This document shows positions 1 to 64,000 of a stretch of DNA of 64,000 nt, one piece after another. The position numbers and the translations under genes were made by a program. Source of the DNA: Cerrena zonata (Eukaryota > Basidiomycota > Agaricomycetes > Polyporales > Cerrenaceae); NCBI GenBank assembly GCA_038087015.1, contig JASBNA010000010.1:806001-870000 (forward strand), given 5' to 3'. The notes under the pieces were generated by a model. It did not search any database. It was given only the letters and a program-made list of their open reading frames with translations, and was not told where the DNA came from. The number at the start of each line of letters is the position of its first letter. The stretch's first letter is position 1.

Positions 1-1650
1 TACTCCTGTACTCCAGTTGTCGACAAGCCAGAGTGACGGCTGATACTAGGGACTGTTTTGTTGGTTTGCTTGTTTTGTTGGTTTGCTAAAGAACATCCCT
101 ATAGTCCATAACAATAGGGGGGCTGTCGTATACTAGAGCCATCATCTGCGAGATTTTGAGGGCATCGATTACAGTTTCATATACGTACAGAGCGTATAAG
201 GCAGAGACGATGAACACAACATTGGTGGCCCCTAAATTTCGACAATAGGGCTAGGTCTCCGCTGCAGCTCTTTTTCGGAAGACAGCCGGCAGCCGATGAG
301 CCTTGAGAGGTTTCCACGAGGACAGTGTTGGAGATAGAAGCATACAATAGTAACGAGAGCGAGTCTGATATGGAATCGGGTCTCCCTATAAATATCGACC
401 CTAAACTGCGGTGTCGAGAAGTACGAAGATACCTACTGACGTGTTGGATGGTCATAACAGTGCCGTCACCTTAGACACCGAGTTCAAAGACTCTTTATAG
501 AGCCGGGCATGGCAGCTAACCTTTCGATGGTCTCGAGTGTAGTGATCTTCTCAGAAGAAGCCAACAAGTATATCCTGCAGTCGCTGTTATCTTATCTTCT
601 TCCTACTATTCAGAGGTAAGGGCAGGTGGAACAAGATGCGAGCGGAGCAAGAGAAGATTCATCCGGGGAGAGGAGGATCAAAGCTCCTGTAGAGTGTGCG
701 GGGAACAATGAAGGCTCTGAGTCGACCATAGCGTGGGACAATTGTTGACTCGAGGGAGCGGCGACGTGGGGAGGAGTGAGTATAGGAGGAATCCATCGAA
801 TGGACCTATTGAGACACGATAGAGAGAAGACACGAAGAGACCTTGGTGACGAAAAGTAGGTGAGCTTTGGTCACCAGCATCCAGTCGGAGAGCGTCGATG
901 AACAGACTGCGGTGTTTGTTCTCAAATAGAGATTCTCTACCCGTCGAAATACCATCCCGACTGCCTTGAGAGCCTTCGACGAGGTCAACAGTATAGACGG
1001 AGGAATATTGTGGATAGAGTTGAGTTGACCAGTCTGCGTTGAATCCAGGTAAGGATCTGGCAAGAGAAATTCACTCTACGTTGCAATGCTGGAGAGGCAA
1101 ACCATACGAAGGGGCGTACGTACCAATAGGATTATCACCCCGGTCCCACCACCACAGACATTAGCTCAGAGGCTACTTGGTATCACACGGGCACATGCTG
1201 AAACATCTGTAACCGTGACCTTGGCCTTTAGGTGGTCTCGAGCATGTGTGTAGCCTTTCCAAGAGAAGCGGCATATTGAAGCCTAGAGAAATAGTCGTTG
1301 TCGCTTGTCGGCCTTCTTTCTTTCAGCAGTAGGATCAGGTGGAACACGAGCTGAACCACAGAAGCTACACTGGCAGTCGACAAAAGACAGTCAGGGTTTG
1401 TAGGGGACGATGAAGGATGCGAGTCGACCATAGCGTGGGTTGATTGCGGGTTCCAGAGAGCGATGATGTTGTCAGGACTGCTGGGTAGAGGAGGAGGAAT
1501 CCATCGAACGCACCAGCTGTTGAGACACAATGGAGAGAAGACATGTTCGAGGACGACTCGGAGGAGTAGGTGACCTTCGGTTGCCAGCATCCAATCAGAG
1601 AGCGTCGATCAACGAGCGCTTGCGACGTTCTCTTCGACGTCATCCTGCAG
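1..1650 (-). pseudogene. R-family module, copy Ra1 (unidentified, decayed)
   Basis: This stretch matches 14.5-15.7 kb (Ra2) and, inverted, 60.5-61.6 kb (Ra3). Shared landmarks are a GAGTCGACCATAGCGTG-type block near 720 and again near 1,420, and an AGAGTGACGGCTGATAC-type block near 30. I read it as an old gene on the minus strand because the longest coding-like frames are there: 120 residues at 1,228-1,590 and 92 residues at 177-455. None continues through the whole module and no domain is recognised. The front block occurs twice (about 600-1,060 and 1,230-1,640), suggesting a local tandem duplication. It lies divergent to the F module that follows. The left end runs off the window. Function unknown. 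Confidence 0.4.
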
Positions 1651-1699
1651 GCTTGGCGACCTACCACTCCCTCCACTCCTACAGCTGTACAGAGCTATT

Positions 1700-3300
1700 C
1701 CGAGTATTCATTTGAGTCTATGCTTATTCTTGGACTACTTTCACAGCCCGCTGGCTCTCCCTATGGAGCATCGCCCATTCATATGCATCCCGACAATTAA
1801 CACCTATGCAGGCCTTCGCACTCGCCTTCAAGCTATTTGTACTAGTTTAAAGCATGCATACTATTCTGCTGATATATCTCATTTACTGGCTTGACGTACT
1901 AAGACTATTACGGATATCAGAATTAAGACATGAAATCGAACGGTTAGGCGTACGTTGTTCGTATCTTCATATCTGGCCAATACAGTATACTTAACAAGTG
2001 GTTTCCTTGCCCTGTTTTGACCTAGTTTGACCACGAAGCTATGGTTCACAGTTGGACAGCTTATCATTTTGGTTATGGATACCACGCCTTCCTTTGTAAG
2101 CTCCCTCCTTTTTCACGATCGTCAGTCGATCAACATTGTTTAGGCTCCCCATGCCTGTGCGCAAGTCGTCCACGTCACGCCTCCACCTACTCTCACTTTC
2201 AGATGCATACCGACCTCGACTCCTCGCTCGACACTCCACCCATCAACATTTGTCAATGGGGAATATTGCACCCTTCATGATCCTCCGCGCCAACACCCGT
2301 TTTCAACAAGCCACACCTTTATAGCTTCGGAATCTCATCTCATCTCAATTTAAAACCGGGGATCCTTGAAACTATCATACCGCGCTCATAGCACAGCACC
2401 TTTCATGTCTCGCTATCTAGGGGATCGAGCTCCTCGCTCGAGTCCTAGCAATACGAACACAACATGGCAGTATCTTTTGACGAGTCCTCACAGTGACATT
2501 CCTTTCGGTGCTGTCCCTTCTATCTTCCTTTACGACAAGACGTACGACTGCCGTATCAGAGAGGGTCAACCACTCTTCTTTGCTTGGAGTATCACATCCA
2601 ACCTTCATCGCCTCTCAATCTATCCATCTCACATCTTGATTGATCCCTCCATCATCTACGCCCAAGATGTATTGCGTTTACGAAGCGCCTTCGAATGCAG
2701 ATATCAGTCTTTTGGGAGTTGTATCCTATCCATCGTGTTGCCTCAGTTCGATTCTCGGTTTCTCGAAGTGAAATTTGTCAACCCCTCGTCTCGATATTTG
2801 CCATGCTTCCTTTGTTCGTTTGGATAGCCTCATCTGATCCTTTTGATGGCTGCCCTTGGACATCCGAGATCCCCATCGTCCAAGCCTGGAAGGGTGTCGC
2901 TGTCATTCTCTATCAAGACGAATCAGGCGACTATTTACCCCGAGAACTTATCCACGGGACTCGTTGGAACATGCTGGTGTTATATGCACACGTTGATGAT
3001 ACTAGAAAGATGTTAGATAGTCAGCCCCCTAAACTTGTCGTAGCTCCGACCACTCAAATCTTTCCGCTCTCGCCACATTACAACACCCACCGAGGCGTAC
3101 GGCGATAACTCTTGAGACTAGGTGTCCTCGTCGCCCTACCGACATACCAGCCATTGCTACGAAATGCGTTCACGTCGGTTGGTTCCTGTTCATGACGTTT
3201 TTGGACGTCTTTCCTGGCGTTCCTAATGATACCTGCAGGCCTTACGCGTTTGCCTTTATGGACTGAATACATCCTATGATTCCTATCCGAACCATTCGTC
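1700..3300 (+). pseudogene. F-family module, copy F1 (unidentified, possibly F-box/LRR-like, decayed)
   Basis: This is related to 10.2-12.15, 15.8-18.1, 18.9-21.9 and 27.8-30.3 kb and, inverted, to 60.4-58.9 kb. The clearest shared sites are a CAATGGGGAATATTGCA-like motif near 2,255 and a block near 2,690-2,830 encoding a short hydrophobic stretch also seen in F3' and F4. Frames are open only in pieces: 153 residues at 2,366-2,827, then 137 residues at 2,695-3,108 in another frame. It is therefore a frameshifted remnant or a gene with many short exons. The family assignment rests only on alternating leucines and a tryptophan-isoleucine-histidine pattern in better copies. It sits divergent from Ra1 and upstream of a D gene, as F3 and F5 do. 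Confidence 0.35.
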
Positions 3301-5640
3301 TCGATGATTCTTTGAATTCGCGCGGAACCTTCTCGTCGGTTCTTTTATCGTCCCTTTCCGGACACCATGATCCCATCTCTCAACTGTTAAATCAGATTTT
3401 GAACGCGAAGGTGTACTTACGGTGGTTCTTGGAGAACTATGCGTGCTCACATCTTTTTCGTGTCTGGGTCACAATAATTCCCCTTGTATATAGATCTAGA
3501 CACTCGCCTGCTAAAAGGGGTGCAGAATCCTCTTTGAAATTGTGATGTACCCCACCGCATCTACGAAAACGCTCGTCTCAGGAGTACCGTTTCTGTGGCC
3601 ATCATCGAGGAGCCCCATCTCATGCTCACACCCTTACGATGGCTGGTGGTGTATCATGACGAGGTATCACCAGTTATGTCGTTTTTTAAACCGCGTTCCA
3701 CACCTGTCATGAAGAGAGGCGATGTTGAAGGTAAGAACGAACTTTGGATCGAGGCCCTTTAATGAAATATATATGTAGCAGTAGGTGAAGGTATGCACAT
3801 ATAGAGATTGGTGATGGCATCCATAGGAGAATGAACATCGAAATGACATATACATCGAGAATTGAGATCGTAGCTGCGATAGTCGCAACATTGGATGAAG
3901 GGCCGATGAAGCATAAGTATACGGTGATTGTTTGGGGCATATCCAGGCTGCTTCCGGTGCTTGGAGGCGGATGTAATTGTATAACGAGGTAGCCGGTTGA
4001 GAGATAGACATCTTGGAGCATGACCAAGTGAAGGTGGTCAATGATTCGAAGCGAGCCAAATGTTGATAAGGGAGAGAGGCCGACGTCAATCGAGACTATC
4101 AACGAGAGGATAGCTCTTAACGCGTCACTTAAATATATAAGGGGCTTGGATCCGGAAACGAGTCTTGACCGCATCACGGAGTAGGACAGGGGGGCAGGAA
4201 TAATCGGGCTTTCCAGGCAAGACAAGAAGCATTGAGCCAGGAAGTTCGTAATATTCTTGGTTTGACCTCGTTCCATAGGAATATGTAGTGAGAGTGGCAG
4301 TACCCTATAACAAAAAGGTCAGCGTAGGGGAAAAATGAGCGCATATACCCACCAATATGAACAGGCTATAGGCGAAAGCGGAAAACAACGAGCATATACA
4401 CGAGATATGGTATTCGTCGCTATTTTGTATGTATGGCGATTGTCATTGTCTCGAGAACTTTCAAATCAAGCCCACAAAGACACTAATTTCGTTATTGATG
4501 TATATAACAGTGTAAACGGGTACTGGGCTGGTAGGTGTGTCAAGACGAAGGTGAACGGACTCATTCGAAGCGATGTGTAATATGACATCCAGCGACTCCT
4601 TTCGATATCGAAGGTGCTGAGGGACGAGTCTTGAAATGACGAGGTTCGGATTTGGCGGCTCGATAAGTATCAACATAAACTTCGTATCCTAGTAGTGAGA
4701 TGAAAGTTTACGATACGCATATCGTACAGTCTCTCTCGATTTGTAGGGAGATTGAGTTGAGGTCGGGTCAGCTGTGGAGAAATCATGATATGACAGATGG
4801 GGGATACGAGGGAAGCCACTCATATGGCTGATGCGGCTGAATAGGAGAATAGATCTAGTAGAGAATTCTGAATAGGTAAAACGGAGTATAGGAGTATTTC
4901 GATGCACACCTATTTCGTTGCAACGCTTCCTGCATGCATCGCGTTATTGTTATTGTAGGAACCCTGTCCCTAGCACTCGAGTGTGTCGAGATATACTCTG
5001 TAGGGAGTAGAACATGGGACTGAGAGAGAGTTCAAGCTAGCAATACTCAATAAGTGTATCTCACCTTGTCCATACGATCATACGAGTCATTCTACCATGA
5101 GTAGCTGGTGAGCTCGAGGCATGGTCGGAGTATGTCAGCTTGAAACGAGTATTGCCGCAGAGACAAAGAAGGAAACATGATGTCTCCGTCTACGGAGTCG
5201 GCCTGGATCAAAGATCCACAGTAAAAGATCCTACAGTATAAGGGAAGACAAGCGGTATTGGTTCGGACTGAGACTCGGAGGCATGATATAGAGAGAGAAG
5301 ATGAGGAAGAGCCGCTCGAGAACCTCACTGGCAATCCTGTACACTCGGGTCTGACATCATCTACATGTTCGGCACGTCCATCGATGTCCCTCGATACAGT
5401 ACAAACTCACCCGCTGACTTCCTTGTGGCACTTCTCGACAGCATGGGCCCTGCACGAGTTGCTGACTTGTAAGTACTCCAGGTGATGTCACACTTGGAGG
5501 CTTCGTACTTCTTCCAGGCTTCCTCTGCTCCATCCAATCAACTGCCTGGCCGTTCTCGTTCCTGAACGCTCTGTACCCTTTTCTACGCATATGATTTACC
5601 TCGGTAGTACTATCAGGCTCGCATCAAGAATGCTGTGCAT
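3300..5640. other. Degenerate spacer between F1 and the D-linked segment
   Basis: No gene can be supported here. On the minus strand a 189-residue frame with a true ATG (4,276-3,707) overlaps a 140-residue frame (4,089-3,667). Neither shows a recognised domain, and two overlapping open frames on one strand suggest low stop density rather than coding. The stretch also carries one copy of a dispersed repeat at 4,895-5,121. The rest, including 4,330-4,690, has no structure I can interpret. Confidence 0.4.
4895..5121 (+). repeat. Dispersed repeat of about 230 bases, copy 1
   Basis: This stretch is the inverse of 34,545-34,774, at roughly 80 percent identity by eye. Both copies start at TTCGATGCACACC and contain a TTATTGTTATTGTAGGA block, a CTGTAGGGAGT block and GACTGAGAGAGAGTTCAAG, ending near ACCATGAGTAGCT. 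The ATG within GATGCACACC opens a short hydrophobic frame that ends at an AG-like site in both copies, so it may be the first exon of a lost gene. No terminal inverted repeats or target duplication were seen. Confidence 0.7.
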
Positions 5641-6060
5641 ATCACTGTATTTGCGTACCATACGATACTGCACGGAGGGTCCCTACCGTAATTCTGTGCC
5701 GAACTCGCCTCAACTAGTTCACGGTAGCCTTCTGAATCGATGGCCCTTGTCCATCCCTAACCTATGAGTTCCTTCAGGCATACTCAACTATACCTAGTCT
5801 CTGATTCGGAAGAGATATCTGCGCTGGTAGAAACAAGGTACTCTATCATGTGTTCTATCATCCTCGCCACACTGGCATCCTCAAGCTGCAGCCCTTCAAT
5901 AGATGATGATGAAAGATTCCGCACCCTTCCTATCCATACTACCTTGAACATCGTGTTTGACCTACTCACCCTGTAGCAAAATGGACGATGCTTCGATCCC
6001 TGGATCTCGTATCACCTGGTATTGTGTACCAGCTCACTTTCGGAGCTAATCACCCAGAAG
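5640..6060 (+). pseudogene. D-linked upstream segment X, copy 1
   Basis: This block precedes a D gene and recurs, inverted, at 58.8-58.2 kb. A shorter part recurs near 22.62-22.76 kb. Shared landmarks are GAGGGTCCCTAC, TCGATGGCCCTT, GTTCCTTCA-GCATACT, GATATCTGCGCTG and a final CTTCGATCCCTGGATCTCGTATCACC. Copy 3 has the longest frame (160 codons, no ATG start). Here the frame is broken by stops. It may be the 3' end of the F gene or a separate small gene; no domain is recognised. Confidence 0.4.
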
Positions 6061-6479
6061 AGCATACTCCCTATCATCTTACTTGCATGGATGCAACACA
6101 CTCAATGTTAACCCCCCCCCTCCCCAAAGTTTCGAGTCTTCTACCTTGATTACTATGCCAATCTCACCTCATTGAGGGTATGACACTTCGGGTCATTGTT
6201 GTAGCTCACAACTACCAAAGACCTTGCTACAACATGTTGTCTCCATCTTTTGTGTCGATGCTAGTCATCTCAGTTACCATTTTTCTTTGGTCTGTTTACA
6301 CAAACCCTATTGTAACTGTCATACATTGTAAACTGCATGGCTATTTTGATGTGTTGTATTATTTGTCCGGTAGGTGGTTCATTTATATATATGTGCATGT
6401 TTGCTTTTATGCCTCTACCCTCAACCTTTCCAACCTCAATTCATCTCACACCAATTGAGTCTACTTCTGTCTCGCTATT

Positions 6480-8322
6480 ATGTCTGATGAGCTAGGTTTC
6501 ACTCCTGATGAAGCTAATCTCCAGATGTATGAGTTCATATTTTATTACTATAGCTATCTAATACATGTTCTCTAGCTCTCAAATTCAGCTTAAGAACTTC
6601 ATTTTTACTATTGCATTGAGTAATCACTATGATATAATGGATAGTCACAAACTAAAATTATTCATAGCTCTTCCTGTCTATGATACAATTTTGTCCTTCC
6701 CAAAGGAAGTCAAGTGTATCTGGCAAGGACAGTTTGGCACAGGGCCTGTTCTGTACCTGTTTATCAGATATGGCACTATATTCAATGTGCTTTTGAGCCT
6801 GCTTGAAGGGTTTCCAACCTCTAAAACAGTGATTGTAAGTAACATCTCAAATACTGTTACATTCCACTAAATCAAGATGCTAGGGGTAAATTGATTATAT
6901 TCATCACAAGTATGATACTACTAACACTTCAATAAGTTGCAAGGTGCTATATTTTGTAGTTAATATTGTAGATCTCTGTTGTCTTCTTTCATATGCAGGC
7001 AGGTGACTAGTATATCTCAATAACATGGACTAACAATATAGCACTCTTATAGCATTTGACTGTGTGCGCATCTGGAGCATCTGCCAACATGCATGGATTC
7101 CCACTATCCTGGTATTTGTGTTGAGTATGTTTGAGCCAGCTATCAATATCGTGAGTGTCAATATCCACTCAATATAAATCAGCACTTATATTATAAATAG
7201 TATGCCCGGCTTCCAACCTTTGTGGGATCATATCTAGTTGTACCATCAGGTCCATTGGCAGGGTGCTGGACTGAGACAGATATCATCCTGTATAGATAGT
7301 AAGCCAACTAGTCTCAAAGAAATATCGATATTGACATCTGATGTAGTTGTATGATACCACTATTTCACTTTCATATATGCTGATAGGTGATTTTTACAGT
7401 GGGTGTGATTACCAGAGCAATCTCTGTGACTGCAGATGCTGTGGTGCTAGGTCTCACCTTGTGGAAAACAATCTATATTTTTAGAGAAGGGGCAGAGGTT
7501 AGAGTTGGTAGCAAGCTTACTACTAGACTGGCATATGGAGGTAGTATTGTCAATATCAACAATTCCATATTCACCAGCTGATATAACTGCTTATAGGATC
7601 TATGCAATTTGGGTAGGTTGTATATACTTAAATACTCACAGGCATCACTCAATAGTTTTAGCATATTGCTTCTTCTCAACATCCTTGCAGTGCTTCTTGA
7701 TATTTTAGCTGTTGCAGGAAATGGTATTGTAAGCGACAGTAATTGTTATATACATATGAAATTAATAACATCTTTGTAGACCTCTCCAAATGCTTCAGAG
7801 TTTATCTTTATCCAACAAGTGTCAGTCAACTTCTTGAATTCTTTTTTAACCTTTTTAACTATATTTTATAGCCTCAACTCTATCATCCTCTCACACTTTA
7901 TCCTGAGCCTCCGCTCTACCTATCATACAACCAGCAATCCCTCACAGACAAGCTCAAAGCAGTCAAGTCTGCACTTTGCCTCAGCTGTAGAAGGGAACAT
8001 GGGAGCCAGCCTAAGTGGTTCTTGGGGAAGTAACAGAAATGCTGATGAAGAAGAGACAGAGAAAGTCCAGTATTCTGGTTATCCATTTGCTGCTGGATTG
8101 GCTAATATCCAGGAAGTCAGTGGAGATGAGAATGGGGAGGAGATGCCACAGGCTGGGTGAGTATTATTACCTCTACTTACTCAGATAATCACTAACATTT
8201 ATGGTTATATTTGAAGCCCATCTGGTATCACTCATGACTCTGAGGTTCTCACCACAAGTATTGGTACCAGTACTTCTGCAGTTGGAGGGATTGAGGAGAT
8301 TGAGTTACAAGAGATTGTCTAA
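6480..8322 (+). CDS. DUF6533-family membrane protein, copy D1 (multi-exon)
   Basis: DUF6533 proteins are Agaricomycete membrane proteins with about seven predicted helices and no assigned function. The diagnostic N-terminal motif is seen at about 6,670-6,810: a VYD-x2-LSFPKEV-x2-IW core followed by LYLFIRY. Later exons encode AFDCVRIW (near 7,060), a TRAISVTADAVVLGLTLWKT helix (7,405-7,480), and SLNSIILSHFILSLRS (7,875-7,920). An acidic tail is spliced through the GTGAGT near 8,158 to an end in IELQEIV. Start ATG 6,480 and stop TAA 8,320-8,322 are conserved in D3. About seven short introns are needed and the first junction is unresolved. The gene is AT-rich compared with the housekeeping genes. 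Likely intact, but splicing is unproven. Confidence 0.7.
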
Positions 8323-8599
8323 ATGTTGGGATATAGCAGCAGACTATTTATTAGTGATCTTCTGTCTATGTATGTGCTTGTCCTACTTTATGTTTCTTCA
8401 TTCCCTGTTTTCTATATATATTGACAGTGTATATTCAACACCTTAACTTACACAACAGGGATCCCAAACTCATACCTCAAATCAATTTACCTGTACCAAC
8501 TGCAGCTACTAGTAATATTAATGACTTCACTGGGAGTCATGAACATACTCCTGTTATGAAAAAACAAAGGTCCTGGGGATCAACTTCAGAGTGAAGTTG

Positions 8600-10080
8600 T
8601 CTCCCCCAAGTCAACACGTCACACATCTAACTTGCGAGTATCCTCCGTGTTTCGGATTCTGTGAATAATGAACTTGACCTTCTGGATATTGGTCCAGACG
8701 TGATGGCTCAGCATGGCGTCGGATGGATTGGCACCTACAATGTCCAGGATGGCGGCGTCGGTACATGTCATACTTTTTTTAACAGCCGCAGGTCTGGGGA
8801 CTTGGATCACAAGCATTCGAAGGAGACCACTCGTTACAATTCCGGTTGTAAAGCTTTCCAGTACAACAGGACTCGTATCGGACAAACTTTGATGCCAGCA
8901 AAAACGGGCTTGTCGGAATCTCCCGTCAATGGTCGAGCTCCAATCATGACACCTTTGAAATATACCAAGAGCATCTGAGCTTGTACATTCGTGAATAAAG
9001 CTGATACGTACAAGTATTGAAAGTCATCATTGACATCGAGGATCATTTTTTCTTCGGTAGCCTCACCACGGCAAAACACTCACTGCGGTACCATTAAAAC
9101 ATTCGTTAGGCTGGAAAATTGAGCCGGTTACCTTTCCTCAGAGTATTGTGCTAATGGACCTCTAGTACGCCTGAATGAAGCACGCCGCTCTTGGCACTTG
9201 CTTACATCGCTAATAGGCCGGATCGATGGGGCAAGTACTACTAGACGTTATGCTGAGTCGTCAGAGGATGCTCCAATGATCACATACCTGATAGCAGTAG
9301 TGCAACAGGTTTATTTCAGAGCCACGCCGTAGCCATCTCTGCAGCGTTGATCATACGTACAGAACATAAACTGCGGACATGATTCAGATGAGGTCAATGT
9401 TTGCGACTCCAATACAATCGAGTCTCGGTTCTTGTTCTGGAACCAAAATTTTCTGACCGTCGGATTGTCCAGTATCTGTGGTACCTCTGGAGGTTTCGAC
9501 AAGGCCCATGTTCCAGGTCGAAGGATACAAGCATCTTGTGAGCGATACCGCTTGACGTGGAGTCCAAGAGATAACTTCAGTCGTCCTATGGTGTAATATC
9601 ATGCAAGCACTGAGCATACAAAGAAGCGTACCTACAAATGCAACGGCCGATAATTCTCTTCACCGGATGATCAGGCTGAGTAGCTAACAGAGAAACAGGC
9701 ATATTGAAGCAAACCTTTCCGTAGTCTCGAGCGTAGAAGGCTTCTCAGAAAGGCAGCACACTCACCCTCGAGCTTCCGGGACAGAGCAGTCATCGTGATC
9801 CCATTGTCTACCTGTTCTTCAACAGCAGGGAGGAAGTAAAGCAAGAGGTCAGTCGACCAGAGAAGAGCAAGTCAGAGCCTCCGCAAGGGGGAGAACCAGT
9901 AAGACTTTGAGTCGAGTCAACTATACTTAGTGTGGGACAATTGTTAGTTTGAGGGAGCGAGACTGCAGAGAAGACGACCAGGTAGTGGCGGAATCCATCC
10001 AACGGTCTTGTTGAAACACAGTGGAGAAGACACGAAGAGGACGATGAGGATTAGGTGAGCATTCAGCGTCGATCAATTCG
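8600..10080 (-). pseudogene. R-family module, copy Rb1 (unidentified, decayed)
   Basis: This is the counterpart of 26.4-27.66 kb (Rb2). Both share TTGTACATTCGTGAATAAAG followed by CTGATACGTAC (here 8,979-9,009) and an ATCTCCCGTCAATGGTCGAGC-like stretch. The 5' block near 9,800-10,000 carries the GTGGGACAATTGTTAG and GAATCCATC motifs common to all R copies. Minus-strand frames of 81 (9,079-8,834), 77 (9,617-9,384) and 64 residues look like separate exons. Their 3' part differs from Ra copies, so two R subtypes exist: Ra before F-D and Rb before F-K. No domain is recognised, and no uninterrupted splice model could be built. Confidence 0.35.
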
Positions 10081-10199
10081 GGCGCTTGCTTGTCATCTCT
10101 CCGTTCCGTTCATTACGATGCTATCGACAACGACATAGCTTACTCTACCGACAATGAACTGAACTGCTACGAATCTTGAAACCCTTGGCCTACTATTCT

Positions 10200-12150
10200 C
10201 TCTATAGCCCTGCCTCACCCCGCTCAGCTATTCAGGTGAGCAGTATCCATCCCCCAGCTAGTCGATACCTCCAGACATCCCCTTGGATGAGCTCAGGCCG
10301 TCTCCGCTGCTCGAAAGCGTGCCTCCCCTAGTACCGGTACATCCCATCTTTCAATTGGATGTTTGAAATGAATGGGGAGATTATCTTTCGGATCTAGAGT
10401 ATGGGCATAAACGGCTGACTTACATCATGCGTACGCTCGTCCCATTCCATTGCTTGTACGGCTCACTAACCCTGTATACATGTAGAAGGTTTAGTCTCTT
10501 ATCCTCATCTAGATAGAGCTTGAAACCTTGCCGCAGAAACTCGAACTTAGCCATCGCTATAGACTGTTCCTTGATACAACCTTCAGCTTTCTTCATACCC
10601 TCGACCTCGACTGGTCAACGTCAAGTATTATACACAGCTCCTTCATCAAAGACCAGCTTCGAACGCATACATTTCTAGATTTACACTTACTCAACACCTC
10701 TTTGTCTGTCAATGGGATATCATGCATCCCTCTCAATCCTCATTGTCTTCTCGCCTTCGTTGGTTTTCGTATTCTTAACGTATTCATGTTTGTCAATCTA
10801 CAATATATCCGCCTCGAGGCTCGATTTGAGGATAGATGTCACACCACACTCATCGCACGGTACTTTCACGGCATGTTTTCAATGCACCGGAACTATTCGC
10901 TCTCGATCCTGACTATGACTATAGTATTTTAGCATACAGTCAGACCCTCTATTCAATACCCTCCGCTTATTCCCCGATGTTTTCCTTCTCGACAACTTAT
11001 AAAGCTACTGAGAAAACGTGATTAAGCACTCGAATATTGCATCCAACCTTCATCCCATCCCAGTCTGTTACCTTCCGCCTTCATTGATCTCCCATCACCC
11101 ATATTCAATGCCTCGCATATACGGGAGAATCTCGAATGTGGATTGAGGTTTTCGGAAAGGAATCTGCCTTTCGGACTCAATTCGAATCCCATTTCCTCAA
11201 AGTGCAATTTGACAATACCTTGTCCCGGGATTCTCTTTTCTTGCTCGTTTAGGGACATCCCTTGGATGACTACCTTCGGACACATGAACTCCCGTTTACC
11301 TAGGCCTGGAAGAGTACCACCACCGGGCTACACAACTCTCACCTCGGGACCCACATCTCTGCTCAGATTTACGAGATTCAGAGCGATGTGCGAGATTGCA
11401 GCTGTACGTATACCTTTATGACTCCATATTGATGTCATGACCATCTCTAATGCTCATCACCATGCCATCTAACTCATTGTGCCCTCAGATCGCCATTCTC
11501 CGCTTCTCAATACGTCCCATCTGTGAGTGATGTGGTGCCAGAAGAGAAAGATTGGGACTTGATGTCCTATTGGTATTTCGCTGACGTGGTGTCATGGAAT
11601 GTAATCCCTGACGGTGAACGCATGAAACGGTACACCTCTGGGTTGTCCGTCTCGGCGTTTCCAGCGATATTTATGTCTCCGATGACACTCGCACTCTCGT
11701 CTCATGGGCTTCGTGTATCTTGGATTATCTCGATGAGCCTGCCCCATCAACACTTCGTAAGGTCTTTTCTGTACCTCTACGATCCCATCCAATCAGTTAT
11801 AGGATTGTGTTCCGAATATGAGTGCTGGCTATATGACAATAGTACATGCTCATTCTTCTTACATGGCCCATACTGATTATTTATGATTATAAAATCTTTC
11901 CTGTTATAGCATGCAGGATCTGATCTTGAACTACGCTGTAGGCTGCCGTTACGCTCGGTATACTCTTAATGAGTCGGGCAAAAACGCTCCGTTCTTATTC
12001 CTCCAGCCTTGTCTAACGCCAAATCTATGTCTGTACGTTCCCTCGCCTGATTGTCGTGATCTTTGTCTCATCTTATGACGAGACCTAACTGCGATTTCAT
12101 AGGTAATCTCACGATCTTAGATGCAAGAGTGAGTTATAAGATCGGGCACT
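10200..12150 (+). pseudogene. F-family module, copy F2
   Basis: The copy begins divergent to Rb1 and ends about 80 bases before K1. It contains the family landmarks CCTCGACCTCGACTGGTCAA (near 10,600), CTTCATCAAAGACCAGCTTC, GTCAATGGGATATCATGCAT (near 10,710) and GGCATGTTTTCAATGCA (near 10,870). Open frames of 134 (10,528-10,932), 92 (11,143-11,421) and 117 residues (11,523-11,876) lie in different frames, with GT-AG-like signals between some. It is either a gene with many short exons or a frameshifted relic; I favour the relic. A leucine-rich pattern suggests an F-box/LRR-like ancestry, weakly. The F-K order is repeated at 27.8-31.3 kb. Confidence 0.35.
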
Positions 12151-12229
12151 AAATATTGTCAGCGTGGGAAATAATGCTTCTAGTTATTCTGACTTTACAC
12201 GCTGGACCTGTCATCACTACACCATCACC

Positions 12230-14390
12230 ATGCCGTATGTCGATAAGCTCTTCTCTCATGAGGTTCTGCTTCAGCCTATCCCCACTCCTCCTCGACTTCA
12301 GGAGGGATTAGAACATAACTCTAGCTGTCACTGCCCCACGGCTGTCCCTCGTCTTATTCTGAAACCTCTCGAAGATGAGATTAGAGACGACGTAGACTGG
12401 CTTTCCATTGTGACGACACACCTTTATCGTACGGACATCCCTCGATATCAGCCATCTGTCAATTATCTCAGAGAGGATGTGATTCCGTACGTTCGAAGGT
12501 CCTAATAGTCGTTCAAGTGCTGATGCTGATGCCTGGCAGGCGCATTGATTACTTCTGTGATGTAGTGGTACCAGCCCGTCCTGGATGTCCTCTATTCTTT
12601 GCGTTTTAGTGCTTCATGGCCTCCGATCACTTACAGCAAGTCGACATCTAATGGTATGTACACATGATACGGGTACTTCATTGAGTACGAACACTAACGA
12701 TACAACTAGATCATTCTTTGGTCATCATTGACAAACCACGAATGGATCCTACAATTGCAACAAAACGTAAGGCTAATCTGTCATGGCCTCTACCTGGGGT
12801 AATGGTCTTAGTAAGTAATTCTATTGCCGCTTGTCATCTCATCGGATTGAAGGAAGCTGATCTTAACAGACCCCCACTATGTTACACGGCATTGTTACCT
12901 CAGATCCTTACTATGTGGCCAGGATCGCAGACATACTGGAACCCATCTGGGAATCTGATCCAGACACTTACATCCTTTGTTGCGACTTCCAGAATGTTCT
13001 CACTTTGCGATTACAACATGAGTCGAATGTACGAGAAATCATCTGCAGTTACGCTCCCATACCCGATCTCGTCCCTGCACGGGTCATCCTAGCAAGTTTC
13101 TTGATTACCCCGATTGTTGGAATATGGTATATAGCATGGAAGCTCCGGAATGATGATGACTGCAGTAACGGAATTGGCCCTCTCTTGCCTCCGGAATTCA
13201 CCCCTCTATTGCCGGACGATGTGATATTTACTCGCTATTGTCGTCATTCTGACTTCGATTATCCTCTGATTGCCCGGTCTGAGGAGCATTGGACTCAGTT
13301 CTCTCGCTGGAAAACCCATATGGTCGAGACTGTGGCTTCGCAATCTGTCTCTGATGGCGATGTACTACTAGGAACGACAGATAGGTTCGCTCAAGTGAAT
13401 CCATTGCTCCAACCATTCTACCCTGCCATCCTGCCTCCAAAATCCACCATGCAAACTTTTGAAAGCTGTCAGCGTACCGATCCTCTGCAAGAGTTCTCTC
13501 CACAGCTTACTCGGTCTTCTTCGTTCACCGTCCATGTACTTCGAGAGCTTACTCAGAGCCAAGATATTACAGGACCTTGTCCCTGTCGCGCCTATGTCTG
13601 CCAATTACTTACTATTGATGACCGTCCGCTGACTAATCCTGCATCTTCGATGTGCTTGAAGCTCTACGACGACCGGTTTCTCCAGTTTCAGCCCTTCCAA
13701 AAATGGCAGACGGCAGAAGACTTGGTAAGAAATGAGATAGCTGTGTATCAGAAGCTGGATTTCATGCAGGGATCGTTACTGCCCTACTTCTACGGAGCGC
13801 ATCTCGTGAGTCTGCCAATTTGTTAGCATCGCTTCTGTTAGTTTAACCCCAGGTAGTTCACCCTGCCGTCTGGACCTCCACTTCATGGTATCTTAATGGA
13901 ATATCTTGATGCACCAACGGCCTCAAAAGAGAGTATTCAAGCACTCTCAGAAGATGAACAGCTTCAATTGGTAAGAATCCCTATCCTTCTCAATCTCGTA
14001 TTCGTTCATTCATTGATCGTTGATGGACAAATCCAAAGCACGTGTCATGGCATACGTATTCTGCAATACGCCGATATATCTCAGCACGATTGGCATCGCC
14101 AGCAAATCCTCATTTGTCGGAACAAATCATCTGTATATTGTGTGTTCATTGACTTTGCCGCGTGTACCCAAAGTGTCGGTGGTTGGCAGGAACATACATG
14201 TGATGATATTGAGGGGAGTGCCTATTCATTGATAGGTAATGGTGTATTATCGCAAGAGTGGGTTGCTCAAATATATGGGCATCGGGAGGTATGGAACCGA
14301 TGGGCAAATTGTCCTCGGGGGCTTGAAAAAATATATTATCAACCAGATAGTCCTCTAATGTCGGTGCTAGGAAGTTGGTGGCATGGGTAG
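12230..14390 (+). pseudogene. Protein-kinase-like gene, copy K1, one frameshift
   Basis: A multi-exon gene related to K3 (63,940-61,780) and K2. Exon 1 starts at ATG 12,230 (MPYVDKLFSHEVLL) and ends near 12,498. Later exons run to TAG 14,388. The C-terminal half shows a degenerate kinase fold: LKLYDD (possible ATP-binding lysine, near 13,660), an AEDLVRNEIAVYQKL helix, LMEYLDAPT hinge-like motif (13,890), DISQHDWHRQQIL in the catalytic-loop position (14,075) and VFIDFAACTQ in the DFG position (14,145). Compared with K3, exon 2 has one extra C near 12,572 (GTACCAGCCCG against GTACAGCCTG), which shifts the frame into a stop. It is therefore probably a pseudogene unless the base is an assembly error. 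Substrate unknown; catalysis is doubtful because the HRD and DFG motifs are altered. Confidence 0.65.
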
Positions 14391-14499
14391 TGTAGTCTAC
14401 AATTCTATACTTACGGAAGAGGTTGATGGTACAGCAAGAAATGTAAATAGATTGCGTACGTATTCAAGAAAGGATCCTCATCAAAACGGCACTTGTAAA

Positions 14500-15700
14500 T
14501 TTGCAAAATGAACCTGATCATTTAAGGACAAGGGCCTGCGATATCGTGTACAGTCGAGCTCTAATCGTGTGAATTGGAACACATATTATGTCGCCTGCAG
14601 TACCAATAGTATTCTCGATAAGTAATTTGGAGCACCCACAATGAATCCTCAGGTCTCCTACTCCCAACTTCGCCGTGGCACTATATTCGCTATCCCAAGA
14701 TTCAGTCCGGAGGACTGAATAAGCTGGGTTCATTTTGCATATAACGTCGTTCCAACTGAAGTCTTGGGTACTGAACGTGTTCATCCTCCTGTTATCGACG
14801 AGGCAGAGTGATGACTGATACACGTCCATGTCGTTTTCCCTCGTCAGAAAACATCCCAGTTGTCGAATAGCTGATAACAACAGCGGGACCATCATTACAA
14901 GCTCGGTAACGTCGATGATAGTGGCCTGTACATACAGAACAAAAAGTGCATACACATGAATCGCAACGTGGAGGGCCTTTCAAGAACAAGAAGGGGGATA
15001 GACTGACAAGATCCCCAGCGAAATGCAGTCGCATCTCTCGCTGGATATCTCAGAACAACTAGCAGTCAGGGTGCCTCGAGAGGTTTCTAGGAAATAAAGG
15101 TTAAATGGTGGAGTAAATGATCGTAAAGTGGGAGAGTTTGAGTCGACTGCTTAACACGGAGTCACACAACAAAGATACACCCTACATTGTAGTGTTAGAG
15201 AAGTACCAGGTATACGAAGATGCGTGCTTACGAACAGGAAGATCATTCCAATGTTGTCTCTCCAAAAGCAGACCTCAGACTCGGAGACTGCTTGATAGAG
15301 TCGGACATGATAAACCGAACCCTAGCCTTTTGGTGGGTTTGAACCTGGTAGCCTTCTCAGAGACAGGCAACAGACTCTAGCCTACCCTTCCGGAGTACAG
15401 AGAGGCGGTTTTATTCATATGATAGTCTTCCTGTTATTCAGAAGCAGGGGTAGGCGGAACAAGATACAAGCAAGAGGAGGAGTCTCTACAAGGTGGGTGG
15501 GCTCCGAGTCGACCATAGCGTGAGACGATTGTGGATTTAAGGAGCTGATGCTGTAGAGAGCATGACTTAGTACAAGAGGAATCACTGAATGGACCTATTG
15601 CTAGATAGTGGAGAGAATGCATGAAGAGACCTAATAGTACGAACGACGAGAGCCTCGGTTGGTATCCAATCAGAAGCGCTCAAAAGTCGTCTCTGTTGAG
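14500..15700 (-). pseudogene. R-family module, copy Ra2 (best preserved R copy)
   Basis: This is the best R copy. A 145-residue minus-strand frame at 14,955-14,518 has no ATG at its upstream end (it opens on GTG) but follows an AG-type splice site near 14,935, so it is likely a terminal exon. It encodes a hydrophobic helix (VTELVMMVPLLLSAI) and ends in QALVLK. A second frame at 15,622-15,434 matches the 5' block of other copies. Between them (15,100-15,400) frames are broken. Sequence runs parallel to Ra3 on the plus strand at 60.5-61.6 kb. It may have been a small membrane protein; no family is recognised. Confidence 0.4.
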
Positions 15701-15779
15701 TGCGACGTCATCGCCTCGACCGTTCTCTCAGCTGTTACAGGGCCCACCATGATCTACTCTGACATTTTCTAGGCCAGTA

Positions 15780-18115
15780 CCCATATCTCCGCTACCTCTA
15801 TACACCACTCGATTACCGAGCTCAATGGCATCACATTTTCCTCTGCGGGTCAACAACTTCTGAAGCCTCCATATTTGCATTTATCCCACTTCTTTCCAGC
15901 CTGCATGCTATCCTGATACCCTGCGCTCAACTACAGCCTCTACGCAGATCATTCACTCTGCGGCAGATTGGTACCTAATGTCATCCGTTTGATGTCGCCA
16001 GGATTAGCCGAGATATCAGACTTAGGGTTGAACACGAACGGCTGAGCTTACCAACCACTGTGCGTATCTCATATCATTCTATGGCTAGCATAGCTTACAG
16101 CCATCCTTCATACGTGTATATGGCTTACTTCTTCTATATATTCACTCAATTTACCATGAAATGTTGAAAAGCCTCAACATATCAGCTCTAGATTCAAGAT
16201 ACACCTTCGTTCTCTACAAGTCTACGATGTCTCTCTTTCCCTGCTCTCGATCGATGTCACTCATCATCGTTTTGGTCTCCTACCATAAGTAGTTGACCTT
16301 CGTACCAGGACCATGTTCAGACACATACAACTCTGCCTTCCCTCGGTATCACACCCATTATCCATCCCATCTTCACACGCAAATGGGACATTACTTTCTC
16401 TCTCGATCCTCATCACTCCCGTTGTTCTCATCTCGACGATTGTCCTTGTGGTAACTGTGTCATTCCATCCCGTGATCTATGCATCCTCGCCTCACTTCAA
16501 GATCGAGGATAAACAACAGTCCGCGTACTGGAAGGGCCCTTTCATGGCAACATATACATATCTCCATCGACTTTCACACTCCTGATCGTGACGATAACTA
16601 CGGCATGCCCGTACGCATTCGGACCCACTTACAAGTCCTCTAGTCATACAACGTCATTACTACTCACCTTATTCCCTTACTTTCTTCTTTTCGACCACGT
16701 ACATACACTGCCGTACAAGACGAAGTCAAGCACTCCTTTTTCTTGAAATATCGCCTCTGACCCAGTACGCTCACTTCCCATCATGGTTGATCTCCTTCAT
16801 CATCTACGCTTAACGCCTTGCGTCTGTGACTTTCGGACACCTTCATCCTGTATGTTCTAACGTACAAATTGATTCTCATTTTCTCGAAGTTGAATCCAAT
16901 GATTTCTCAAATGTTCGCCTCCCCCTTTACTCTGGCCTGGGAGGAGTTATCATCCTGTCTTAAGACGAACTATCTGAATATACATCCCGAAAACCTTCCC
17001 CTCTCATATCATCTATCTAATGTGCTAGTGCGGCCGCACGCCTTCGTCAATAATTTCGGAGATGACACCACCATGACAGCTCCTAATGGTAGACAGTTGG
17101 TTTATCGCCGCGCTGTCTAACTCGTCTTACCCTCGTTCGTTTCTCTCCGTTCCCCAAAGTGTCCCCTCCGTTACAAAAAAGGTGTCGAAGACAACCGCGA
17201 ATCGGTACATCTCTGGCCATTGCTCTAATCATCTGTAACAATACTTACACCTCTCCGTTAAACCTCGCACTCGTGCATCGATGAGCTTCATCACGATTGT
17301 GTTCAAGTATTCTGCACCAGAAATACTCCCTCCAGTCTTTCGGTACCGTCACAACCCTCAACCCACAGTTGTAAGATCAGGTTCCGAATGCGAATGGACA
17401 TGGAGGGTAGCCGTATAATAACGGTACGTGCGCATATCTTCTTGCATGGGTCACACTGATCCTTCACGATTACAGACTGTTTCCCATTAGAGCGAACATA
17501 CAAAATCTGACTTCCCTCTCTGCCGTTACGGAAGAGGTCTGTCCTACACATCTGACGCTATTTGATTATCGCTGTCCGTGTCAAACTCGTGAGGAAGATC
17601 AGAGTGACATATGTCTTACCGTGACAATGGAGCCTTTGATTCATCCATAGCTGTGGGTTTAACCGTGGTCTTGGTCTGTGGCCACTCTGCCTTGATTAGC
17701 TCCCTTCTCGAAACGCTCTTCCCTGAGCAACTATAAAGACACCAATATTCGATATCGATGTCATAACCTGCTCCAACCTTCGTCCTCGGACCGAACGTTT
17801 CTGGCTTTCCAAACACCTCCGTTCCACTTGTTGTCAATTTCGCCATATGCTTGTGTATCACCGGCACCACTCACGCTTAGCATTGGTTTTCTCTGTCATT
17901 TATGACTCTACCGATGATCATTTCGTTCAAATGCTACTTGTTAAGGGCACATTCACGGGCTTACGGATGTCGCTTCCCCCCACATTCAATCGCATGAACA
18001 GGATAATGAGGCTCATCGAGACAAGTCTCGATGTTCATTTACAAAATCCACATACTTCCTCTGAAATTGATCAAACACGGTATCAAGTATCTCCAGGTGG
18101 GCCATCAATGAGATA
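15780..18115 (+). pseudogene. F-family module, copy F3
   Basis: This copy is homologous to F5 (inverted, 60.4-58.9 kb). They share the GCCGAGATATCAGACTTAGGG block near 16,000, CACACCCATTATCCATCCC (16,350), CAAATGGGACATTAC (16,380) and a segment near 16,555-16,620 whose F5 equivalent encodes HISVDFHTPDRDDNY. A 90-residue frame with ATG lies at 16,313-16,585 and leaves frame in the middle of that segment, so there is at least one frameshift relative to F5. Further pieces continue to about 18,115 (for example 17,847-18,116). No intact product is visible. Confidence 0.35.
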
Positions 18116-18352
18116 ATTCAAGTTATCATCTGAAAGGCAAACGAGATCATACATCTACAGGAAACCCCGGTACATTATAAAGAAGGAGAATGATAGATCG
18201 ATAGAATAACCGCGATATTGGGCCATGACTCTTGCTACACCCCCAGAGGTAAGTTGGCGCAGTGGCGTCTTCCAGCAATGGGAAGAAAGAACATGGTCTG
18301 AAAGGGAGGAGTGAGCTAGGCCAAATGGATGGAAGGAGGCATCATACCTCAG

Positions 18353-18688
18353 CTACTGTGAGTACACTTCATGCCACGACGGGTTGGCCTTTGTCTTGAA
18401 TAAACATTTCAACCGCAGAACTTGTTCTTTCGAAGCCCGCACGTTATTCCAGTTGTTAGCTAGGACGATGGCGTAAATCGGCATGTCTTTGATGCGGACC
18501 AGTTTGAGTTGCGCAATACTCCCGAGCCCGGCTTCTTCGATAATATCAATGAGAGCTTCCTTCATGGCGGCAACCCTCTCATCGGATGTTACCAGATGCT
18601 CAGAGACGAGACCTTTATCCTTAGCGTACAAAATAAGCCACTCCTTGGGAGGAGCATAGCCGAAAACCTTTTGAGGAACGTATAACAT
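18353..18688 (-). CDS. Hypothetical protein, 111 residues from first internal ATG
   Basis: An open frame of 144 codons (18,787-18,353) sits between F3 and F3' and is not repeated in the other units. The upstream end is a TTG preceded by an in-frame TGA, so I take ATG 18,688 as the start. The product has a KVFGYAPPKEWLILYAKDKG N-terminal stretch, an acidic central helix and a basic C-terminus ending in SWHEVYSQ. Codon use and amino-acid balance look coding, but no domain is recognised. A preceding exon is possible because a CTAAC-CACAG acceptor-like site lies just upstream, although it does not give an open junction. No neighbour suggests a role. Confidence 0.4.
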   Translation of the reverse strand: MLYVPQKVFGYAPPKEWLILYAKDKGLVSEHLVTSDERVAAMKEALIDIIEEAGLGSIAQLKLVRIKDMPIYAIVLANNWNNVRASKEQVLRLKCLFKTKANPSWHEVYSQ

Positions 18689-18929
18689 GGTATACTGCTT
18701 GGTGGCAGGTGAGTTAGTGAACGGTATGCTAGAGGATTCTTCGATACTGACTTTGTAGGGAGAGCTTATGACGGTGAGGAGTGTCAATGGGTGAGGGGAT
18801 CAAACTGTGGTTAGGTTGCGAGAAGCCTCAACATCGCGTTGGTCATATATGCCCTCGGCGTCTACCACAAATCCATTGTTCGAACTCTATCAATGTCTTT
18901 GAACTCCCGGGGCCGTTGGTAATTTGGTA

Positions 18930-21890
18930 AACGATAATTGTATTTGCCTGGTCCATTTGGCATTGACCATTCTCAGATATCGGTCAAAAGTATGGGGTTG
19001 TGTCCTTTAACGTCAGTTTCAGTCAGGGTTGCCGCTTTGGTGGCCAGGAGCTTACCAGTCGCGAATGGTAGCAATATAAGGACTCAAAATACACCTTCCT
19101 TACACACCACCTTCACATGTTCGCGAGGCCCCGTTTCCAAACCCTCAATCTCGGTCAGTCATCAACGTTGGTTTTGGGGCCCCCATACCTACTCGTAGTC
19201 AGTCCACATCGCCCAACATCGCTTTCAGACCCATCCTACTCTGGATTCTTTGCTGGGCATGACACCCATTACCGGATCCTATATTCATTTTTCTATGGGA
19301 AACGATGTATCCTCCTATGACCTCTCGATTTTTTATTCTCCTCATGTTGACATTTTTCTCAATGGGCTCAGTTCCATTGATCGTCGGAATTCAGACATTC
19401 TTGACTAGTATACGTAAAACTCATGCCCTACATTCCGGGATGGCACTTTCACGAGGTGTCCATACCCCAATATTCAATACCTTGAACTTCTGGTTCCCGA
19501 TCCTGACAATCACCAGAACAACAAACTCAGACATCATACCTCTCACTCACCTACCCCTTTATTCCCCGAAGTTCTCCTTTTCGACAGCTTGTACGCCTGT
19601 CGTACAAGACGAGGCCGAGTACCCTTCCCCTCGAAATATTGCATCGAGATTTCTTCCCTTCCTAGTGCAATTATCTTTCATCTCGCTTGATCCCTCCAAC
19701 CATGTACACTCGAGATGTCTCGCATTTACAGGGGGATTTCGAATGCGGATATCAACATCACAGGGTGTTCCGTCATTTCTTTTGTTGAAGCAACTCGATT
19801 CTCACTCCCTCCAAGTAGAATCTGTTAGTGATATCCGACTTCTTGCTCGTTTAAAGAATATTCAAATGATCCTTTTGACGACTGCTTTTAGACACCCAGG
19901 ATTCCCTTTAGCTATGCCTAGAAGGGTGCTATCACCTTCTATCAAGACGGCGTACGCGACTGTTCCCATCGGGCCCTTATCTCCCTACCCTCATTTACGT
20001 CCGCTGTGATGTGCTAGCATATAGCTACGCATATCTCTTCATAACAACATACGTCAATGTTGTTGAGCTTCTCGAAGAGTCCGTCTGTCGCTGTTGTCAG
20101 ATCGTGGGTCAACCACCATGCTGCCCAACCCGCCAGGCGACCTTCATTCACCGGTTTTCCTCCTTTAACACATCCGAATGGTTCACAAACCGGAATATGG
20201 GGAAGAGTCGCGTATCGTTATGGTTTCCTGCTACCACCACCAGTTGCTGTTATGACATCTATCCGCCTCAGTTCCCATTCCCATCCATGTCATGGTGCCC
20301 CTTAGTAATACCTACCTCTGGCCATCGAACCTTACGCTTTCCTCTCCATGGACTTCTTTTGTCTTGCTGACATCCCCGATGTTCCCTTAAAGTGTCATGG
20401 GACACACCGCCTGACTTTCCAACACATCTTTTCGGACACTACGACCTAATTCTTTATCTGCTGGACCGTATTTCCAACGTAGACGTGCATGGCTATACGT
20501 CGACTGTAGGTACTCTTTTCTTCCTACAAGGCTGACTCTGAGTACTCATGATTACAGACCTTGTCGGAGTCTATCTCGCAAGAATGCGTAATCCGAGCTT
20601 AAGACTCCGCTGTAACACGGGAAGGGTACTACCATGTTTGCCTTACACTTCCTTGGCCATTTTTCTGTTGGATGGAAATGTTTCGCGGGCCTCTTTGCAT
20701 TCTCTTAGACTCGTTTAACACCAACCCTTTTCGTTTGCCGGGCCTCTTCAGTCGAACCTCTTGTCATCACACCAGATGGTTTATATACTCTCCCTCTGCG
20801 GGGGTGAGGGATGTCTGCACCCCACGTTCTTGGTGGCATCGACCGTCGTCGTCTTCATGCGATTTTAATGACGAAGCGTGACTGCAAGGTATCAAACTGT
20901 GATAACAAAGATTTCTAGTCTTCCAACCACATTCCTAACTGTAGCTTTGTTCTGCCGTCACTCTTTCTTGGAAAGAGGTCATATTTTCTCTGGCTTCTCA
21001 TCTATAAAGACATCACCGTCCAACATCTTCTACCTTCGCATACATCGACCCACCTTGAAAACGTGTCCCGCCACATCAAACTTGACATCTTTGCTACAGA
21101 GTCTACAGCCATATCCTCATGCTTTTGATGTTTGCAATAGACACAACGTCCATAAGTCCACAAAGCTTGCTTTCTTTACTCGATTCTGGTTGGTCATTTC
21201 GCCTTGGTGCCTTGATACTCACTCGCACCTTGACTTGACTCGGTCGGTCAATTTTGTCGTGAGACCTCGATACCTGTTCGCAAGTCCAGTATCAGAGCTC
21301 AAAATAAACCTATGCGGACTGTTCGCCCAGAGAATTTACCCCTTTAACCTCGATTATGAGATTCGCTGTGACGTGCTAGCGTATAACCACACTCAAACCT
21401 TCGCAACTCCATACGCCGAGAACTTTGGAGAGAGTGTATCAACTGTTCCACTGACGTTAGTGTAAATCGAGGCCTTAAATCAACTTATCCCATCCACCTT
21501 TGCCTGGTATTAGGCGACACTTCATTATATCACCACGCTACTCAATCTGTCGAACCTTTAACTGAGAGTCCAGGCCACCACTCCCCTCTCCCAATACATC
21601 CCAAAAGTGAATAAGCCGGAAGACGAGAAAACCAGAGACCAGATGTGCACGAGTTTCCCCTTCTCCTCATGCTATCAGCATCCCATCCATCATGTGGGAA
21701 TGTACCTGCCCCTCACATAACCTTGCACTCTTTCTTCCATGAGCATCGTACACTTCGTGATCTCCTGCTTGCTTCCATACAACGCGCTCACTATGTACAA
21801 CAAAACCAGGCCTTCGAGGCTCTTATGTTGGACCAATATGTCTGTTGGTGCAAAAATAATTTCCATCATTATTCCGTCCTTTCTTGACCG
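18930..21890 (+). pseudogene. F-family module, extra copy F3'
   Basis: A second F copy following F3 directly. The strongest match is 19,300-20,009 (a 234-residue frame), which contains the ATTCAATACCTTGAACTTC and TTTATTCCCCGAAGTTCTCC motifs shared with F2 near 10,940-10,980 (ATTCAATACCCTCCGCTT, ATTCCCCGATGTTTTCC), then a valine-glutamate segment (VQDEAEYP) like EVKHSF in F5. A further frame of 195 residues lies at 20,878-21,465. The frames do not join into one convincing model and carry no clear start signal at the front. It could contain a poorly spliced real gene; I regard it as a relic of a tandem F duplication. Confidence 0.35.
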
Positions 21891-21899
21891 AAACTCTTT

Positions 21900-23148
21900 T
21901 GTCTGATAGTCACCACCGACAGCTACAGAAGCTCAACATCTTGCGTTCGACAATTTAATCTTCAAGTGTTAAACTTCTCGACTTTTTGCTCCACTCGTGA
22001 CGCGCTTCACTCGATCGCTCACCCTAGTTTCTGATATCAGTACTCATTGGCCGTGACCAAAAGCTCACATCATTTTCGCGCCATTGCTAGCCTTGACGTA
22101 TCAGTGATTCTCGCTCGGGCAAGGGTTGTGGATCTAGTGGGCATGCTAATATTAATCCACATCATCTATCTTCATCATGTCTGCCCTCGACCAATATCCA
22201 ATGTCGTTCACTTCCCACATCTCCGAGATGGATGAATACGAAACATACAGTGTAATTCTATGTCATTCACTCTCACTGGTATGCATTGCCGGTTCCCTCG
22301 TGAAGAAGACACCGGTGACTATTTGAAAACCGTATGTCTTATCGCTTCTCCAAAGGAGAACTATTTTCTGTGGCGTTTCTTCCATGAAGTTTCAATGAAA
22401 ACAAACTTCACCTTGTCATCATTGTATTACTCCATGATTGCGTGCAATGTGCCACCCACCCATTCCCCATTTTCATGATACATTTCCCAGAAGTTCAAAT
22501 GCCCTCCTTTCTGTACCTTCAACCTCAATCAGTCAATGTTGTTTCAGGCCCACTTCGGGAACACGGTGATATGGTCAACTGCTTCTATTACGCTCATCTC
22601 TTCCATCATAACTACCCACCTTTGCTAGATGGCAATGAAAGTCTCTGCACTGCCTCTTCAATACCTCGTTTTACTTGACCACCCCGACATTATTGCAAAA
22701 GGGACAATACTTCGATCCCTAGATTTCGCATCATCTAGTTGATATATAATCTCACGTCTGCCGGATCTAACTTCTCAGAAGAACACATGCCTGATCTTCC
22801 CACGTGCATGGGAGCATTCCACTCGATCCTGATTCCTGACCCCTTCATGGTTCTTGTAACTAGACAGCTACCAGGGCCGCCGCTACTGCATGATATCTCT
22901 TTCTTAGTACTTGTCCTGTTCATCACAGTGATGTGTGTTTGTTCTCCGGCCTCGGTCTCTTTGTGTTGCTGTTCCTTCGCTTTTGGTCAGGACTACTGGA
23001 CACTGTTAATAGCATGATTATGTTGGTGTATGTTTGTCTGATATATAGCTCACTTATATACTGATATTCTGGTTTTCCCTCAAGATATCTCAATTCTCAA
23101 TCCTTCCATTCCTACACAAGCTGCATTATCTGCTTTCATCTTGCTAGT
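21900..23148. other. Spacer with remnant of segment X before D2
   Basis: Frames are short. Near 22,620-22,760 a piece matches segment X (GAAAGTCTCTGCACTGCCTC, then TTCGATCCCTAGATTTCGCATCATC). The 22,739-23,017 plus-strand frame contains a hydrophobic run but has no ATG and no homologue in the other units. I see no gene that can be supported. Confidence 0.35.
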
Positions 23149-24830
23149 ATGTCTGAACAGCCTCATGGAGTGATTGATCTGATGTATGAGGTCATATCCT
23201 ACCATTATGCCTGTCTCTGATATATGTTCTCTAGCTCTCAAATTCACCTTGAGAATCTCATTTTTACTGTGGCACTGAGTGAGTACCATGATACAATTCT
23301 GTAATCATAATTTAAGATTCTTCATAGCTCTTGCCATATATGATGCAATTCTCTCCTTCCCCAAGGAAGTCAGATGTATCTGGAAAAGAGGATTTGACAC
23401 AGGGTCAATCTTATATCTGTTTATCAGAAATTGCACCATCCTCAGTATACTTCTGTGGCTGCTAGAAGGATTTCCAAGTTCTACAACAGTGATTGTAAGT
23501 GATATCTCAAATGCTCATGTATTTCACTAAATCAAATTGTCAGGGGTTAGTGATACACTCACCACAGATATAATACTTCTAACTCTTCATTAAGTTGTAA
23601 GATACTATTTATTACAGCTGATATTTTAGATATCTGCTGTCTCCTTTCATATACAGGCAAGTCACTAGAATATTTCCAGTAAAGAGAGCTGACTATATAG
23701 TGCTCTTATAGCATTTGATTGTGTGCGCATCTGGAGCATCTGTCAGCATGCATGGATTCCCACCATCCTGGTATTTATGTTGAATATGTTTGAACTGGCT
23801 ATAAATATTGTAAGTGGCAATCTTCACTCAATATAAATTAGCATTTACATTACCAATAGTATGCCAAACTTCCAGACTTTGTGGGATCATATCTAGTTGT
23901 ATCATCAGGTCCGTTGGCACATTGCTGGGTTAGGTCAGATATCATCCAGTATAAATAGTAAGCAAACCAATCTATTGAAAATATCAATATTAATATTTGA
24001 AGTAGTTGTATGACCCCAGTATTCTACTCTATAGCATATGCTGAGAGATGATTCTTACAGTTCCTGTAATTACCAGAGCAATCTCTGTGGCTGCAGATGC
24101 TGTGGTATTAGGTCTCACCTTGTGGAAAACCATCTATATTCTCAGAGAAGATGGAGAGGTCAGAGCTACCAGCAAGCTTACCACTACATTGGTATATGGT
24201 GGTAATACTGTCTATATATTAATAGTTTCATACTAAATAGCTGATATCTTTGTTGACAGGCTCTCTTCAATTCAGGTGAGTTGTATATGTTTCTATTTGG
24301 TTATTAGTGTTACTGAATAATTTTAGTATACTGCTACTTCTCAATATCTTTGCAGTCATTCTTGATATCCTAGCTGTTGCAAGTAACAATGGTGTAAGAA
24401 ATAGGGATACTTTCTACTCTTATTAGATCTAATCAAAGTCTTCTATAGAGCATCAAAAATGCCTCAGTTTTTATTTACATCAAAGATGTGTAAATCAACT
24501 TATTAAACTCTTTGTCATATCTCTAACTTACATTTCATAGTCTTACCTCTATTATTATCTCACACTTCATCCTCAGTCTCCGCTCTATCTATCACACAAG
24601 CAACAATCTCTCACAGACCAGCTCAAATCAGTCAAGTGTGCACTTTGCCTCAGCTATCATGATAGAGGGGAATATTGGAGCCACTCTAAGTACCACTTGG
24701 GGTAGTAACAAAGATGAGGAAGAGGAATAGATAGAGCAAATACAGTACTCTTAATATTTATTTTTGACTGGATTGGCTTATATCACAGAGGCCAATGGGT
24801 CTGAGGATATGGAGGAGCTAGGTGAGCACT
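23149..24830 (+). pseudogene. DUF6533-family membrane protein, copy D2, disabled
   Basis: This copy is collinear with D1 and D3. The start ATG 23,149 aligns with theirs but exon 1 diverges. The core motif is preserved near 23,325-23,470 (AIYDAILSFPKEVRCIWKR, then LYLFIRN). The AFDCVRIW-like exon (near 23,710), a TRAISVAADAVVLGLTLWKT helix (24,070-24,130) and a TSIIISHFILSLRS-like exon (24,545-24,590) are also present. In the acidic C-terminal exon the frame meets TAG near 24,728 and TAA near 24,752 where D1 and D3 stay open. The later exon found in D1 and D3 (ending IELQEIV or IEMQEIV) was not found. I call it a pseudogene of the DUF6533 family. Confidence 0.65.
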
Positions 24831-25306
24831 GAGAACTAATGATTCAGATAGTTTGTATTTAATAAACTTTGAGCTACAGGATTCTGTTTAGATATTCATC
24901 TGAATTTTGATACCCATATCTATAATACTTGACTGCAGTTCATATCTAAGTGATTGTGGTAAGAAAGTGACTGAGACCATGAATTCATGATCGATGAGTA
25001 GTTTTTAGTACTGACCATGACCCCTCGGGTGCACCATGACATTATTGCCGATGTTCTAGAATTCTCCAGATCAAAATAGTGATCCGGTTCTTCCTTCTCA
25101 GCTATCTGTTGGTCCCTCCTCCGCATACATTGATGCCAACAATGTATCCGGTATAACTTTGAGTAACCGTCTTACCAGATTTTGAAATTAAGCCTGCTCC
25201 AGCACAGTGAACACTTCAACAGATGGTCACCATTGCGAGGAATCCAGCACTGTTGCCTTCCCATAGAAAAGTGATGGATATACTGTCAACTGTTGCCATT
25301 CGGAGG

Positions 25307-25314
25307 TATAAATA
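25307..25314 (+). promoter_or_regulatory. TATA box of the small secreted protein gene
   Basis: TATAAATA lies 110 bases upstream of the ATG at 25,424, in a stretch with no counterpart in the other array units. Pyrimidine-rich sequence follows it, as is common at fungal transcription starts. The assignment is positional. Confidence 0.5.
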
Positions 25315-25423
25315 TATCTGCAATCAACATTAGTGTTTCTCCCGCCCTCAATATCTATCGCCAGCACTATCACTATTGACCAAAGTCAAGCCTTAATTCT
25401 GCCTATAAAGTCTACACAACACT

Positions 25424-26021
25424 ATGAAGACCATTATGTTTGCCTTCATTCTTGTCCTGTCCTTACCAACAATCTTTGCTTTCGCAAGCCCAGTGTGTAT
25501 TGCCAGGTGATGAGAAAGGCCCACTCATTATAGATGCAAGTATGCTGACAATTGTCTTTATCGAAAAAATGACTTCCAGGAAACGACCCTCTGCGATGAC
25601 GACGGTCCTTACCACACTTACACCCACTGACCTTCCAAACATGGCGCCAGGAAAACAGAAGCCCGACAAGCTGCCCGAACCTGATAGTTCTATTCCATCA
25701 CAGTCTAGTTCAACTTCTCCGACTACCCCTCCTCCTGTTGCTCCGACCATTACCGAGGGCATGCATACCACTCTAAACAAGCCTAGCGACGAGCTGGGAG
25801 CTTTTGATAGCTCTCTCTACAGCAGCATAGCTAATGACAATGCATTTGGCGAAATCCTTTGGACACGGCCCTTACCGTCGTCTCCATCTCCCACGTCTAT
25901 CATATCATTCCCACCTCCGACTTCATCCCTATCATACTCCTCGTCTCCATCTCCTACTCTATCATCCTTCTCCTCTCCGACTCTTACCCTATCGTATCCA
26001 TCCTCTGCTGCGTCTCAGTAG
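25424..26021 (+). CDS. Small secreted protein, Ser/Pro/Thr-rich, two exons
   Basis: Exon 1 (25,424-25,506) begins MKTIMFAFILVLSLPTIFA, a textbook signal peptide with likely cleavage after the FAFAS region. A 73-base GT-AG intron (25,507-25,579) keeps the frame. Exon 2 (25,580-26,021) starts with a basic RKRPS stretch, which could be a processing site. It continues with a Thr/Pro/Ser-rich region and ends in a tail built on about four degenerate 30-base repeats, PTSIISFPPPTSS-like. Total about 174 residues, apparently intact. There are no cysteine pairs beyond one near the signal peptide. The gene lies between D2 and Rb2 and is absent at the same place after D1, so it was inserted or lost. Role unknown; a secreted mucin-like or effector-like role is inference. 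Confidence 0.6.
25872..26015 (+). repeat. Degenerate tandem repeat of about 30 bases, four to five units
   Basis: The units alternate a TCTCCATCTCC- or CCTCCGACTTC-like half with CTATCATA- or CTATCGTA-like half at about 30-base spacing. Because the period is a multiple of three, every plus-strand frame stays open. The annotated frame gives Ser/Pro repeats, and the +1 frame (25,859-26,110) gives a strongly hydrophobic run of isoleucine, valine and leucine. The repeat forms the C-terminal tail of the secreted protein. Confidence 0.6.
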
Positions 26022-26379
26022 GCACACTCGAGGGAATTCCAAGTCCTATGAAGGGAAAAGGTGGATTTGGCGACCATTGGGTTAGAAGTTCTGTTGGTGA
26101 TTATGGATAGTGAATGGATAACGTTTACGGAGGCAGAGATTTATGACTACCTAGCGAATGATTTTCTTTTGGTATCGACAATACTTCTATCGCAATGCAT
26201 GTGCTCTTGGAAGGCTAAACCACTGCCTACACGCTGGCTCTCTGACACTCATAATCGCCTGTGGATAGACAGATGATTTACCAGTCGTTACTCGCATATT
26301 GCATTTCGTACTTCACACCACAATATTACAATGTAATGCATTTCCGAATCCCTGGCTGAACAAGCGCGACAGCGCCGCT

Positions 26380-27660
26380 ATGGACGAACATCCAACGCAG
26401 AAGTTGTATCAAGCAAACTTTGTCGCTAGCAAAAATGGGTTTGTTGGAATCTCCCATCAATGGTCAAGCTCCATTCATGACACCTTCAGGATATACAGCG
26501 TCATCAGTCAGACCATCTGCGGGTACTCAGATGCTCTGCATTTGTACATTCGTGAATAAAGCTGATACGTACCAGCACCGATGAGTCGTTACTTCTTCTC
26601 CAATAGCTTACCCCCAAGCCTCGCATCGGCACAATCTTCGCTGCGGTGCCATCCAAAGATTCGTCCTCAGATTGAGACGGCGATCCTATTACTCCAGTAG
26701 TCCTCTGGTATGCCTGAGTGGTTGACGCCGCTCTTGCTCCCATCATTAATGAGCCGGAGTGACAAGACTAGTACTAAAGGTTTGTCACAGAACAGTTCGA
26801 TTATCGCGATGGTTGATGGCAGCAGTGTACTAGTCGTACACCGAGATTCTCTTTATATCAATGTCGATATCATTGATGGAGGAGTTCCGCGCCTGAGACA
26901 GGTAGAGTACCAGACACGATGAGGGCAACGTTGGTAATATTTCGACATTCAAAGTACACTGATCAGATCTTCGGTGGAAACTAGTCGTAGTCCCAGTTCC
27001 CGAACAGAAAATCCCTGACCATTGAAGAACCAAACATCCACGATATTTCGAGATGATTCGATAGGGTTAATATGAGAGATCAGAGAACGCTGCGGGCAAG
27101 GTTCAGTTGACAACTCTACATGGAGTCCTAGAAGGGATCTTGTAGGAGAGATTTAGCCTATGTTGAAGTGTCAGAGAAGCATCAGATGTATGAAGATGAA
27201 GAGACGTACTTACGAGCGAGGTTCCCATACCAGCCCCGTCACCTCGGGCTCAGGGCTAATGGATATTACATTAGCACAGAGTTATACATATCGAAACGAG
27301 CCTTTGCCTTTCAGTACTCGGTAGTCGGGAGTGTAGTACATATCCTTCTCCGAATGAAGCGACACGATAGAGCCTAACCTTCCAGGACAGAGCAGTTGTC
27401 AACCTGTCTTCTCTCCGTTCTTTGGCAGCAGAGGCAGGTAAAGTAAGATCTGAGCAAGAGATAACTAGGCGATCTGAATCAGAGGATGAGGCGTTTTTCA
27501 TCAGACGATTGTTGCTTCAAGGGTGCGATAATGTGCGGAGGACAATCAGGTACTGGAGAAATACATTGACTGAACCTGTTGGAGCACAGTAGAGACGTGA
27601 AGAATCCTTCGAGGAGAGAGAGCCTCGGCTGGGAACCAATCGGAGAACGCCGATCAATAT
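26380..27660 (-). pseudogene. R-family module, copy Rb2 (decayed)
   Basis: This is the counterpart of Rb1. The run TTGTACATTCGTGAATAAAG plus CTGATACGTAC recurs at 26,543-26,573, followed on the minus strand by an 80-residue frame (26,746-26,504). The 5' block near 27,420-27,660 carries shortened versions of the common R motifs. The middle part matches Rb1 poorly and holds frames of only 60-76 residues. No intact product. Its divergent partner is F4. Confidence 0.35.
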
Positions 27661-27779
27661 GAATATCATAGGCGTCTCCGACTCGACTCGGGTGGCGACA
27701 TCTCTTTCTCTCTCTCCATGACTCTAATTCCTCACTCGCCTTACAGTACAGACGTCGACGATGGTCTGCTGTGAATGCC

Positions 27780-30300
27780 TCTGAGCCTGTGAACCTACAC
27801 CTCTCTCACTTTCTTCTAAACCGCTTGGTCGCCTAGCTGAGCATCGCCCATTCCTATGAGAGCCGACAAGCCACATCTATGAGGGCTTCCAGACTCGCCC
27901 TCAGAATCCTCATTGGCTTAAAGCGGGACTTTTATAGTGGTGCATCTCGCTTTTAGGTCCTAGGATTAACTAGGAGATCATTGATTGGACCTAGAGCATG
28001 AACACAGATAGCTCAGCTTACGTACCCCTATATCATTACATGGCGGGTACAACTCACCAATCCATAGAATGGTTTCTCTCTTATTTTCGTTTGGTTTGAG
28101 CGTGAAGCCGAGCCACGTCACCTCGGACTCTAGCTATAGACTCTGTAACAACATAACCTTCAGCCTCTTTTCCGGACCCTCAACCTCGGTTGATCAGTGT
28201 TCCTGGACCTACGATACATGTTTTCAGGTATCACACACGGTTACTTCATCAAAGACCATCTTCAAATGCATACACCTTCGGCTTCTTTGTTCGACGCCAC
28301 ACCCATTGTTCAACACCTCTTCATTTGTAAATGGGACGTCATGTGTTCCCCTAAATTCTCATCGTCTTGGTGTTTTCGTCTCCACATTTCCTCAATGTAT
28401 TCATGGTCGTCTATCCCCAGAGTCTGCTGGCTCTCGCCTTGATTTGGGGACCGTGAATAGATGACACTCATTGCACGGTATTCTCATGGTATGTTCTCAG
28501 CATTCAGTACATCAAACTGTTCCTTCTCGATGCTGATGATAACCATCAAATTGCTTACAGTTCATGTCCGGCCTCACTTGCATCTTTTCCTAATTATACA
28601 CCATCATTCTTCTCGATACCAATCCCCATATCCTGGACATTTTCCATTTCAATACACCTACCATACCATACGAGGTCAAGCACCCTTCCCACCCGGAGTA
28701 TCACATACAACCCTCATCGTCTCGCAGTACACTCATTTCCCGTCTTGATTGATCCCCTATCGTCCACAATCAATACCTCGCCTCTATGTGAGGAATTCGA
28801 ACGTGGATTTAGGCTTTTGGATATCACACTCCGTCCGTCCTTTGGACTATGTTTGAATCCCACGCCTTCAAAGTAGAATCTGTCGATTCCTTGTACTAAG
28901 ATTCTCCTCTCTTGCTCGTTTGGGGAGCTCCCTCGGACATCCGAACTCCCCTTTACCTAGGTCTGGAACAGTACCATCACCAGGCTATGTGGCTATCACC
29001 CCAGAACCTAGCCACTTGTTCTCGTTTGCGAGGTTTACTGTGACATACAAGCATACAGCTGCACGCTTACCTTCGTGACTCCATATTGACATCCTATCTG
29101 TCTCTGATGTTTTCAAATGACTCATCACTATACTACCCAAATCATCGTACCTTCGATCAGTCCAGTTCGTTATTCTCCGCTTCTCCGATCGTCCCATCTG
29201 TGTCAAGAAGACAGGAAAGCCTAGCATCGAGTGTCATTGGTTTCTCGCCGACGCTATTACGCAGTGACATTAAATGCGATCCCCGATCGTGAACCGGTAC
29301 ACCTCTAAGTTATCTATGTCAGCACTTCCAGCAATATTTGCCTCTCTCCGCTGGGACTTGCACTCTCATCTCATGGACTTCGTGTATCTTGGATTATTAT
29401 TTTCGATGATCCTGCGCCATCGATACTTGGCTACGTCTTCTCATACCTCCACGATTGCGTCCAATAGTCGTAAGGTTCCAAGTGTGAGCGCTGGCTATAG
29501 GATGATGGTACGTACTCAACTCACTATATGGAGATACTGTTTGTTTATGATATCATCTTTCTCCCTAGATCCCAATTCCATCTTGAAACCACGCTATAGC
29601 GCGTCAAGCCTGCTATCATGTCAGAATCGCTGTCTCAATATCGACTTTCATCCTCGCATACCTGTAATACCACCCAACGCCAATCCGTTTACCCATTCCA
29701 TTTGCTCGAATCCCTGGTTATCCCACCAGACACCGCATACTATCTCCCTCTACGGTGATGAGTGATATTAGCACTTCAGATTCTCGCTGCTGTTACTTAA
29801 TGTCTTATTCGTGCCATTTTCTTGACACAATCAGGCATCGCTGTCTCTCACTGCACACCAAATGTTCAATCCTCTCTTTGCACCACGACAACGAAGCGTT
29901 CAACCTTCGTCCTAACTAAAGCTTTGATTTACCTCGAACGTTTTCATTCGGTTGAATGTCGTAATCTCACCCTAGTCATATCTCACGTTCGACATCGTTA
30001 CAGTGCCTTTAACCGTCACGGAATCATATTCTCGGAGCTTTGGGCGTAAAGACTCCAGGTTTTCAGACAGCTCGTCTCGAATTATGGTCCATCTCGCCAG
30101 GTGCTCATACCTTTTACTCTACCGGATGTCCTCGATCCCACCTAACATTGTTCTATAGTACTTCCTCCCCCATTTGACTCTACCGATGATCACTCTTGTT
30201 GACCTCCCGTTCACGGGTTTATATATCCCTCTTTGTACATTGAATTACAATGGTGCTGGGTGAAGCCTATTGGGGTCAACATGTCACTGCTCTCGATGTT
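27780..30300 (+). pseudogene. F-family module, copy F4
   Basis: Landmarks shared with F2 include CCTCAACCTCGGTTGATCA, TTACTTCATCAAAGACCATC (near 28,240), CACACCCATTGTTCAACACC (28,300) and AAATGGGACGTCATG (28,330). Open frames of 131 (28,069-28,464), 95 (28,461-28,748) and 163 residues (29,274-29,765) are in different phases. The region after 29,770 has weak similarity to F3 near 17.6-18.1 kb. It is followed within 130 bases by K2, repeating the F2-K1 order. I see no intact gene; leucine-rich spacing is the only functional hint. Confidence 0.35.
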
Positions 30301-30428
30301 TACTTCCATGGTATGGTTTATTTCTAAGATGTCCATCAGGTGCTCATATTCAATCCTACAGGGTACAGATCAGTACTCGACATATGTGAGTTCGTGGATC
30401 CATGATACCTAACAGCGACGCCGTATGT

Positions 30429-31260
30429 TGAAAATCTCCTTTCTCATGAAGACCTACTTCAATCGATCTCTACACCTCTCCGACTTCAAGAAGTAGATGA
30501 AATAGTAAATAAGAGTTGTCAACCCAACCCCGCAAATACTCCTTGTCTCACTTCGAAACCTCTCAAAGAGGAGATCAGGGACGAGATAATCTGGCTTTCG
30601 ACAGTACCAACTTTCAACTTTATTGTACAGACATTCCTCGATATTAATAACCCGCCACATATCCTGGAGGCCATGCAATCTCGTACGTTAGAAGGTCCTA
30701 CTCGCTGTACTCATGCTGATGTTGGCGCAGGTGCATTGATTACTTCTGCGACGTAGTGGTACAACCCATCCTTGATCTCTTCTATTCCATACGTACCAGT
30801 ACCTCATGGCCGCCATTCACACACAGCAAGTCGACATATGATAGTACGTACAGATGATATGCGCACGACAACTAATGCTGACGATACCATAAGATTTTTC
30901 CTTGGTCACATTTCACAAGCCCCGAACCGATCCTACACTGGTACTGGAAAGTCAACCTGCTTCTCCGCAACCGTTGCCTGTGACTATACTTTTAGTGAGC
31001 GTCACTACTTGTCGAGTCATTGAATTGACTGAGGATGGCCTCGATAGACCCCTGCTGTGTTACAGGATGTTGTTGCCTCAGACCCTCACTCGCTGACCAA
31101 GATCTCAGACTGCTGAAACCCATCTGCACATCTGACCCGAATACTTGTGTCACCGCTTTCGAAATGCAGAATGTTATCACCTTGCGGCTACAGCACGAAA
31201 CGGATATACGAGAACTCATATGCAGTCATAGTCCCATGCTCAGATCGGTGAGTATATGTG
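30429..31260 (+). pseudogene. Protein-kinase-like gene, copy K2, truncated
   Basis: This copy matches the first four exons of K1 and K3. The exon-1 start region reads GACGCCGTATGTTG where K1 has CCATGCCGTATGTC, so the ATG is lost. Exon 2 is recognisable at 30,731-30,840 (ATTGATTACTTCTGCGACGTAG). The exon-4 part (LQHETDIRELICSHSP) ends near 31,250 at a GTGAGTA. Everything after that, including all kinase-like motifs, is missing; downstream sequence is unrelated. It is a 3'-truncated pseudogene and marks the right edge of the left arm. Confidence 0.7.
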
Positions 31261-32520
31261 TTAGTCTGTTTGTGCATGTACTAACTCTCCTTCATCATGA
31301 TACGTTACTGTTGCTCTCATAACATCTTCGTATGGGAAAAGGTCGAGAAAAGACGTTACGTGTTTTATGGCTCAGTCACAGTGATTCTCTTCCTTCCCAC
31401 CGGACGTCCCTTCCCTCAGTTTGCCTCACTTGAGACCATGAGACCAAAGACCATCCACCATCCTTCGACCTACCTGAATGATTATTCGCACCAATATCAC
31501 AGTATTTGTGCATATGCATTGCGGGGTGTCACAACCTTTCCTTGTTGAGATTATGTAATCCTTCTCACGTTGCTTCAAAGATTAGTGGCTCCATCGTGGC
31601 CCATTTTTAAGAACCTTATTCTTTCGACAAGACTCGTACACCGATTCCAATTCTTGCCGGTCACTTTGCTCTTTTCGGATGTTGTACCCTCGTTGATTTC
31701 ATGAGCGTTGAAGGGATTTTTTGAGTCGAAGATTGGAGATGGCAAACTCCTATTGTTCCGCTTTGTACATTCGTCCCGGTACCCTCGCACTTCCTCCACC
31801 GTAGACCCCCTTCATGAAACAATGATATGGAAGGCTGTCCACGACCACGAGGATAATCTTCCATGCTAAGTGTCATCCAGACGCGATGTTCCCTATTACT
31901 CAACGGTGAGTAATCTCTCTCCACTGATTGATCCCCCTTGCCATAGACTCATGCTCTCGATTCACTCCAAACAGAGAAACACTAAGATTATCATCTGTTC
32001 TATCATTAATTGCGGGGGATTACAACTACTACGTATATGTGATGTCTAGCTGACGCATGCGAGTGGTTGTAACACCCATTTGGGTCTTTCTTTACTTCGT
32101 CTGGATTATGTTCACATGTAAACCAGGTGCTAGCGATTCTCCAACCCAATCTTGTTTGACATCTTCAATGCTCAGAAGACGGGATCAAGGTTCCAGGACC
32201 GAAGAAGTGGTCATACACTACCTCGTGTCAGAGATATTCGTACCGTAATCCGTAAGTGTCCTCGTTCATGACTTGTGAAAATGTAGGATCTGAATTTTCG
32301 CAACAGCTCAGAGTGCTGAACATACCGTGCTGTCTGTTTTCGTATACGACTCGAGGATATTTCGTAGCAATCCTTAGGATATCCCCAGGAGTTTATCCTT
32401 ATTTGAAGATTGAAGCTTTGATATCTGTTGTATCGATGTATTGATCTATATTAATAGTCTCCGAGTCTAGTACCAAGAAGGCAGACAGCAGGTGCAGGAA
32501 GCTCCCTCGATATTCCTTCA
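31260..32520. other. Edge of the array, no gene seen
   Basis: Both strands contain only frames of 60-90 residues without domains, consistent starts or splice patterns. The stretch is where homology to the other units ends, so it includes the breakpoint between the array and the single-copy core. A minus-strand 87-residue frame at 31,924-31,661 was considered and not accepted. Confidence 0.4.
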
Positions 32521-32525
32521 ACAGA

Positions 32526-32533
32526 TATATAAA
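32526..32533 (+). promoter_or_regulatory. TATA box of the ferritin-like gene
   Basis: TATATAAA lies 81 bases upstream of the ATG at 32,614 and is followed by pyrimidine-rich sequence. Its distance favours 32,614 over the internal ATG at 32,720 as the original start. Confidence 0.55.
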
Positions 32534-32613
32534 CCCACGAAGATCCGCTCCCTCTAAAGCTCAGAGCCACTACTCTCCTTTCCTCTTCTGCTCACCTATC
32601 TCCTGCCACTACC

Positions 32614-34208
32614 ATGGATCATCTCAAGAAACAACCCATCTTTGGAAAGATTGACGATCCCACCAAACATCCCTTCAAGCTCCCTAAGTTCGGTGCTATC
32701 CCTCTCCCCAAGCCTAGTCAGAAGCATGCCTCTGAGTCCGGTAAAGGCCCAGATCGACGACCTCGCGAGTCTTCAGGAGCACTTGCAGACTGCGATGATG
32801 GTTGAGCTGAGTACGATCCCGATGTACCTCTATGCGATGTACAGTGTCGATGTTTCGGGGACTCCGGATGAGCAGACGCAGAACGCGTAGCAATTTACAT
32901 TTTGTACGTGGTCTTCCGTAATTCTTCTGTGATGTCGCACTCATCGTTGGTTCTATAGCGGTTCTTAGGGAAGAGATGTTGCATCTTATTCTCGCTGGAA
33001 ATGTCTTGAAGGCAACCGGTGCTTCACCTAAGCTCTACCTTGCGCCTCACTGGCCGACATATCCTATGGATATGGCTGGTCACTCCGGATCGCTCGTCTT
33101 GAACCTACAAAGCCTAGATCTCCAACAGCTTGAGTGTTTCCTGGCAGTGAGTCTCTTAGTCTATTCGCCTCATTTGGGTTTCTGTGTCTAAAGCATCAGC
33201 ACTTTGTGAGGTCGAGGCTCCTACTACACAGGGTGCACCTCTTGAGCCCGACGACTATGACACTCTTGGGCAGTTCTATGAGGCTATTCAGGACGGTACG
33301 TCTTCACGTTCTCTTAGAACTCCGATTCGATGTAACTGATAAACACTCTCAGCTCTTATCCGACTCCGTCCTCATTACAGCAACTATGAATACCAGTTTT
33401 CCCCTAGCGACAACGTCTTCAACACCGACCCCTACGGCGGAGGAGGTATCGTCATGGCTGAGGATAATGGGAGCGCTCTCAGCGCACTTCAAATCATCAT
33501 CGATCAGGGGGAAGGATTCAATGAGACTCAGTTTGAGAACCCTCCTGGATCATTGGCCAATGCGGATAAGGGTTGGGTCATGAGTATGTTTCTTGTCTTC
33601 TCTCGGCGCAAGGTAATTCTGATATGAGAATGGGTTTAGCTCTCGCCCATTACTACAAATTCAAGTCAATTTACGACACTAAACCTTTGCCAAAGATCTA
33701 CCCGAATCTATTGAATCCCACTTCCAATACATACAAAGATCCAAACATTGCTCTCGTATGTCTCCCTCCTCCTGGTTTCTCACATTCTCGCTCACAGCGT
33801 ACATCACAGACCTCATACTGGGTTGACTCCGTCTACTGCTTCTTCCTCCTTGTCATTGAACAAACATGGCAAGCGTCCCGTGATACCGCCCCGGCTGAAC
33901 GCCAACAGCTCCTCAATATGTACTTCACAATCATGATTAGCATCATCAAGCCCGTCGCCACCTGGCTCGCCCAGCAACCCATGCCCGAGCAGCCAGGCAA
34001 GAATGCCGGTGCTGTGTTCAACTTCTACGACTTCCGTGTGGCATATAAGACCGATCCACAGATGACACCCCTGAAACAAGTAAAACATCAAGCGGATCTG
34101 GCGATTCAGAGTTTCCCCACTGCGGGGAAGACAGTTCCGCAGGTGTTGGCAGATGCGAATTCACAGTGTATGAATTTGACGGAGTTGCCTTTCCCATGGC
34201 AAGATTAG
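32614..34208 (+). pseudogene. Ferritin-like (VioB/RebD-type iminophenyl-pyruvate dimer synthase domain) protein, damaged
   Basis: The family is a diiron-type four-helix bundle (Pfam Ferritin-like, PF12902), found in violacein/rebeccamycin enzymes and in many uncharacterised fungal proteins. Visible motifs are LQEHLQTAMMVELSTIPMYLY (near 32,765-32,830, glutamate ligand), REEMLHLILAGN (32,965-33,003, Glu and His ligands), GAPLEPDDYDTLGQFYEAI (33,225-33,290) and LAHYYKFKSIYD (33,640-33,680). The C-terminal exons end at TAG 34,206. About six exons with 27-70 base introns are evident. Two lesions are seen. The N-terminal frame (MDHLKKQPIFGK) changes phase near 32,728, as if two bases were lost. 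TAG at 32,888-32,890 then interrupts exon 1 just before an otherwise in-phase intron (32,904-32,958). Unless these are errors, only a short peptide is made. Substrate unknown. Confidence 0.65.
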
Positions 34209-34898
34209 AGTACTGGCAAAGGTAGATGCACACAGCTTTCATACATAGATAGTAGTAATAGTCAGATTTTTGTCAAGGTACTCAAATCTCTCTATAGAAC
34301 AAATCACAACGTGATGATGTTGTCTATTATCTTGAAAGGTGGGAAACTTAGGCCCCCGTCAACTTATAATACATACAAAGAAATCAATGAATCAATGAAA
34401 TCATCGGTGTCAAAAGCATGATACTCCTATTTACAAAAGGCTTAAACCCAACTGAGACCCCATTGGGTACCATCGTTACTTGAAGTGAAAATCCGAAGGC
34501 TCTCATGGATGTTGATTAAGTACTCTCCTTCAAGTATCCGACAATGCCTCAAGCTCACTAGCTACTCATGGTGATATGACTCATATGATCGTGTGGACAA
34601 GATGAGATACACACGTATTGAGCGTCGCTGACTTGAACTCTCTCTCAGTCCCCCGTTCGACTCCCTACAGAGCATATCTAGACACATTCGAGTGCCAGAG
34701 ATAGGGGTCCTACAATAACAATAATGTGATGCATGAGGGAAGCATCGCAATGAAACAGGTGTGCATCGAAATAAGGCTCGTGACTCGGAAAGTCTCATTA
34801 TATATTGCCATACTGTGGTGGTTTTGGCTGCACGTATATAAATCACGATACTATGGTAAGGACGAAGAGGAATAATAGACGATATGTATTGAAGCGCA
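34209..34898. other. 3' flank of the ferritin-like gene with a dispersed repeat
   Basis: No gene is supported. The main content is copy 2 of the dispersed repeat at 34,545-34,774. The rest is AT-rich flanking sequence between two convergent genes. Confidence 0.45.
34545..34774 (-). repeat. Dispersed repeat of about 230 bases, copy 2
   Basis: Read on the minus strand this matches 4,895-5,121, from TTTCGATGCACACC to CATGAGTAGCTAGTGAGC. The identity is high enough to be obvious by eye over the whole length, with only single-base differences and a few indels. It lies outside the R-F-D/K array, so it is an independent repeat family. Confidence 0.7.
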
Positions 34899-37690
34899 TC
34901 ATTCCAAGTCCAAATCCATTCCTTCTGCCTCCTGTTCCGGTTCCAGTTCCAGTTCCAAATCTGACCACCTCTCCCAATTCATATTTTCATCCCTTGTAGT
35001 AGCTCCGTATTGATGACTCCGGTTAACAATCCCTGCACGAGTGTAAGCAACGGATGACATTTGCTTTACATGGAGAATTGATCGCATGTGTGCCTCCAAC
35101 GAATCGCTATTTTTGAAGAATGGGAATGTTTGACCAGTTAATCCTCGAGTGTGGATGCGCAGACATCCTGGAAAAGCGTGCCCCGCTTTCATGTCCATCT
35201 TTGCTGGATGCCAAGTTGAGGTGACCATTGACGAAGATGTGCCCAGATCTAACAGGATAGCGACCCAAGGCCGGCCTGTTTGACAATGGATTGAAGCATC
35301 GTCAAGCTGAATTAGGTTGAGACTGTTCTTGTTACCAGACCACAGGGCTTTGTCTGAGACCACCCACGCAGACATACACTGTTCGATAGGTCTCTTCGCA
35401 TCATCCTTGAACATAATCGGCCCAATCTTGTCAATTTGGGGTTGGTTGTGTGTGCACTGAATAGCACAGCCACATTGATAATGACGCAAGAGCCATTGAG
35501 ATGGGCTAATGAATCAGAAGGTTTGGTTACACACCCAGCAGACAGACAGACAATAAGGGTACGCACTTCCAGTGTTCACGATTTGCTTCGCAAATGTTCT
35601 CCTTCAAGCCAACCCAGTGCGAAAGGTTGACATAAGCGTCTTTGAACGCATCCTCTACCTTGACTTTATCGTGCTCTGGGAAGAATTGCACACCTGAACA
35701 ACATCTCAAGCCACTCTAACAGTTTGATCTCTTTACAATAATTTAGCGGCTCGTTAGGGTCATGAATCCCTCCTTCTGAGCTACGGGGTTGGACTTTGTT
35801 GGGAGGTGATGATGGTGAGGAACGGTGCGGCGGAATGGGCTGGTTGAGAACAGCATCTCGGGCGAGGAGTAACAGGATGCGGCTGGTAAGTTCGCCAACC
35901 TGACCAATATCCAACATCCCACTAGCCAACTTTCTGGTCAAAACCTGTAGGGCATCAGACAGGAAATGCTTCGCCGTATAATACGGTGGCAGCCACGTGC
36001 GACAGGAACGGTTCAGATGGATAAGTGGAAAACATCCACCAGCGATCAGGTGTTACTCCAGTGCAGGTTCGCATGTGCCCGGCTATCGCGTTCTCAACAT
36101 GAACTCCTGCGTCAGGATGTCCAATACATAGATCAAGACCAAAGCGCTGAGCAAGGACACAGAGGTACGTGTCGTTACTGTAATCCGATGAGGCGTTGGG
36201 GGAATTTGTAAGCTTGTTACGCCCAAGCGCGACAAGCCCCTTAAGGCCGAGATGCCTTAGACTCAGCCACCTAAAAAAACATGATGTTCAATGGTGTGGG
36301 CTAAATGACAGAGTGAGACTTACAATGGACGTCCGAATCTAATCACATTGTGCCACGCAGCGAAGTCATAATCAACGGAGGTAGCTAATGGCGGTGCAAA
36401 GTGATCGCTCCCTGTCGTAATGAACGGAGGACACAAGCGTACACCGGAGAGGGAAACTCGTTGAGATGGATCTGCCGAAGATTCTTATCAATATCAAAGC
36501 GATGAGGTACAGTATTTGATCCGACTTACATAGGAATGCAGGGGCCGCAAAGTCCGAGATACGGGAGCTCGTCAACACAAAGAGCACCCAGATTGAATCT
36601 GTGCTTTGATGTGAATAGGTACTGATGGTCCTACACAATAGGTGGGGGCGCGAAAACTTGGAATCTTTGTCTGGGTTGAGGTAATGTGCCTCGTCGAACA
36701 CTATTGCAAGCTTTGGCACATGCGTTTTGGGAAAATAAGTGGGGCATTTCTTGACGAGTGTGTCAAGGGAGAGTATCATTTTTCTCTTGGCATCCGAGAG
36801 GCTTTGGTCCACTGTCGCTTTCTGTGAGAGAACCTATGAGCAGTGCCTGTTAGTGGAGGAGTGGCTTACCAGTCGATATTGCATCTGTACATCCATGAAC
36901 CACTCCTTCCGCTTCAGTTCATCCCCTATCAGTTCATTCCAGACACTCAAAGCATCCTCCAGCGCATGGGCAGTTATGAATTCCTCCAGGGTCGTAAAGA
37001 GAGCAGCAAAAAAGACACAACACAGCTTCTCGTATTCATCGGCGGTCTGTACTGGGCCTAGCAATATATCGGCTATAATATCGTCACGAGGCGGCCAGTT
37101 GTCTACATCCATTGGGCTTCGAAGGTTAATGTAGATAACGAAAACACCTTTTGTGGTCAGCTGTATTAAAAAGGAGTCGTATGTGATGGGAAGGAGGAGG
37201 ACGTTGAGAGGAGAATTACCTCCATGATCGTCCTTGATTTTCCAGAACCAGATCCTTGAATATAAGCCTTGAACTTGCCATAATGCTTTGAAGAGCCGTC
37301 AAAGCCATGGTTGTCGTCAGTTAAAGCTTCATAGAGTGCTTGAGCAGCCATGCCCCTGTATGGCTCGCAAAACGCAGCTTTGAGAAAGCCGACGTCTGAA
37401 GACTCTGAACGCCTTTCGTTAATTTTTATAGATTTTTTATACATATCTTGTACATCTATAAAAGATGGATTATTTGCGCAATTACGTGTAGTAAGATTCA
37501 GAAACATACATTGGACGATCGCAGAGGAGGAGCCAGTTCGCAAAAGGGGTTCCAGCTGCGCCCGGTTATCATTCCAAAATTTGGGGGTATCTTCGGAGAT
37601 TAATTTCCACACAGGCTTTCCGAAGAGTGAGAGCTCGTGATCCACTATCTTCTCAAAGGTACGTTGCAGATTGATTGTGTCTATGTTCAT
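34899..37690 (-). pseudogene. P-loop NTPase of an Agaricomycete family, two single-base frameshifts
   Basis: Exon 1 (37,690-37,220) begins MNIDTINLQRTFEKIV and ends with a Walker A loop, GSGSGKSRT. Exon 2 (37,160-36,870) has VIYINLRSPMD and PPRDDII. Exon 3 (36,821-36,530) carries a Walker B, LAIVFDEAHYLN. Further exons run to LASGMLDIGQVGELTSRILLLLARD, LSHWVG and VSDKALWSGNKNSLN and end at 34,899 in an acidic tail. All early junctions keep phase. Two lesions appear later. An extra base near 35,969 turns GTCGAT into GTCTGAT and gives a stop, and an extra base near 35,703 separates EWLEMLF from GVQFFPEHD. I recognise the architecture as common in mushroom genomes and possibly related to Crinkler-type NTPases, from memory only. 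Function unknown. Confidence 0.65.
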
Positions 37691-37940
37691 GGTGGCGGGA
37701 AGACATGGAAGAGATATTTGATATTGCTGGTTTCAGTGAACAAGGCGCTGAGAGTTTCCCGCGCGTTTCGCCGCCACTTGCATTCCTGCACCAGATATTG
37801 ATTGCGAGTTTGATGTATTGTGCCCGCGAGATTATATTGTATCCCCACAAGGCGAAATTTTAATATCTTACAATGTCGAATCGCCATGTTATATAAAATA
37901 TATTTCATCGTGTACAGGGTGATATATTATGTTATATCAG

Positions 37941-38409
37941 TTCCCCGCATTCTGTCGATTTCCGTGATGTAGACCGATTATCCCAATTGAATGCGCGTTT
38001 AGGGGATATTGAGCATCGCGCAAGTCAAATGGATCCAAATACAGTGGAGGCGACAATGATTTCGGACACTCGTAAGTGGTTTGATGAAGCAATGGCTACA
38101 ATGCCCGATACGCAGAAGGCTATCGACACTCTCAAAGAGGAACATTCGCTGCTGCGCCTCAAGCTTGAAGCGTCGGAGGCAGAATTTAAGAAATACCGCA
38201 GCGACACCAAGACATGGTTGAAAATTCTGGTTAGAGGGCATGTCAAAAAGCTGCTGGAAGATATGACCAACCAATCTGCACCAGAAGATGATGCTGTTGG
38301 CGCATCATCTTTGCAGCATAGTGATCAGCTTGTAGGCCAATCTCTTACTGAAGAGATCATGGACCCCCCGTTCGACCTGAAACTTCTCAGAATGAAGACA
38401 GTCGCATGA
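37941..38409 (+). CDS. Hypothetical coiled-coil protein, probable 3' exon
   Basis: An open frame follows an ATATCAG acceptor-like site at 37,940 and runs to TGA 38,407. It contains no early ATG; the first methionine lies about 30 codons in (ASQMDPN). The product is rich in Lys, Glu, Leu and Ala. A heptad-like stretch from ATMPDTQKAIDTLKEEHS to SEAEFKKYRSDTKTWL predicts a coiled coil, followed by a polar tail with DDAVGASS. An upstream exon could lie at 37,700-37,900, where a frame starting MEEIFDIAGFSEQG opens, but no valid junction was found. It runs divergently from the P-loop gene, about 250 bases away. No function assigned. Confidence 0.4.
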
Positions 38410-39108
38410 CTTCTCCTGAGCCTGACATCCCATCATGCCACCCCGGCTCCTCTCAGCAGGAGACAGGCAGCTCGAGCGTGGATGATGCTCAGATGGACAC
38501 TTGAGGTGGTGCGCATACTCATTACATACCATATTTACTCGCCGTGTAGATTACTGCTTGATATGGCACTCGTTGTCCTTTTTGAAGAATGTAGACATTG
38601 AGCAAGTGTGGAACAATGGCATGTATCATACAGTTAGCTACTTGAATTCAAATATTGTCCATAGTCTATCGATGTCCCTGGCTCTTTACGCCACGAGCCT
38701 TCTTTGCACCAGTCGTCTTTCGTGCTGGTTCATCGGCAAGACCCTCGTTGTGCTTCGATGACACTGGTTCTTTCTGTGACCTTCGAGGAGGGTCTGCTAA
38801 ACGTACATTCTTCTTCCTCTTCGCTTTCTGTGGTGTAGATGGTGTTCCGGGAGCGCGTTTGACACCTCGAGTCTTCGTCATCTGATGGTTGAGGAGTGAT
38901 ATGTGTGCGCGACGATGGTCCGGCTTGAGGTTGGGGTGCCGTTCGTCTTCAACCAACTATTGTTATGTTGACACTCGTCATAGATGGGATTATTAACCAA
39001 CAATGCTACACTTTTATTTTCCTTCTAACAAGACAGAGTACAAGGGGATATACAACGCTGCTGAGCCAGTCTACCAACACACCGAAGAAGATACAAGCAC
39101 AGAAACAT
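38410..39108. other. Intergenic stretch with one small basic ORF
   Basis: Between the coiled-coil frame and EF-1beta. The only coding-like feature is a 71-residue minus-strand frame (38,881-38,666). The remainder is the 3' flank of EF-1beta and shows no repeat. Confidence 0.45.
38666..38881 (-). CDS. Possible small basic protein, 71 residues
   Basis: The frame starts at ATG 38,881 (MTKTRGVKRAPGTPSTPQKA) and is extremely rich in Lys and Arg, with KAKRKKN and a C-terminal ARKTTGAKKARGVKSQ. The composition resembles nuclear or nucleolar tails and contains several potential nuclear-localisation clusters. No family is recognised. It could be the last exon of a larger gene, or chance; an AT-poor 216-base frame is only weak evidence. 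Confidence 0.3.
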   Translation of the reverse strand: MTKTRGVKRAPGTPSTPQKAKRKKNVRLADPPRRSQKEPVSSKHNEGLADEPARKTTGAKKARGVKSQGHR

Positions 39109-40194
39109 TTAGAGTTCTATATAGTAGCGAGAATAGTCAGTGTCGAATAACGAGACGAACTAAGAAAATGAAACATACTTTGCATGGCGGCGATATCAGT
39201 GCTCTGGACATAGTCCTCGAACTCAGCAACCTTATCCTGGAGATCCTCAAGGGAAACGAGCTCATCCTCTGCAAACACGAAACGATGTCAGGAATGGAAC
39301 GTAGTCAGGATGCGTAAACAAGACGTACCGATGACAATGGTGATCTGGAGCTTCTTGATACCGTAACCGATGGGGACGAGCTTGGAGGCACCCCAGACGA
39401 GACCTGGCCACTCAATGGAGCGAACGGACTCCTCGAGCTTGGCCATGTCGGTTTCATCATCCCAAGGCTTCACCTCGAAGGTGACGACGGACTATACAGA
39501 AAATCACATTAGCACGATGCCAAACTCGTCCAAAAAGCAAAACACGAACCTTGGCAACAGTCTTGGGCTTCAAAGCCTTCTTCGCGTTGTAAGCAGCGAC
39601 ACGCTCGGCCTTGAGCTTCTCGGCCTCAGCATCGTCCTCCTCATCGGAGCCGAAGAGGTCAATCTCGTCATCTTCCTCTTCCTTCTTCTCAGCAGCAGCG
39701 GCGGGTGCAGGAGCGGAAGAAGAGCCAAGGAAGGCCTCGCCAGCAGTGGAAGAGCCAGAGAGGGAGTCGAACTCGGCGACGTAAGACTTTATGTGAGTGT
39801 ACCAGCGGGCAACGTTGGGGAAGACTTCGGCCTCAGAGAGGGCCTTGAAGACAGCAACGTCAGCCTGGGAGGGAGTGTATCTAGAGATAGGGAAAGATGA
39901 AAAGGGTCAGTTGAGTGCTTGAAAAAGCAAACAAAAAAAGAAGGAACGGATTGGATCAGAGGGCTAGGTAATTTGGTGTCGGCACGAGTTGCAGCGGGTC
40001 TTAATCGCTTCTTGGAAACACGGACCATAGCATAGATCATCATTTCGGAAAGGAAAATTGGAGAGACGAGAAAAAGGAACGGATGAAAACAAGAATGGGA
40101 CACATACAAAATCCGAAAACAGATAGAAAACTCACCCCTCGACATAAGACCTGGAAGCGAGGTGAGCCTCAAGCTTAGCGAGATCGACGGGCAT
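39109..40194 (-). CDS. EFB1: Translation elongation factor 1-beta (eEF1B alpha)
   Basis: This is the guanine-nucleotide exchange factor that recharges eEF1A during translation elongation in the cytosol. Five exons are read: 40,194-40,136, 39,880-39,550, 39,491-39,329, 39,268-39,179 and 39,116-39,109. All junctions are GT-AG and in phase, giving 216 residues, within the family's usual 205-225. It begins [25 protein letters not shown]-like N-terminus ([22 protein letters not shown]), an Ala/Glu-rich linker and the [14 protein letters not shown] acidic block with casein-kinase-type site follow. Next is the catalytic EF1-GNE domain ([43 protein letters not shown]) and an end in AAMQKL. The last exon encodes only two and a half codons plus the stop. 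Intact. Confidence 0.95.
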
Positions 40195-40686
40195 GGCAAA
40201 AAGTGGGTTTGGGAGGGTGAAAAGGTGAAGGAGGATGAGGGGAGGAGGAAGGGAGAGATCGATTGTCGATGAAATAAAGAAATTTATTGGACGCTTTCGC
40301 TTGTGATGGGTTTAGGGCAGGGTTTCTGACCTTGATCCAGAGTTACGTAGATAAGATTACGAGTCGAACGTCTATTTGACCAGGTAAACTGTCATACAAT
40401 TAGTTTATATAATAACGTTGTATCTCAGCTCGTGAACACTGCATAAGACTAGAACAGGAGAGTGGGGAGTGAATGTGCATTAACTTCTATGTACAGTATG
40501 TAATTCTAGATACGCATTACGATATAATTTTCATCTAACCTAGAACCTCAACGAAGCTCAAGCAGATATCGCCCCACGTCAATATATCCTAGCCGTATGC
40601 AACGTATCCCGACGTCAACGACCTGTCTGATACGTCTACACCAATATAGACACACCGAGCGCGTGCTCGTGAAGGTTGTTAATACT
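40195..40686. other. EF-1beta promoter and OXA1 3' flank
   Basis: The two genes are co-oriented on the minus strand, so this holds the OXA1 terminator region (near 40,600) and the EF-1beta promoter (near 40,200-40,330, pyrimidine-rich on the minus strand). No further gene or repeat is seen. Confidence 0.5.
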
Positions 40687-42202
40687 TCATAGCGACCGTC
40701 TCCTGTCCGCTTTGGCCTTCCTGACAGCCTCCTTCTTCTGGTCATTCCACCAAGTTCTTACGTACTTGATGCTCTCCCCGAAGCTTGCACTCTTCATACC
40801 GGAAGTGGGTGGCAATACTGGAATGTTGAGGGCGCGACGAACGGCAGGGAGACGGAGGAGTGCGGTTTGAGCTGTCATGGAGAGAATGGAAGTCAAGAGG
40901 TACACTTGAACGCCCTGTTGGACGTTACAGAGGAACAGCGATTGATGAGTATGTTATCTCGAGATATTCTACGGTGAAGAACTTACAGCGGGAAGGTTGA
41001 ACATGAAAGCAAGACCACCAATGGAGAGAGCACGGAATAGGTTAATGATATGAGGTGTGTTCGGATTCGGCGCCATATCCTTCAATCCAAGCTGCGAAAA
41101 AAAAACAGTTCAGTAATCCGAAGTTCGCACTGATTATGGTTGCAAGTAACGGTTGAGACTTACCGACAGCTGGAAGTTCATTGCCACTGTCACCAACACA
41201 GGCAACGCTCCCGTAGGGTCCGCAATCGTCAGGTCCGGAAGCCACGCCCAACCACTCCACTTCAACGCCTCAATCCCTGAATCACATAGACCCTTCACAC
41301 CAAAGAACATTCCCAACGTTACGGGCAACTGCACAAACGGCATCACGATCATACCCAACATATTCACGCCCATCTTCTCATTCAACGCCTTCTGCTTCAA
41401 CATTGCCCTCTGGATCGCCATCGAGTTTCCCCGTGCTTGGTTCAATTCTTCACGCAAGGCCAGAATCTCTTCTTGATGAGGTGCCATGCGGGCGGTATTT
41501 CGCAGCTGTGAAACACTGAAGGGTAGGAGAATGAGACGGGTGAGGACGGTGGTAGCGAGGATGGTAGGACCCCAGGGGAGGCTGCAGGAAATATGGAGAA
41601 TTTCCATAGTCCAGCGAGAAAGACCTGCTGGTGTATATGAGGTAAGACCGAGTAGGGCAAGTTCGCCATACTGCATTGCAGGTGGAATGTAAGGGACATT
41701 TGAAGCAGCCGCTGACACTACGTCAGCAGAGGAGGCAAGGTCGGTGGTAAGTGAGACGGATTCTGACAGAGTTGAAGGAGATGCATCGGCAGTAGATATG
41801 GACTCTATAGGAGGTTGCTCTGTCGATGCTGTCGGGTCCGCGAGGAGTTCTGTGGGTGGGAGCAGTTGAGAAGAGATTGGTGACGCTTCCACGGGTGTTT
41901 TGGGGGATGATGAGGACCACCAAAAGTGACGTGAACTACTCGGGAGGAGACGGACGTCTTTTTGAGTGCTTGATAGTCTAGTGCGCTGGGTTGCTTAAGC
42001 TTTGTGAAACAAATTATTACGAGCACAAACGCACCTGCAATGCAGTGGTCGAGAGTAACCTCGATCGTGAAGAAAAGGCTACACGAGGTATCCTAACCAG
42101 AGGAAACGATAAGGAATAATTGGACAAACAACTAAAACAGACAACTCACCTACAGCCCAAAGCAGTACCGCTTGCTCTGCTGCATGAGACACTGGCAAGC
42201 AT
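40687..42202 (-). CDS. OXA1: Mitochondrial inner-membrane insertase Oxa1/YidC family
   Basis: Oxa1 inserts mitochondrially made and some imported proteins into the inner membrane. Exons: 42,202-42,150, 42,092-42,035, 41,985-41,164, 41,091-40,987 and 40,914-40,687; every junction is GT-AG and in phase (421 residues). The N-terminus (MLASVSCSRASG..., then RIPRVAFSSRSRLLST) is Arg/Ser-rich without acids, as in a mitochondrial targeting peptide. The 60KD_IMP domain follows: a helix at SLPWGPTILATTVLTRLILLP, then the SQLRNTARM and LNQARGNSMAIQRAM coiled part. Further helices are GMIVMPFVQLPVTLGMFFG, GALPVLVTVAMNFQLS, RALSIGGLAFMFNLPAG and VYLLTSILSMTAQTALL. The basic tail ending RRRSL fits ribosome binding. 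Intact. Confidence 0.93.
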
Positions 42203-42401
42203 CTTGGGTAGTGGGCGGGTGAACGTGCAAGGCAAGGAATGACGTTGCTTGACTCAGGACTCGATTCAGAAGCGAATGATAGCTGTAAGCACGTAAACCC
42301 GACCCGCCACGGGTGTTTCAACGGAATTTGGGGCAGGTGAGTTCGTAAAGTCACCTACGAAGTACTCTGCTGAGTTTGGGAACAGGGTGTATGATCAAAA
42401 G
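42203..42401. promoter_or_regulatory. OXA1 upstream region
   Basis: About 200 bases separate the OXA1 start from the hAT-like element, so the promoter must lie here or within the transposon. No TATA box is obvious. The insertion lies close enough to alter expression, which is inference only. Confidence 0.35.
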
Positions 42402-42409
42402 CTTCAAGC

Positions 42410-43638
42410 TAGTGCTGGGCAAGAATACGAGTACAACTTAGTAAATATGTATTAATATAACTTATTATTATTAAATATGTCCGTCGGTGTACTAAGTTGA
42501 TCAGTAATATAACTTAATATTAGTATAGTATACATCAGATATATTATATTATACTATGTTACGGTCGGCGTAATAAGTTGTACTACTTTGTACGGTGGAG
42601 CCTGCGGGTACGGGTAGCAGGAAGGTTGCCACTTGTGATATTCCAGGCCCAGGAACGGAACACGTTCCTCAGGCAATATTCTCAACTCTTGTAAATCCCC
42701 CTTCTAAGACGTCTCTCAACCTACTAGACTTTCTCTCACATGATTTTGCCTACTACTGTAATTAACGACCATTTAATACAAACTATTCAAGCTCTGCGTG
42801 ACTTGGTAGTTTTATTACCGACTCAGCTCCCTCTTGCCAATCCTGACAATCCTCTTGCTGAACACTTCGGGCCCCTACTTCATGACCGTATAGAACACCC
42901 ATGGTTCCCACTTCGACGAGCCTTTCTTAATGCCTTCGATGACAATGAAACTCGTGCCGAACATTTGATGCTTGTTGCACGTGGAGAGTATGGAATACCA
43001 CTTGTTGTTCATATAATCATGATGTTCGACTATCTTGATGGCGTCTCCATCATTGAAAAGTAGCACTTGAAGACAGAAGAGGGGAAGTTGTACTCGGATT
43101 CTTGGAATATTCAGTTTCTCACTGTTGGTGATTATTACTACTCTAATGTAAACCCTGAAGGGTTTTATTATAATATGTACAGCTCATTCAAGTGAATGTA
43201 ATCATCACAAACCATACGTGTCTTGCACGATTGCACATCGATATCTCACAATGGTCCCCCACCGTCCCAATCACTTGAACCACGTCATCGGTAACATCAT
43301 TATGTCCTTATATAGTCACAATGAGCCGCGTACCAATGGCTTTGCAAACAATGTGACTGCACTCTGCCCCGTACCAGGAATACTTCATTGTTGTACTTAC
43401 ATTTTGTGTATACCCTCTAAATAATGTCCTCAAGCTCTAGAAACACTGATTCACAACAGTATGACAACTTAATACATATTAATAAATATTAATATAACTT
43501 AATATAACTTAATATAATATAACTTAGTATGCGTACTAGTAAGTACGCCAGTTGACCGTACTCATATTAAGTTCGTATTAAGTTAATACTAGTAAATACG
43601 GACGCTTGAGCATACTTATTTATACTTGTGCAGCACTA
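42410..43638 (+). mobile_element. hAT-like DNA transposon, 1,229 bases, non-autonomous
   Basis: The element starts TAGTGCTGGGCAAG and ends CTTGTGCAGCACTA, imperfect terminal inverted repeats. It is flanked by a perfect 8-base duplication CTTCAAGC at 42,402-42,409 and 43,639-43,646; eight bases is the hAT-superfamily hallmark. Inside each end is a subterminal zone of about 150-200 bases of repeated TAATATAACTTA/TTAAGTTATA words in both orientations, which could be transposase binding sites. The centre contains a 107-codon frame and no RNase-H-like hAT transposase or BED finger. It sits 66 bases upstream of tRNA-Ser and about 200 bases upstream of OXA1. It must be mobilised by an enzyme encoded elsewhere, or is dead. 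Confidence 0.85.
42740..43063 (+). CDS. Unknown 107-residue ORF carried by the hAT-like element
   Basis: It starts at ATG 42,740 (MILPTTVINDHLIQ) and ends at TAG 43,061. The frame is Leu/His/Pro-rich and contains HLIQTIQALRDLVVLLP and IPLVVHIIMMFDYLDG, the second hydrophobic. It occupies the GC-richer centre of the transposon and has no similarity I recognise to hAT transposases. A second short frame at 43,218-43,424 may belong to it after splicing, but no convincing junction was found. It may be a captured gene fragment or chance. Confidence 0.4.
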   Translation: MILPTTVINDHLIQTIQALRDLVVLLPTQLPLANPDNPLAEHFGPLLHDRIEHPWFPLRRAFLNAFDDNETRAEHLMLVARGEYGIPLVVHIIMMFDYLDGVSIIEK

Positions 43639-43711
43639 CTTCAAGCAAGTATTCAGACTAAATAGGGTCAAAGGTACTGATCATAATGGATATTTTGACG
43701 TATCATTATAA

Positions 43712-43793
43712 GGCGCTATAGCCAAGTGGTTACGGCGACAGATTAGAAATCTGTTCCTCTTTGAGGGCGCAGGTTCGAATCCTGCTGGCGTCG
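43712..43793 (+). tRNA. tRNA-Ser (anticodon AGA)
   Basis: The 82-base sequence folds into a type II tRNA. The acceptor stem GGCGCTA pairs with TGGCGTC (two G-T wobbles) and the discriminator is G. The D arm contains the A box (TAGCCAAGTGG). The anticodon stem ACAGA/TCTGT has loop TTAGAAA, so AGA is at 43,745-43,747. A long variable arm (CCTCTTTGAGG) is typical of serine, and the T arm GCAGGTTCGAATCCTGC contains the B box. No intron. A T-run terminator follows at about 43,812. It decodes UCU/UCC/UCA serine codons after A-to-I conversion. Confidence 0.95.
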
Positions 43794-44173
43794 CTATACA
43801 TTGTCCTGGATCAACTTTTTGTTTCAAACCCTTTGAAAGGAGAGCTATATATCTCGCTGAACTACATTTTGGATACATGGGATTGCATTTGGGTGCAGGT
43901 AACATTTGTGTCCAACTTGACAGGTAGTTTTATTTTGTCCCAGGACAGATCAGTTATGTCTCTGACATTGTGTGGTCGTCGTGGAAACTGGGGACGGGCG
44001 CTGGCGGGGAGGGGCGCCCGGTGAGAGAAGAGGGAATCTTGGCGGTTGACCTCCTTGCTTGTTTGCGTCCACTGCGACATTCTTTTCTTCCAACTCCCTT
44101 CACCTCAACGTCCTCGTCGACACTAAAGAACCCGTCCACTCCTTCAAAGCTTTACTTTAAAGCTAAAATAACA

Positions 44174-45117
44174 ATGAAATCATTCGCAGTCGTCTCAGTT
44201 TTGGCTTCGGTCGCCTTTGCTCAAACCACCTCGGTCAGTTTTACACCTCATCACTTTGCTTTCGTCCCAACCCGACTCGAGTTTTCCTTCAAAATGTCGC
44301 TTTAGAGTGCTGTTGCTAACATCTTTTACAGTCTTTGATCCCTACAGGAATCTCATCGACCTGTGGCTCTTTCCTCTCCACCCTCAACAACGACTCCTCC
44401 CTGGCGTCCTGCACGACACCCCTCATTTCCGCCACCTCAGCCATCCTTTCTGGAAACACCACTTCCACCTCCGGCGTTTCGTCCACTCTGAACAACGTCT
44501 GTGGATCCGCCGTTCAGTGCGACGAGGTTGCCATCCGTAAACAGCTCACTTCCTTCTACCAGAGCTGTACCTCCGACATGGGAACTAACTCGGATGTCCT
44601 GGCGATGTACGATGCCCTCTACGCCATTGTACCTTTGAAGAAGGCCATCTGCTCCAAGGATGATAGCGGAGCATACTGCGCTACCGCCTCTACGAGTTCC
44701 GGCACCTCCCTCACCTCACTCTACAGCAAGGTTACAGCGGCAGCACAGAGCGTGTTCAAGCTCAACGTATCCACACTTAAATCAACAAACATTGCTTTCC
44801 TCTTCCTGAAGGCCACCACCGACTCGGCCAAGCTTTGCACCTCGTGCACACGATCGATCTTCACCTCTTACGCCTCATGGGAGACTAGCATCCCTTATGG
44901 CCCTGGCATTGCCAACTCGCCCTTGCTCGGTGGTCAATCCGACCTCTACAACGGCATGAAGTCTACTTGCGGTGATAGCTTCCTCACCGGAGCCGTCCAA
45001 GCTGCCGGATCCCTCTCTGACGGTCTCATCTCGAACGGCGCTGCCCCGCAAGCCCACATGGGTGGCCTCGCCGCCATCGTTGGTGCTGCCAGCGTCGTTG
45101 CCGCATTCGCCCTCTAA
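44174..45117 (+). CDS. Secreted DUF7729-like protein with GPI-anchor signal
   Basis: Exon 1 (44,174-44,233) encodes the signal peptide MKSFAVVSVLASVAFAQTTS. A 98-base intron with branch site TGCTAAC leads to exon 2 (44,332-45,117), total 281 residues. The mature part starts GISSTCGSFLSTLNNDSSL and has paired cysteines (CTSD, ICSKDDSGAYC, KLCTSC, STCGDSF) with many Ser/Thr. The C-terminus is a small-residue region (SNGAAPQAHMGG) followed by a hydrophobic tail (AAIVGAASVVAAFAL), the pattern of a GPI-anchor signal. I place it in the DUF7729 family of fungal cell-surface proteins from the SKDDSG-YC and YDALYAIVPLK motifs. Probably attached to the plasma membrane or wall. Intact; function unknown. 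Confidence 0.8.
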
Positions 45118-46148
45118 GCGTCCTCCTACTCCACCCCAAATCAGATATTTGGGCTTAAGCGAGGGCGTTGGGGCGTAACCGCGTCTTGCCGGTGTTTCAT
45201 GAAGGTGCCCCTGGTTTGGATTTTAGGTGTGGCCATAGTGGGTTATGATTTGTGTGTGTGTTGTGTGTGTGTGGAAGCACAGTCGTCCTTTGTTGTTTGT
45301 TGCACATTCTCCTCTGCTTTCTCCCCCCCCCCCCCTGCCCCCTCCTTTGAATTACATCAGAGTCCGTACATTATACCCCATCCTCACTGTCCGTATTTTT
45401 CTCCCCGCCTTTTTCTTTCTCTGACATGCGAATGTGTGTTGGCATATATTACATTTTTTTGTCCTCTTTGCGAGGTTCTGTTTCTGATCTGACTTAGACT
45501 GAGTAATTTAAGTTTGAAGCGTGTTTGGAATTTCAACTTGGGCGGATTTTAACTTGCCGTGGTGTGTGAGCCGTACGGCTTGATTGTGGATTCTCGGTGC
45601 CTTTGAACGCTTGAGGGTTCTCACGTAAAGAGCTTGGCGACTTGCATTCGGCATTTGATCGCACCAAGGGGTCTGTACAGCTCACGCCACATGTCTGAGC
45701 ACAACGAAGTTATGAATAACTCAAAGGTGGGTACGCAAGCAAGAGAGGCAGAAGTGGTCGGTAAATCCCAAAGGCAAAGGTGCTGCTGGCCTTGGGGTCA
45801 AGTCCTTAACGAGCTTCGTTCCGCGGAGCGCAAATATATACTTAGTGAGTATAGAAAAGGGTAGAAAAGGAGGAATAATCGAAACGAAACTGAAAAAAGG
45901 TGAGCAAAATCGAAGAGTAAAAACTGCTGCAGAACTGGGCAAAATACAATCCAAAGAAGAAAGAAGAAAAAGTCGATGGCTGAGGCTACAAAGGGGTTAC
46001 GAAGAACGGAATATGTTATTGTTACAATGCCCGCAAAGGGGTCTCGGACGATAGCGTTGCATCCTGCTCAAATATATGCGTGATTCATCATTCAATCGAT
46101 TTCTCCAATCGATCTCTTCCTCCTCGTACACTTCCCCCACAATCAAGT
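45118..46148. other. Intergenic between two convergent genes
   Basis: It contains the 3' flank of the DUF7729 gene, a GT-rich microsatellite near 45,250-45,275, a run of ten or more C near 45,322, and purine-rich sequence near 45,850-45,990 that leaves a spurious 69-codon frame. No gene seen. Confidence 0.55.
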
Positions 46149-47897
46149 CTAATCTTCATCCTTGACCCCCCTGTCGACGTACCACCCCTTCAACCACTTC
46201 TCCGCATCCCCATATTCGCCTTTCACCTTGCCCAACAAGGGTTCAATCTTCTTCATCGCGCCTTCTTCCGTCAGAGCCGATCCAGCCTCCTCGTCCCATT
46301 TCTTCCCGTAGTGCTGCATTCGTTCGCATGATTTTTGCACTCGGGTGATCCCGAGAGCAGCAGAAGAGCCTTTGAGGAAGTGGCCGAGGTCAGAGAGCTT
46401 GAGGAGGTTCTTGGCGGCGCTGTAAAGGAGGATGAGTTAGAGAGAAGGGAACAGAGGATATACAACGGCAGAAAGGAGATGAATAAATAGTGTTTCGGGT
46501 TAGAAGAATGATTCGTGTCTGCTCAACCCGAAACTGTACGAATAAAATAAGACAGCCATTCGTCATTTCTCTTGTAGGTGCCATATCGCAAGCGCTGCCT
46601 GAGTATAGTATCCAGCTAGACATGAACCATGGGACATGCATCCAGCTTCACAGCGTATCGAGGAGAAGAGGTCTGCAATGCCAAGGAGAATCGAGCGGAA
46701 AGAATTGTGGTAGACGATGGTGTATCAACCAACTCCTGGTCCGATCATAGACTGAGTTCGAAGTTGATGGTCTGACCGGATGTCGAAAGGAGTCTCTGAA
46801 GAACCTGGCCACACGCAAACATATTTGTTGACGATACAAACGCCAACGATTATCAATAATAGGATGCCGAAACTTGACATTCGGCCTATTTAGACAACCA
46901 CGGGCGTTTTGTGATCAATGTCGGGATCTGAATCCGACTTGAGGATTATTGGGTTGAGTTGAGCAAAAGGTACGACGTTGTCGATGACTTGACACTACGT
47001 CATACCTTTCACATTCTAGTTCTTCCGAGAGATGGCAAGAGAACCAACACTTGGGATGTAGTAGGACGATGTAGTCAAGGTGAATAAGTGGGCCTCAACA
47101 TTCTCTGTGTGCTTGTGAACAGCCGAGATTGACATACGTCATACAATCCCTGGCCTAGATATGCCGAGCCGACAACGACCTCCGACAAGGCAAGGTGGAG
47201 AGATGTGTACACGAGGACGTGGAGGAGTCCAGGAAATTAAACAATCGGACGATTGGGGCGAAACAAGAAGAACGTGAAGAAGACCGAAATGGGGCACTCA
47301 CAAGGCTTGCTCCATCTCGTCGAACGTACTGCGTGCTTGTGTGAAGTACGCTTTCACCATTCCGTAAGAGAAGTCGTGGGTGTCGTCCTCGTCGAGCTCG
47401 ACGATTTGGTTGAATGTCTCCTCGTCAATCATGTCAGGGACTCGTTGCGGGCTGTCATGTTTAAATCCATTGTTAGTTTCTGTATTCCGAACCAAAGTAA
47501 TGTAGGATGTGCGATGAGGGACAGCGCAACGTCATGTTCACACAGACCATCCCCGCTCGCCGCTCACGCTCACAACCGTCCGTACATCGATATACCATCC
47601 AATGATTACACTCACCTCTTCTTCTTTGACTGGCTGAACATCTTCCACTTCCTTCTTCAGTGGAACTTGAACTGCCGCCACAGGTATGGGAGCGGGTGCT
47701 GGTGGAGGTGGAGGTTTACTCGTTGATGGTGCCCCCCGTACCGCGTCAGCGTGCTTTACATCCTCAATAACACTCCGACCATTTAATCTCTCTTCTTTCG
47801 ACGGTGGGGATGACGATCGACGGCGTGCGGAGGGTGAGTCGGGCGCTCGGGGTGATCGTGGCGATGGAGGGATGGTCGTTGGTGGTCGAAAAGACAT
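46149..47897 (-). CDS. YPD1: Histidine-containing phosphotransfer protein, Ypd1 type
   Basis: Ypd1 passes phosphate between hybrid histidine kinases and response regulators (Ssk1, Skn7) in the fungal stress phosphorelay. The HPt domain is clear: EETFNQIVELDEDDTHDFS (near 47,430-47,375), AYFTQARSTFDEMEQA, then LSDLGHFLKGSSAALGITRV, in which the His of HFLKGSSA is the phosphoacceptor, RMQHYGKKW, and a C-terminal helix to stop at 46,149. Exon 3 is 46,419-46,149 and exon 2 is 47,451-47,302. A Pro/Ser-rich N-terminus (MSFRPPTTIPPSPRSP) is read at 47,897-47,616, but its GTGAGT junction to exon 2 does not keep phase, so the start is uncertain. The intron between exons 2 and 3 is about 880 bases, very long for this genome. 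Confidence 0.8.
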
Positions 47898-48504
47898 CTT
47901 GAATGGCCAGCTGAGACGTTAGGTATCAGGCCAGGTGAACGGTCAATTGAGAGTCTTTGGGGTGGCCAGTGAAGACGAGAAGGCCACCGAAGATGAGAGT
48001 GGGTCAGAGATGAAAGAAAGTGAGGGATAAGCGACAAAATGTGGATATACTGATAATCTCTACCACCTCGGATCACGATCGGTTGTCGCCGTCGTGTCGT
48101 CATTCCAATCGGGCATGTGAGACGGTCGAATAGAATATTGATTAGACACATGTTTGCGGAGAAAATAATGAAACTGAACATAGTTGTCGCAACCACAGAC
48201 AGAGCATAAACTAGGGTACCATATCCAACAGAGTCCATACATGATAAATTCGGATTTCTAGTGTTGGTGCCAATATCCAAACGATCTCCTCCAGTTCAAT
48301 ATCTTCAAATAGAGAGACGGACGGTTCACCGGGATCATGGATAGTACCAGAGAAGCTATAAGTACATTTAGTTAACTCTTTTATAATCATGACATAGCTT
48401 TAAGGAGGGGTACTTACTACACTTTTATGTTCAAAGCACAAATCTCTTTGCCGACTCTCGACCCACATCATATTAAGTATTTTGTCAAAAAATGAAGTTG
48501 AACT
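47898..48504. other. Upstream of YPD1; remnant resembling a DUF6533 tail
   Basis: The minus strand at about 48,365-48,280 follows a TTATAG acceptor-like site and reads SGTIHDPGEPSVSLFEDIELEEIV. That resembles the last exon of D1 (SGITHDSEV...IEEIELQEIV) and D3 (FEEIEMQEIV). The rest of a D gene is not present, perhaps because of the retrotransposon 140 bases away. Otherwise only short frames are seen. The YPD1 promoter should lie here. Confidence 0.35.
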
Positions 48505-48926
48505 TGTAACGGTTAAGTCGTTACACGGTCACTTTAGCACAACACGGTCTATGTAGCACTCACCTTTGATACACTCATGGAACATTGTAGATAGACTTAT
48601 TACGTACCGCATGCAACGCTTCGCTTACCATCATATAGTTTCCTTTTTCATCTATATGGGCACTGTAGATACTTTCTCCTATCCTTCCGTCTCGTCTTAT
48701 GTTTGTTTCTATTTGGTTCTATTCTTGGCATGGATACATAGTAAATACCTCGCACTGCTCTACTGTACCCTCGTCGAATCAACGCCAGTGTTGGCACCCC
48801 TTACGGTCTAAACATCGTCTGCCTTCATCTCGCGTTCCCGCTCCTCCTCGTCCTCCTCTCTCTCTCTCTATTCCTTCTGTGCATTTCTAGCTCCCACGGA
48901 AGGCTCGTCTTGACGTGCCCTTCACA
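48505..48926 (+). repeat. 5' LTR, 422 bases
   Basis: It begins TGTAACGGTTAAG and ends CCCTTCACA. The only difference from the 3' LTR is G at 48,898 against A at 55,673. A TATA-like ATAGTAAATA near 48,738-48,747 lies about 30 bases upstream of the segment complementary to the primer-binding region, so transcription probably starts close to 48,770. Confidence 0.95.
48773..48782 (+). promoter_or_regulatory. Putative self-primer at the transcript 5' end
   Basis: GTCGAATCAA inside the LTR is a perfect 10-base complement of TTGATTCGAC just after the LTR. In the Tf1/sushi group of chromoviruses the 5' end of the RNA folds back and primes reverse transcription. The position downstream of a TATA-like motif fits this. 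Confidence 0.6.
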
Positions 48927-48928
48927 GT

Positions 48929-48938
48929 TTGATTCGAC
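48929..48938 (+). promoter_or_regulatory. Primer-binding site, self-priming type
   Basis: TTGATTCGAC starts two bases after the 5' LTR and pairs with 48,773-48,782. No TGG, the mark of tRNA 3'-CCA priming, follows the LTR. A resemblance to a reverse-complemented tRNA T arm is noted as the alternative. Confidence 0.6.
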
Positions 48939-49099
48939 CCAACCCTAATTGGGACTCTAGAACTCACGGTACCGTCCTTCTTTTGATTGCCCTTCTGGGT
49001 ACCTCCAACTTTTTCGAATTTTTGCACAACATTCTACTCGTTTACCTCATTTCTTTTAGCTTTCTATCCATTTGTTAGGTTCTACTGAACACTGTAGAA

Positions 49100-50248
49100 A
49101 TGTTTTCAGGAGCAGAAACACCCGATACCAACCAGTGGGGTGGTGATACTACACCCCATCCCACGCCTGTCACCCAATCTACACCCATCCCAGAGGCTTC
49201 TCCGGCCGGCTTTGCATCTGTTGAAGAAGAGCGACGGGCCATCTGGTCTGCTCTCCTTGCTCTTGGACGCAATGTCGATGCTGCCAGCGATTCCCACCGC
49301 CAGTATGGTCATGCCATCGAGGCGATCACTCAACGTCTTTCCACTGTGCCGCCCTCTGTCCCTGCCCCTCAACCTCAACGAGATCCACATGGTCTCTTCT
49401 CTGCTCCACTCTCCGACTCTCCTCGCGGTGCACCTCGTTTCAAAGAACCCTTCATGTTCGATGGTTCTGCCGCCAATGTTGTCCCTTGGCTCTGTGAAAT
49501 CCGAGATGCTGTCCACCTACAACGTGCCACTCTCCCTACAGACTACGACAAGTCCGTTTACCTCGCTGGTTACCTCAAGCAGGGTACCCCCAAGAGCTGG
49601 TACCAAGGTATTCGAGCCTCCAACGAGGACTTACTTTATGACTTTGATGCTTTAGTCAAGGATTTCCGTGATCACTTCGGTGACTCCAATGTCTCAGCCA
49701 CCTCCCTTCGAAAACTCAAGGTCCTCAAGCAGACTGGATCTTGTGCCAGCTATGCTTCTAGGTCGCGCGAGCTACATGTTGACTGCGACCTCAATGAAAG
49801 CACCAAGATCGACATGTTCTATGCCAGGCTCAAAGATCCTGTCAAGGATCTCTTGTTGAACATCAAACGTTCGCCGGTATTTGATGAATTCGTTACTCAA
49901 TGCATTGATATAGATAATCGCCTACATGAGCGAGAGCTGGAACGCAAACACAGCACCTCAGCTCCTACTCCTCGTCGTACTCAAGACCACCATCAACCTC
50001 GTCAAAACTATACTCAAGCTGCTGCTCCCTCAACTTCATCTCAGGTCGTTCCAATGGAGATCGATGCTGTAAAGCGCGGTCCTATCTCGACTGATGAAAA
50101 GGCTCGTCGTAAACGCGAGGGTCTTTGCTTCTATTGCGGTCAGGGTAAGCACCATGTAGAGGATTGTCCTAACATGTCCGAGAAGGCCAAGTTGGCTTTC
50201 AAGGCCCGCAGGAATGCTCAACAGGCTTCCTCGTCGGGAAAAGCGTAA
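49100..50248 (+). CDS. gag: Gag polyprotein of the chromovirus
   Basis: It is 382 residues from ATG 49,100 (MFSGAETPDTNQWG) to TAA 50,246. It assembles the cytoplasmic virus-like particle and packages the RNA. Residues about 115-200 form the Retrotrans_gag domain (FMFDGSAANVVPWLCEI, KSWYQGI, FRDHFGD). Residues 343-356 form a CCHC zinc knuckle (CFYCGQGKHHVEDC). The N-terminus is Pro/Thr-rich. The stop lies two codons after a slippery GGGAAAA, so gag is the default product and a fraction of ribosomes should enter pol. Intact. Confidence 0.95.
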   Translation: MFSGAETPDTNQWGGDTTPHPTPVTQSTPIPEASPAGFASVEEERRAIWSALLALGRNVDAASDSHRQYGHAIEAITQRLSTVPPSVPAPQPQRDPHGLFSAPLSDSPRGAPRFKEPFMFDGSAANVVPWLCEIRDAVHLQRATLPTDYDKSVYLAGYLKQGTPKSWYQGIRASNEDLLYDFDALVKDFRDHFGDSNVSATSLRKLKVLKQTGSCASYASRSRELHVDCDLNESTKIDMFYARLKDPVKDLLLNIKRSPVFDEFVTQCIDIDNRLHERELERKHSTSAPTPRRTQDHHQPRQNYTQAAAPSTSSQVVPMEIDAVKRGPISTDEKARRKREGLCFYCGQGKHHVEDCPNMSEKAKLAFKARRNAQQASSSGKA

Positions 50249-50292
50249 CCGGTGGTTCTCCTGTCCCAGGGCTTCCGGTAAACGACGGGACA
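50236..50292 (+). promoter_or_regulatory. Programmed -1 frameshift signal between gag and pol
   Basis: The heptamer G-GGA-AAA in the gag frame (50,236-50,242) is of the X-XXY-YYZ type. After a 5-base spacer, ACCGG (50,248-50,252) can pair with CCGGT (50,275-50,279). TGTCCC (50,262-50,267) can pair with GGGACA (50,287-50,292). The two stems interleave as an H-type pseudoknot. The -1 frame is open from 50,242 into the protease. Confidence 0.75.
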
Positions 50293-51463
50293 CGTTCTTC
50301 ACATCCTACCGTGAAGCCCACCCACGTCCGTTCGACAGATGGACGTTATATGCCCATTCAATCTTCGCTTTCTCCTCCACTCTATATCTTTTCTTCTCAT
50401 TCTCGTCTTAATTCTCCTGACCATTTCTTTATTAACGTTACTCTTCAATTTCCTAACAGAAAACCTATAAAAACATTCGCTCTTGTTGACTCAGGTGCAT
50501 CGGGATCTTGTATCTCAGATGTCTTTGCTCAACGTCACTCTATACCTCGCCGTCTTAAGGATGTGCCTGTCCCAGTTACTGCTGTGGACGATCGACCTAT
50601 CGCTTCTGGACTGGTCACTCATGACGTTATCACTGAACTAACAATTGACAAACATGCTGAGGTTATCGCCCTCGGTGTGGTTTCTGTCTCATACCCAATC
50701 ATTTTAGGTCTCGACTGGCTCCGACGCCATAACCCTGACATCGATTGGGAGAATATTGATCTCTCCCTTTCATGCTGTAACCTCACTCGAAACTCTCCTG
50801 TCACTGTCTCCGCCAAAGGCTTCGGTCTTATGCGCCCTCAAGGTCCAACTTACCTCAATTCTATTGCTACGACAGTCGGTCTAGGCTTCGGTCTTAACGG
50901 TTCTACTCTTGTCCCTCGACCTTCAACTCCTCCGCTAACCTCTGATCGTTCGGCCAACGACTCAATATCCACACCCACAACTCCTTCGAATCCTTTTGCT
51001 TCCTCGTTCCTCTCTTGGGCTGGCTTCGGTCGCCCCAAGTCTGGACCCTTACCTTTGCCTTTGCCTAAGCGCAAACCTGATGTAGCGGTTGTCAACCCTC
51101 GTCGATTTCTCAAGTACTCCAAGTCTTCTCCTGTTGCACTAATTCGCTTTCATGCTGTAGGAACTCCCTCATATAACCTCGCTTCAATGTCCGAGTCTAC
51201 TTTGGCATCTGAACTTGGTCCTGACCTTGAGCCGTCACCAGCTGAGGATCCTTCCAATGACTTTACGTCTCATGTCCCTCCGAAGTACATGCCTTGGGCC
51301 TCTGTCTTCTCTCCAGTTGATGTCGATAATCTTCCGCCACACCGGCCTTATGATATCGATATTGAACTCGAAGATGGTAAGACTCCACCTTTTGGTACGA
51401 TGTATCGGTTGTCTCCCGATGAGCGTACTGCTCTGACAGAGTACATCGAGTCGAACCTTAAGA
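50242..51463 (+). CDS. pol: Pol, first part: linker and aspartic protease
   Basis: The frame is open in -1 relative to gag from the slippery site. Its first ATG is only at 50,311+, so expression needs the frameshift. The retroviral-type protease motif FALVDSGASGSCISD lies at about 50,476-50,520, followed by a flap-like ASGLVTHDV and ILGLDWLRRHNP near 50,701-50,735. A Ser/Pro-rich linker leads to the front of reverse transcriptase (PPHRPYDIDIELEDGKTPP, LSPDERTALTEYIESNL). The frame is cut at 51,463 by the nested foldback element. The part after it continues in the frame expected if that element and one target copy were absent. Confidence 0.93.
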
Positions 51464-52178
51464 CACTGGATTGTAACCCAAATTTTAGGCTTTATAAAAG
51501 TCAGGTAAAATCTTATAAAAATTCTCTTACAAAATATACTTTTGAGCATTATAAAATTGTCAGAAAATGCTAAATTGCAGCAGAATTTGATAAATCATAA
51601 AAACCTATATAAATTCAGACTTTTGTATTCACTTTTTAGACTTTAGAAATATTGAATTTTCATATATTTTTTATAAGAGAAAAATTTACTATACAAAATT
51701 CAAAATTTTAATATACTTTTATTTCTCTAAAAATCATAATATAATTGTATATATGAAAATAAAGTTTTATAAATAGAGAGCCTAATAAGAAGATATAGAC
51801 TACTATTGTTGGTAAATCATAGTCTCTGTCAATTATACTATCTGATAGAGATATTGAAGTATGCAATATCACTGACCTTTCCAAACTAGCAGTTTAAATT
51901 TTATATTACTTTTGGAGAATCAAAAGTATATAAAAGTTTTGAATTTTATATAGTAAATTTTTCTCTAACAAAAAATGTATAAAAATTCAACATTTCTAAA
52001 GTCTAAAAATTGAATACAAAAGTCTGAATTTATATAGATTTTTATGATTCATCAAATTCTGCTGCAATTTAGCATTTTCTGACACTTTTATAGTGCTAAA
52101 AAGTATATTTTGTAAGAGAATTTTTATAAAACTTTACCTGACTTTTATGAAGCCTAAAATTTGGGCTACGATCCAGTG
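51464..52178. mobile_element. CACTG-ended foldback element (MITE, CACTA/EnSpm-like), 715 bases
   Basis: The ends are CACTGGAT...ATCCAGTG. The inverted repeats are about 257 bases long on each side (51,464-51,720 and 51,922-52,178), some 90 percent matched by eye, with a 201-base centre. It is flanked by AGA on both sides (51,461-51,463 and 52,179-52,181). CACTA/G termini with a 3-base duplication are the CACTA-superfamily signature. The sequence is extremely AT-rich and has no open frame. Insertion plus duplication adds 718 bases, which accounts exactly for the frame change between the two halves of pol. Confidence 0.9.
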
Positions 52179-52181
52179 AGA

Positions 52182-55100
52182 AAGGGTTTATCCGTCGTTC
52201 TACTTCTTCCGCCTCTTCACCCATTCTCTTTGTACGAAAGAAGACCGGTGACTTACGTCTCTGCGTCGACTATCGTGGACTCAATGCTATCACCAAAAAG
52301 AACCGTTATCCTCTCCCACTTATCGATGATCTCCTTGACCGCGTTCAGGGTTGTACGCACTTCACTGTGCTGGACCTTAAGAATGCATTTAACCTCATTC
52401 GAATCAAGGACGGAGATGAGTGGAAGACTGCTTTTCGTACCCCTCTCGGTCTCTATGAGTACCTCGTTATGCCTTTCGGACTTACTAATGCCCCTGCTAC
52501 TTTCCAAGCTTTCATCCAGGATACTCTTCGTGACTATCTTGACGTCTTTTGTGTTGTCTATCTTGATGACATTCTGATTTTCTCTCGTTCCCAGGCTGAG
52601 CACGATCAACATGTCTCGAAAGTGCTCGACCGCCTTCGTGATGCTCACCTCTTTGCTAACGCGGAGAAGTGTGAGTTCGATAAGTCTCAGGTGACGTACC
52701 TTGGGTATCTACTTGGTGCTGACGGCATTCGAATGGATCCTAAGAAGCTTGATACGGTCGCAAACTGGCCTGAGCCTACGTCTGTCAAAGACATCCAGTC
52801 TTTTCTTGGTTTTACCAACTTCTATCGTCGCTTCGTCGACCACTATGCTCGCATTGTGCTTCCCTTGAATGCACTTACTCGTAAAGATACCCCTTTCCTC
52901 TTCGGAGATGCCTGTCGTAATGCTTTCAACGACCTCAAAAAGGCTCTCATCTCCTACCCTGTCCTTCGTCACTTTGACATTTCTCGTCCTTGCACCCTTT
53001 CTACTGATGCTTCAGATTTTGCAATTTCAGGTGTTTTGCAACAACCTGACACTGACGGTTCACTTCACCCTGTCGGTTACTACTCACGCAAGCTTACACC
53101 CGCTGAAATCAACTACGAAGTCCACGATAAAGAACTCCTTGCTGTCGTCGAATCCTTTCGTGACATGCGAGCGTGGCTTCATGGTTCTTCACCACCCGTT
53201 TCGGTCATCTCTGACCACAAGAACCTTGAGTATTTCATGTCTTCTCGTGTTTTAAATCGCCGACAAGCTCGTTGGTCGATGTTTCTTTCAGAATTCAATT
53301 TTAAACTCGTCTGGGGCCCTGGCCATAAAAACGTTGCTGACTCTCCTTCCCGACGGCCTGACTTCGCGCCTAAAAAGGGGGATGACGTCCTAGAAGCACA
53401 ACACCAGACTCTTTTGACCCCCAAGCACACTGAACTTCTTTTTCTTTCAACAGATTCTTCTTCTCCATCTTCGCCTACTGACACCATTCAAGTCTCGGCT
53501 CTCACCACTCTTGCCATCGACAATTCAGTCCTCCTAGAACGCTTCAAGACTGCGTTTAAGGAAGATTCCATATGGCGCAAAGCTTTGGCAGTCAGAAACT
53601 CTGACTTTGCTGTTCAAGACGACATGGTCTTTCACAAAGGCCGTCTCTATGTCCCTCCTCCATTGCGCGCTGACATTCTTCATTCTCGTCATGATGCTCT
53701 CATTGCAGGTCACCCTGGACGCAACCACACTCTCGCCTTTGTCCAGCGTGATTACTCTTGGCCTGGCATGCAGACTTACATTCGCCGCTATGTCCAAGCG
53801 TGTGATGTTTGTGCTCGCATTAAAACGCCTCGTCACAAACCCTATGGACTCCTCCAACCTTTGGAGCTCCCCAACCGTCCGTGGAAGTCTATCACCATGG
53901 ACTTCATCGTAAAGCTTCCCATCTCACATGGCTATGACTCGATTTGGGTCGTCTGTGATCGTCTGACTCGTGCTGCACATTTCGTGCCATGCAAGGAGTC
54001 TATGACTGCTGCTGAACTAGCATGGTTATTCCTCGATCGCATCTTCCGTCATCACGGCTTACCAGAGTCTATTATCTCTGACCGTGGTTCGCTTTTCGTC
54101 TCCCATTTCTGGAAAGAACTCACTGCCGCTTTACAAGTTAATCACAGGACTTCTACTGCGTATCACCCTCAGACCGATGGTCTCACCGAGCGCACCAATC
54201 AAACACTCGAGACATATCTCCGGGCGTACTGCTCATACCAGCAGGATGACTGGGTTGATTATCTCCCCATCGCTGAGTTCGCATTCAACAATGCTGAGAA
54301 TGCTTCCACCAAACAAACACCATTCTTCGCCAACTTCGCCTTTCATCCTTCCTTCGAACCTCAGATCACTGAGCGACACACTGTCCCCGCTGCTCATGAT
54401 CTTGCCACCCGTCTCGACCTCATTCATGCTGAACTACAAGCCGAACTAAAACACGCGCAAGGAGTTCAGTCTCACCAATACAACAAGCACGTTACTGACG
54501 CACCCGACTACAAGCCTGATCAACTTGTTTGGCTCCTTCGTCGTAACATCAAAACCACTCGTCCCTCGGACAAACTCGACCACCGTCGACTTGGTCCCTT
54601 CCCCATTTCTCATAAAATCTCTCCTCTCGTCTATCAACTCCGTCTCCCTTCCTATCTCTCTCGTCTTCACCCCGTCTTCCATGTTTCCCTTCTTGAACCT
54701 TACACCGACCCTTCCGAATTTCACCAGCATGCTTCCCCCGAACCTTTTGACCTTCATAACGATTCTATTCCTTCTAACACTTCCCTTTCTATCGACTCTA
54801 TCCTCGACTCACGCAAAATTGGTCATCGATACGAGTATTTCGTTCATTGGAAGTCTCTACCCGACGAAGAGAACTCTTGGGTTCCTCTTTCCGACATACC
54901 CACTTCCTCTAATGAACTTATCCACCACTTCCATCGCCGTCACCCCCGTGCACCGCGTCCTCATCAACTTATATTAGATCAGACTTTTCCTCCACCCGTT
55001 TCTCTTAATGCTGATAACTCTATTCTTCCCCCTTCTGCTCCACAGATGCCCTCCGTCGCTGCCTCCTCCGTTGCCATTCCCGTTGCCCGTCCTGCCGTAC

Positions 55101-55231
55101 CTCCTGCCGCTGCCCGTCCTGCCTCTCCTCCGCCCGTACACGAGAACCTCCGCTCGTCGTATACTCCCCCAATTCAAACTACGACTCGCTCTGGTCGTGT
55201 TTCTCGTCCTGCCGCAAGGCTCGACTTGTAA
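52182..55231 (+). CDS. pol: Pol, second part: reverse transcriptase, RNase H, integrase, chromodomain
   Basis: Open from the right flank of the foldback element to TAA 55,229. RT: FVRKKTGDLRLCVDYRGLN, MPFGLTNAPATFQ and catalytic YLDD at 52,559-52,570. RNase H: STDASDFAISGVLQ near 53,000 and ELLAVVESFRDMRAWL. Integrase: HHCC zinc region (HDALIAGHPGRNHT ... CDVC, 53,690-53,815). The catalytic Asp-Asp-Glu are at MDFIVKLP (53,896), ISDRGS (54,077) and TERTNQ (54,186). The GPY/F-type module is HRRLGPFPI near 54,585. Chromodomain: YFVHWKSLPDEENSWVPLSDI at about 54,835-54,900, which in chromoviruses steers insertion to marked chromatin. Ala/Pro-rich tail. Intact. Confidence 0.96.
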
Positions 55232-55267
55232 TCATCCTTCTTTATTGCGTTGATTCGCTCGCGCTTG

Positions 55268-55279
55268 AAAAGGGGATGA
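55268..55279 (+). promoter_or_regulatory. Polypurine tract
   Basis: AAAAGGGGATGA directly precedes the 3' LTR and is the expected primer for plus-strand DNA synthesis. It lies about 40 bases after the pol stop. Confidence 0.85.
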
Positions 55280-55701
55280 TGTAACGGTTAAGTCGTTACA
55301 CGGTCACTTTAGCACAACACGGTCTATGTAGCACTCACCTTTGATACACTCATGGAACATTGTAGATAGACTTATTACGTACCGCATGCAACGCTTCGCT
55401 TACCATCATATAGTTTCCTTTTTCATCTATATGGGCACTGTAGATACTTTCTCCTATCCTTCCGTCTCGTCTTATGTTTGTTTCTATTTGGTTCTATTCT
55501 TGGCATGGATACATAGTAAATACCTCGCACTGCTCTACTGTACCCTCGTCGAATCAACGCCAGTGTTGGCACCCCTTACGGTCTAAACATCGTCTGCCTT
55601 CATCTCGCGTTCCCGCTCCTCCTCGTCCTCCTCTCTCTCTCTCTATTCCTTCTGTGCATTTCTAGCTCCCACAGAAGGCTCGTCTTGACGTGCCCTTCAC
55701 A
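55280..55701 (+). repeat. 3' LTR, 422 bases
   Basis: Identical to the 5' LTR except A at 55,673. It is followed by the target duplication GAACT at 55,702-55,706. Confidence 0.95.
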
Positions 55702-55706
55702 GAACT

Positions 55707-56085
55707 TCAAGTCAGGCGGACTGGTATGATGGCCAAATTTGTCAGTACACCTGACACTTTGATGCTGGGTCGGCTGCTTCCCAGTATATTACTAAAAAAA
55801 CATTGGTTCAAGACTTCTTGTAATATGGCTACTGTCAGACTTATGGGTATTTTATTCTAGAGAATGCAACCTTTCTATATTACAAACTGACTACTGATTA
55901 GTTCATTTAAGAACTTTTTCAATATGAAACTAGGTCCAGTTTATATTTGACTTGTAGTTGCCCAAGATCATCACTTCATGTAACTTGAAAAGTCAAATAT
56001 ACATCATAAACATAGAGAGAACAAGGACTATATAAATGGACCAAGACAAATCAGGAATAGATTCCAGAATCTCATATTCATATAT
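55707..56085. other. 3' flank of D3 beside the retrotransposon
   Basis: AT-rich, with no open frame of note. It is the sequence into which the chromovirus inserted, downstream of the D3 stop codon. I see nothing else. Confidence 0.5.
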
Positions 56086-57905
56086 CTAGACAATCTCCTG
56101 CATCTCAATTTCCTCAAATCCTATAGCTCCAGAGGTACCTGTACTAGCATGTGGTGCAGATGGGCTTGAAATATAGCAATAAATTATAAGTAATTATCTT
56201 AGTAAGTAAGATGATAAGACTCACCCAGCCTCTGGGGCCTTTTCTGCATTCTCAGATGCATTGACCTTTTTGAGATCAATCAATCCTGTAGAGAATGGAT
56301 ATTCAGAGTACTGAATTTCCTCTGTCTCTTCCTCCTCATCCTCTCTGTTACTACCCCAAGAACCACTCAGGGTAGCTCCCATATTTCCTTCTATAGCTGA
56401 GATAAAATGTAGACTTGACTGCTTTGAGCCAGTCTGTAAGGAGTTGTCAGTTGTGTGATAGATGGAGCGGAGGCTGAGGATGAAGTGTGAAAGAATGATG
56501 GAGGTGAGGCTATAAAATATCAGTTAGAGAGATAGCAAGAAATTTGATAAGTTGATTTACACAATTTGAATGAAAATAAAGGTTGAAGTATTTGGGGAAA
56601 TCTACAAAGACATCATAAATTTGATATGTATATAGAGATTACTGTTCCTTACAGAACCATTGGCTGCAATAGCTAACACATTAAGTAGCACTGCAAGGAT
56701 GTTGAGAAGAAGCAGTGCACTAAAACTATTGAGCAATGCCTTTGGGTACTTAAGCATATCAAACCTACCCAAACTGAATAGAACCTGTAAACACATATAT
56801 CAGATATTGAATATGAAATAGTTGATATTGACAATATTACCACCATATGCCAGTCTAGCAGTAATCTCACTGCTAGCTCTGACCTCCATCTTTTCCCTAA
56901 AAATGTATATTGTTTTCCACAAGGTGAGACCTAGTACCAGAGTATCTGTAGCAACAGAGATTGCTCTGGTAATCACACCAACTATAAAAATTCCTATCAG
57001 CATATACTGTAAAGTTGAATGTTGGTATCATACAACTATTTCAAATATTAATCTTAATATTATACCTAGACTAGTTGGCTTACTATTTATACTGAGTAAC
57101 ATTAGACTCAATCCAGCATGCTGCCAATGGACCTGATGATATAACTAGATATGATCCCACAAAGTCTGGAAGTTTGGCATACTATTGATATTATAAGTGC
57201 TATTTTGTAATGAGCAAAGGTTGACACTCACAATATTGATAGCTGGCTCAAACATACTCAATACAAATACCAGGACAGTGGGAATCCATGCATGCTGGCA
57301 GATGCTCCAGATGCGCACACAGTCAAATACTATAATACCACCAGAGTTAGTCAATGTCATTGGAAGTATCTTTTCTACCTTCCTGCATATGAAAGAAGGC
57401 AACAAATATCTAGAGCAATAGATATAGAGATTGATGCCTTGCAGCTTATGCACTATTAGTTACTAAGTATTCTATTTGTGATAAATATAATCAATTACCT
57501 CTGGTGTCTTGAGTAAGTGAAATGTAAAAAGAATTTGAGATAGTACTTACAGTCACTGTTTTATAAGTTGGAAGATTACTAAGTAGTGCAAAAAGTATAT
57601 TGAGAATGGTGCAATATCTGATAAACAGATATAAGATTGTCCCTGTGCCAAATGATCTTTGCCAGATATATCTGACTTCCTTTGGGAAGGATAGGATTGC
57701 ATCATAGACGGCAAGACCTAGGGAAGATTAGATTGTGAGCATATATTGTATCAAAGCAATTACTCAATGCAACAGCAAAAATAAGGTTCTCAATCTGAAG
57801 TTGAGAGCTAGAGAACATTTAGTTAGACATACTATGATAGTAGAATATGATCTCATACATCTGAGAAATAGCTTCATCAGGGGTAAGACCAAGCACATCA
57901 GACAT
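56086..57905 (-). CDS. DUF6533-family membrane protein, copy D3 (multi-exon)
   Basis: Collinear with D1. Start ATG 57,905 (MSDVLGLTPDEA) and stop TAG 56,088-56,086 (ending FEEIEMQEIV) are both conserved. The DUF6533 core lies at 57,720-57,545: LAVYDAILSFPKEVRYIWQR, then TILYLFIRYCTILNIL. It is joined to the preceding exon across an in-phase GT-AG intron. Later exons: VFDCVRIWSICQHAWIP (57,330), TRAISVATDTLVLGLTLWKT (56,970), ALLLLNILAVLLNVLAI (56,700) and SLTSIILSHFILSLRS (56,510). An acidic tail with SNREDEEEETEEIQYS follows. I saw no stop in the exons examined; the first intron near 57,825 is not resolved. Membrane-embedded, function unknown. The chromovirus sits just downstream. Confidence 0.72.
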
Positions 57906-58200
57906 AGTAGTAAGACAAGTAGATACAACACAATTGATGTGAGATGAATGTGAGTGGAGAGATTGTGGATGGAGACTCAAAGACAAACATCAGGATGAAT
58001 ATACATATATATAAGTGAACCACCTATGGGACAAATAATACAACACATATCAACATAGCCATGTAGTTTGCAATGTATCACGGCTTCAACCAGGGGTGAA
58101 CAGACAATGACTCCGGCACACCGAAGGCAAATTGCATCGACACAAAAGATAGAGATGATGAATTACAACAAGGTTTCTGGTAGTTGCATGTTATAATAAT
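57906..58200. other. D3 upstream region
   Basis: It should contain the D3 promoter; similar AT-rich sequence precedes D1 (6,200-6,480). No gene. Confidence 0.4.
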
Positions 58201-58880
58201 AGCTATCGAAGTGGTAATACTATAGATGCGGCAAGGTCAGCATAGCAATCAAGATGGAAGACTGGAGTATGTATGGAGCGTAATAAATCTTCATGAGGGG
58301 TTAAGATTAAGTGCGTTTCATGTACGTAGGATGCAAGCCCTTCCAAGTGATGAGAAAGATGGTAAAACGAGACCGGGTGATACAAGATCCAGGGATCGAA
58401 GCTTTGTCTGCTTTGCAACAATGATCAAGGTACACGGTAGTACAGATGAGAAGGCGCAGATCCTTTCATCTTCATCTATCGAAGGCCAGTAGCTATGATG
58501 ATAGAGACGAGATGTATGATAGAAGTAGAAGTCGACCTTGGCATCGTATTTCCGCAGCGCTGATATCTTATCCGAAGTGGAGGCTAAGTATAGCTTAGTA
58601 TGCGTGAAGGAACCAACTAGTTGGAGGTGGAAAAGGGCCATCGATTCACAGTGCGTTTCGGATAGAGTTACTGTAGGGACCCTCCATAGTGGGCATTCGC
58701 AATACTCCAACAGGCGAGGCAGTGAGCGCAAGTGATACTGATCGGGACGGGGAACAGGTGCGTGACAGGCAAGGAAAGTTGGACACAATATTCCGAGCAA
58801 AAAGCGTGGATGGTGTCGTCGCGTATGATGGTTGTACTGCTAGTCAAAAAGAGTAAAGTCGAGGAATAAGAGGAACATGC
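58200..58880 (-). pseudogene. D-linked upstream segment X, copy 3
   Basis: The best copy of segment X. A 160-codon frame at 58,800-58,318 lacks an ATG at its upstream end. It includes VPTVTLSETHCESMALFHLQ, SFTHTKLYLASTSDKISAL and DEDERICAFSSVLPCTLIIV. D1 is preceded by the same block (5,640-6,060). It could be the last exon of the F5 gene, which lies just upstream on the same strand. No domain recognised. Confidence 0.4.
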
Positions 58881-60450
58881 CAAAAGGAAAAGTCGACCTA
58901 TGAGTAAAAGTAGATCTTGAGTATCTGAGACGAGTCACCAGGGAGATTAAAAGAACCCTCTCCTAAGGCACTAGGAACATGAACATCGAGGTGACTCGTC
59001 GAAAGATTCTATTTCGATGGCATTAAACTCGAATTGAGTCTATGCAATGGATAGCATGCTAGCGTTTTGGGGTTTGATGTGTCCAAATCTAAGATTCCCT
59101 CGCAGACACGAGGCATCGTAGATACAATATTACAAGTAAAAGGAATGCTTGACCTCATTTACTACGGCGGTTCTGAAGGTTTTCGAAGAGGACGACGTCA
59201 GGGAATGAGGGAGGCGACACCGAGAGAAGTAAAATCGGAGAGTGAGTCTGAATGAGCTTAGCATGTTGTGTGTATCATTAGGATCGAGAATGGGAATTTC
59301 GTCGGGTTGAATAGAGACACGGACGTGACACGCTAGAGTGTAGGACGTGCGTGTCATGTATCCCCGGCCCTCAAATCGAGTGGGTTCCGGGAGAAGAGTC
59401 GCATAACTAAGGTGAGGGAACGATGAGGTGGAAATGGTGACGACGGGTGAGGATGGGATGTTCGCGAGGGACACATGATTTCCCACTACAGACAAAGATA
59501 TGTCGAGGGTCTGAAGCGATTTTGATTGACCGAGGTCAAGAGTATGAAAAGGTGGACCTGTGGACTTGTGAAGGCTCTTTCGGAAGAAACCATTTGGAGA
59601 GTCCAGAGGGAGAGTCCGAATGTGTACAGGTATGTCGTAGTTATCGTCACGATCAGGGGTGTGAAAGTCGACGGAGATATGTATATGGTGCCATGAAGGG
59701 GCGATTCCAATACACGGACGCGAGCGTCGTTTATCCTCGATCTCGAAACGAGGCAAAGACGCGCGGATTATGACGGTGGAAAGACATAGCTGCCATGAGG
59801 AGAGATGTCGGGGCGAGAATAAAAAATGATGAAGATCGAGAATGTGACGTCCCATTTGCATATGAAGATGGGTCAGATAATGGGTACGATACCGAGATAT
59901 GAACCTGAGTTAAAGGTCAACCATGGTAGGAGACCAAAACGACGATGAGTGACCTAAATCGAGAAGCAGGGAAAGGGAGACGTCGTAGACTTGCGAAGAA
60001 CGAGGGTGTATAATGAATCTATAGCTGAGATGTCGAGTTTGAGGTATTTCGGCATATTTTCATGACGACCCGACATGGGAATATGAAAGGGAGCCCATAT
60101 ACATGTATCCTGGATGGCTATAAGCTCTGCTAGCTATGAAGTGATGACAATACGCACAGTGGATTGTAAGCTCAGCCGTTCCTATTCGACCCTAAGTTTG
60201 ATATCTCGGCTAATTATGGTGACTTCGAATGTCACTGGAGGTACTGATCTACTCTGGGGTGGACAATCCATGTAGAGGCTGTAGTTGAGTACCAGTATCG
60301 CATGCACGCTGCAAGGAAGTAGGATTAAAGTGAGTATGCCCAAGTGCAAATCTGAAGACCTCAGAAGTCGTCGACCCGCAGAAGAAAGAGCGATGCTCTT
60401 GAACTAAGTGATTGAGCGGTGCATATAGGTAGCCGAGAGACGAGTACAGG
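58880..60450 (-). pseudogene. F-family module, copy F5 (best preserved, contains a 243-residue ORF)
   Basis: The ATG at 59,861 opens a 243-residue frame to 59,130, the longest in the F family. It includes RFEIEDKRRSR, WHHIHISVDFHTPDRDDNY, PFHTLDLGQSKSLQTLDISL, TISTSSFPHLSYATLLPEPT and NEVKHSFYL. The alternating leucines and the W-x2-IHISV motif resemble F-box/LRR-like mushroom proteins, which is a weak inference. Upstream (60,450-59,870) the sequence matches F3 at 15.8-16.4 kb, but frames are short. F3 carries a frameshift in the same motif, so F5 is closest to the ancestral state. Possibly an exon of a functional gene. Confidence 0.4.
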
Positions 60451-60539
60451 TCCATGAAAGGTCAGAGTAGACCACCGTGGGTCATGTTGATGACGTCGCA
60501 CAGAGAGGACTTTGAAGCGCTTGAAATCGACACGTTCTG

Positions 60540-61640
60540 ATTGGATATCGACCAAGGCTCTCGTCGTTCTCGAAAGTCTCTTGAGTCTTCATGTCTTCTC
60601 TCCACCATCCGTCAACAAGCTCATTCCATGTGTACCTCCTGTATACTATCTAGTCGTCCTGCCCACATCATCGGTTCCTTGAATTGAAAATTGTTGCACC
60701 CTATATTGGTCGACTCGGAGACTTTCTTTTCTCCCCGCGCACCTGCTACCCCTGCTTCTGAATAACAAGAAGACTATTAGACGATAACGACCGCTGATCT
60801 GTATCCCAGAAGAGTATCCTAGAGTCTGTTTCCCGTTTCTGAGAACGCTACTAGGTTCAAAACCAGTCTACGAGTCTGAGGTCTTCCCTTGGAGTGACGA
60901 CACCGAAATCCGGGACATCCTATTCGTGAGACGCCACCTCGTACACCTGGTTCTTCTCTAACACTACAATGTAGGGTGTCCATTTGTTATGAGACGACTC
61001 CATTTTGAGCAGATGACTCAAACTCTCCCGCTTTACGATTGTATACTTCACTGTCTAACATTTCTTTCCTAGGTTGCTAGCTATCCCGAGTCCTCCGACA
61101 AGAGCTGCGACTCGGTTTCGTTAGAGATCTTGTCAGCCCACTGCTCTTGTTGAAAGGCTATCAACATTGCTCATCATGTGCATGCACTTTAAGATCTGCA
61201 TGTACACGCCACTATCATCGACGTTATCGAGCTTGCAACGACGGTTTCCGCTGTTGCCATGAACTATTTGACCACTGGGACGTTCTCGGACGAGACAACA
61301 TGTCATCCACTTGTATCGGTCATCACTCTAGCTCGTCGGCAACGAGATCATGAACGCATTCAGTACACAAAACTTCAATTGGAACAACGTTATACCCAAA
61401 ACGAGCCGGACTTTTTTCAACCCGGAGGACAGAATCTTGGGATGGCGAATATAGTGCCATGGTGAAGTTGGGAGTAGGAGACCTGAGGAGTTATTGTTGG
61501 TGCTAAAAATTACTTATCGATGCCGATATATATGTGCTTTATCTCTGAGTTCACAATGTTAAATACTACTGGTACTGCAGGCAACATTATATGTGTTTGA
61601 ATTCATGTGATTGGAGCTCGACTATAGACGACATCGCAAG
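60540..61640 (+). pseudogene. R-family module, copy Ra3
   Basis: This is the inverted counterpart of Ra2 (15.7-14.5 kb), matching at TGTACACGCCACTATCATCG (61,200), ATCTTGGGATGGCGAATATAG (61,433) and a GACTTTTTTCAACCCGGAGG block, among others. Frames of 68 residues at 61,147-61,353 and 61,259-61,465 overlap in different phases. The second encodes DETTCHPLVSVITLARRQRDHE and ends at TGA near 61,463, where the Ra2 frame stays open. Decayed. Confidence 0.4.
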
Positions 61641-61779
61641 CCCTTGTCCTTAAATGATCAGGTCTGTTTGCAAATTTACAAGTGCCGTTTCAACGAGGAG
61701 ATCCGTTCTTGCCCACATATGCAATATATTTCTTGCCGTACCATCAACTTCTTCCGTAAGTATAGAATTGTAGACTACA

Positions 61780-63940
61780 CTACCCATGCCACCAACTTCC
61801 TAGCACCGACATGAAAGGGCTATCTGGTTGATAATATAATTTTTCAAGCTCCTGAGGACAATTTGCCCATCGGTCCCATACCTCCCGATGACCATATACT
61901 TGAGCGACCCACTCTTGTGACAATACACCGTTACCTATCAATGAATAGGCACTCCCCCCGACATCGTCAGATGTATGTTCCTGCCAACCACCGAGACTTT
62001 GGGTACAAGCGGCAAAGTCAATGAAGACACGATGCACGGATGATTCGTGGCGACAAATGAGGATTTGCTGGCGGTGCCAATCGTGCTGAGATATATCGGC
62101 GTATTGCAAAATACGGATGCCATGGCGCGTGCTTTGGACCTATCGAGGATCAATAAATGAACGAATACGAAATTGAGAAAGATAGGGATCCTTACCAACT
62201 GAAGCTGTTCATCTTCCGAGAGTGCTTGAATACTCTCTTTTGAAGCCGTTGGCGCATCAATGTATTCCATCAAGATACATAAAGTGGAGGTCCAGACGGC
62301 ATGGTGAACTGTCTGGGATTAAAATAGAAGAAGCGCTGCTAATGGATTGATTGACTCACCAGATGCGCTCCGTAGAAGTAGGGCAGTAACGATCCCTGCA
62401 TGAAATCCAGCTTCTGATATACAGCTATCTCATTTCTTACCAAGTCTTCTGCCGTCTGCCATTTTTGGAAGGGCTGAAACTGGAGAAACCGGTCGTCGTA
62501 GAGCTTCAAGCATAAGAAGGGTGCAGGGTTGGTCAATGGTCGGTTGTCAATGGTCAGTAATCGGCAGACGTAGGTGCAACAGGGACGAGGTCCTGTAACA
62601 TCTTGACTCTGAGTAAGCTCTCGTAGTACACGGACGGTGAACAAAGAAGACTGAGTAAGCTGTGGAGGGAACTCTTGCAGAGGATCGGTACGGTGACAAC
62701 TTTCAAAAGTTTGCATGGTGGATTTCGGAGGCAGGATGGCAGGGTAGAACAGCTGGAGCAACGGATTCGCTTGAGTGAACCCGTCTGTCGTTCCAAGTAG
62801 TATATCACCATCGGAGACAGATTGCGAAGCCACACTCTCGACCATATGGGTTTTCCAGCGGGAGAACTGAGCCCAATGCTCCTCAGACAGGGCAATCAGA
62901 GGATAATCGAAGTCAGAATGGCGACAATAGCGAGCAAAGATCACGTTGTCAGGCAATAGAGTGGTGAGTTCTGGAGGTAACAGAGGACCGATTCCCATAT
63001 TGGAATCATCATCATTCGGGAGTTTCCAAGCTATGTATCGTATTCCGACAATCGGGGTAATCAAGAAACTTGCTAGGATGACCCGTACAGGGACGAGATC
63101 GGGTATGGGAGCATAACTGCAGATGACTTCTCGTACATTTGATTCATGTTGTAACCGCAAAGTGAGAACATTCTGGAAGTCGCAACCAAGAACGTAAGTG
63201 TCTGGATCAGATTCCCAGATGGGCTCCAGTATGTCTGTGATTCTGGCCACGTAGTGAGGATCTGAGGTAACGATGCCGTGCAACATGGCGGGGGTCTGTT
63301 GAGGCCAGCTTCCTTCGATCCGATGACATGACAAACGGCAATAGAATTACTTACTAGAAGCATCACCACAGGTAGAGGCAACGACAGATTAGCCTTACGT
63401 TTTGTTGCAACCATAGCATCCATTCGTGGTTTGTGAATGATGACCGAAGAATAATCTAGTTGTATCGTTAGTGTTCGTACTCACTGAAGTACATGTATCA
63501 TGTGTACACACCATTTGATGTCGACTTGCTGTAAGTGATCGGAGGCCATGAAGCACTAAAACGTAAAGAATAGAGGAGATCCAGGACAGGCTGTACCACT
63601 ACGTCGCAGAAGTAATCAATGCGCCTGTCATGCATCAGCATCAGCACTTGAACGACTATTAGGACCTTTGAACATACGGAATTGCACCCTCTATACAATA
63701 ATTGACAGATGGCTGATATCGAGGGATGTCCGTACGATAAAGGTGTGTCGTCACAATGGAAAGCCAGTCTACGTCGTCGCCAATCTCATCTTTGAGAGGT
63801 TTCAGAATAAGACGGGGAACGGTTGTGGTGCGGCGACGAGTAGAGTCAGGTTTCAATCCCTCTATTTCCTGAAGTCGGGGAGGTTCTGGGATGGGCTGAA
63901 GCAGAACTTCATGGGAAAAGAACTTCTCGACATATGGCAT
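61780..63940 (-). pseudogene. Protein-kinase-like gene, copy K3, one frameshift
   Basis: Exon 1 (63,940-63,666) starts MPYVEKFFSHEVLL. Exon 2 (RIDYFCDVVVQPVLDLLYS) is open here, unlike K1. A long exon at 63,280-62,350 carries LQHESNVREVICSY and LKLYDDRFLQFQPF, with AEDLVRNEIAVYQKLDFMQG following. The 3' exons hold LMEYIDAPT, DISQHDWHRQQIL in place of the HRD loop and VFIDFAACTQ in place of DFG; stop at 61,780. Against K1 one G is missing near 62,279 (CTTTATGTATC against CTTCATGGTATC), which gives TGA soon after. So K3 is also disabled if the base is real. The upstream promoter lies beyond the window edge, 60 bases away. A role in signalling is inference from the fold only. Confidence 0.65.
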
Positions 63941-64000
63941 GGCGTAGTTATCATAGTAGATCCAGCGTGCAACTTGAAGGTCAGAACGACTTGAAACACC

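What the first reader, a model, noticed from the sequence alone, without database searches (positions are those of the whole stretch)
1..31300. Higher-order gene array with alternating D and K units separated by R-F cassettes
Reading both strands, four module families recur in fixed order: R (reverse), F, D (DUF6533), R, F, K (kinase-like), and again, with a period of roughly 15-18 kb. R occurs in two subtypes: Ra always precedes F-D and Rb always precedes F-K. This means the duplicated unit was a six-gene block, not single genes. Such multi-gene segmental arrays of an uncharacterised membrane protein and a kinase-like protein are unusual, and I know of no description of this combination.
Basis: seen in the sequence. 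Interest (0 to 1): 0.78.

Follow-up and report, generated by a model that had tools for sequence, protein, structure and literature searches.

The report
Duplicated membrane-protein gene array in mushroom
A wood-decay mushroom carries a long, repeatedly duplicated run of seven-pass membrane-protein genes, a few with a kinase-like gene beside them, whose 'R' spacers look like decayed copies of one cell-housekeeping gene: a vivid but recognisable kind of expanding gene cluster.

Summary
The R-F-D-R-F-K order is really there: seven collinear blastn matches (65-76% identity, offsets 14.8-18.2 kb) join 1-14.4 kb to 14.5-31.3 kb, covering 29% of the first unit. The reading needs correcting. (1) By the tests made only D and K are genes. 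D is a DUF6533 seven-pass membrane protein with 13 exons, one of 2 nt. K has a kinase-like fold. (2) R is a decayed copy of an ER Hsp70 gene (Lhs1/HYOU1-like) that is intact 38 kb left of the window. F shows no coding signal; its origin is unknown. (3) The array is larger: 14 D copies over 218 kb, all facing a single-copy island, but only 4 K places in the 244 kb examined; D/K alternation is local. (4) The Ra/Rb rule fails: an Ra-type R precedes F-K at 67.4-68.4 kb. (5) Window 5.9-35.3 kb recurs collinearly on contig C3 (89-93% identity) except at D1 and one F, which look exchanged; D copies carry strong recombination signal. Best reading: a lineage-specific receptor-like array in Cerrena zonata, grown by segmental duplication and reshuffled by ectopic conversion; no sign of a transposon family. 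Function is inferred. Most unusual detail: the 2-nt micro-exon, open in 17 of 17 copies.

The parts
1..1080 (-). R1, decayed copy of the Lhs1/HYOU1-like Hsp70 gene
   Evidence: nt homology to R6 and R3; ORF 89-250(-) matches Lhs1 residues 157-200, E 0.039
1990..3450 (+). F1 module, pyrimidine-rich, no coding signal
   Evidence: 6 copies, largest codon-phase z 1.7; 59% C+T
5200..6470 (+). upstream flank that travels with D; present at 12 of the 14 D copies, 0.69-0.81 identical to this one
   Evidence: no codon periodicity
6480..8322 (+). D1, DUF6533 seven-pass membrane protein gene, 13 exons, 406 aa
   Evidence: PF20151; clean ORF; hydrophobic segments
7347..7348 (+). 2-nt micro-exon (TT) between a 48-nt and a 51-nt intron
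   Evidence: 17 of 17 copies keep both introns and an open frame here
8600..10100 (-). R2, Lhs1 relic upstream of F2-K1
   Evidence: ORFs match Lhs1 residues 99-133 (E 3.2) and 351-411 (E 1.6), in gene order; weak
10250..11900 (+). F2 module
   Evidence: 4 copies, largest codon-phase z 1.8
12230..14390 (+). K1, kinase-like gene, 639-aa model; one intron acceptor near 14.03 kb is not AG in this copy and the model reads through that intron
   Evidence: fold of relative P0004
14475..15700 (-). R3, Lhs1 relic
   Evidence: 69% to R5 over 1,238 columns; residues 189-213, E 4.2; weak
15750..17500 (+). F3 module
   Evidence: 72% to F5 over 910 columns
19050..21250 (+). Fa, second F-like module before D2
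   Evidence: ORF of 248 aa longer than composition predicts (P 0.007)
23140..24930 (+). D2, diverged D copy; 97.1% to its place-mate on C3; 3 stops under the D1 splice model
26398..28000 (-). R4, R-type module (no Lhs1 hit of its own)
   Evidence: 70.6% to R2 over 170 columns
28000..29800 (+). F4 module; differs from C3 at 28.4-30.2 kb (0.68-0.84 against 0.87-0.99 around)
30421..31268 (+). K2, truncated K (K residues 2-233)
38500..45500 (.). stretch found whole only here, faced by both arms (EF-1 beta and OXA1-like genes)
56157..57901 (-). D3, first D of the right arm
59614..60475 (-). F5 module
60524..61707 (+). R5, Lhs1 relic
   Evidence: residues 188-215, E 1.7
61780..63940 (-). K3, kinase-like gene

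Best explanation
A lineage-specific, receptor-like gene array in Cerrena zonata. Shown: a DUF6533 seven-pass membrane gene (D), in 12 of 14 cases with its upstream flank, exists 14 times over 218 kb of contig C10, 5 copies pointing right and 9 pointing left towards a single-copy island; K and relics of a neighbouring ER-chaperone gene (R) travel with some of them; blocks of about 12-20 kb are repeated within C10 and a 29-kb block on contig C3; D copies are mosaics of one another. Inferred: growth by unequal exchange and segmental duplication that once caught part of Lhs1 beside K; the caught chaperone pieces decayed; a good part of the D copies stay alive under moderate purifying selection while ectopic conversion reshuffles them. 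Inferred with less support: D are surface receptors of an unknown signal, and K an intracellular kinase-like partner.
For: 14 D and 4 K places. Collinear C3 block. Identity drop at D1 (0.76-0.90) and F4 (0.68-0.84) against 0.87-0.99 in the other aligned 300-bp bins. D2 pairs with its C3 place-mate (97.1%, support 100/100), D1 does not pair with its own. Home-made site-compatibility test on 12 of 17 D copies, 252 sites: 0 of 1000 permutations as low, at each of three window sizes. dN/dS 0.34-0.88, mean 0.47, in 21 pairs of 7 full-length copies. Intact Lhs1-like gene, 861-aa model, C-terminal HDEL; one exon is HSP70 at E 9.9e-38. Lhs1 query against six-frame ORFs: 8 of 8 hits with E<=1 outside the gene lie in R loci (12 of 15 at E<=10); six shuffled N-terminal queries gave 0,0,1,0,1,0 hits, none in R. 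N-terminal query: 9 of 9 at E<=1 in R loci and on the strand called reversed; 17 of 25 (16 oriented) at E<=10. K fold: of 50 listed PDB rows 49 are protein kinases and one a PINK1 complex.
Against: Individual R-Lhs1 matches are weak (best 1.3e-6; the rest 0.04 to 4.2), R4 has none, and R6 against the PDB gave no Hsp70. F has no identified source. Whether C3 is a second place or the other nucleus is not settled. Only 7 of 17 D copies gave a full open frame under one splice model; 8 had 1-4 stops and 2 could not be modelled. The kinase match has TM by target of only 0.26-0.49. No expression data. I found no proof that any DUF6533 protein is a receptor.
Confidence: 0.7

Rival explanations
1. One reading: a fixed six-gene block R-F-D-R-F-K duplicated in tandem, with Ra tied to D and Rb tied to K.
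For: Seven collinear matches between the two units; C3 repeats the window's 5.9-35.3 kb in the same order.
Against: 14 D versus 4 K places; Ra-type R6 precedes F-K3; R and F show no coding signal; four right-arm places carry the K2 flank but no K was found there.
Confidence: 0.1
2. R and F are parts of a transposon family that inserts beside D and K.
For: Many copies with the same divergent R/F orientation.
Against: R and F DNA only on C10, C3, C80 (lower-bound searches); R resembles Lhs1, whose exon has one close match in the genome; no Pfam hit at E<=1 in the R and F frames scanned, one strand each.
Confidence: 0.04
3. The C3 copy is the other haplotype of a dikaryon, so the array sits at one place and only looks duplicated between contigs.
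For: Equal-scoring DUF6533 hits suggest haplotig pairs (C3/C88, C22/C30, C46/C94); 89-93% identity.
Against: The stretch at window 38.5-45.5 kb has no second copy on C3; C3 departs from C10 after 35.3 kb with an inverted segment.
Confidence: 0.25
4. No conversion: D1 and F4 diverged faster than their surroundings by selection or mutation.
For: F4 (9.4 per kb) and the D1 flank (10.5 per kb) also have more indels between C10 and C3 than the other stretches (0.6-6.9; D1 gene itself 4.3).
Against: D introns diverged with exons; a stretch of D1 is 98% identical to another C10 copy; neighbouring sites are far more compatible than permuted ones; another F, F2, is 97-99% identical to C3 over 10.1-11.3 kb.
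Confidence: 0.1

Closest known systems
DUF6533 (PF20151) family, with Coprinopsis cinerea SNB1 'Snowball' (PMC10949477, abstract and one passage)
   Same: D matches PF20151 above its cut-off and has seven strong hydrophobic regions; SNB1 is reported with DUF6533 and seven predicted transmembrane helices
   Different: snb1 is described as conserved and needed for fruiting-body patterning; D is a multi-copy array, and all 11 hits listed are Cerrena zonata (search limited to the 7,999 best word matches)
DUF6534 putative fungal GPCR class (PMC12842992, passages)
   Same: Basidiomycete seven-pass proteins of unknown ligand, reported enriched in Polyporales, Agaricales and Boletales
   Different: Different Pfam family; relation of DUF6533 to it not tested here
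Agaricomycete proteins labelled 'Protein kinase domain-containing' (Grifola, Hebeloma)
   Same: K's alignment finds them; the model of K relative P0004 matches protein kinases
   Different: No Pfam kinase or FunK1 model at E<=1 for three K proteins and ten relatives
Olfactory-receptor-type clusters (birth, death and exchange of seven-pass genes; recalled)
   Same: Clustered seven-pass genes, dead copies, exchange between copies
   Different: Here mixed with kinase-like genes and chaperone relics; receptor role unproven
1-nt exon of Fusarium CYP621A (PMC12940212, abstract)
   Same: Ultra-short exon needed to keep frame in a fungal gene
   Different: Here 2 nt, in a basidiomycete family, seen in 17 copies; no RNA evidence

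Membership tests
DUF6533 family (PF20151) | Pfam match above curated cut-off | tested here: met
   D1 at C10:812664-812783, 42.7 bits versus 24.1; all 14 array copies listed above cut-off
DUF6533 family (PF20151) | seven membrane-spanning segments | tested here: met
   hydropathy of D1 gives seven strong regions plus one weak one, by my grouping of the 13 peaks printed; no TM predictor used
G-protein-coupled receptor | ligand-dependent G-protein signalling | not testable with these tools
   no experiment; PDB profile search of D gave no match; structure of D not predicted
Protein kinase superfamily (K) | kinase fold | tested here: met
   AlphaFold model of K relative P0004, mean pLDDT 70.8, pTM 0.59; of 50 listed Foldseek rows 49 protein kinases and one PINK1 complex, best E 1.5e-5, TM by target 0.26-0.49. 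Moderate quality; an earlier 6-sequence model was useless
Protein kinase superfamily (K) | match to a Pfam kinase model | tested here: not met
   no kinase model at E<=1 for P0001, P0004, P0005, ten relatives and three frames of K1
Protein kinase superfamily (K) | catalytic activity | not testable with these tools
   nearly invariant K422, E442, E448 and a DWH...IDF stretch seen in alignments; roles recalled
FunK1 (PF17667) | Pfam match | tested here: not met
   (family number from PMC8955403, passage)
Lhs1/HYOU1-type ER Hsp70 (intact gene) | HSP70 domain, ER leader and retention signal | tested here: met
   PF00012 E 9.9e-38 for one exon; model begins with a hydrophobic leader and ends HDEL (meaning recalled). 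Assignment to Lhs1/HYOU1 within Hsp70 is by recall
R as relic of that gene | R modules match it better than chance | tested here: met
   8 of 8 hits E<=1 in R loci, shuffled controls none in R; 9 of 9 in R orientation, no rotation of the R map as high. Single matches weak; PDB search of R6 negative
Dispersed transposon | copies scattered over the genome | tested here: not met
   F1 and the 10-12 kb query on C10, C3, C80; R3 on C10 and C3; lower-bound searches
Array under ectopic gene conversion | mosaic sequence between copies | tested here: met

The most novel reading that the evidence does not exclude
A diversity-generating sensory locus of a mushroom: two arms of seven-pass receptor genes facing one island, in which D and F cassettes are swapped as discrete pieces by conversion, K kinases serve as the signalling partner, and skipping or using the 2-nt micro-exon switches each receptor off or on.
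Probability: 0.08. Interest if true: 0.8.

Novelty: new member of a known kind. Interest (0 to 1): 0.45.

Why it matters
DUF6533 proteins are described as basidiomycete-specific (PMC10949477, passage), and snb1 is the only functionally studied member that my searches listed. An array of 14 related copies with block duplications of different ages is a natural experiment on how such genes multiply, exchange sequence and die. The conserved 2-nt micro-exon is absent from all 11 annotated proteins aligned and gives a direct RNA test. The chaperone relics give an internal landmark for the array's origin.

Tried and rejected
Pfam scans of R, F and upstream frames found nothing; R was recognised only through a neighbouring intact gene. 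A PDB search with the best R fragment gave no Hsp70 match (only a chance row, E 0.86). A local search for a source of F found none; F as a relic of K or D was rejected (no F locus among the K- or D-profile hits listed). F as a coding gene was rejected on periodicity and because 4 of 5 F modules have ORFs no longer than composition predicts (Fa is the exception, P 0.007). Indel lengths were not informative: few were multiples of three in F, but the same holds for D with its introns (18 of 107), and R3-type copies had 11 of 28. K remnants at right-arm K positions: only one short match (E 6.9e-5) to a stretch of P0002 that is not shared by the other K proteins. Telomere repeats: no array at the five contig ends read, at most one copy of the hexamer, so a subtelomeric place cannot be claimed. 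Rfam: nothing in 1-35 kb. The first K structure (6 sequences) was useless, mean pLDDT 31. D was not folded (both jobs went to K).

Counts that go against the reading: under one splice model 7 of 17 D copies are fully open, 8 show 1-4 stops, 2 could not be modelled (only small boundary shifts allowed, so 7 is a lower bound). Skipping the micro-exon gives stops in 15 of 17, not all. In the compatibility test 12 of 17 copies were used; the five most diverged were left out. Lhs1 hits outside R: 3 of 15 at E<=10, 8 of 25 with the N-terminal query. K is not confined to the array: one search also lists K matches at C10:254-299, 638-657 and 761-764 kb, C3:94 and 114 kb and C73:75 kb.
Full report
Where it lies. 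The window is C10:806,001-870,000 of a 55.5 Mb, 171-contig assembly. I fetched C10:746,001-806,000 and 870,001-1,010,000 and C3:86,001-136,000 and use window coordinates throughout; negative or >64,000 numbers lie outside the window on C10. '244 kb' is C10:766,001-1,010,000.

Observation. Self-comparison gives collinear diagonals between 0.7-13.1 kb and 15.5-31.2 kb with offsets from 14.8 to 18.2 kb and 65-76% identity: R, F, D, R, F (two pieces), K. They cover 4,170 of 14,400 bp. A third, inverted set lies at 56.2-63.9 kb. So the order seen by eye is real, but most of each unit has no match in the other.

The genes. D1 (6480-8322) has a 13-exon model with a clean 406-aa frame, matches DUF6533, and shows seven strong hydrophobic regions. 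One search lists 115 DUF6533 matches in the genome (lower bound, haplotig pairs included), by my count of the table 24 on C10 and 6 on C3. K (12230-14390, 639-aa model) has no Pfam match; the 17 rows of its profile search are six Cerrena proteins, six without a given name, and five other Agaricomycete proteins: Grifola and Hebeloma (labelled 'Protein kinase domain'), Pluteus, Abortiporus and a Termitomyces protein with an F-box. A model of relative P0004 built on 17 sequences (mean pLDDT 70.8) matched 49 protein kinases and one PINK1 complex among the 50 rows listed, best E 1.5e-5, TM by target 0.26-0.49. K1 has a changed acceptor in one intron; the three other copies readable in that alignment have AG there. 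K2 is truncated.

R is a relic of a chaperone gene. Among the ORFs grouped with R by blastp was one of 253 aa at -39.1 to -38.4 kb; it is HSP70 (E 9.9e-38) and belongs to a gene at -41.1 to -38.1 kb, modelled as 861 aa with a hydrophobic start and a C-terminal HDEL, that is, an Lhs1/HYOU1-type ER chaperone (name by recall). Its exon has one close match in the genome, itself; the other 15 rows are Hsp70-like at 25-35% and one R locus at 38%. With the full protein as query, 8 of 8 six-frame hits at E<=1 outside the gene, and 12 of 15 at E<=10, fall in R loci defined by DNA homology; six shuffled N-terminal queries gave 0,0,1,0,1,0 hits, none in R. With an N-terminal query it is 9 of 9 at E<=1, all on the strand on which R was called reversed, 17 of 25 at E<=10; no rotation of the R map reached 9. 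Single matches are weak (1.3e-6 at best), so the claim rests on their joint placement and on residue order (about 92-135, 155-219, and 351-411 in R2). R4 has no such hit. The intact gene is head-to-head with a K copy, the same arrangement as R-F-K.

F shows no coding signal. Six copies of F1 and four of F2 show no codon-phase signal (largest z 1.7 and 1.8; Fa 2.2; R modules 2.3 and 1.8), against 4.8 for D with 14 copies and 4.0 for K with 3 copies. Indel lengths did not discriminate. F is 58-60% pyrimidine on the + strand, which accounts for its ORF lengths in 4 of 5 modules. Its source is unknown.

The array. 14 D copies lie between C10:776 and 994 kb: 5 in + (starts -29.6, -15.9, -3.3, 6.5, 23.1 kb) and 9 in - (57.9 to 188.2 kb), spacing 9.8-19.6 kb except 34.8 kb across the centre. 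All 14 face the centre, which holds a stretch (38.5-45.5 kb) found whole only here, with EF-1 beta and OXA1-like genes. K has 4 places in the 244 kb and further relatives elsewhere on C10, on C3 and on C73. Larger collinear duplications: 120.9-140.2 with 154.7-174.5 kb (offset about 34 kb, 88-92%), 108.3-125.0 with 174.1-190.3 kb (about 65 kb, 77-90%), 66.9-79.6 with 151.9-165.2 kb (about 85 kb, 82-84%). Hence several duplications of different size, not one repeated unit.

The Ra/Rb rule. R6 at 67.4-68.4 kb is 75% identical to R1 over 937 columns and precedes F-K3. The block D + R is shared by -3.7 to 0.9 kb, 72.1-67.4 kb and 157.1-152.4 kb with different sequels. F does have a subtype seen before K (F2, F4, F6, 66-70%), but relatives of F2 also lie at 82-83 and 151 kb, where no K was found.

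Copy on C3 and exchange. C3:87,673-119,870 is collinear with 5,907-35,307 in five blocks of 88.6-93.1%. In 300-bp bins the aligned parts are 0.87-0.99 identical, but D1 (5.9-8.2 kb) falls to 0.76-0.90 and 28.4-30.2 kb (F4) to 0.68-0.84. In a tree of 17 D copies D2 pairs with its C3 place-mate (97.1%, 100/100), D1 does not; pieces of D1 and of its C3 counterpart are 98-99% identical to yet other copies. On 12 of the 17 copies, neighbouring informative sites are far more compatible than permuted ones, 0 of 1000 permutations reaching the observed value at each of three window sizes (a home-made test of the PHI kind). This is the signature of conversion or recombination between copies. Whether C3 is a second place or the other nucleus is open; the 38.5-45.5 kb stretch is not on C3.

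Micro-exon. In D1 a 48-nt and a 51-nt intron between exons 6 and 8 leave two bases. In 17 of 17 copies (14 on C10, 3 on C3; introns 48-49 and 50-59 nt; bases TT in 15, CT and TG in one each) both introns keep GT...AG and the frame reads on as Y[LFWV][GPA]VI; skipping the two bases gives stops in 15 of 17. Two more distant D genes at C10:752 and 759 kb show the same by eye. A strict DNA pattern of the double intron hits 16 places in the genome, 11 of them array copies, and the reversed control 0. None of the 11 annotated proteins aligned shows this junction. A 1-nt exon in Fusarium CYP621A is published (PMC12940212, abstract).

State of the copies. With one splice model 7 of 17 D copies are fully open, 8 have 1-4 stops, 2 failed. 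The 7 give dN/dS 0.34-0.88, mean 0.47: moderate constraint, strongest in alignment columns 200-350 (0.25-0.31), weakest in 50-200 (0.68-0.80).

How it works. Shown: copy number, orientation, block duplications, mosaic D copies; supported jointly: R as relic. Inferred: unequal exchange extended the array after a piece of Lhs1 was caught beside K; caught pieces decayed; D is kept. DUF6533 member SNB1 is reported as a predicted plasma-membrane seven-pass protein needed for fruiting-body patterning (PMC10949477, abstract and one passage); DUF6534 proteins are proposed as GPCRs (PMC12842992, passages). A sensory role for D with K as partner is therefore plausible but untested; I put a receptor role at about one in three, a D-K pathway lower.

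Novelty. My literature searches listed no paper that by title or abstract start describes a D-K array or the genome structure of Cerrena zonata; the library is open-access only and I read no more than the passages named. The kind, a birth-death array of seven-pass genes with exchange between copies, is known (recalled from receptor clusters). My confidence in the best explanation was lowered from 0.72 to 0.70 on checking, because the indel argument did not hold.

Noticed in passing
window 7347-7348 with introns 7299-7346 and 7349-7399; same in 16 other D copies: Predicted 2-nt micro-exon, frame open in 17 of 17 D copies; double-intron pattern at 16 places genome-wide, reversed control 0.
   Followed up: partly
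window -41,092 to -38,112 (C10:764,908-767,888): Lhs1/HYOU1-like ER Hsp70 gene with an open 861-aa model ending HDEL lies at the array's left edge, between two K copies.
   Followed up: yes
window 48505-55702: LTR retrotransposon with 423-bp LTRs 99.8% identical, hence probably a recent insertion; gag and RT-integrase-chromodomain ORFs; a 0.28-kb inverted repeat lies in its middle.
   Followed up: no
C3:122,036-123,191 and 134,845-136,000 (end of the fetched stretch): Perfect inverted repeat of at least 1,156 bp near where C3 stops matching the window at 35.3 kb and resumes inverted; near-identical hits on C88.
   Followed up: no
window 35.3-37.7 kb: About 95% copies on C3 and C88 and a 69% copy at C10:1,000-1,002.5 kb; a 188-aa ORF here has no Pfam match.
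   Followed up: no
window 14.0 kb (K1): One K intron acceptor is not AG in K1; the model reads through the intron without a stop.
   Followed up: partly
window F modules, 2-30 kb: F modules are pyrimidine-rich on one strand (58-60%) and of unknown origin; Fa holds a 248-aa ORF longer than composition predicts.
   Followed up: partly
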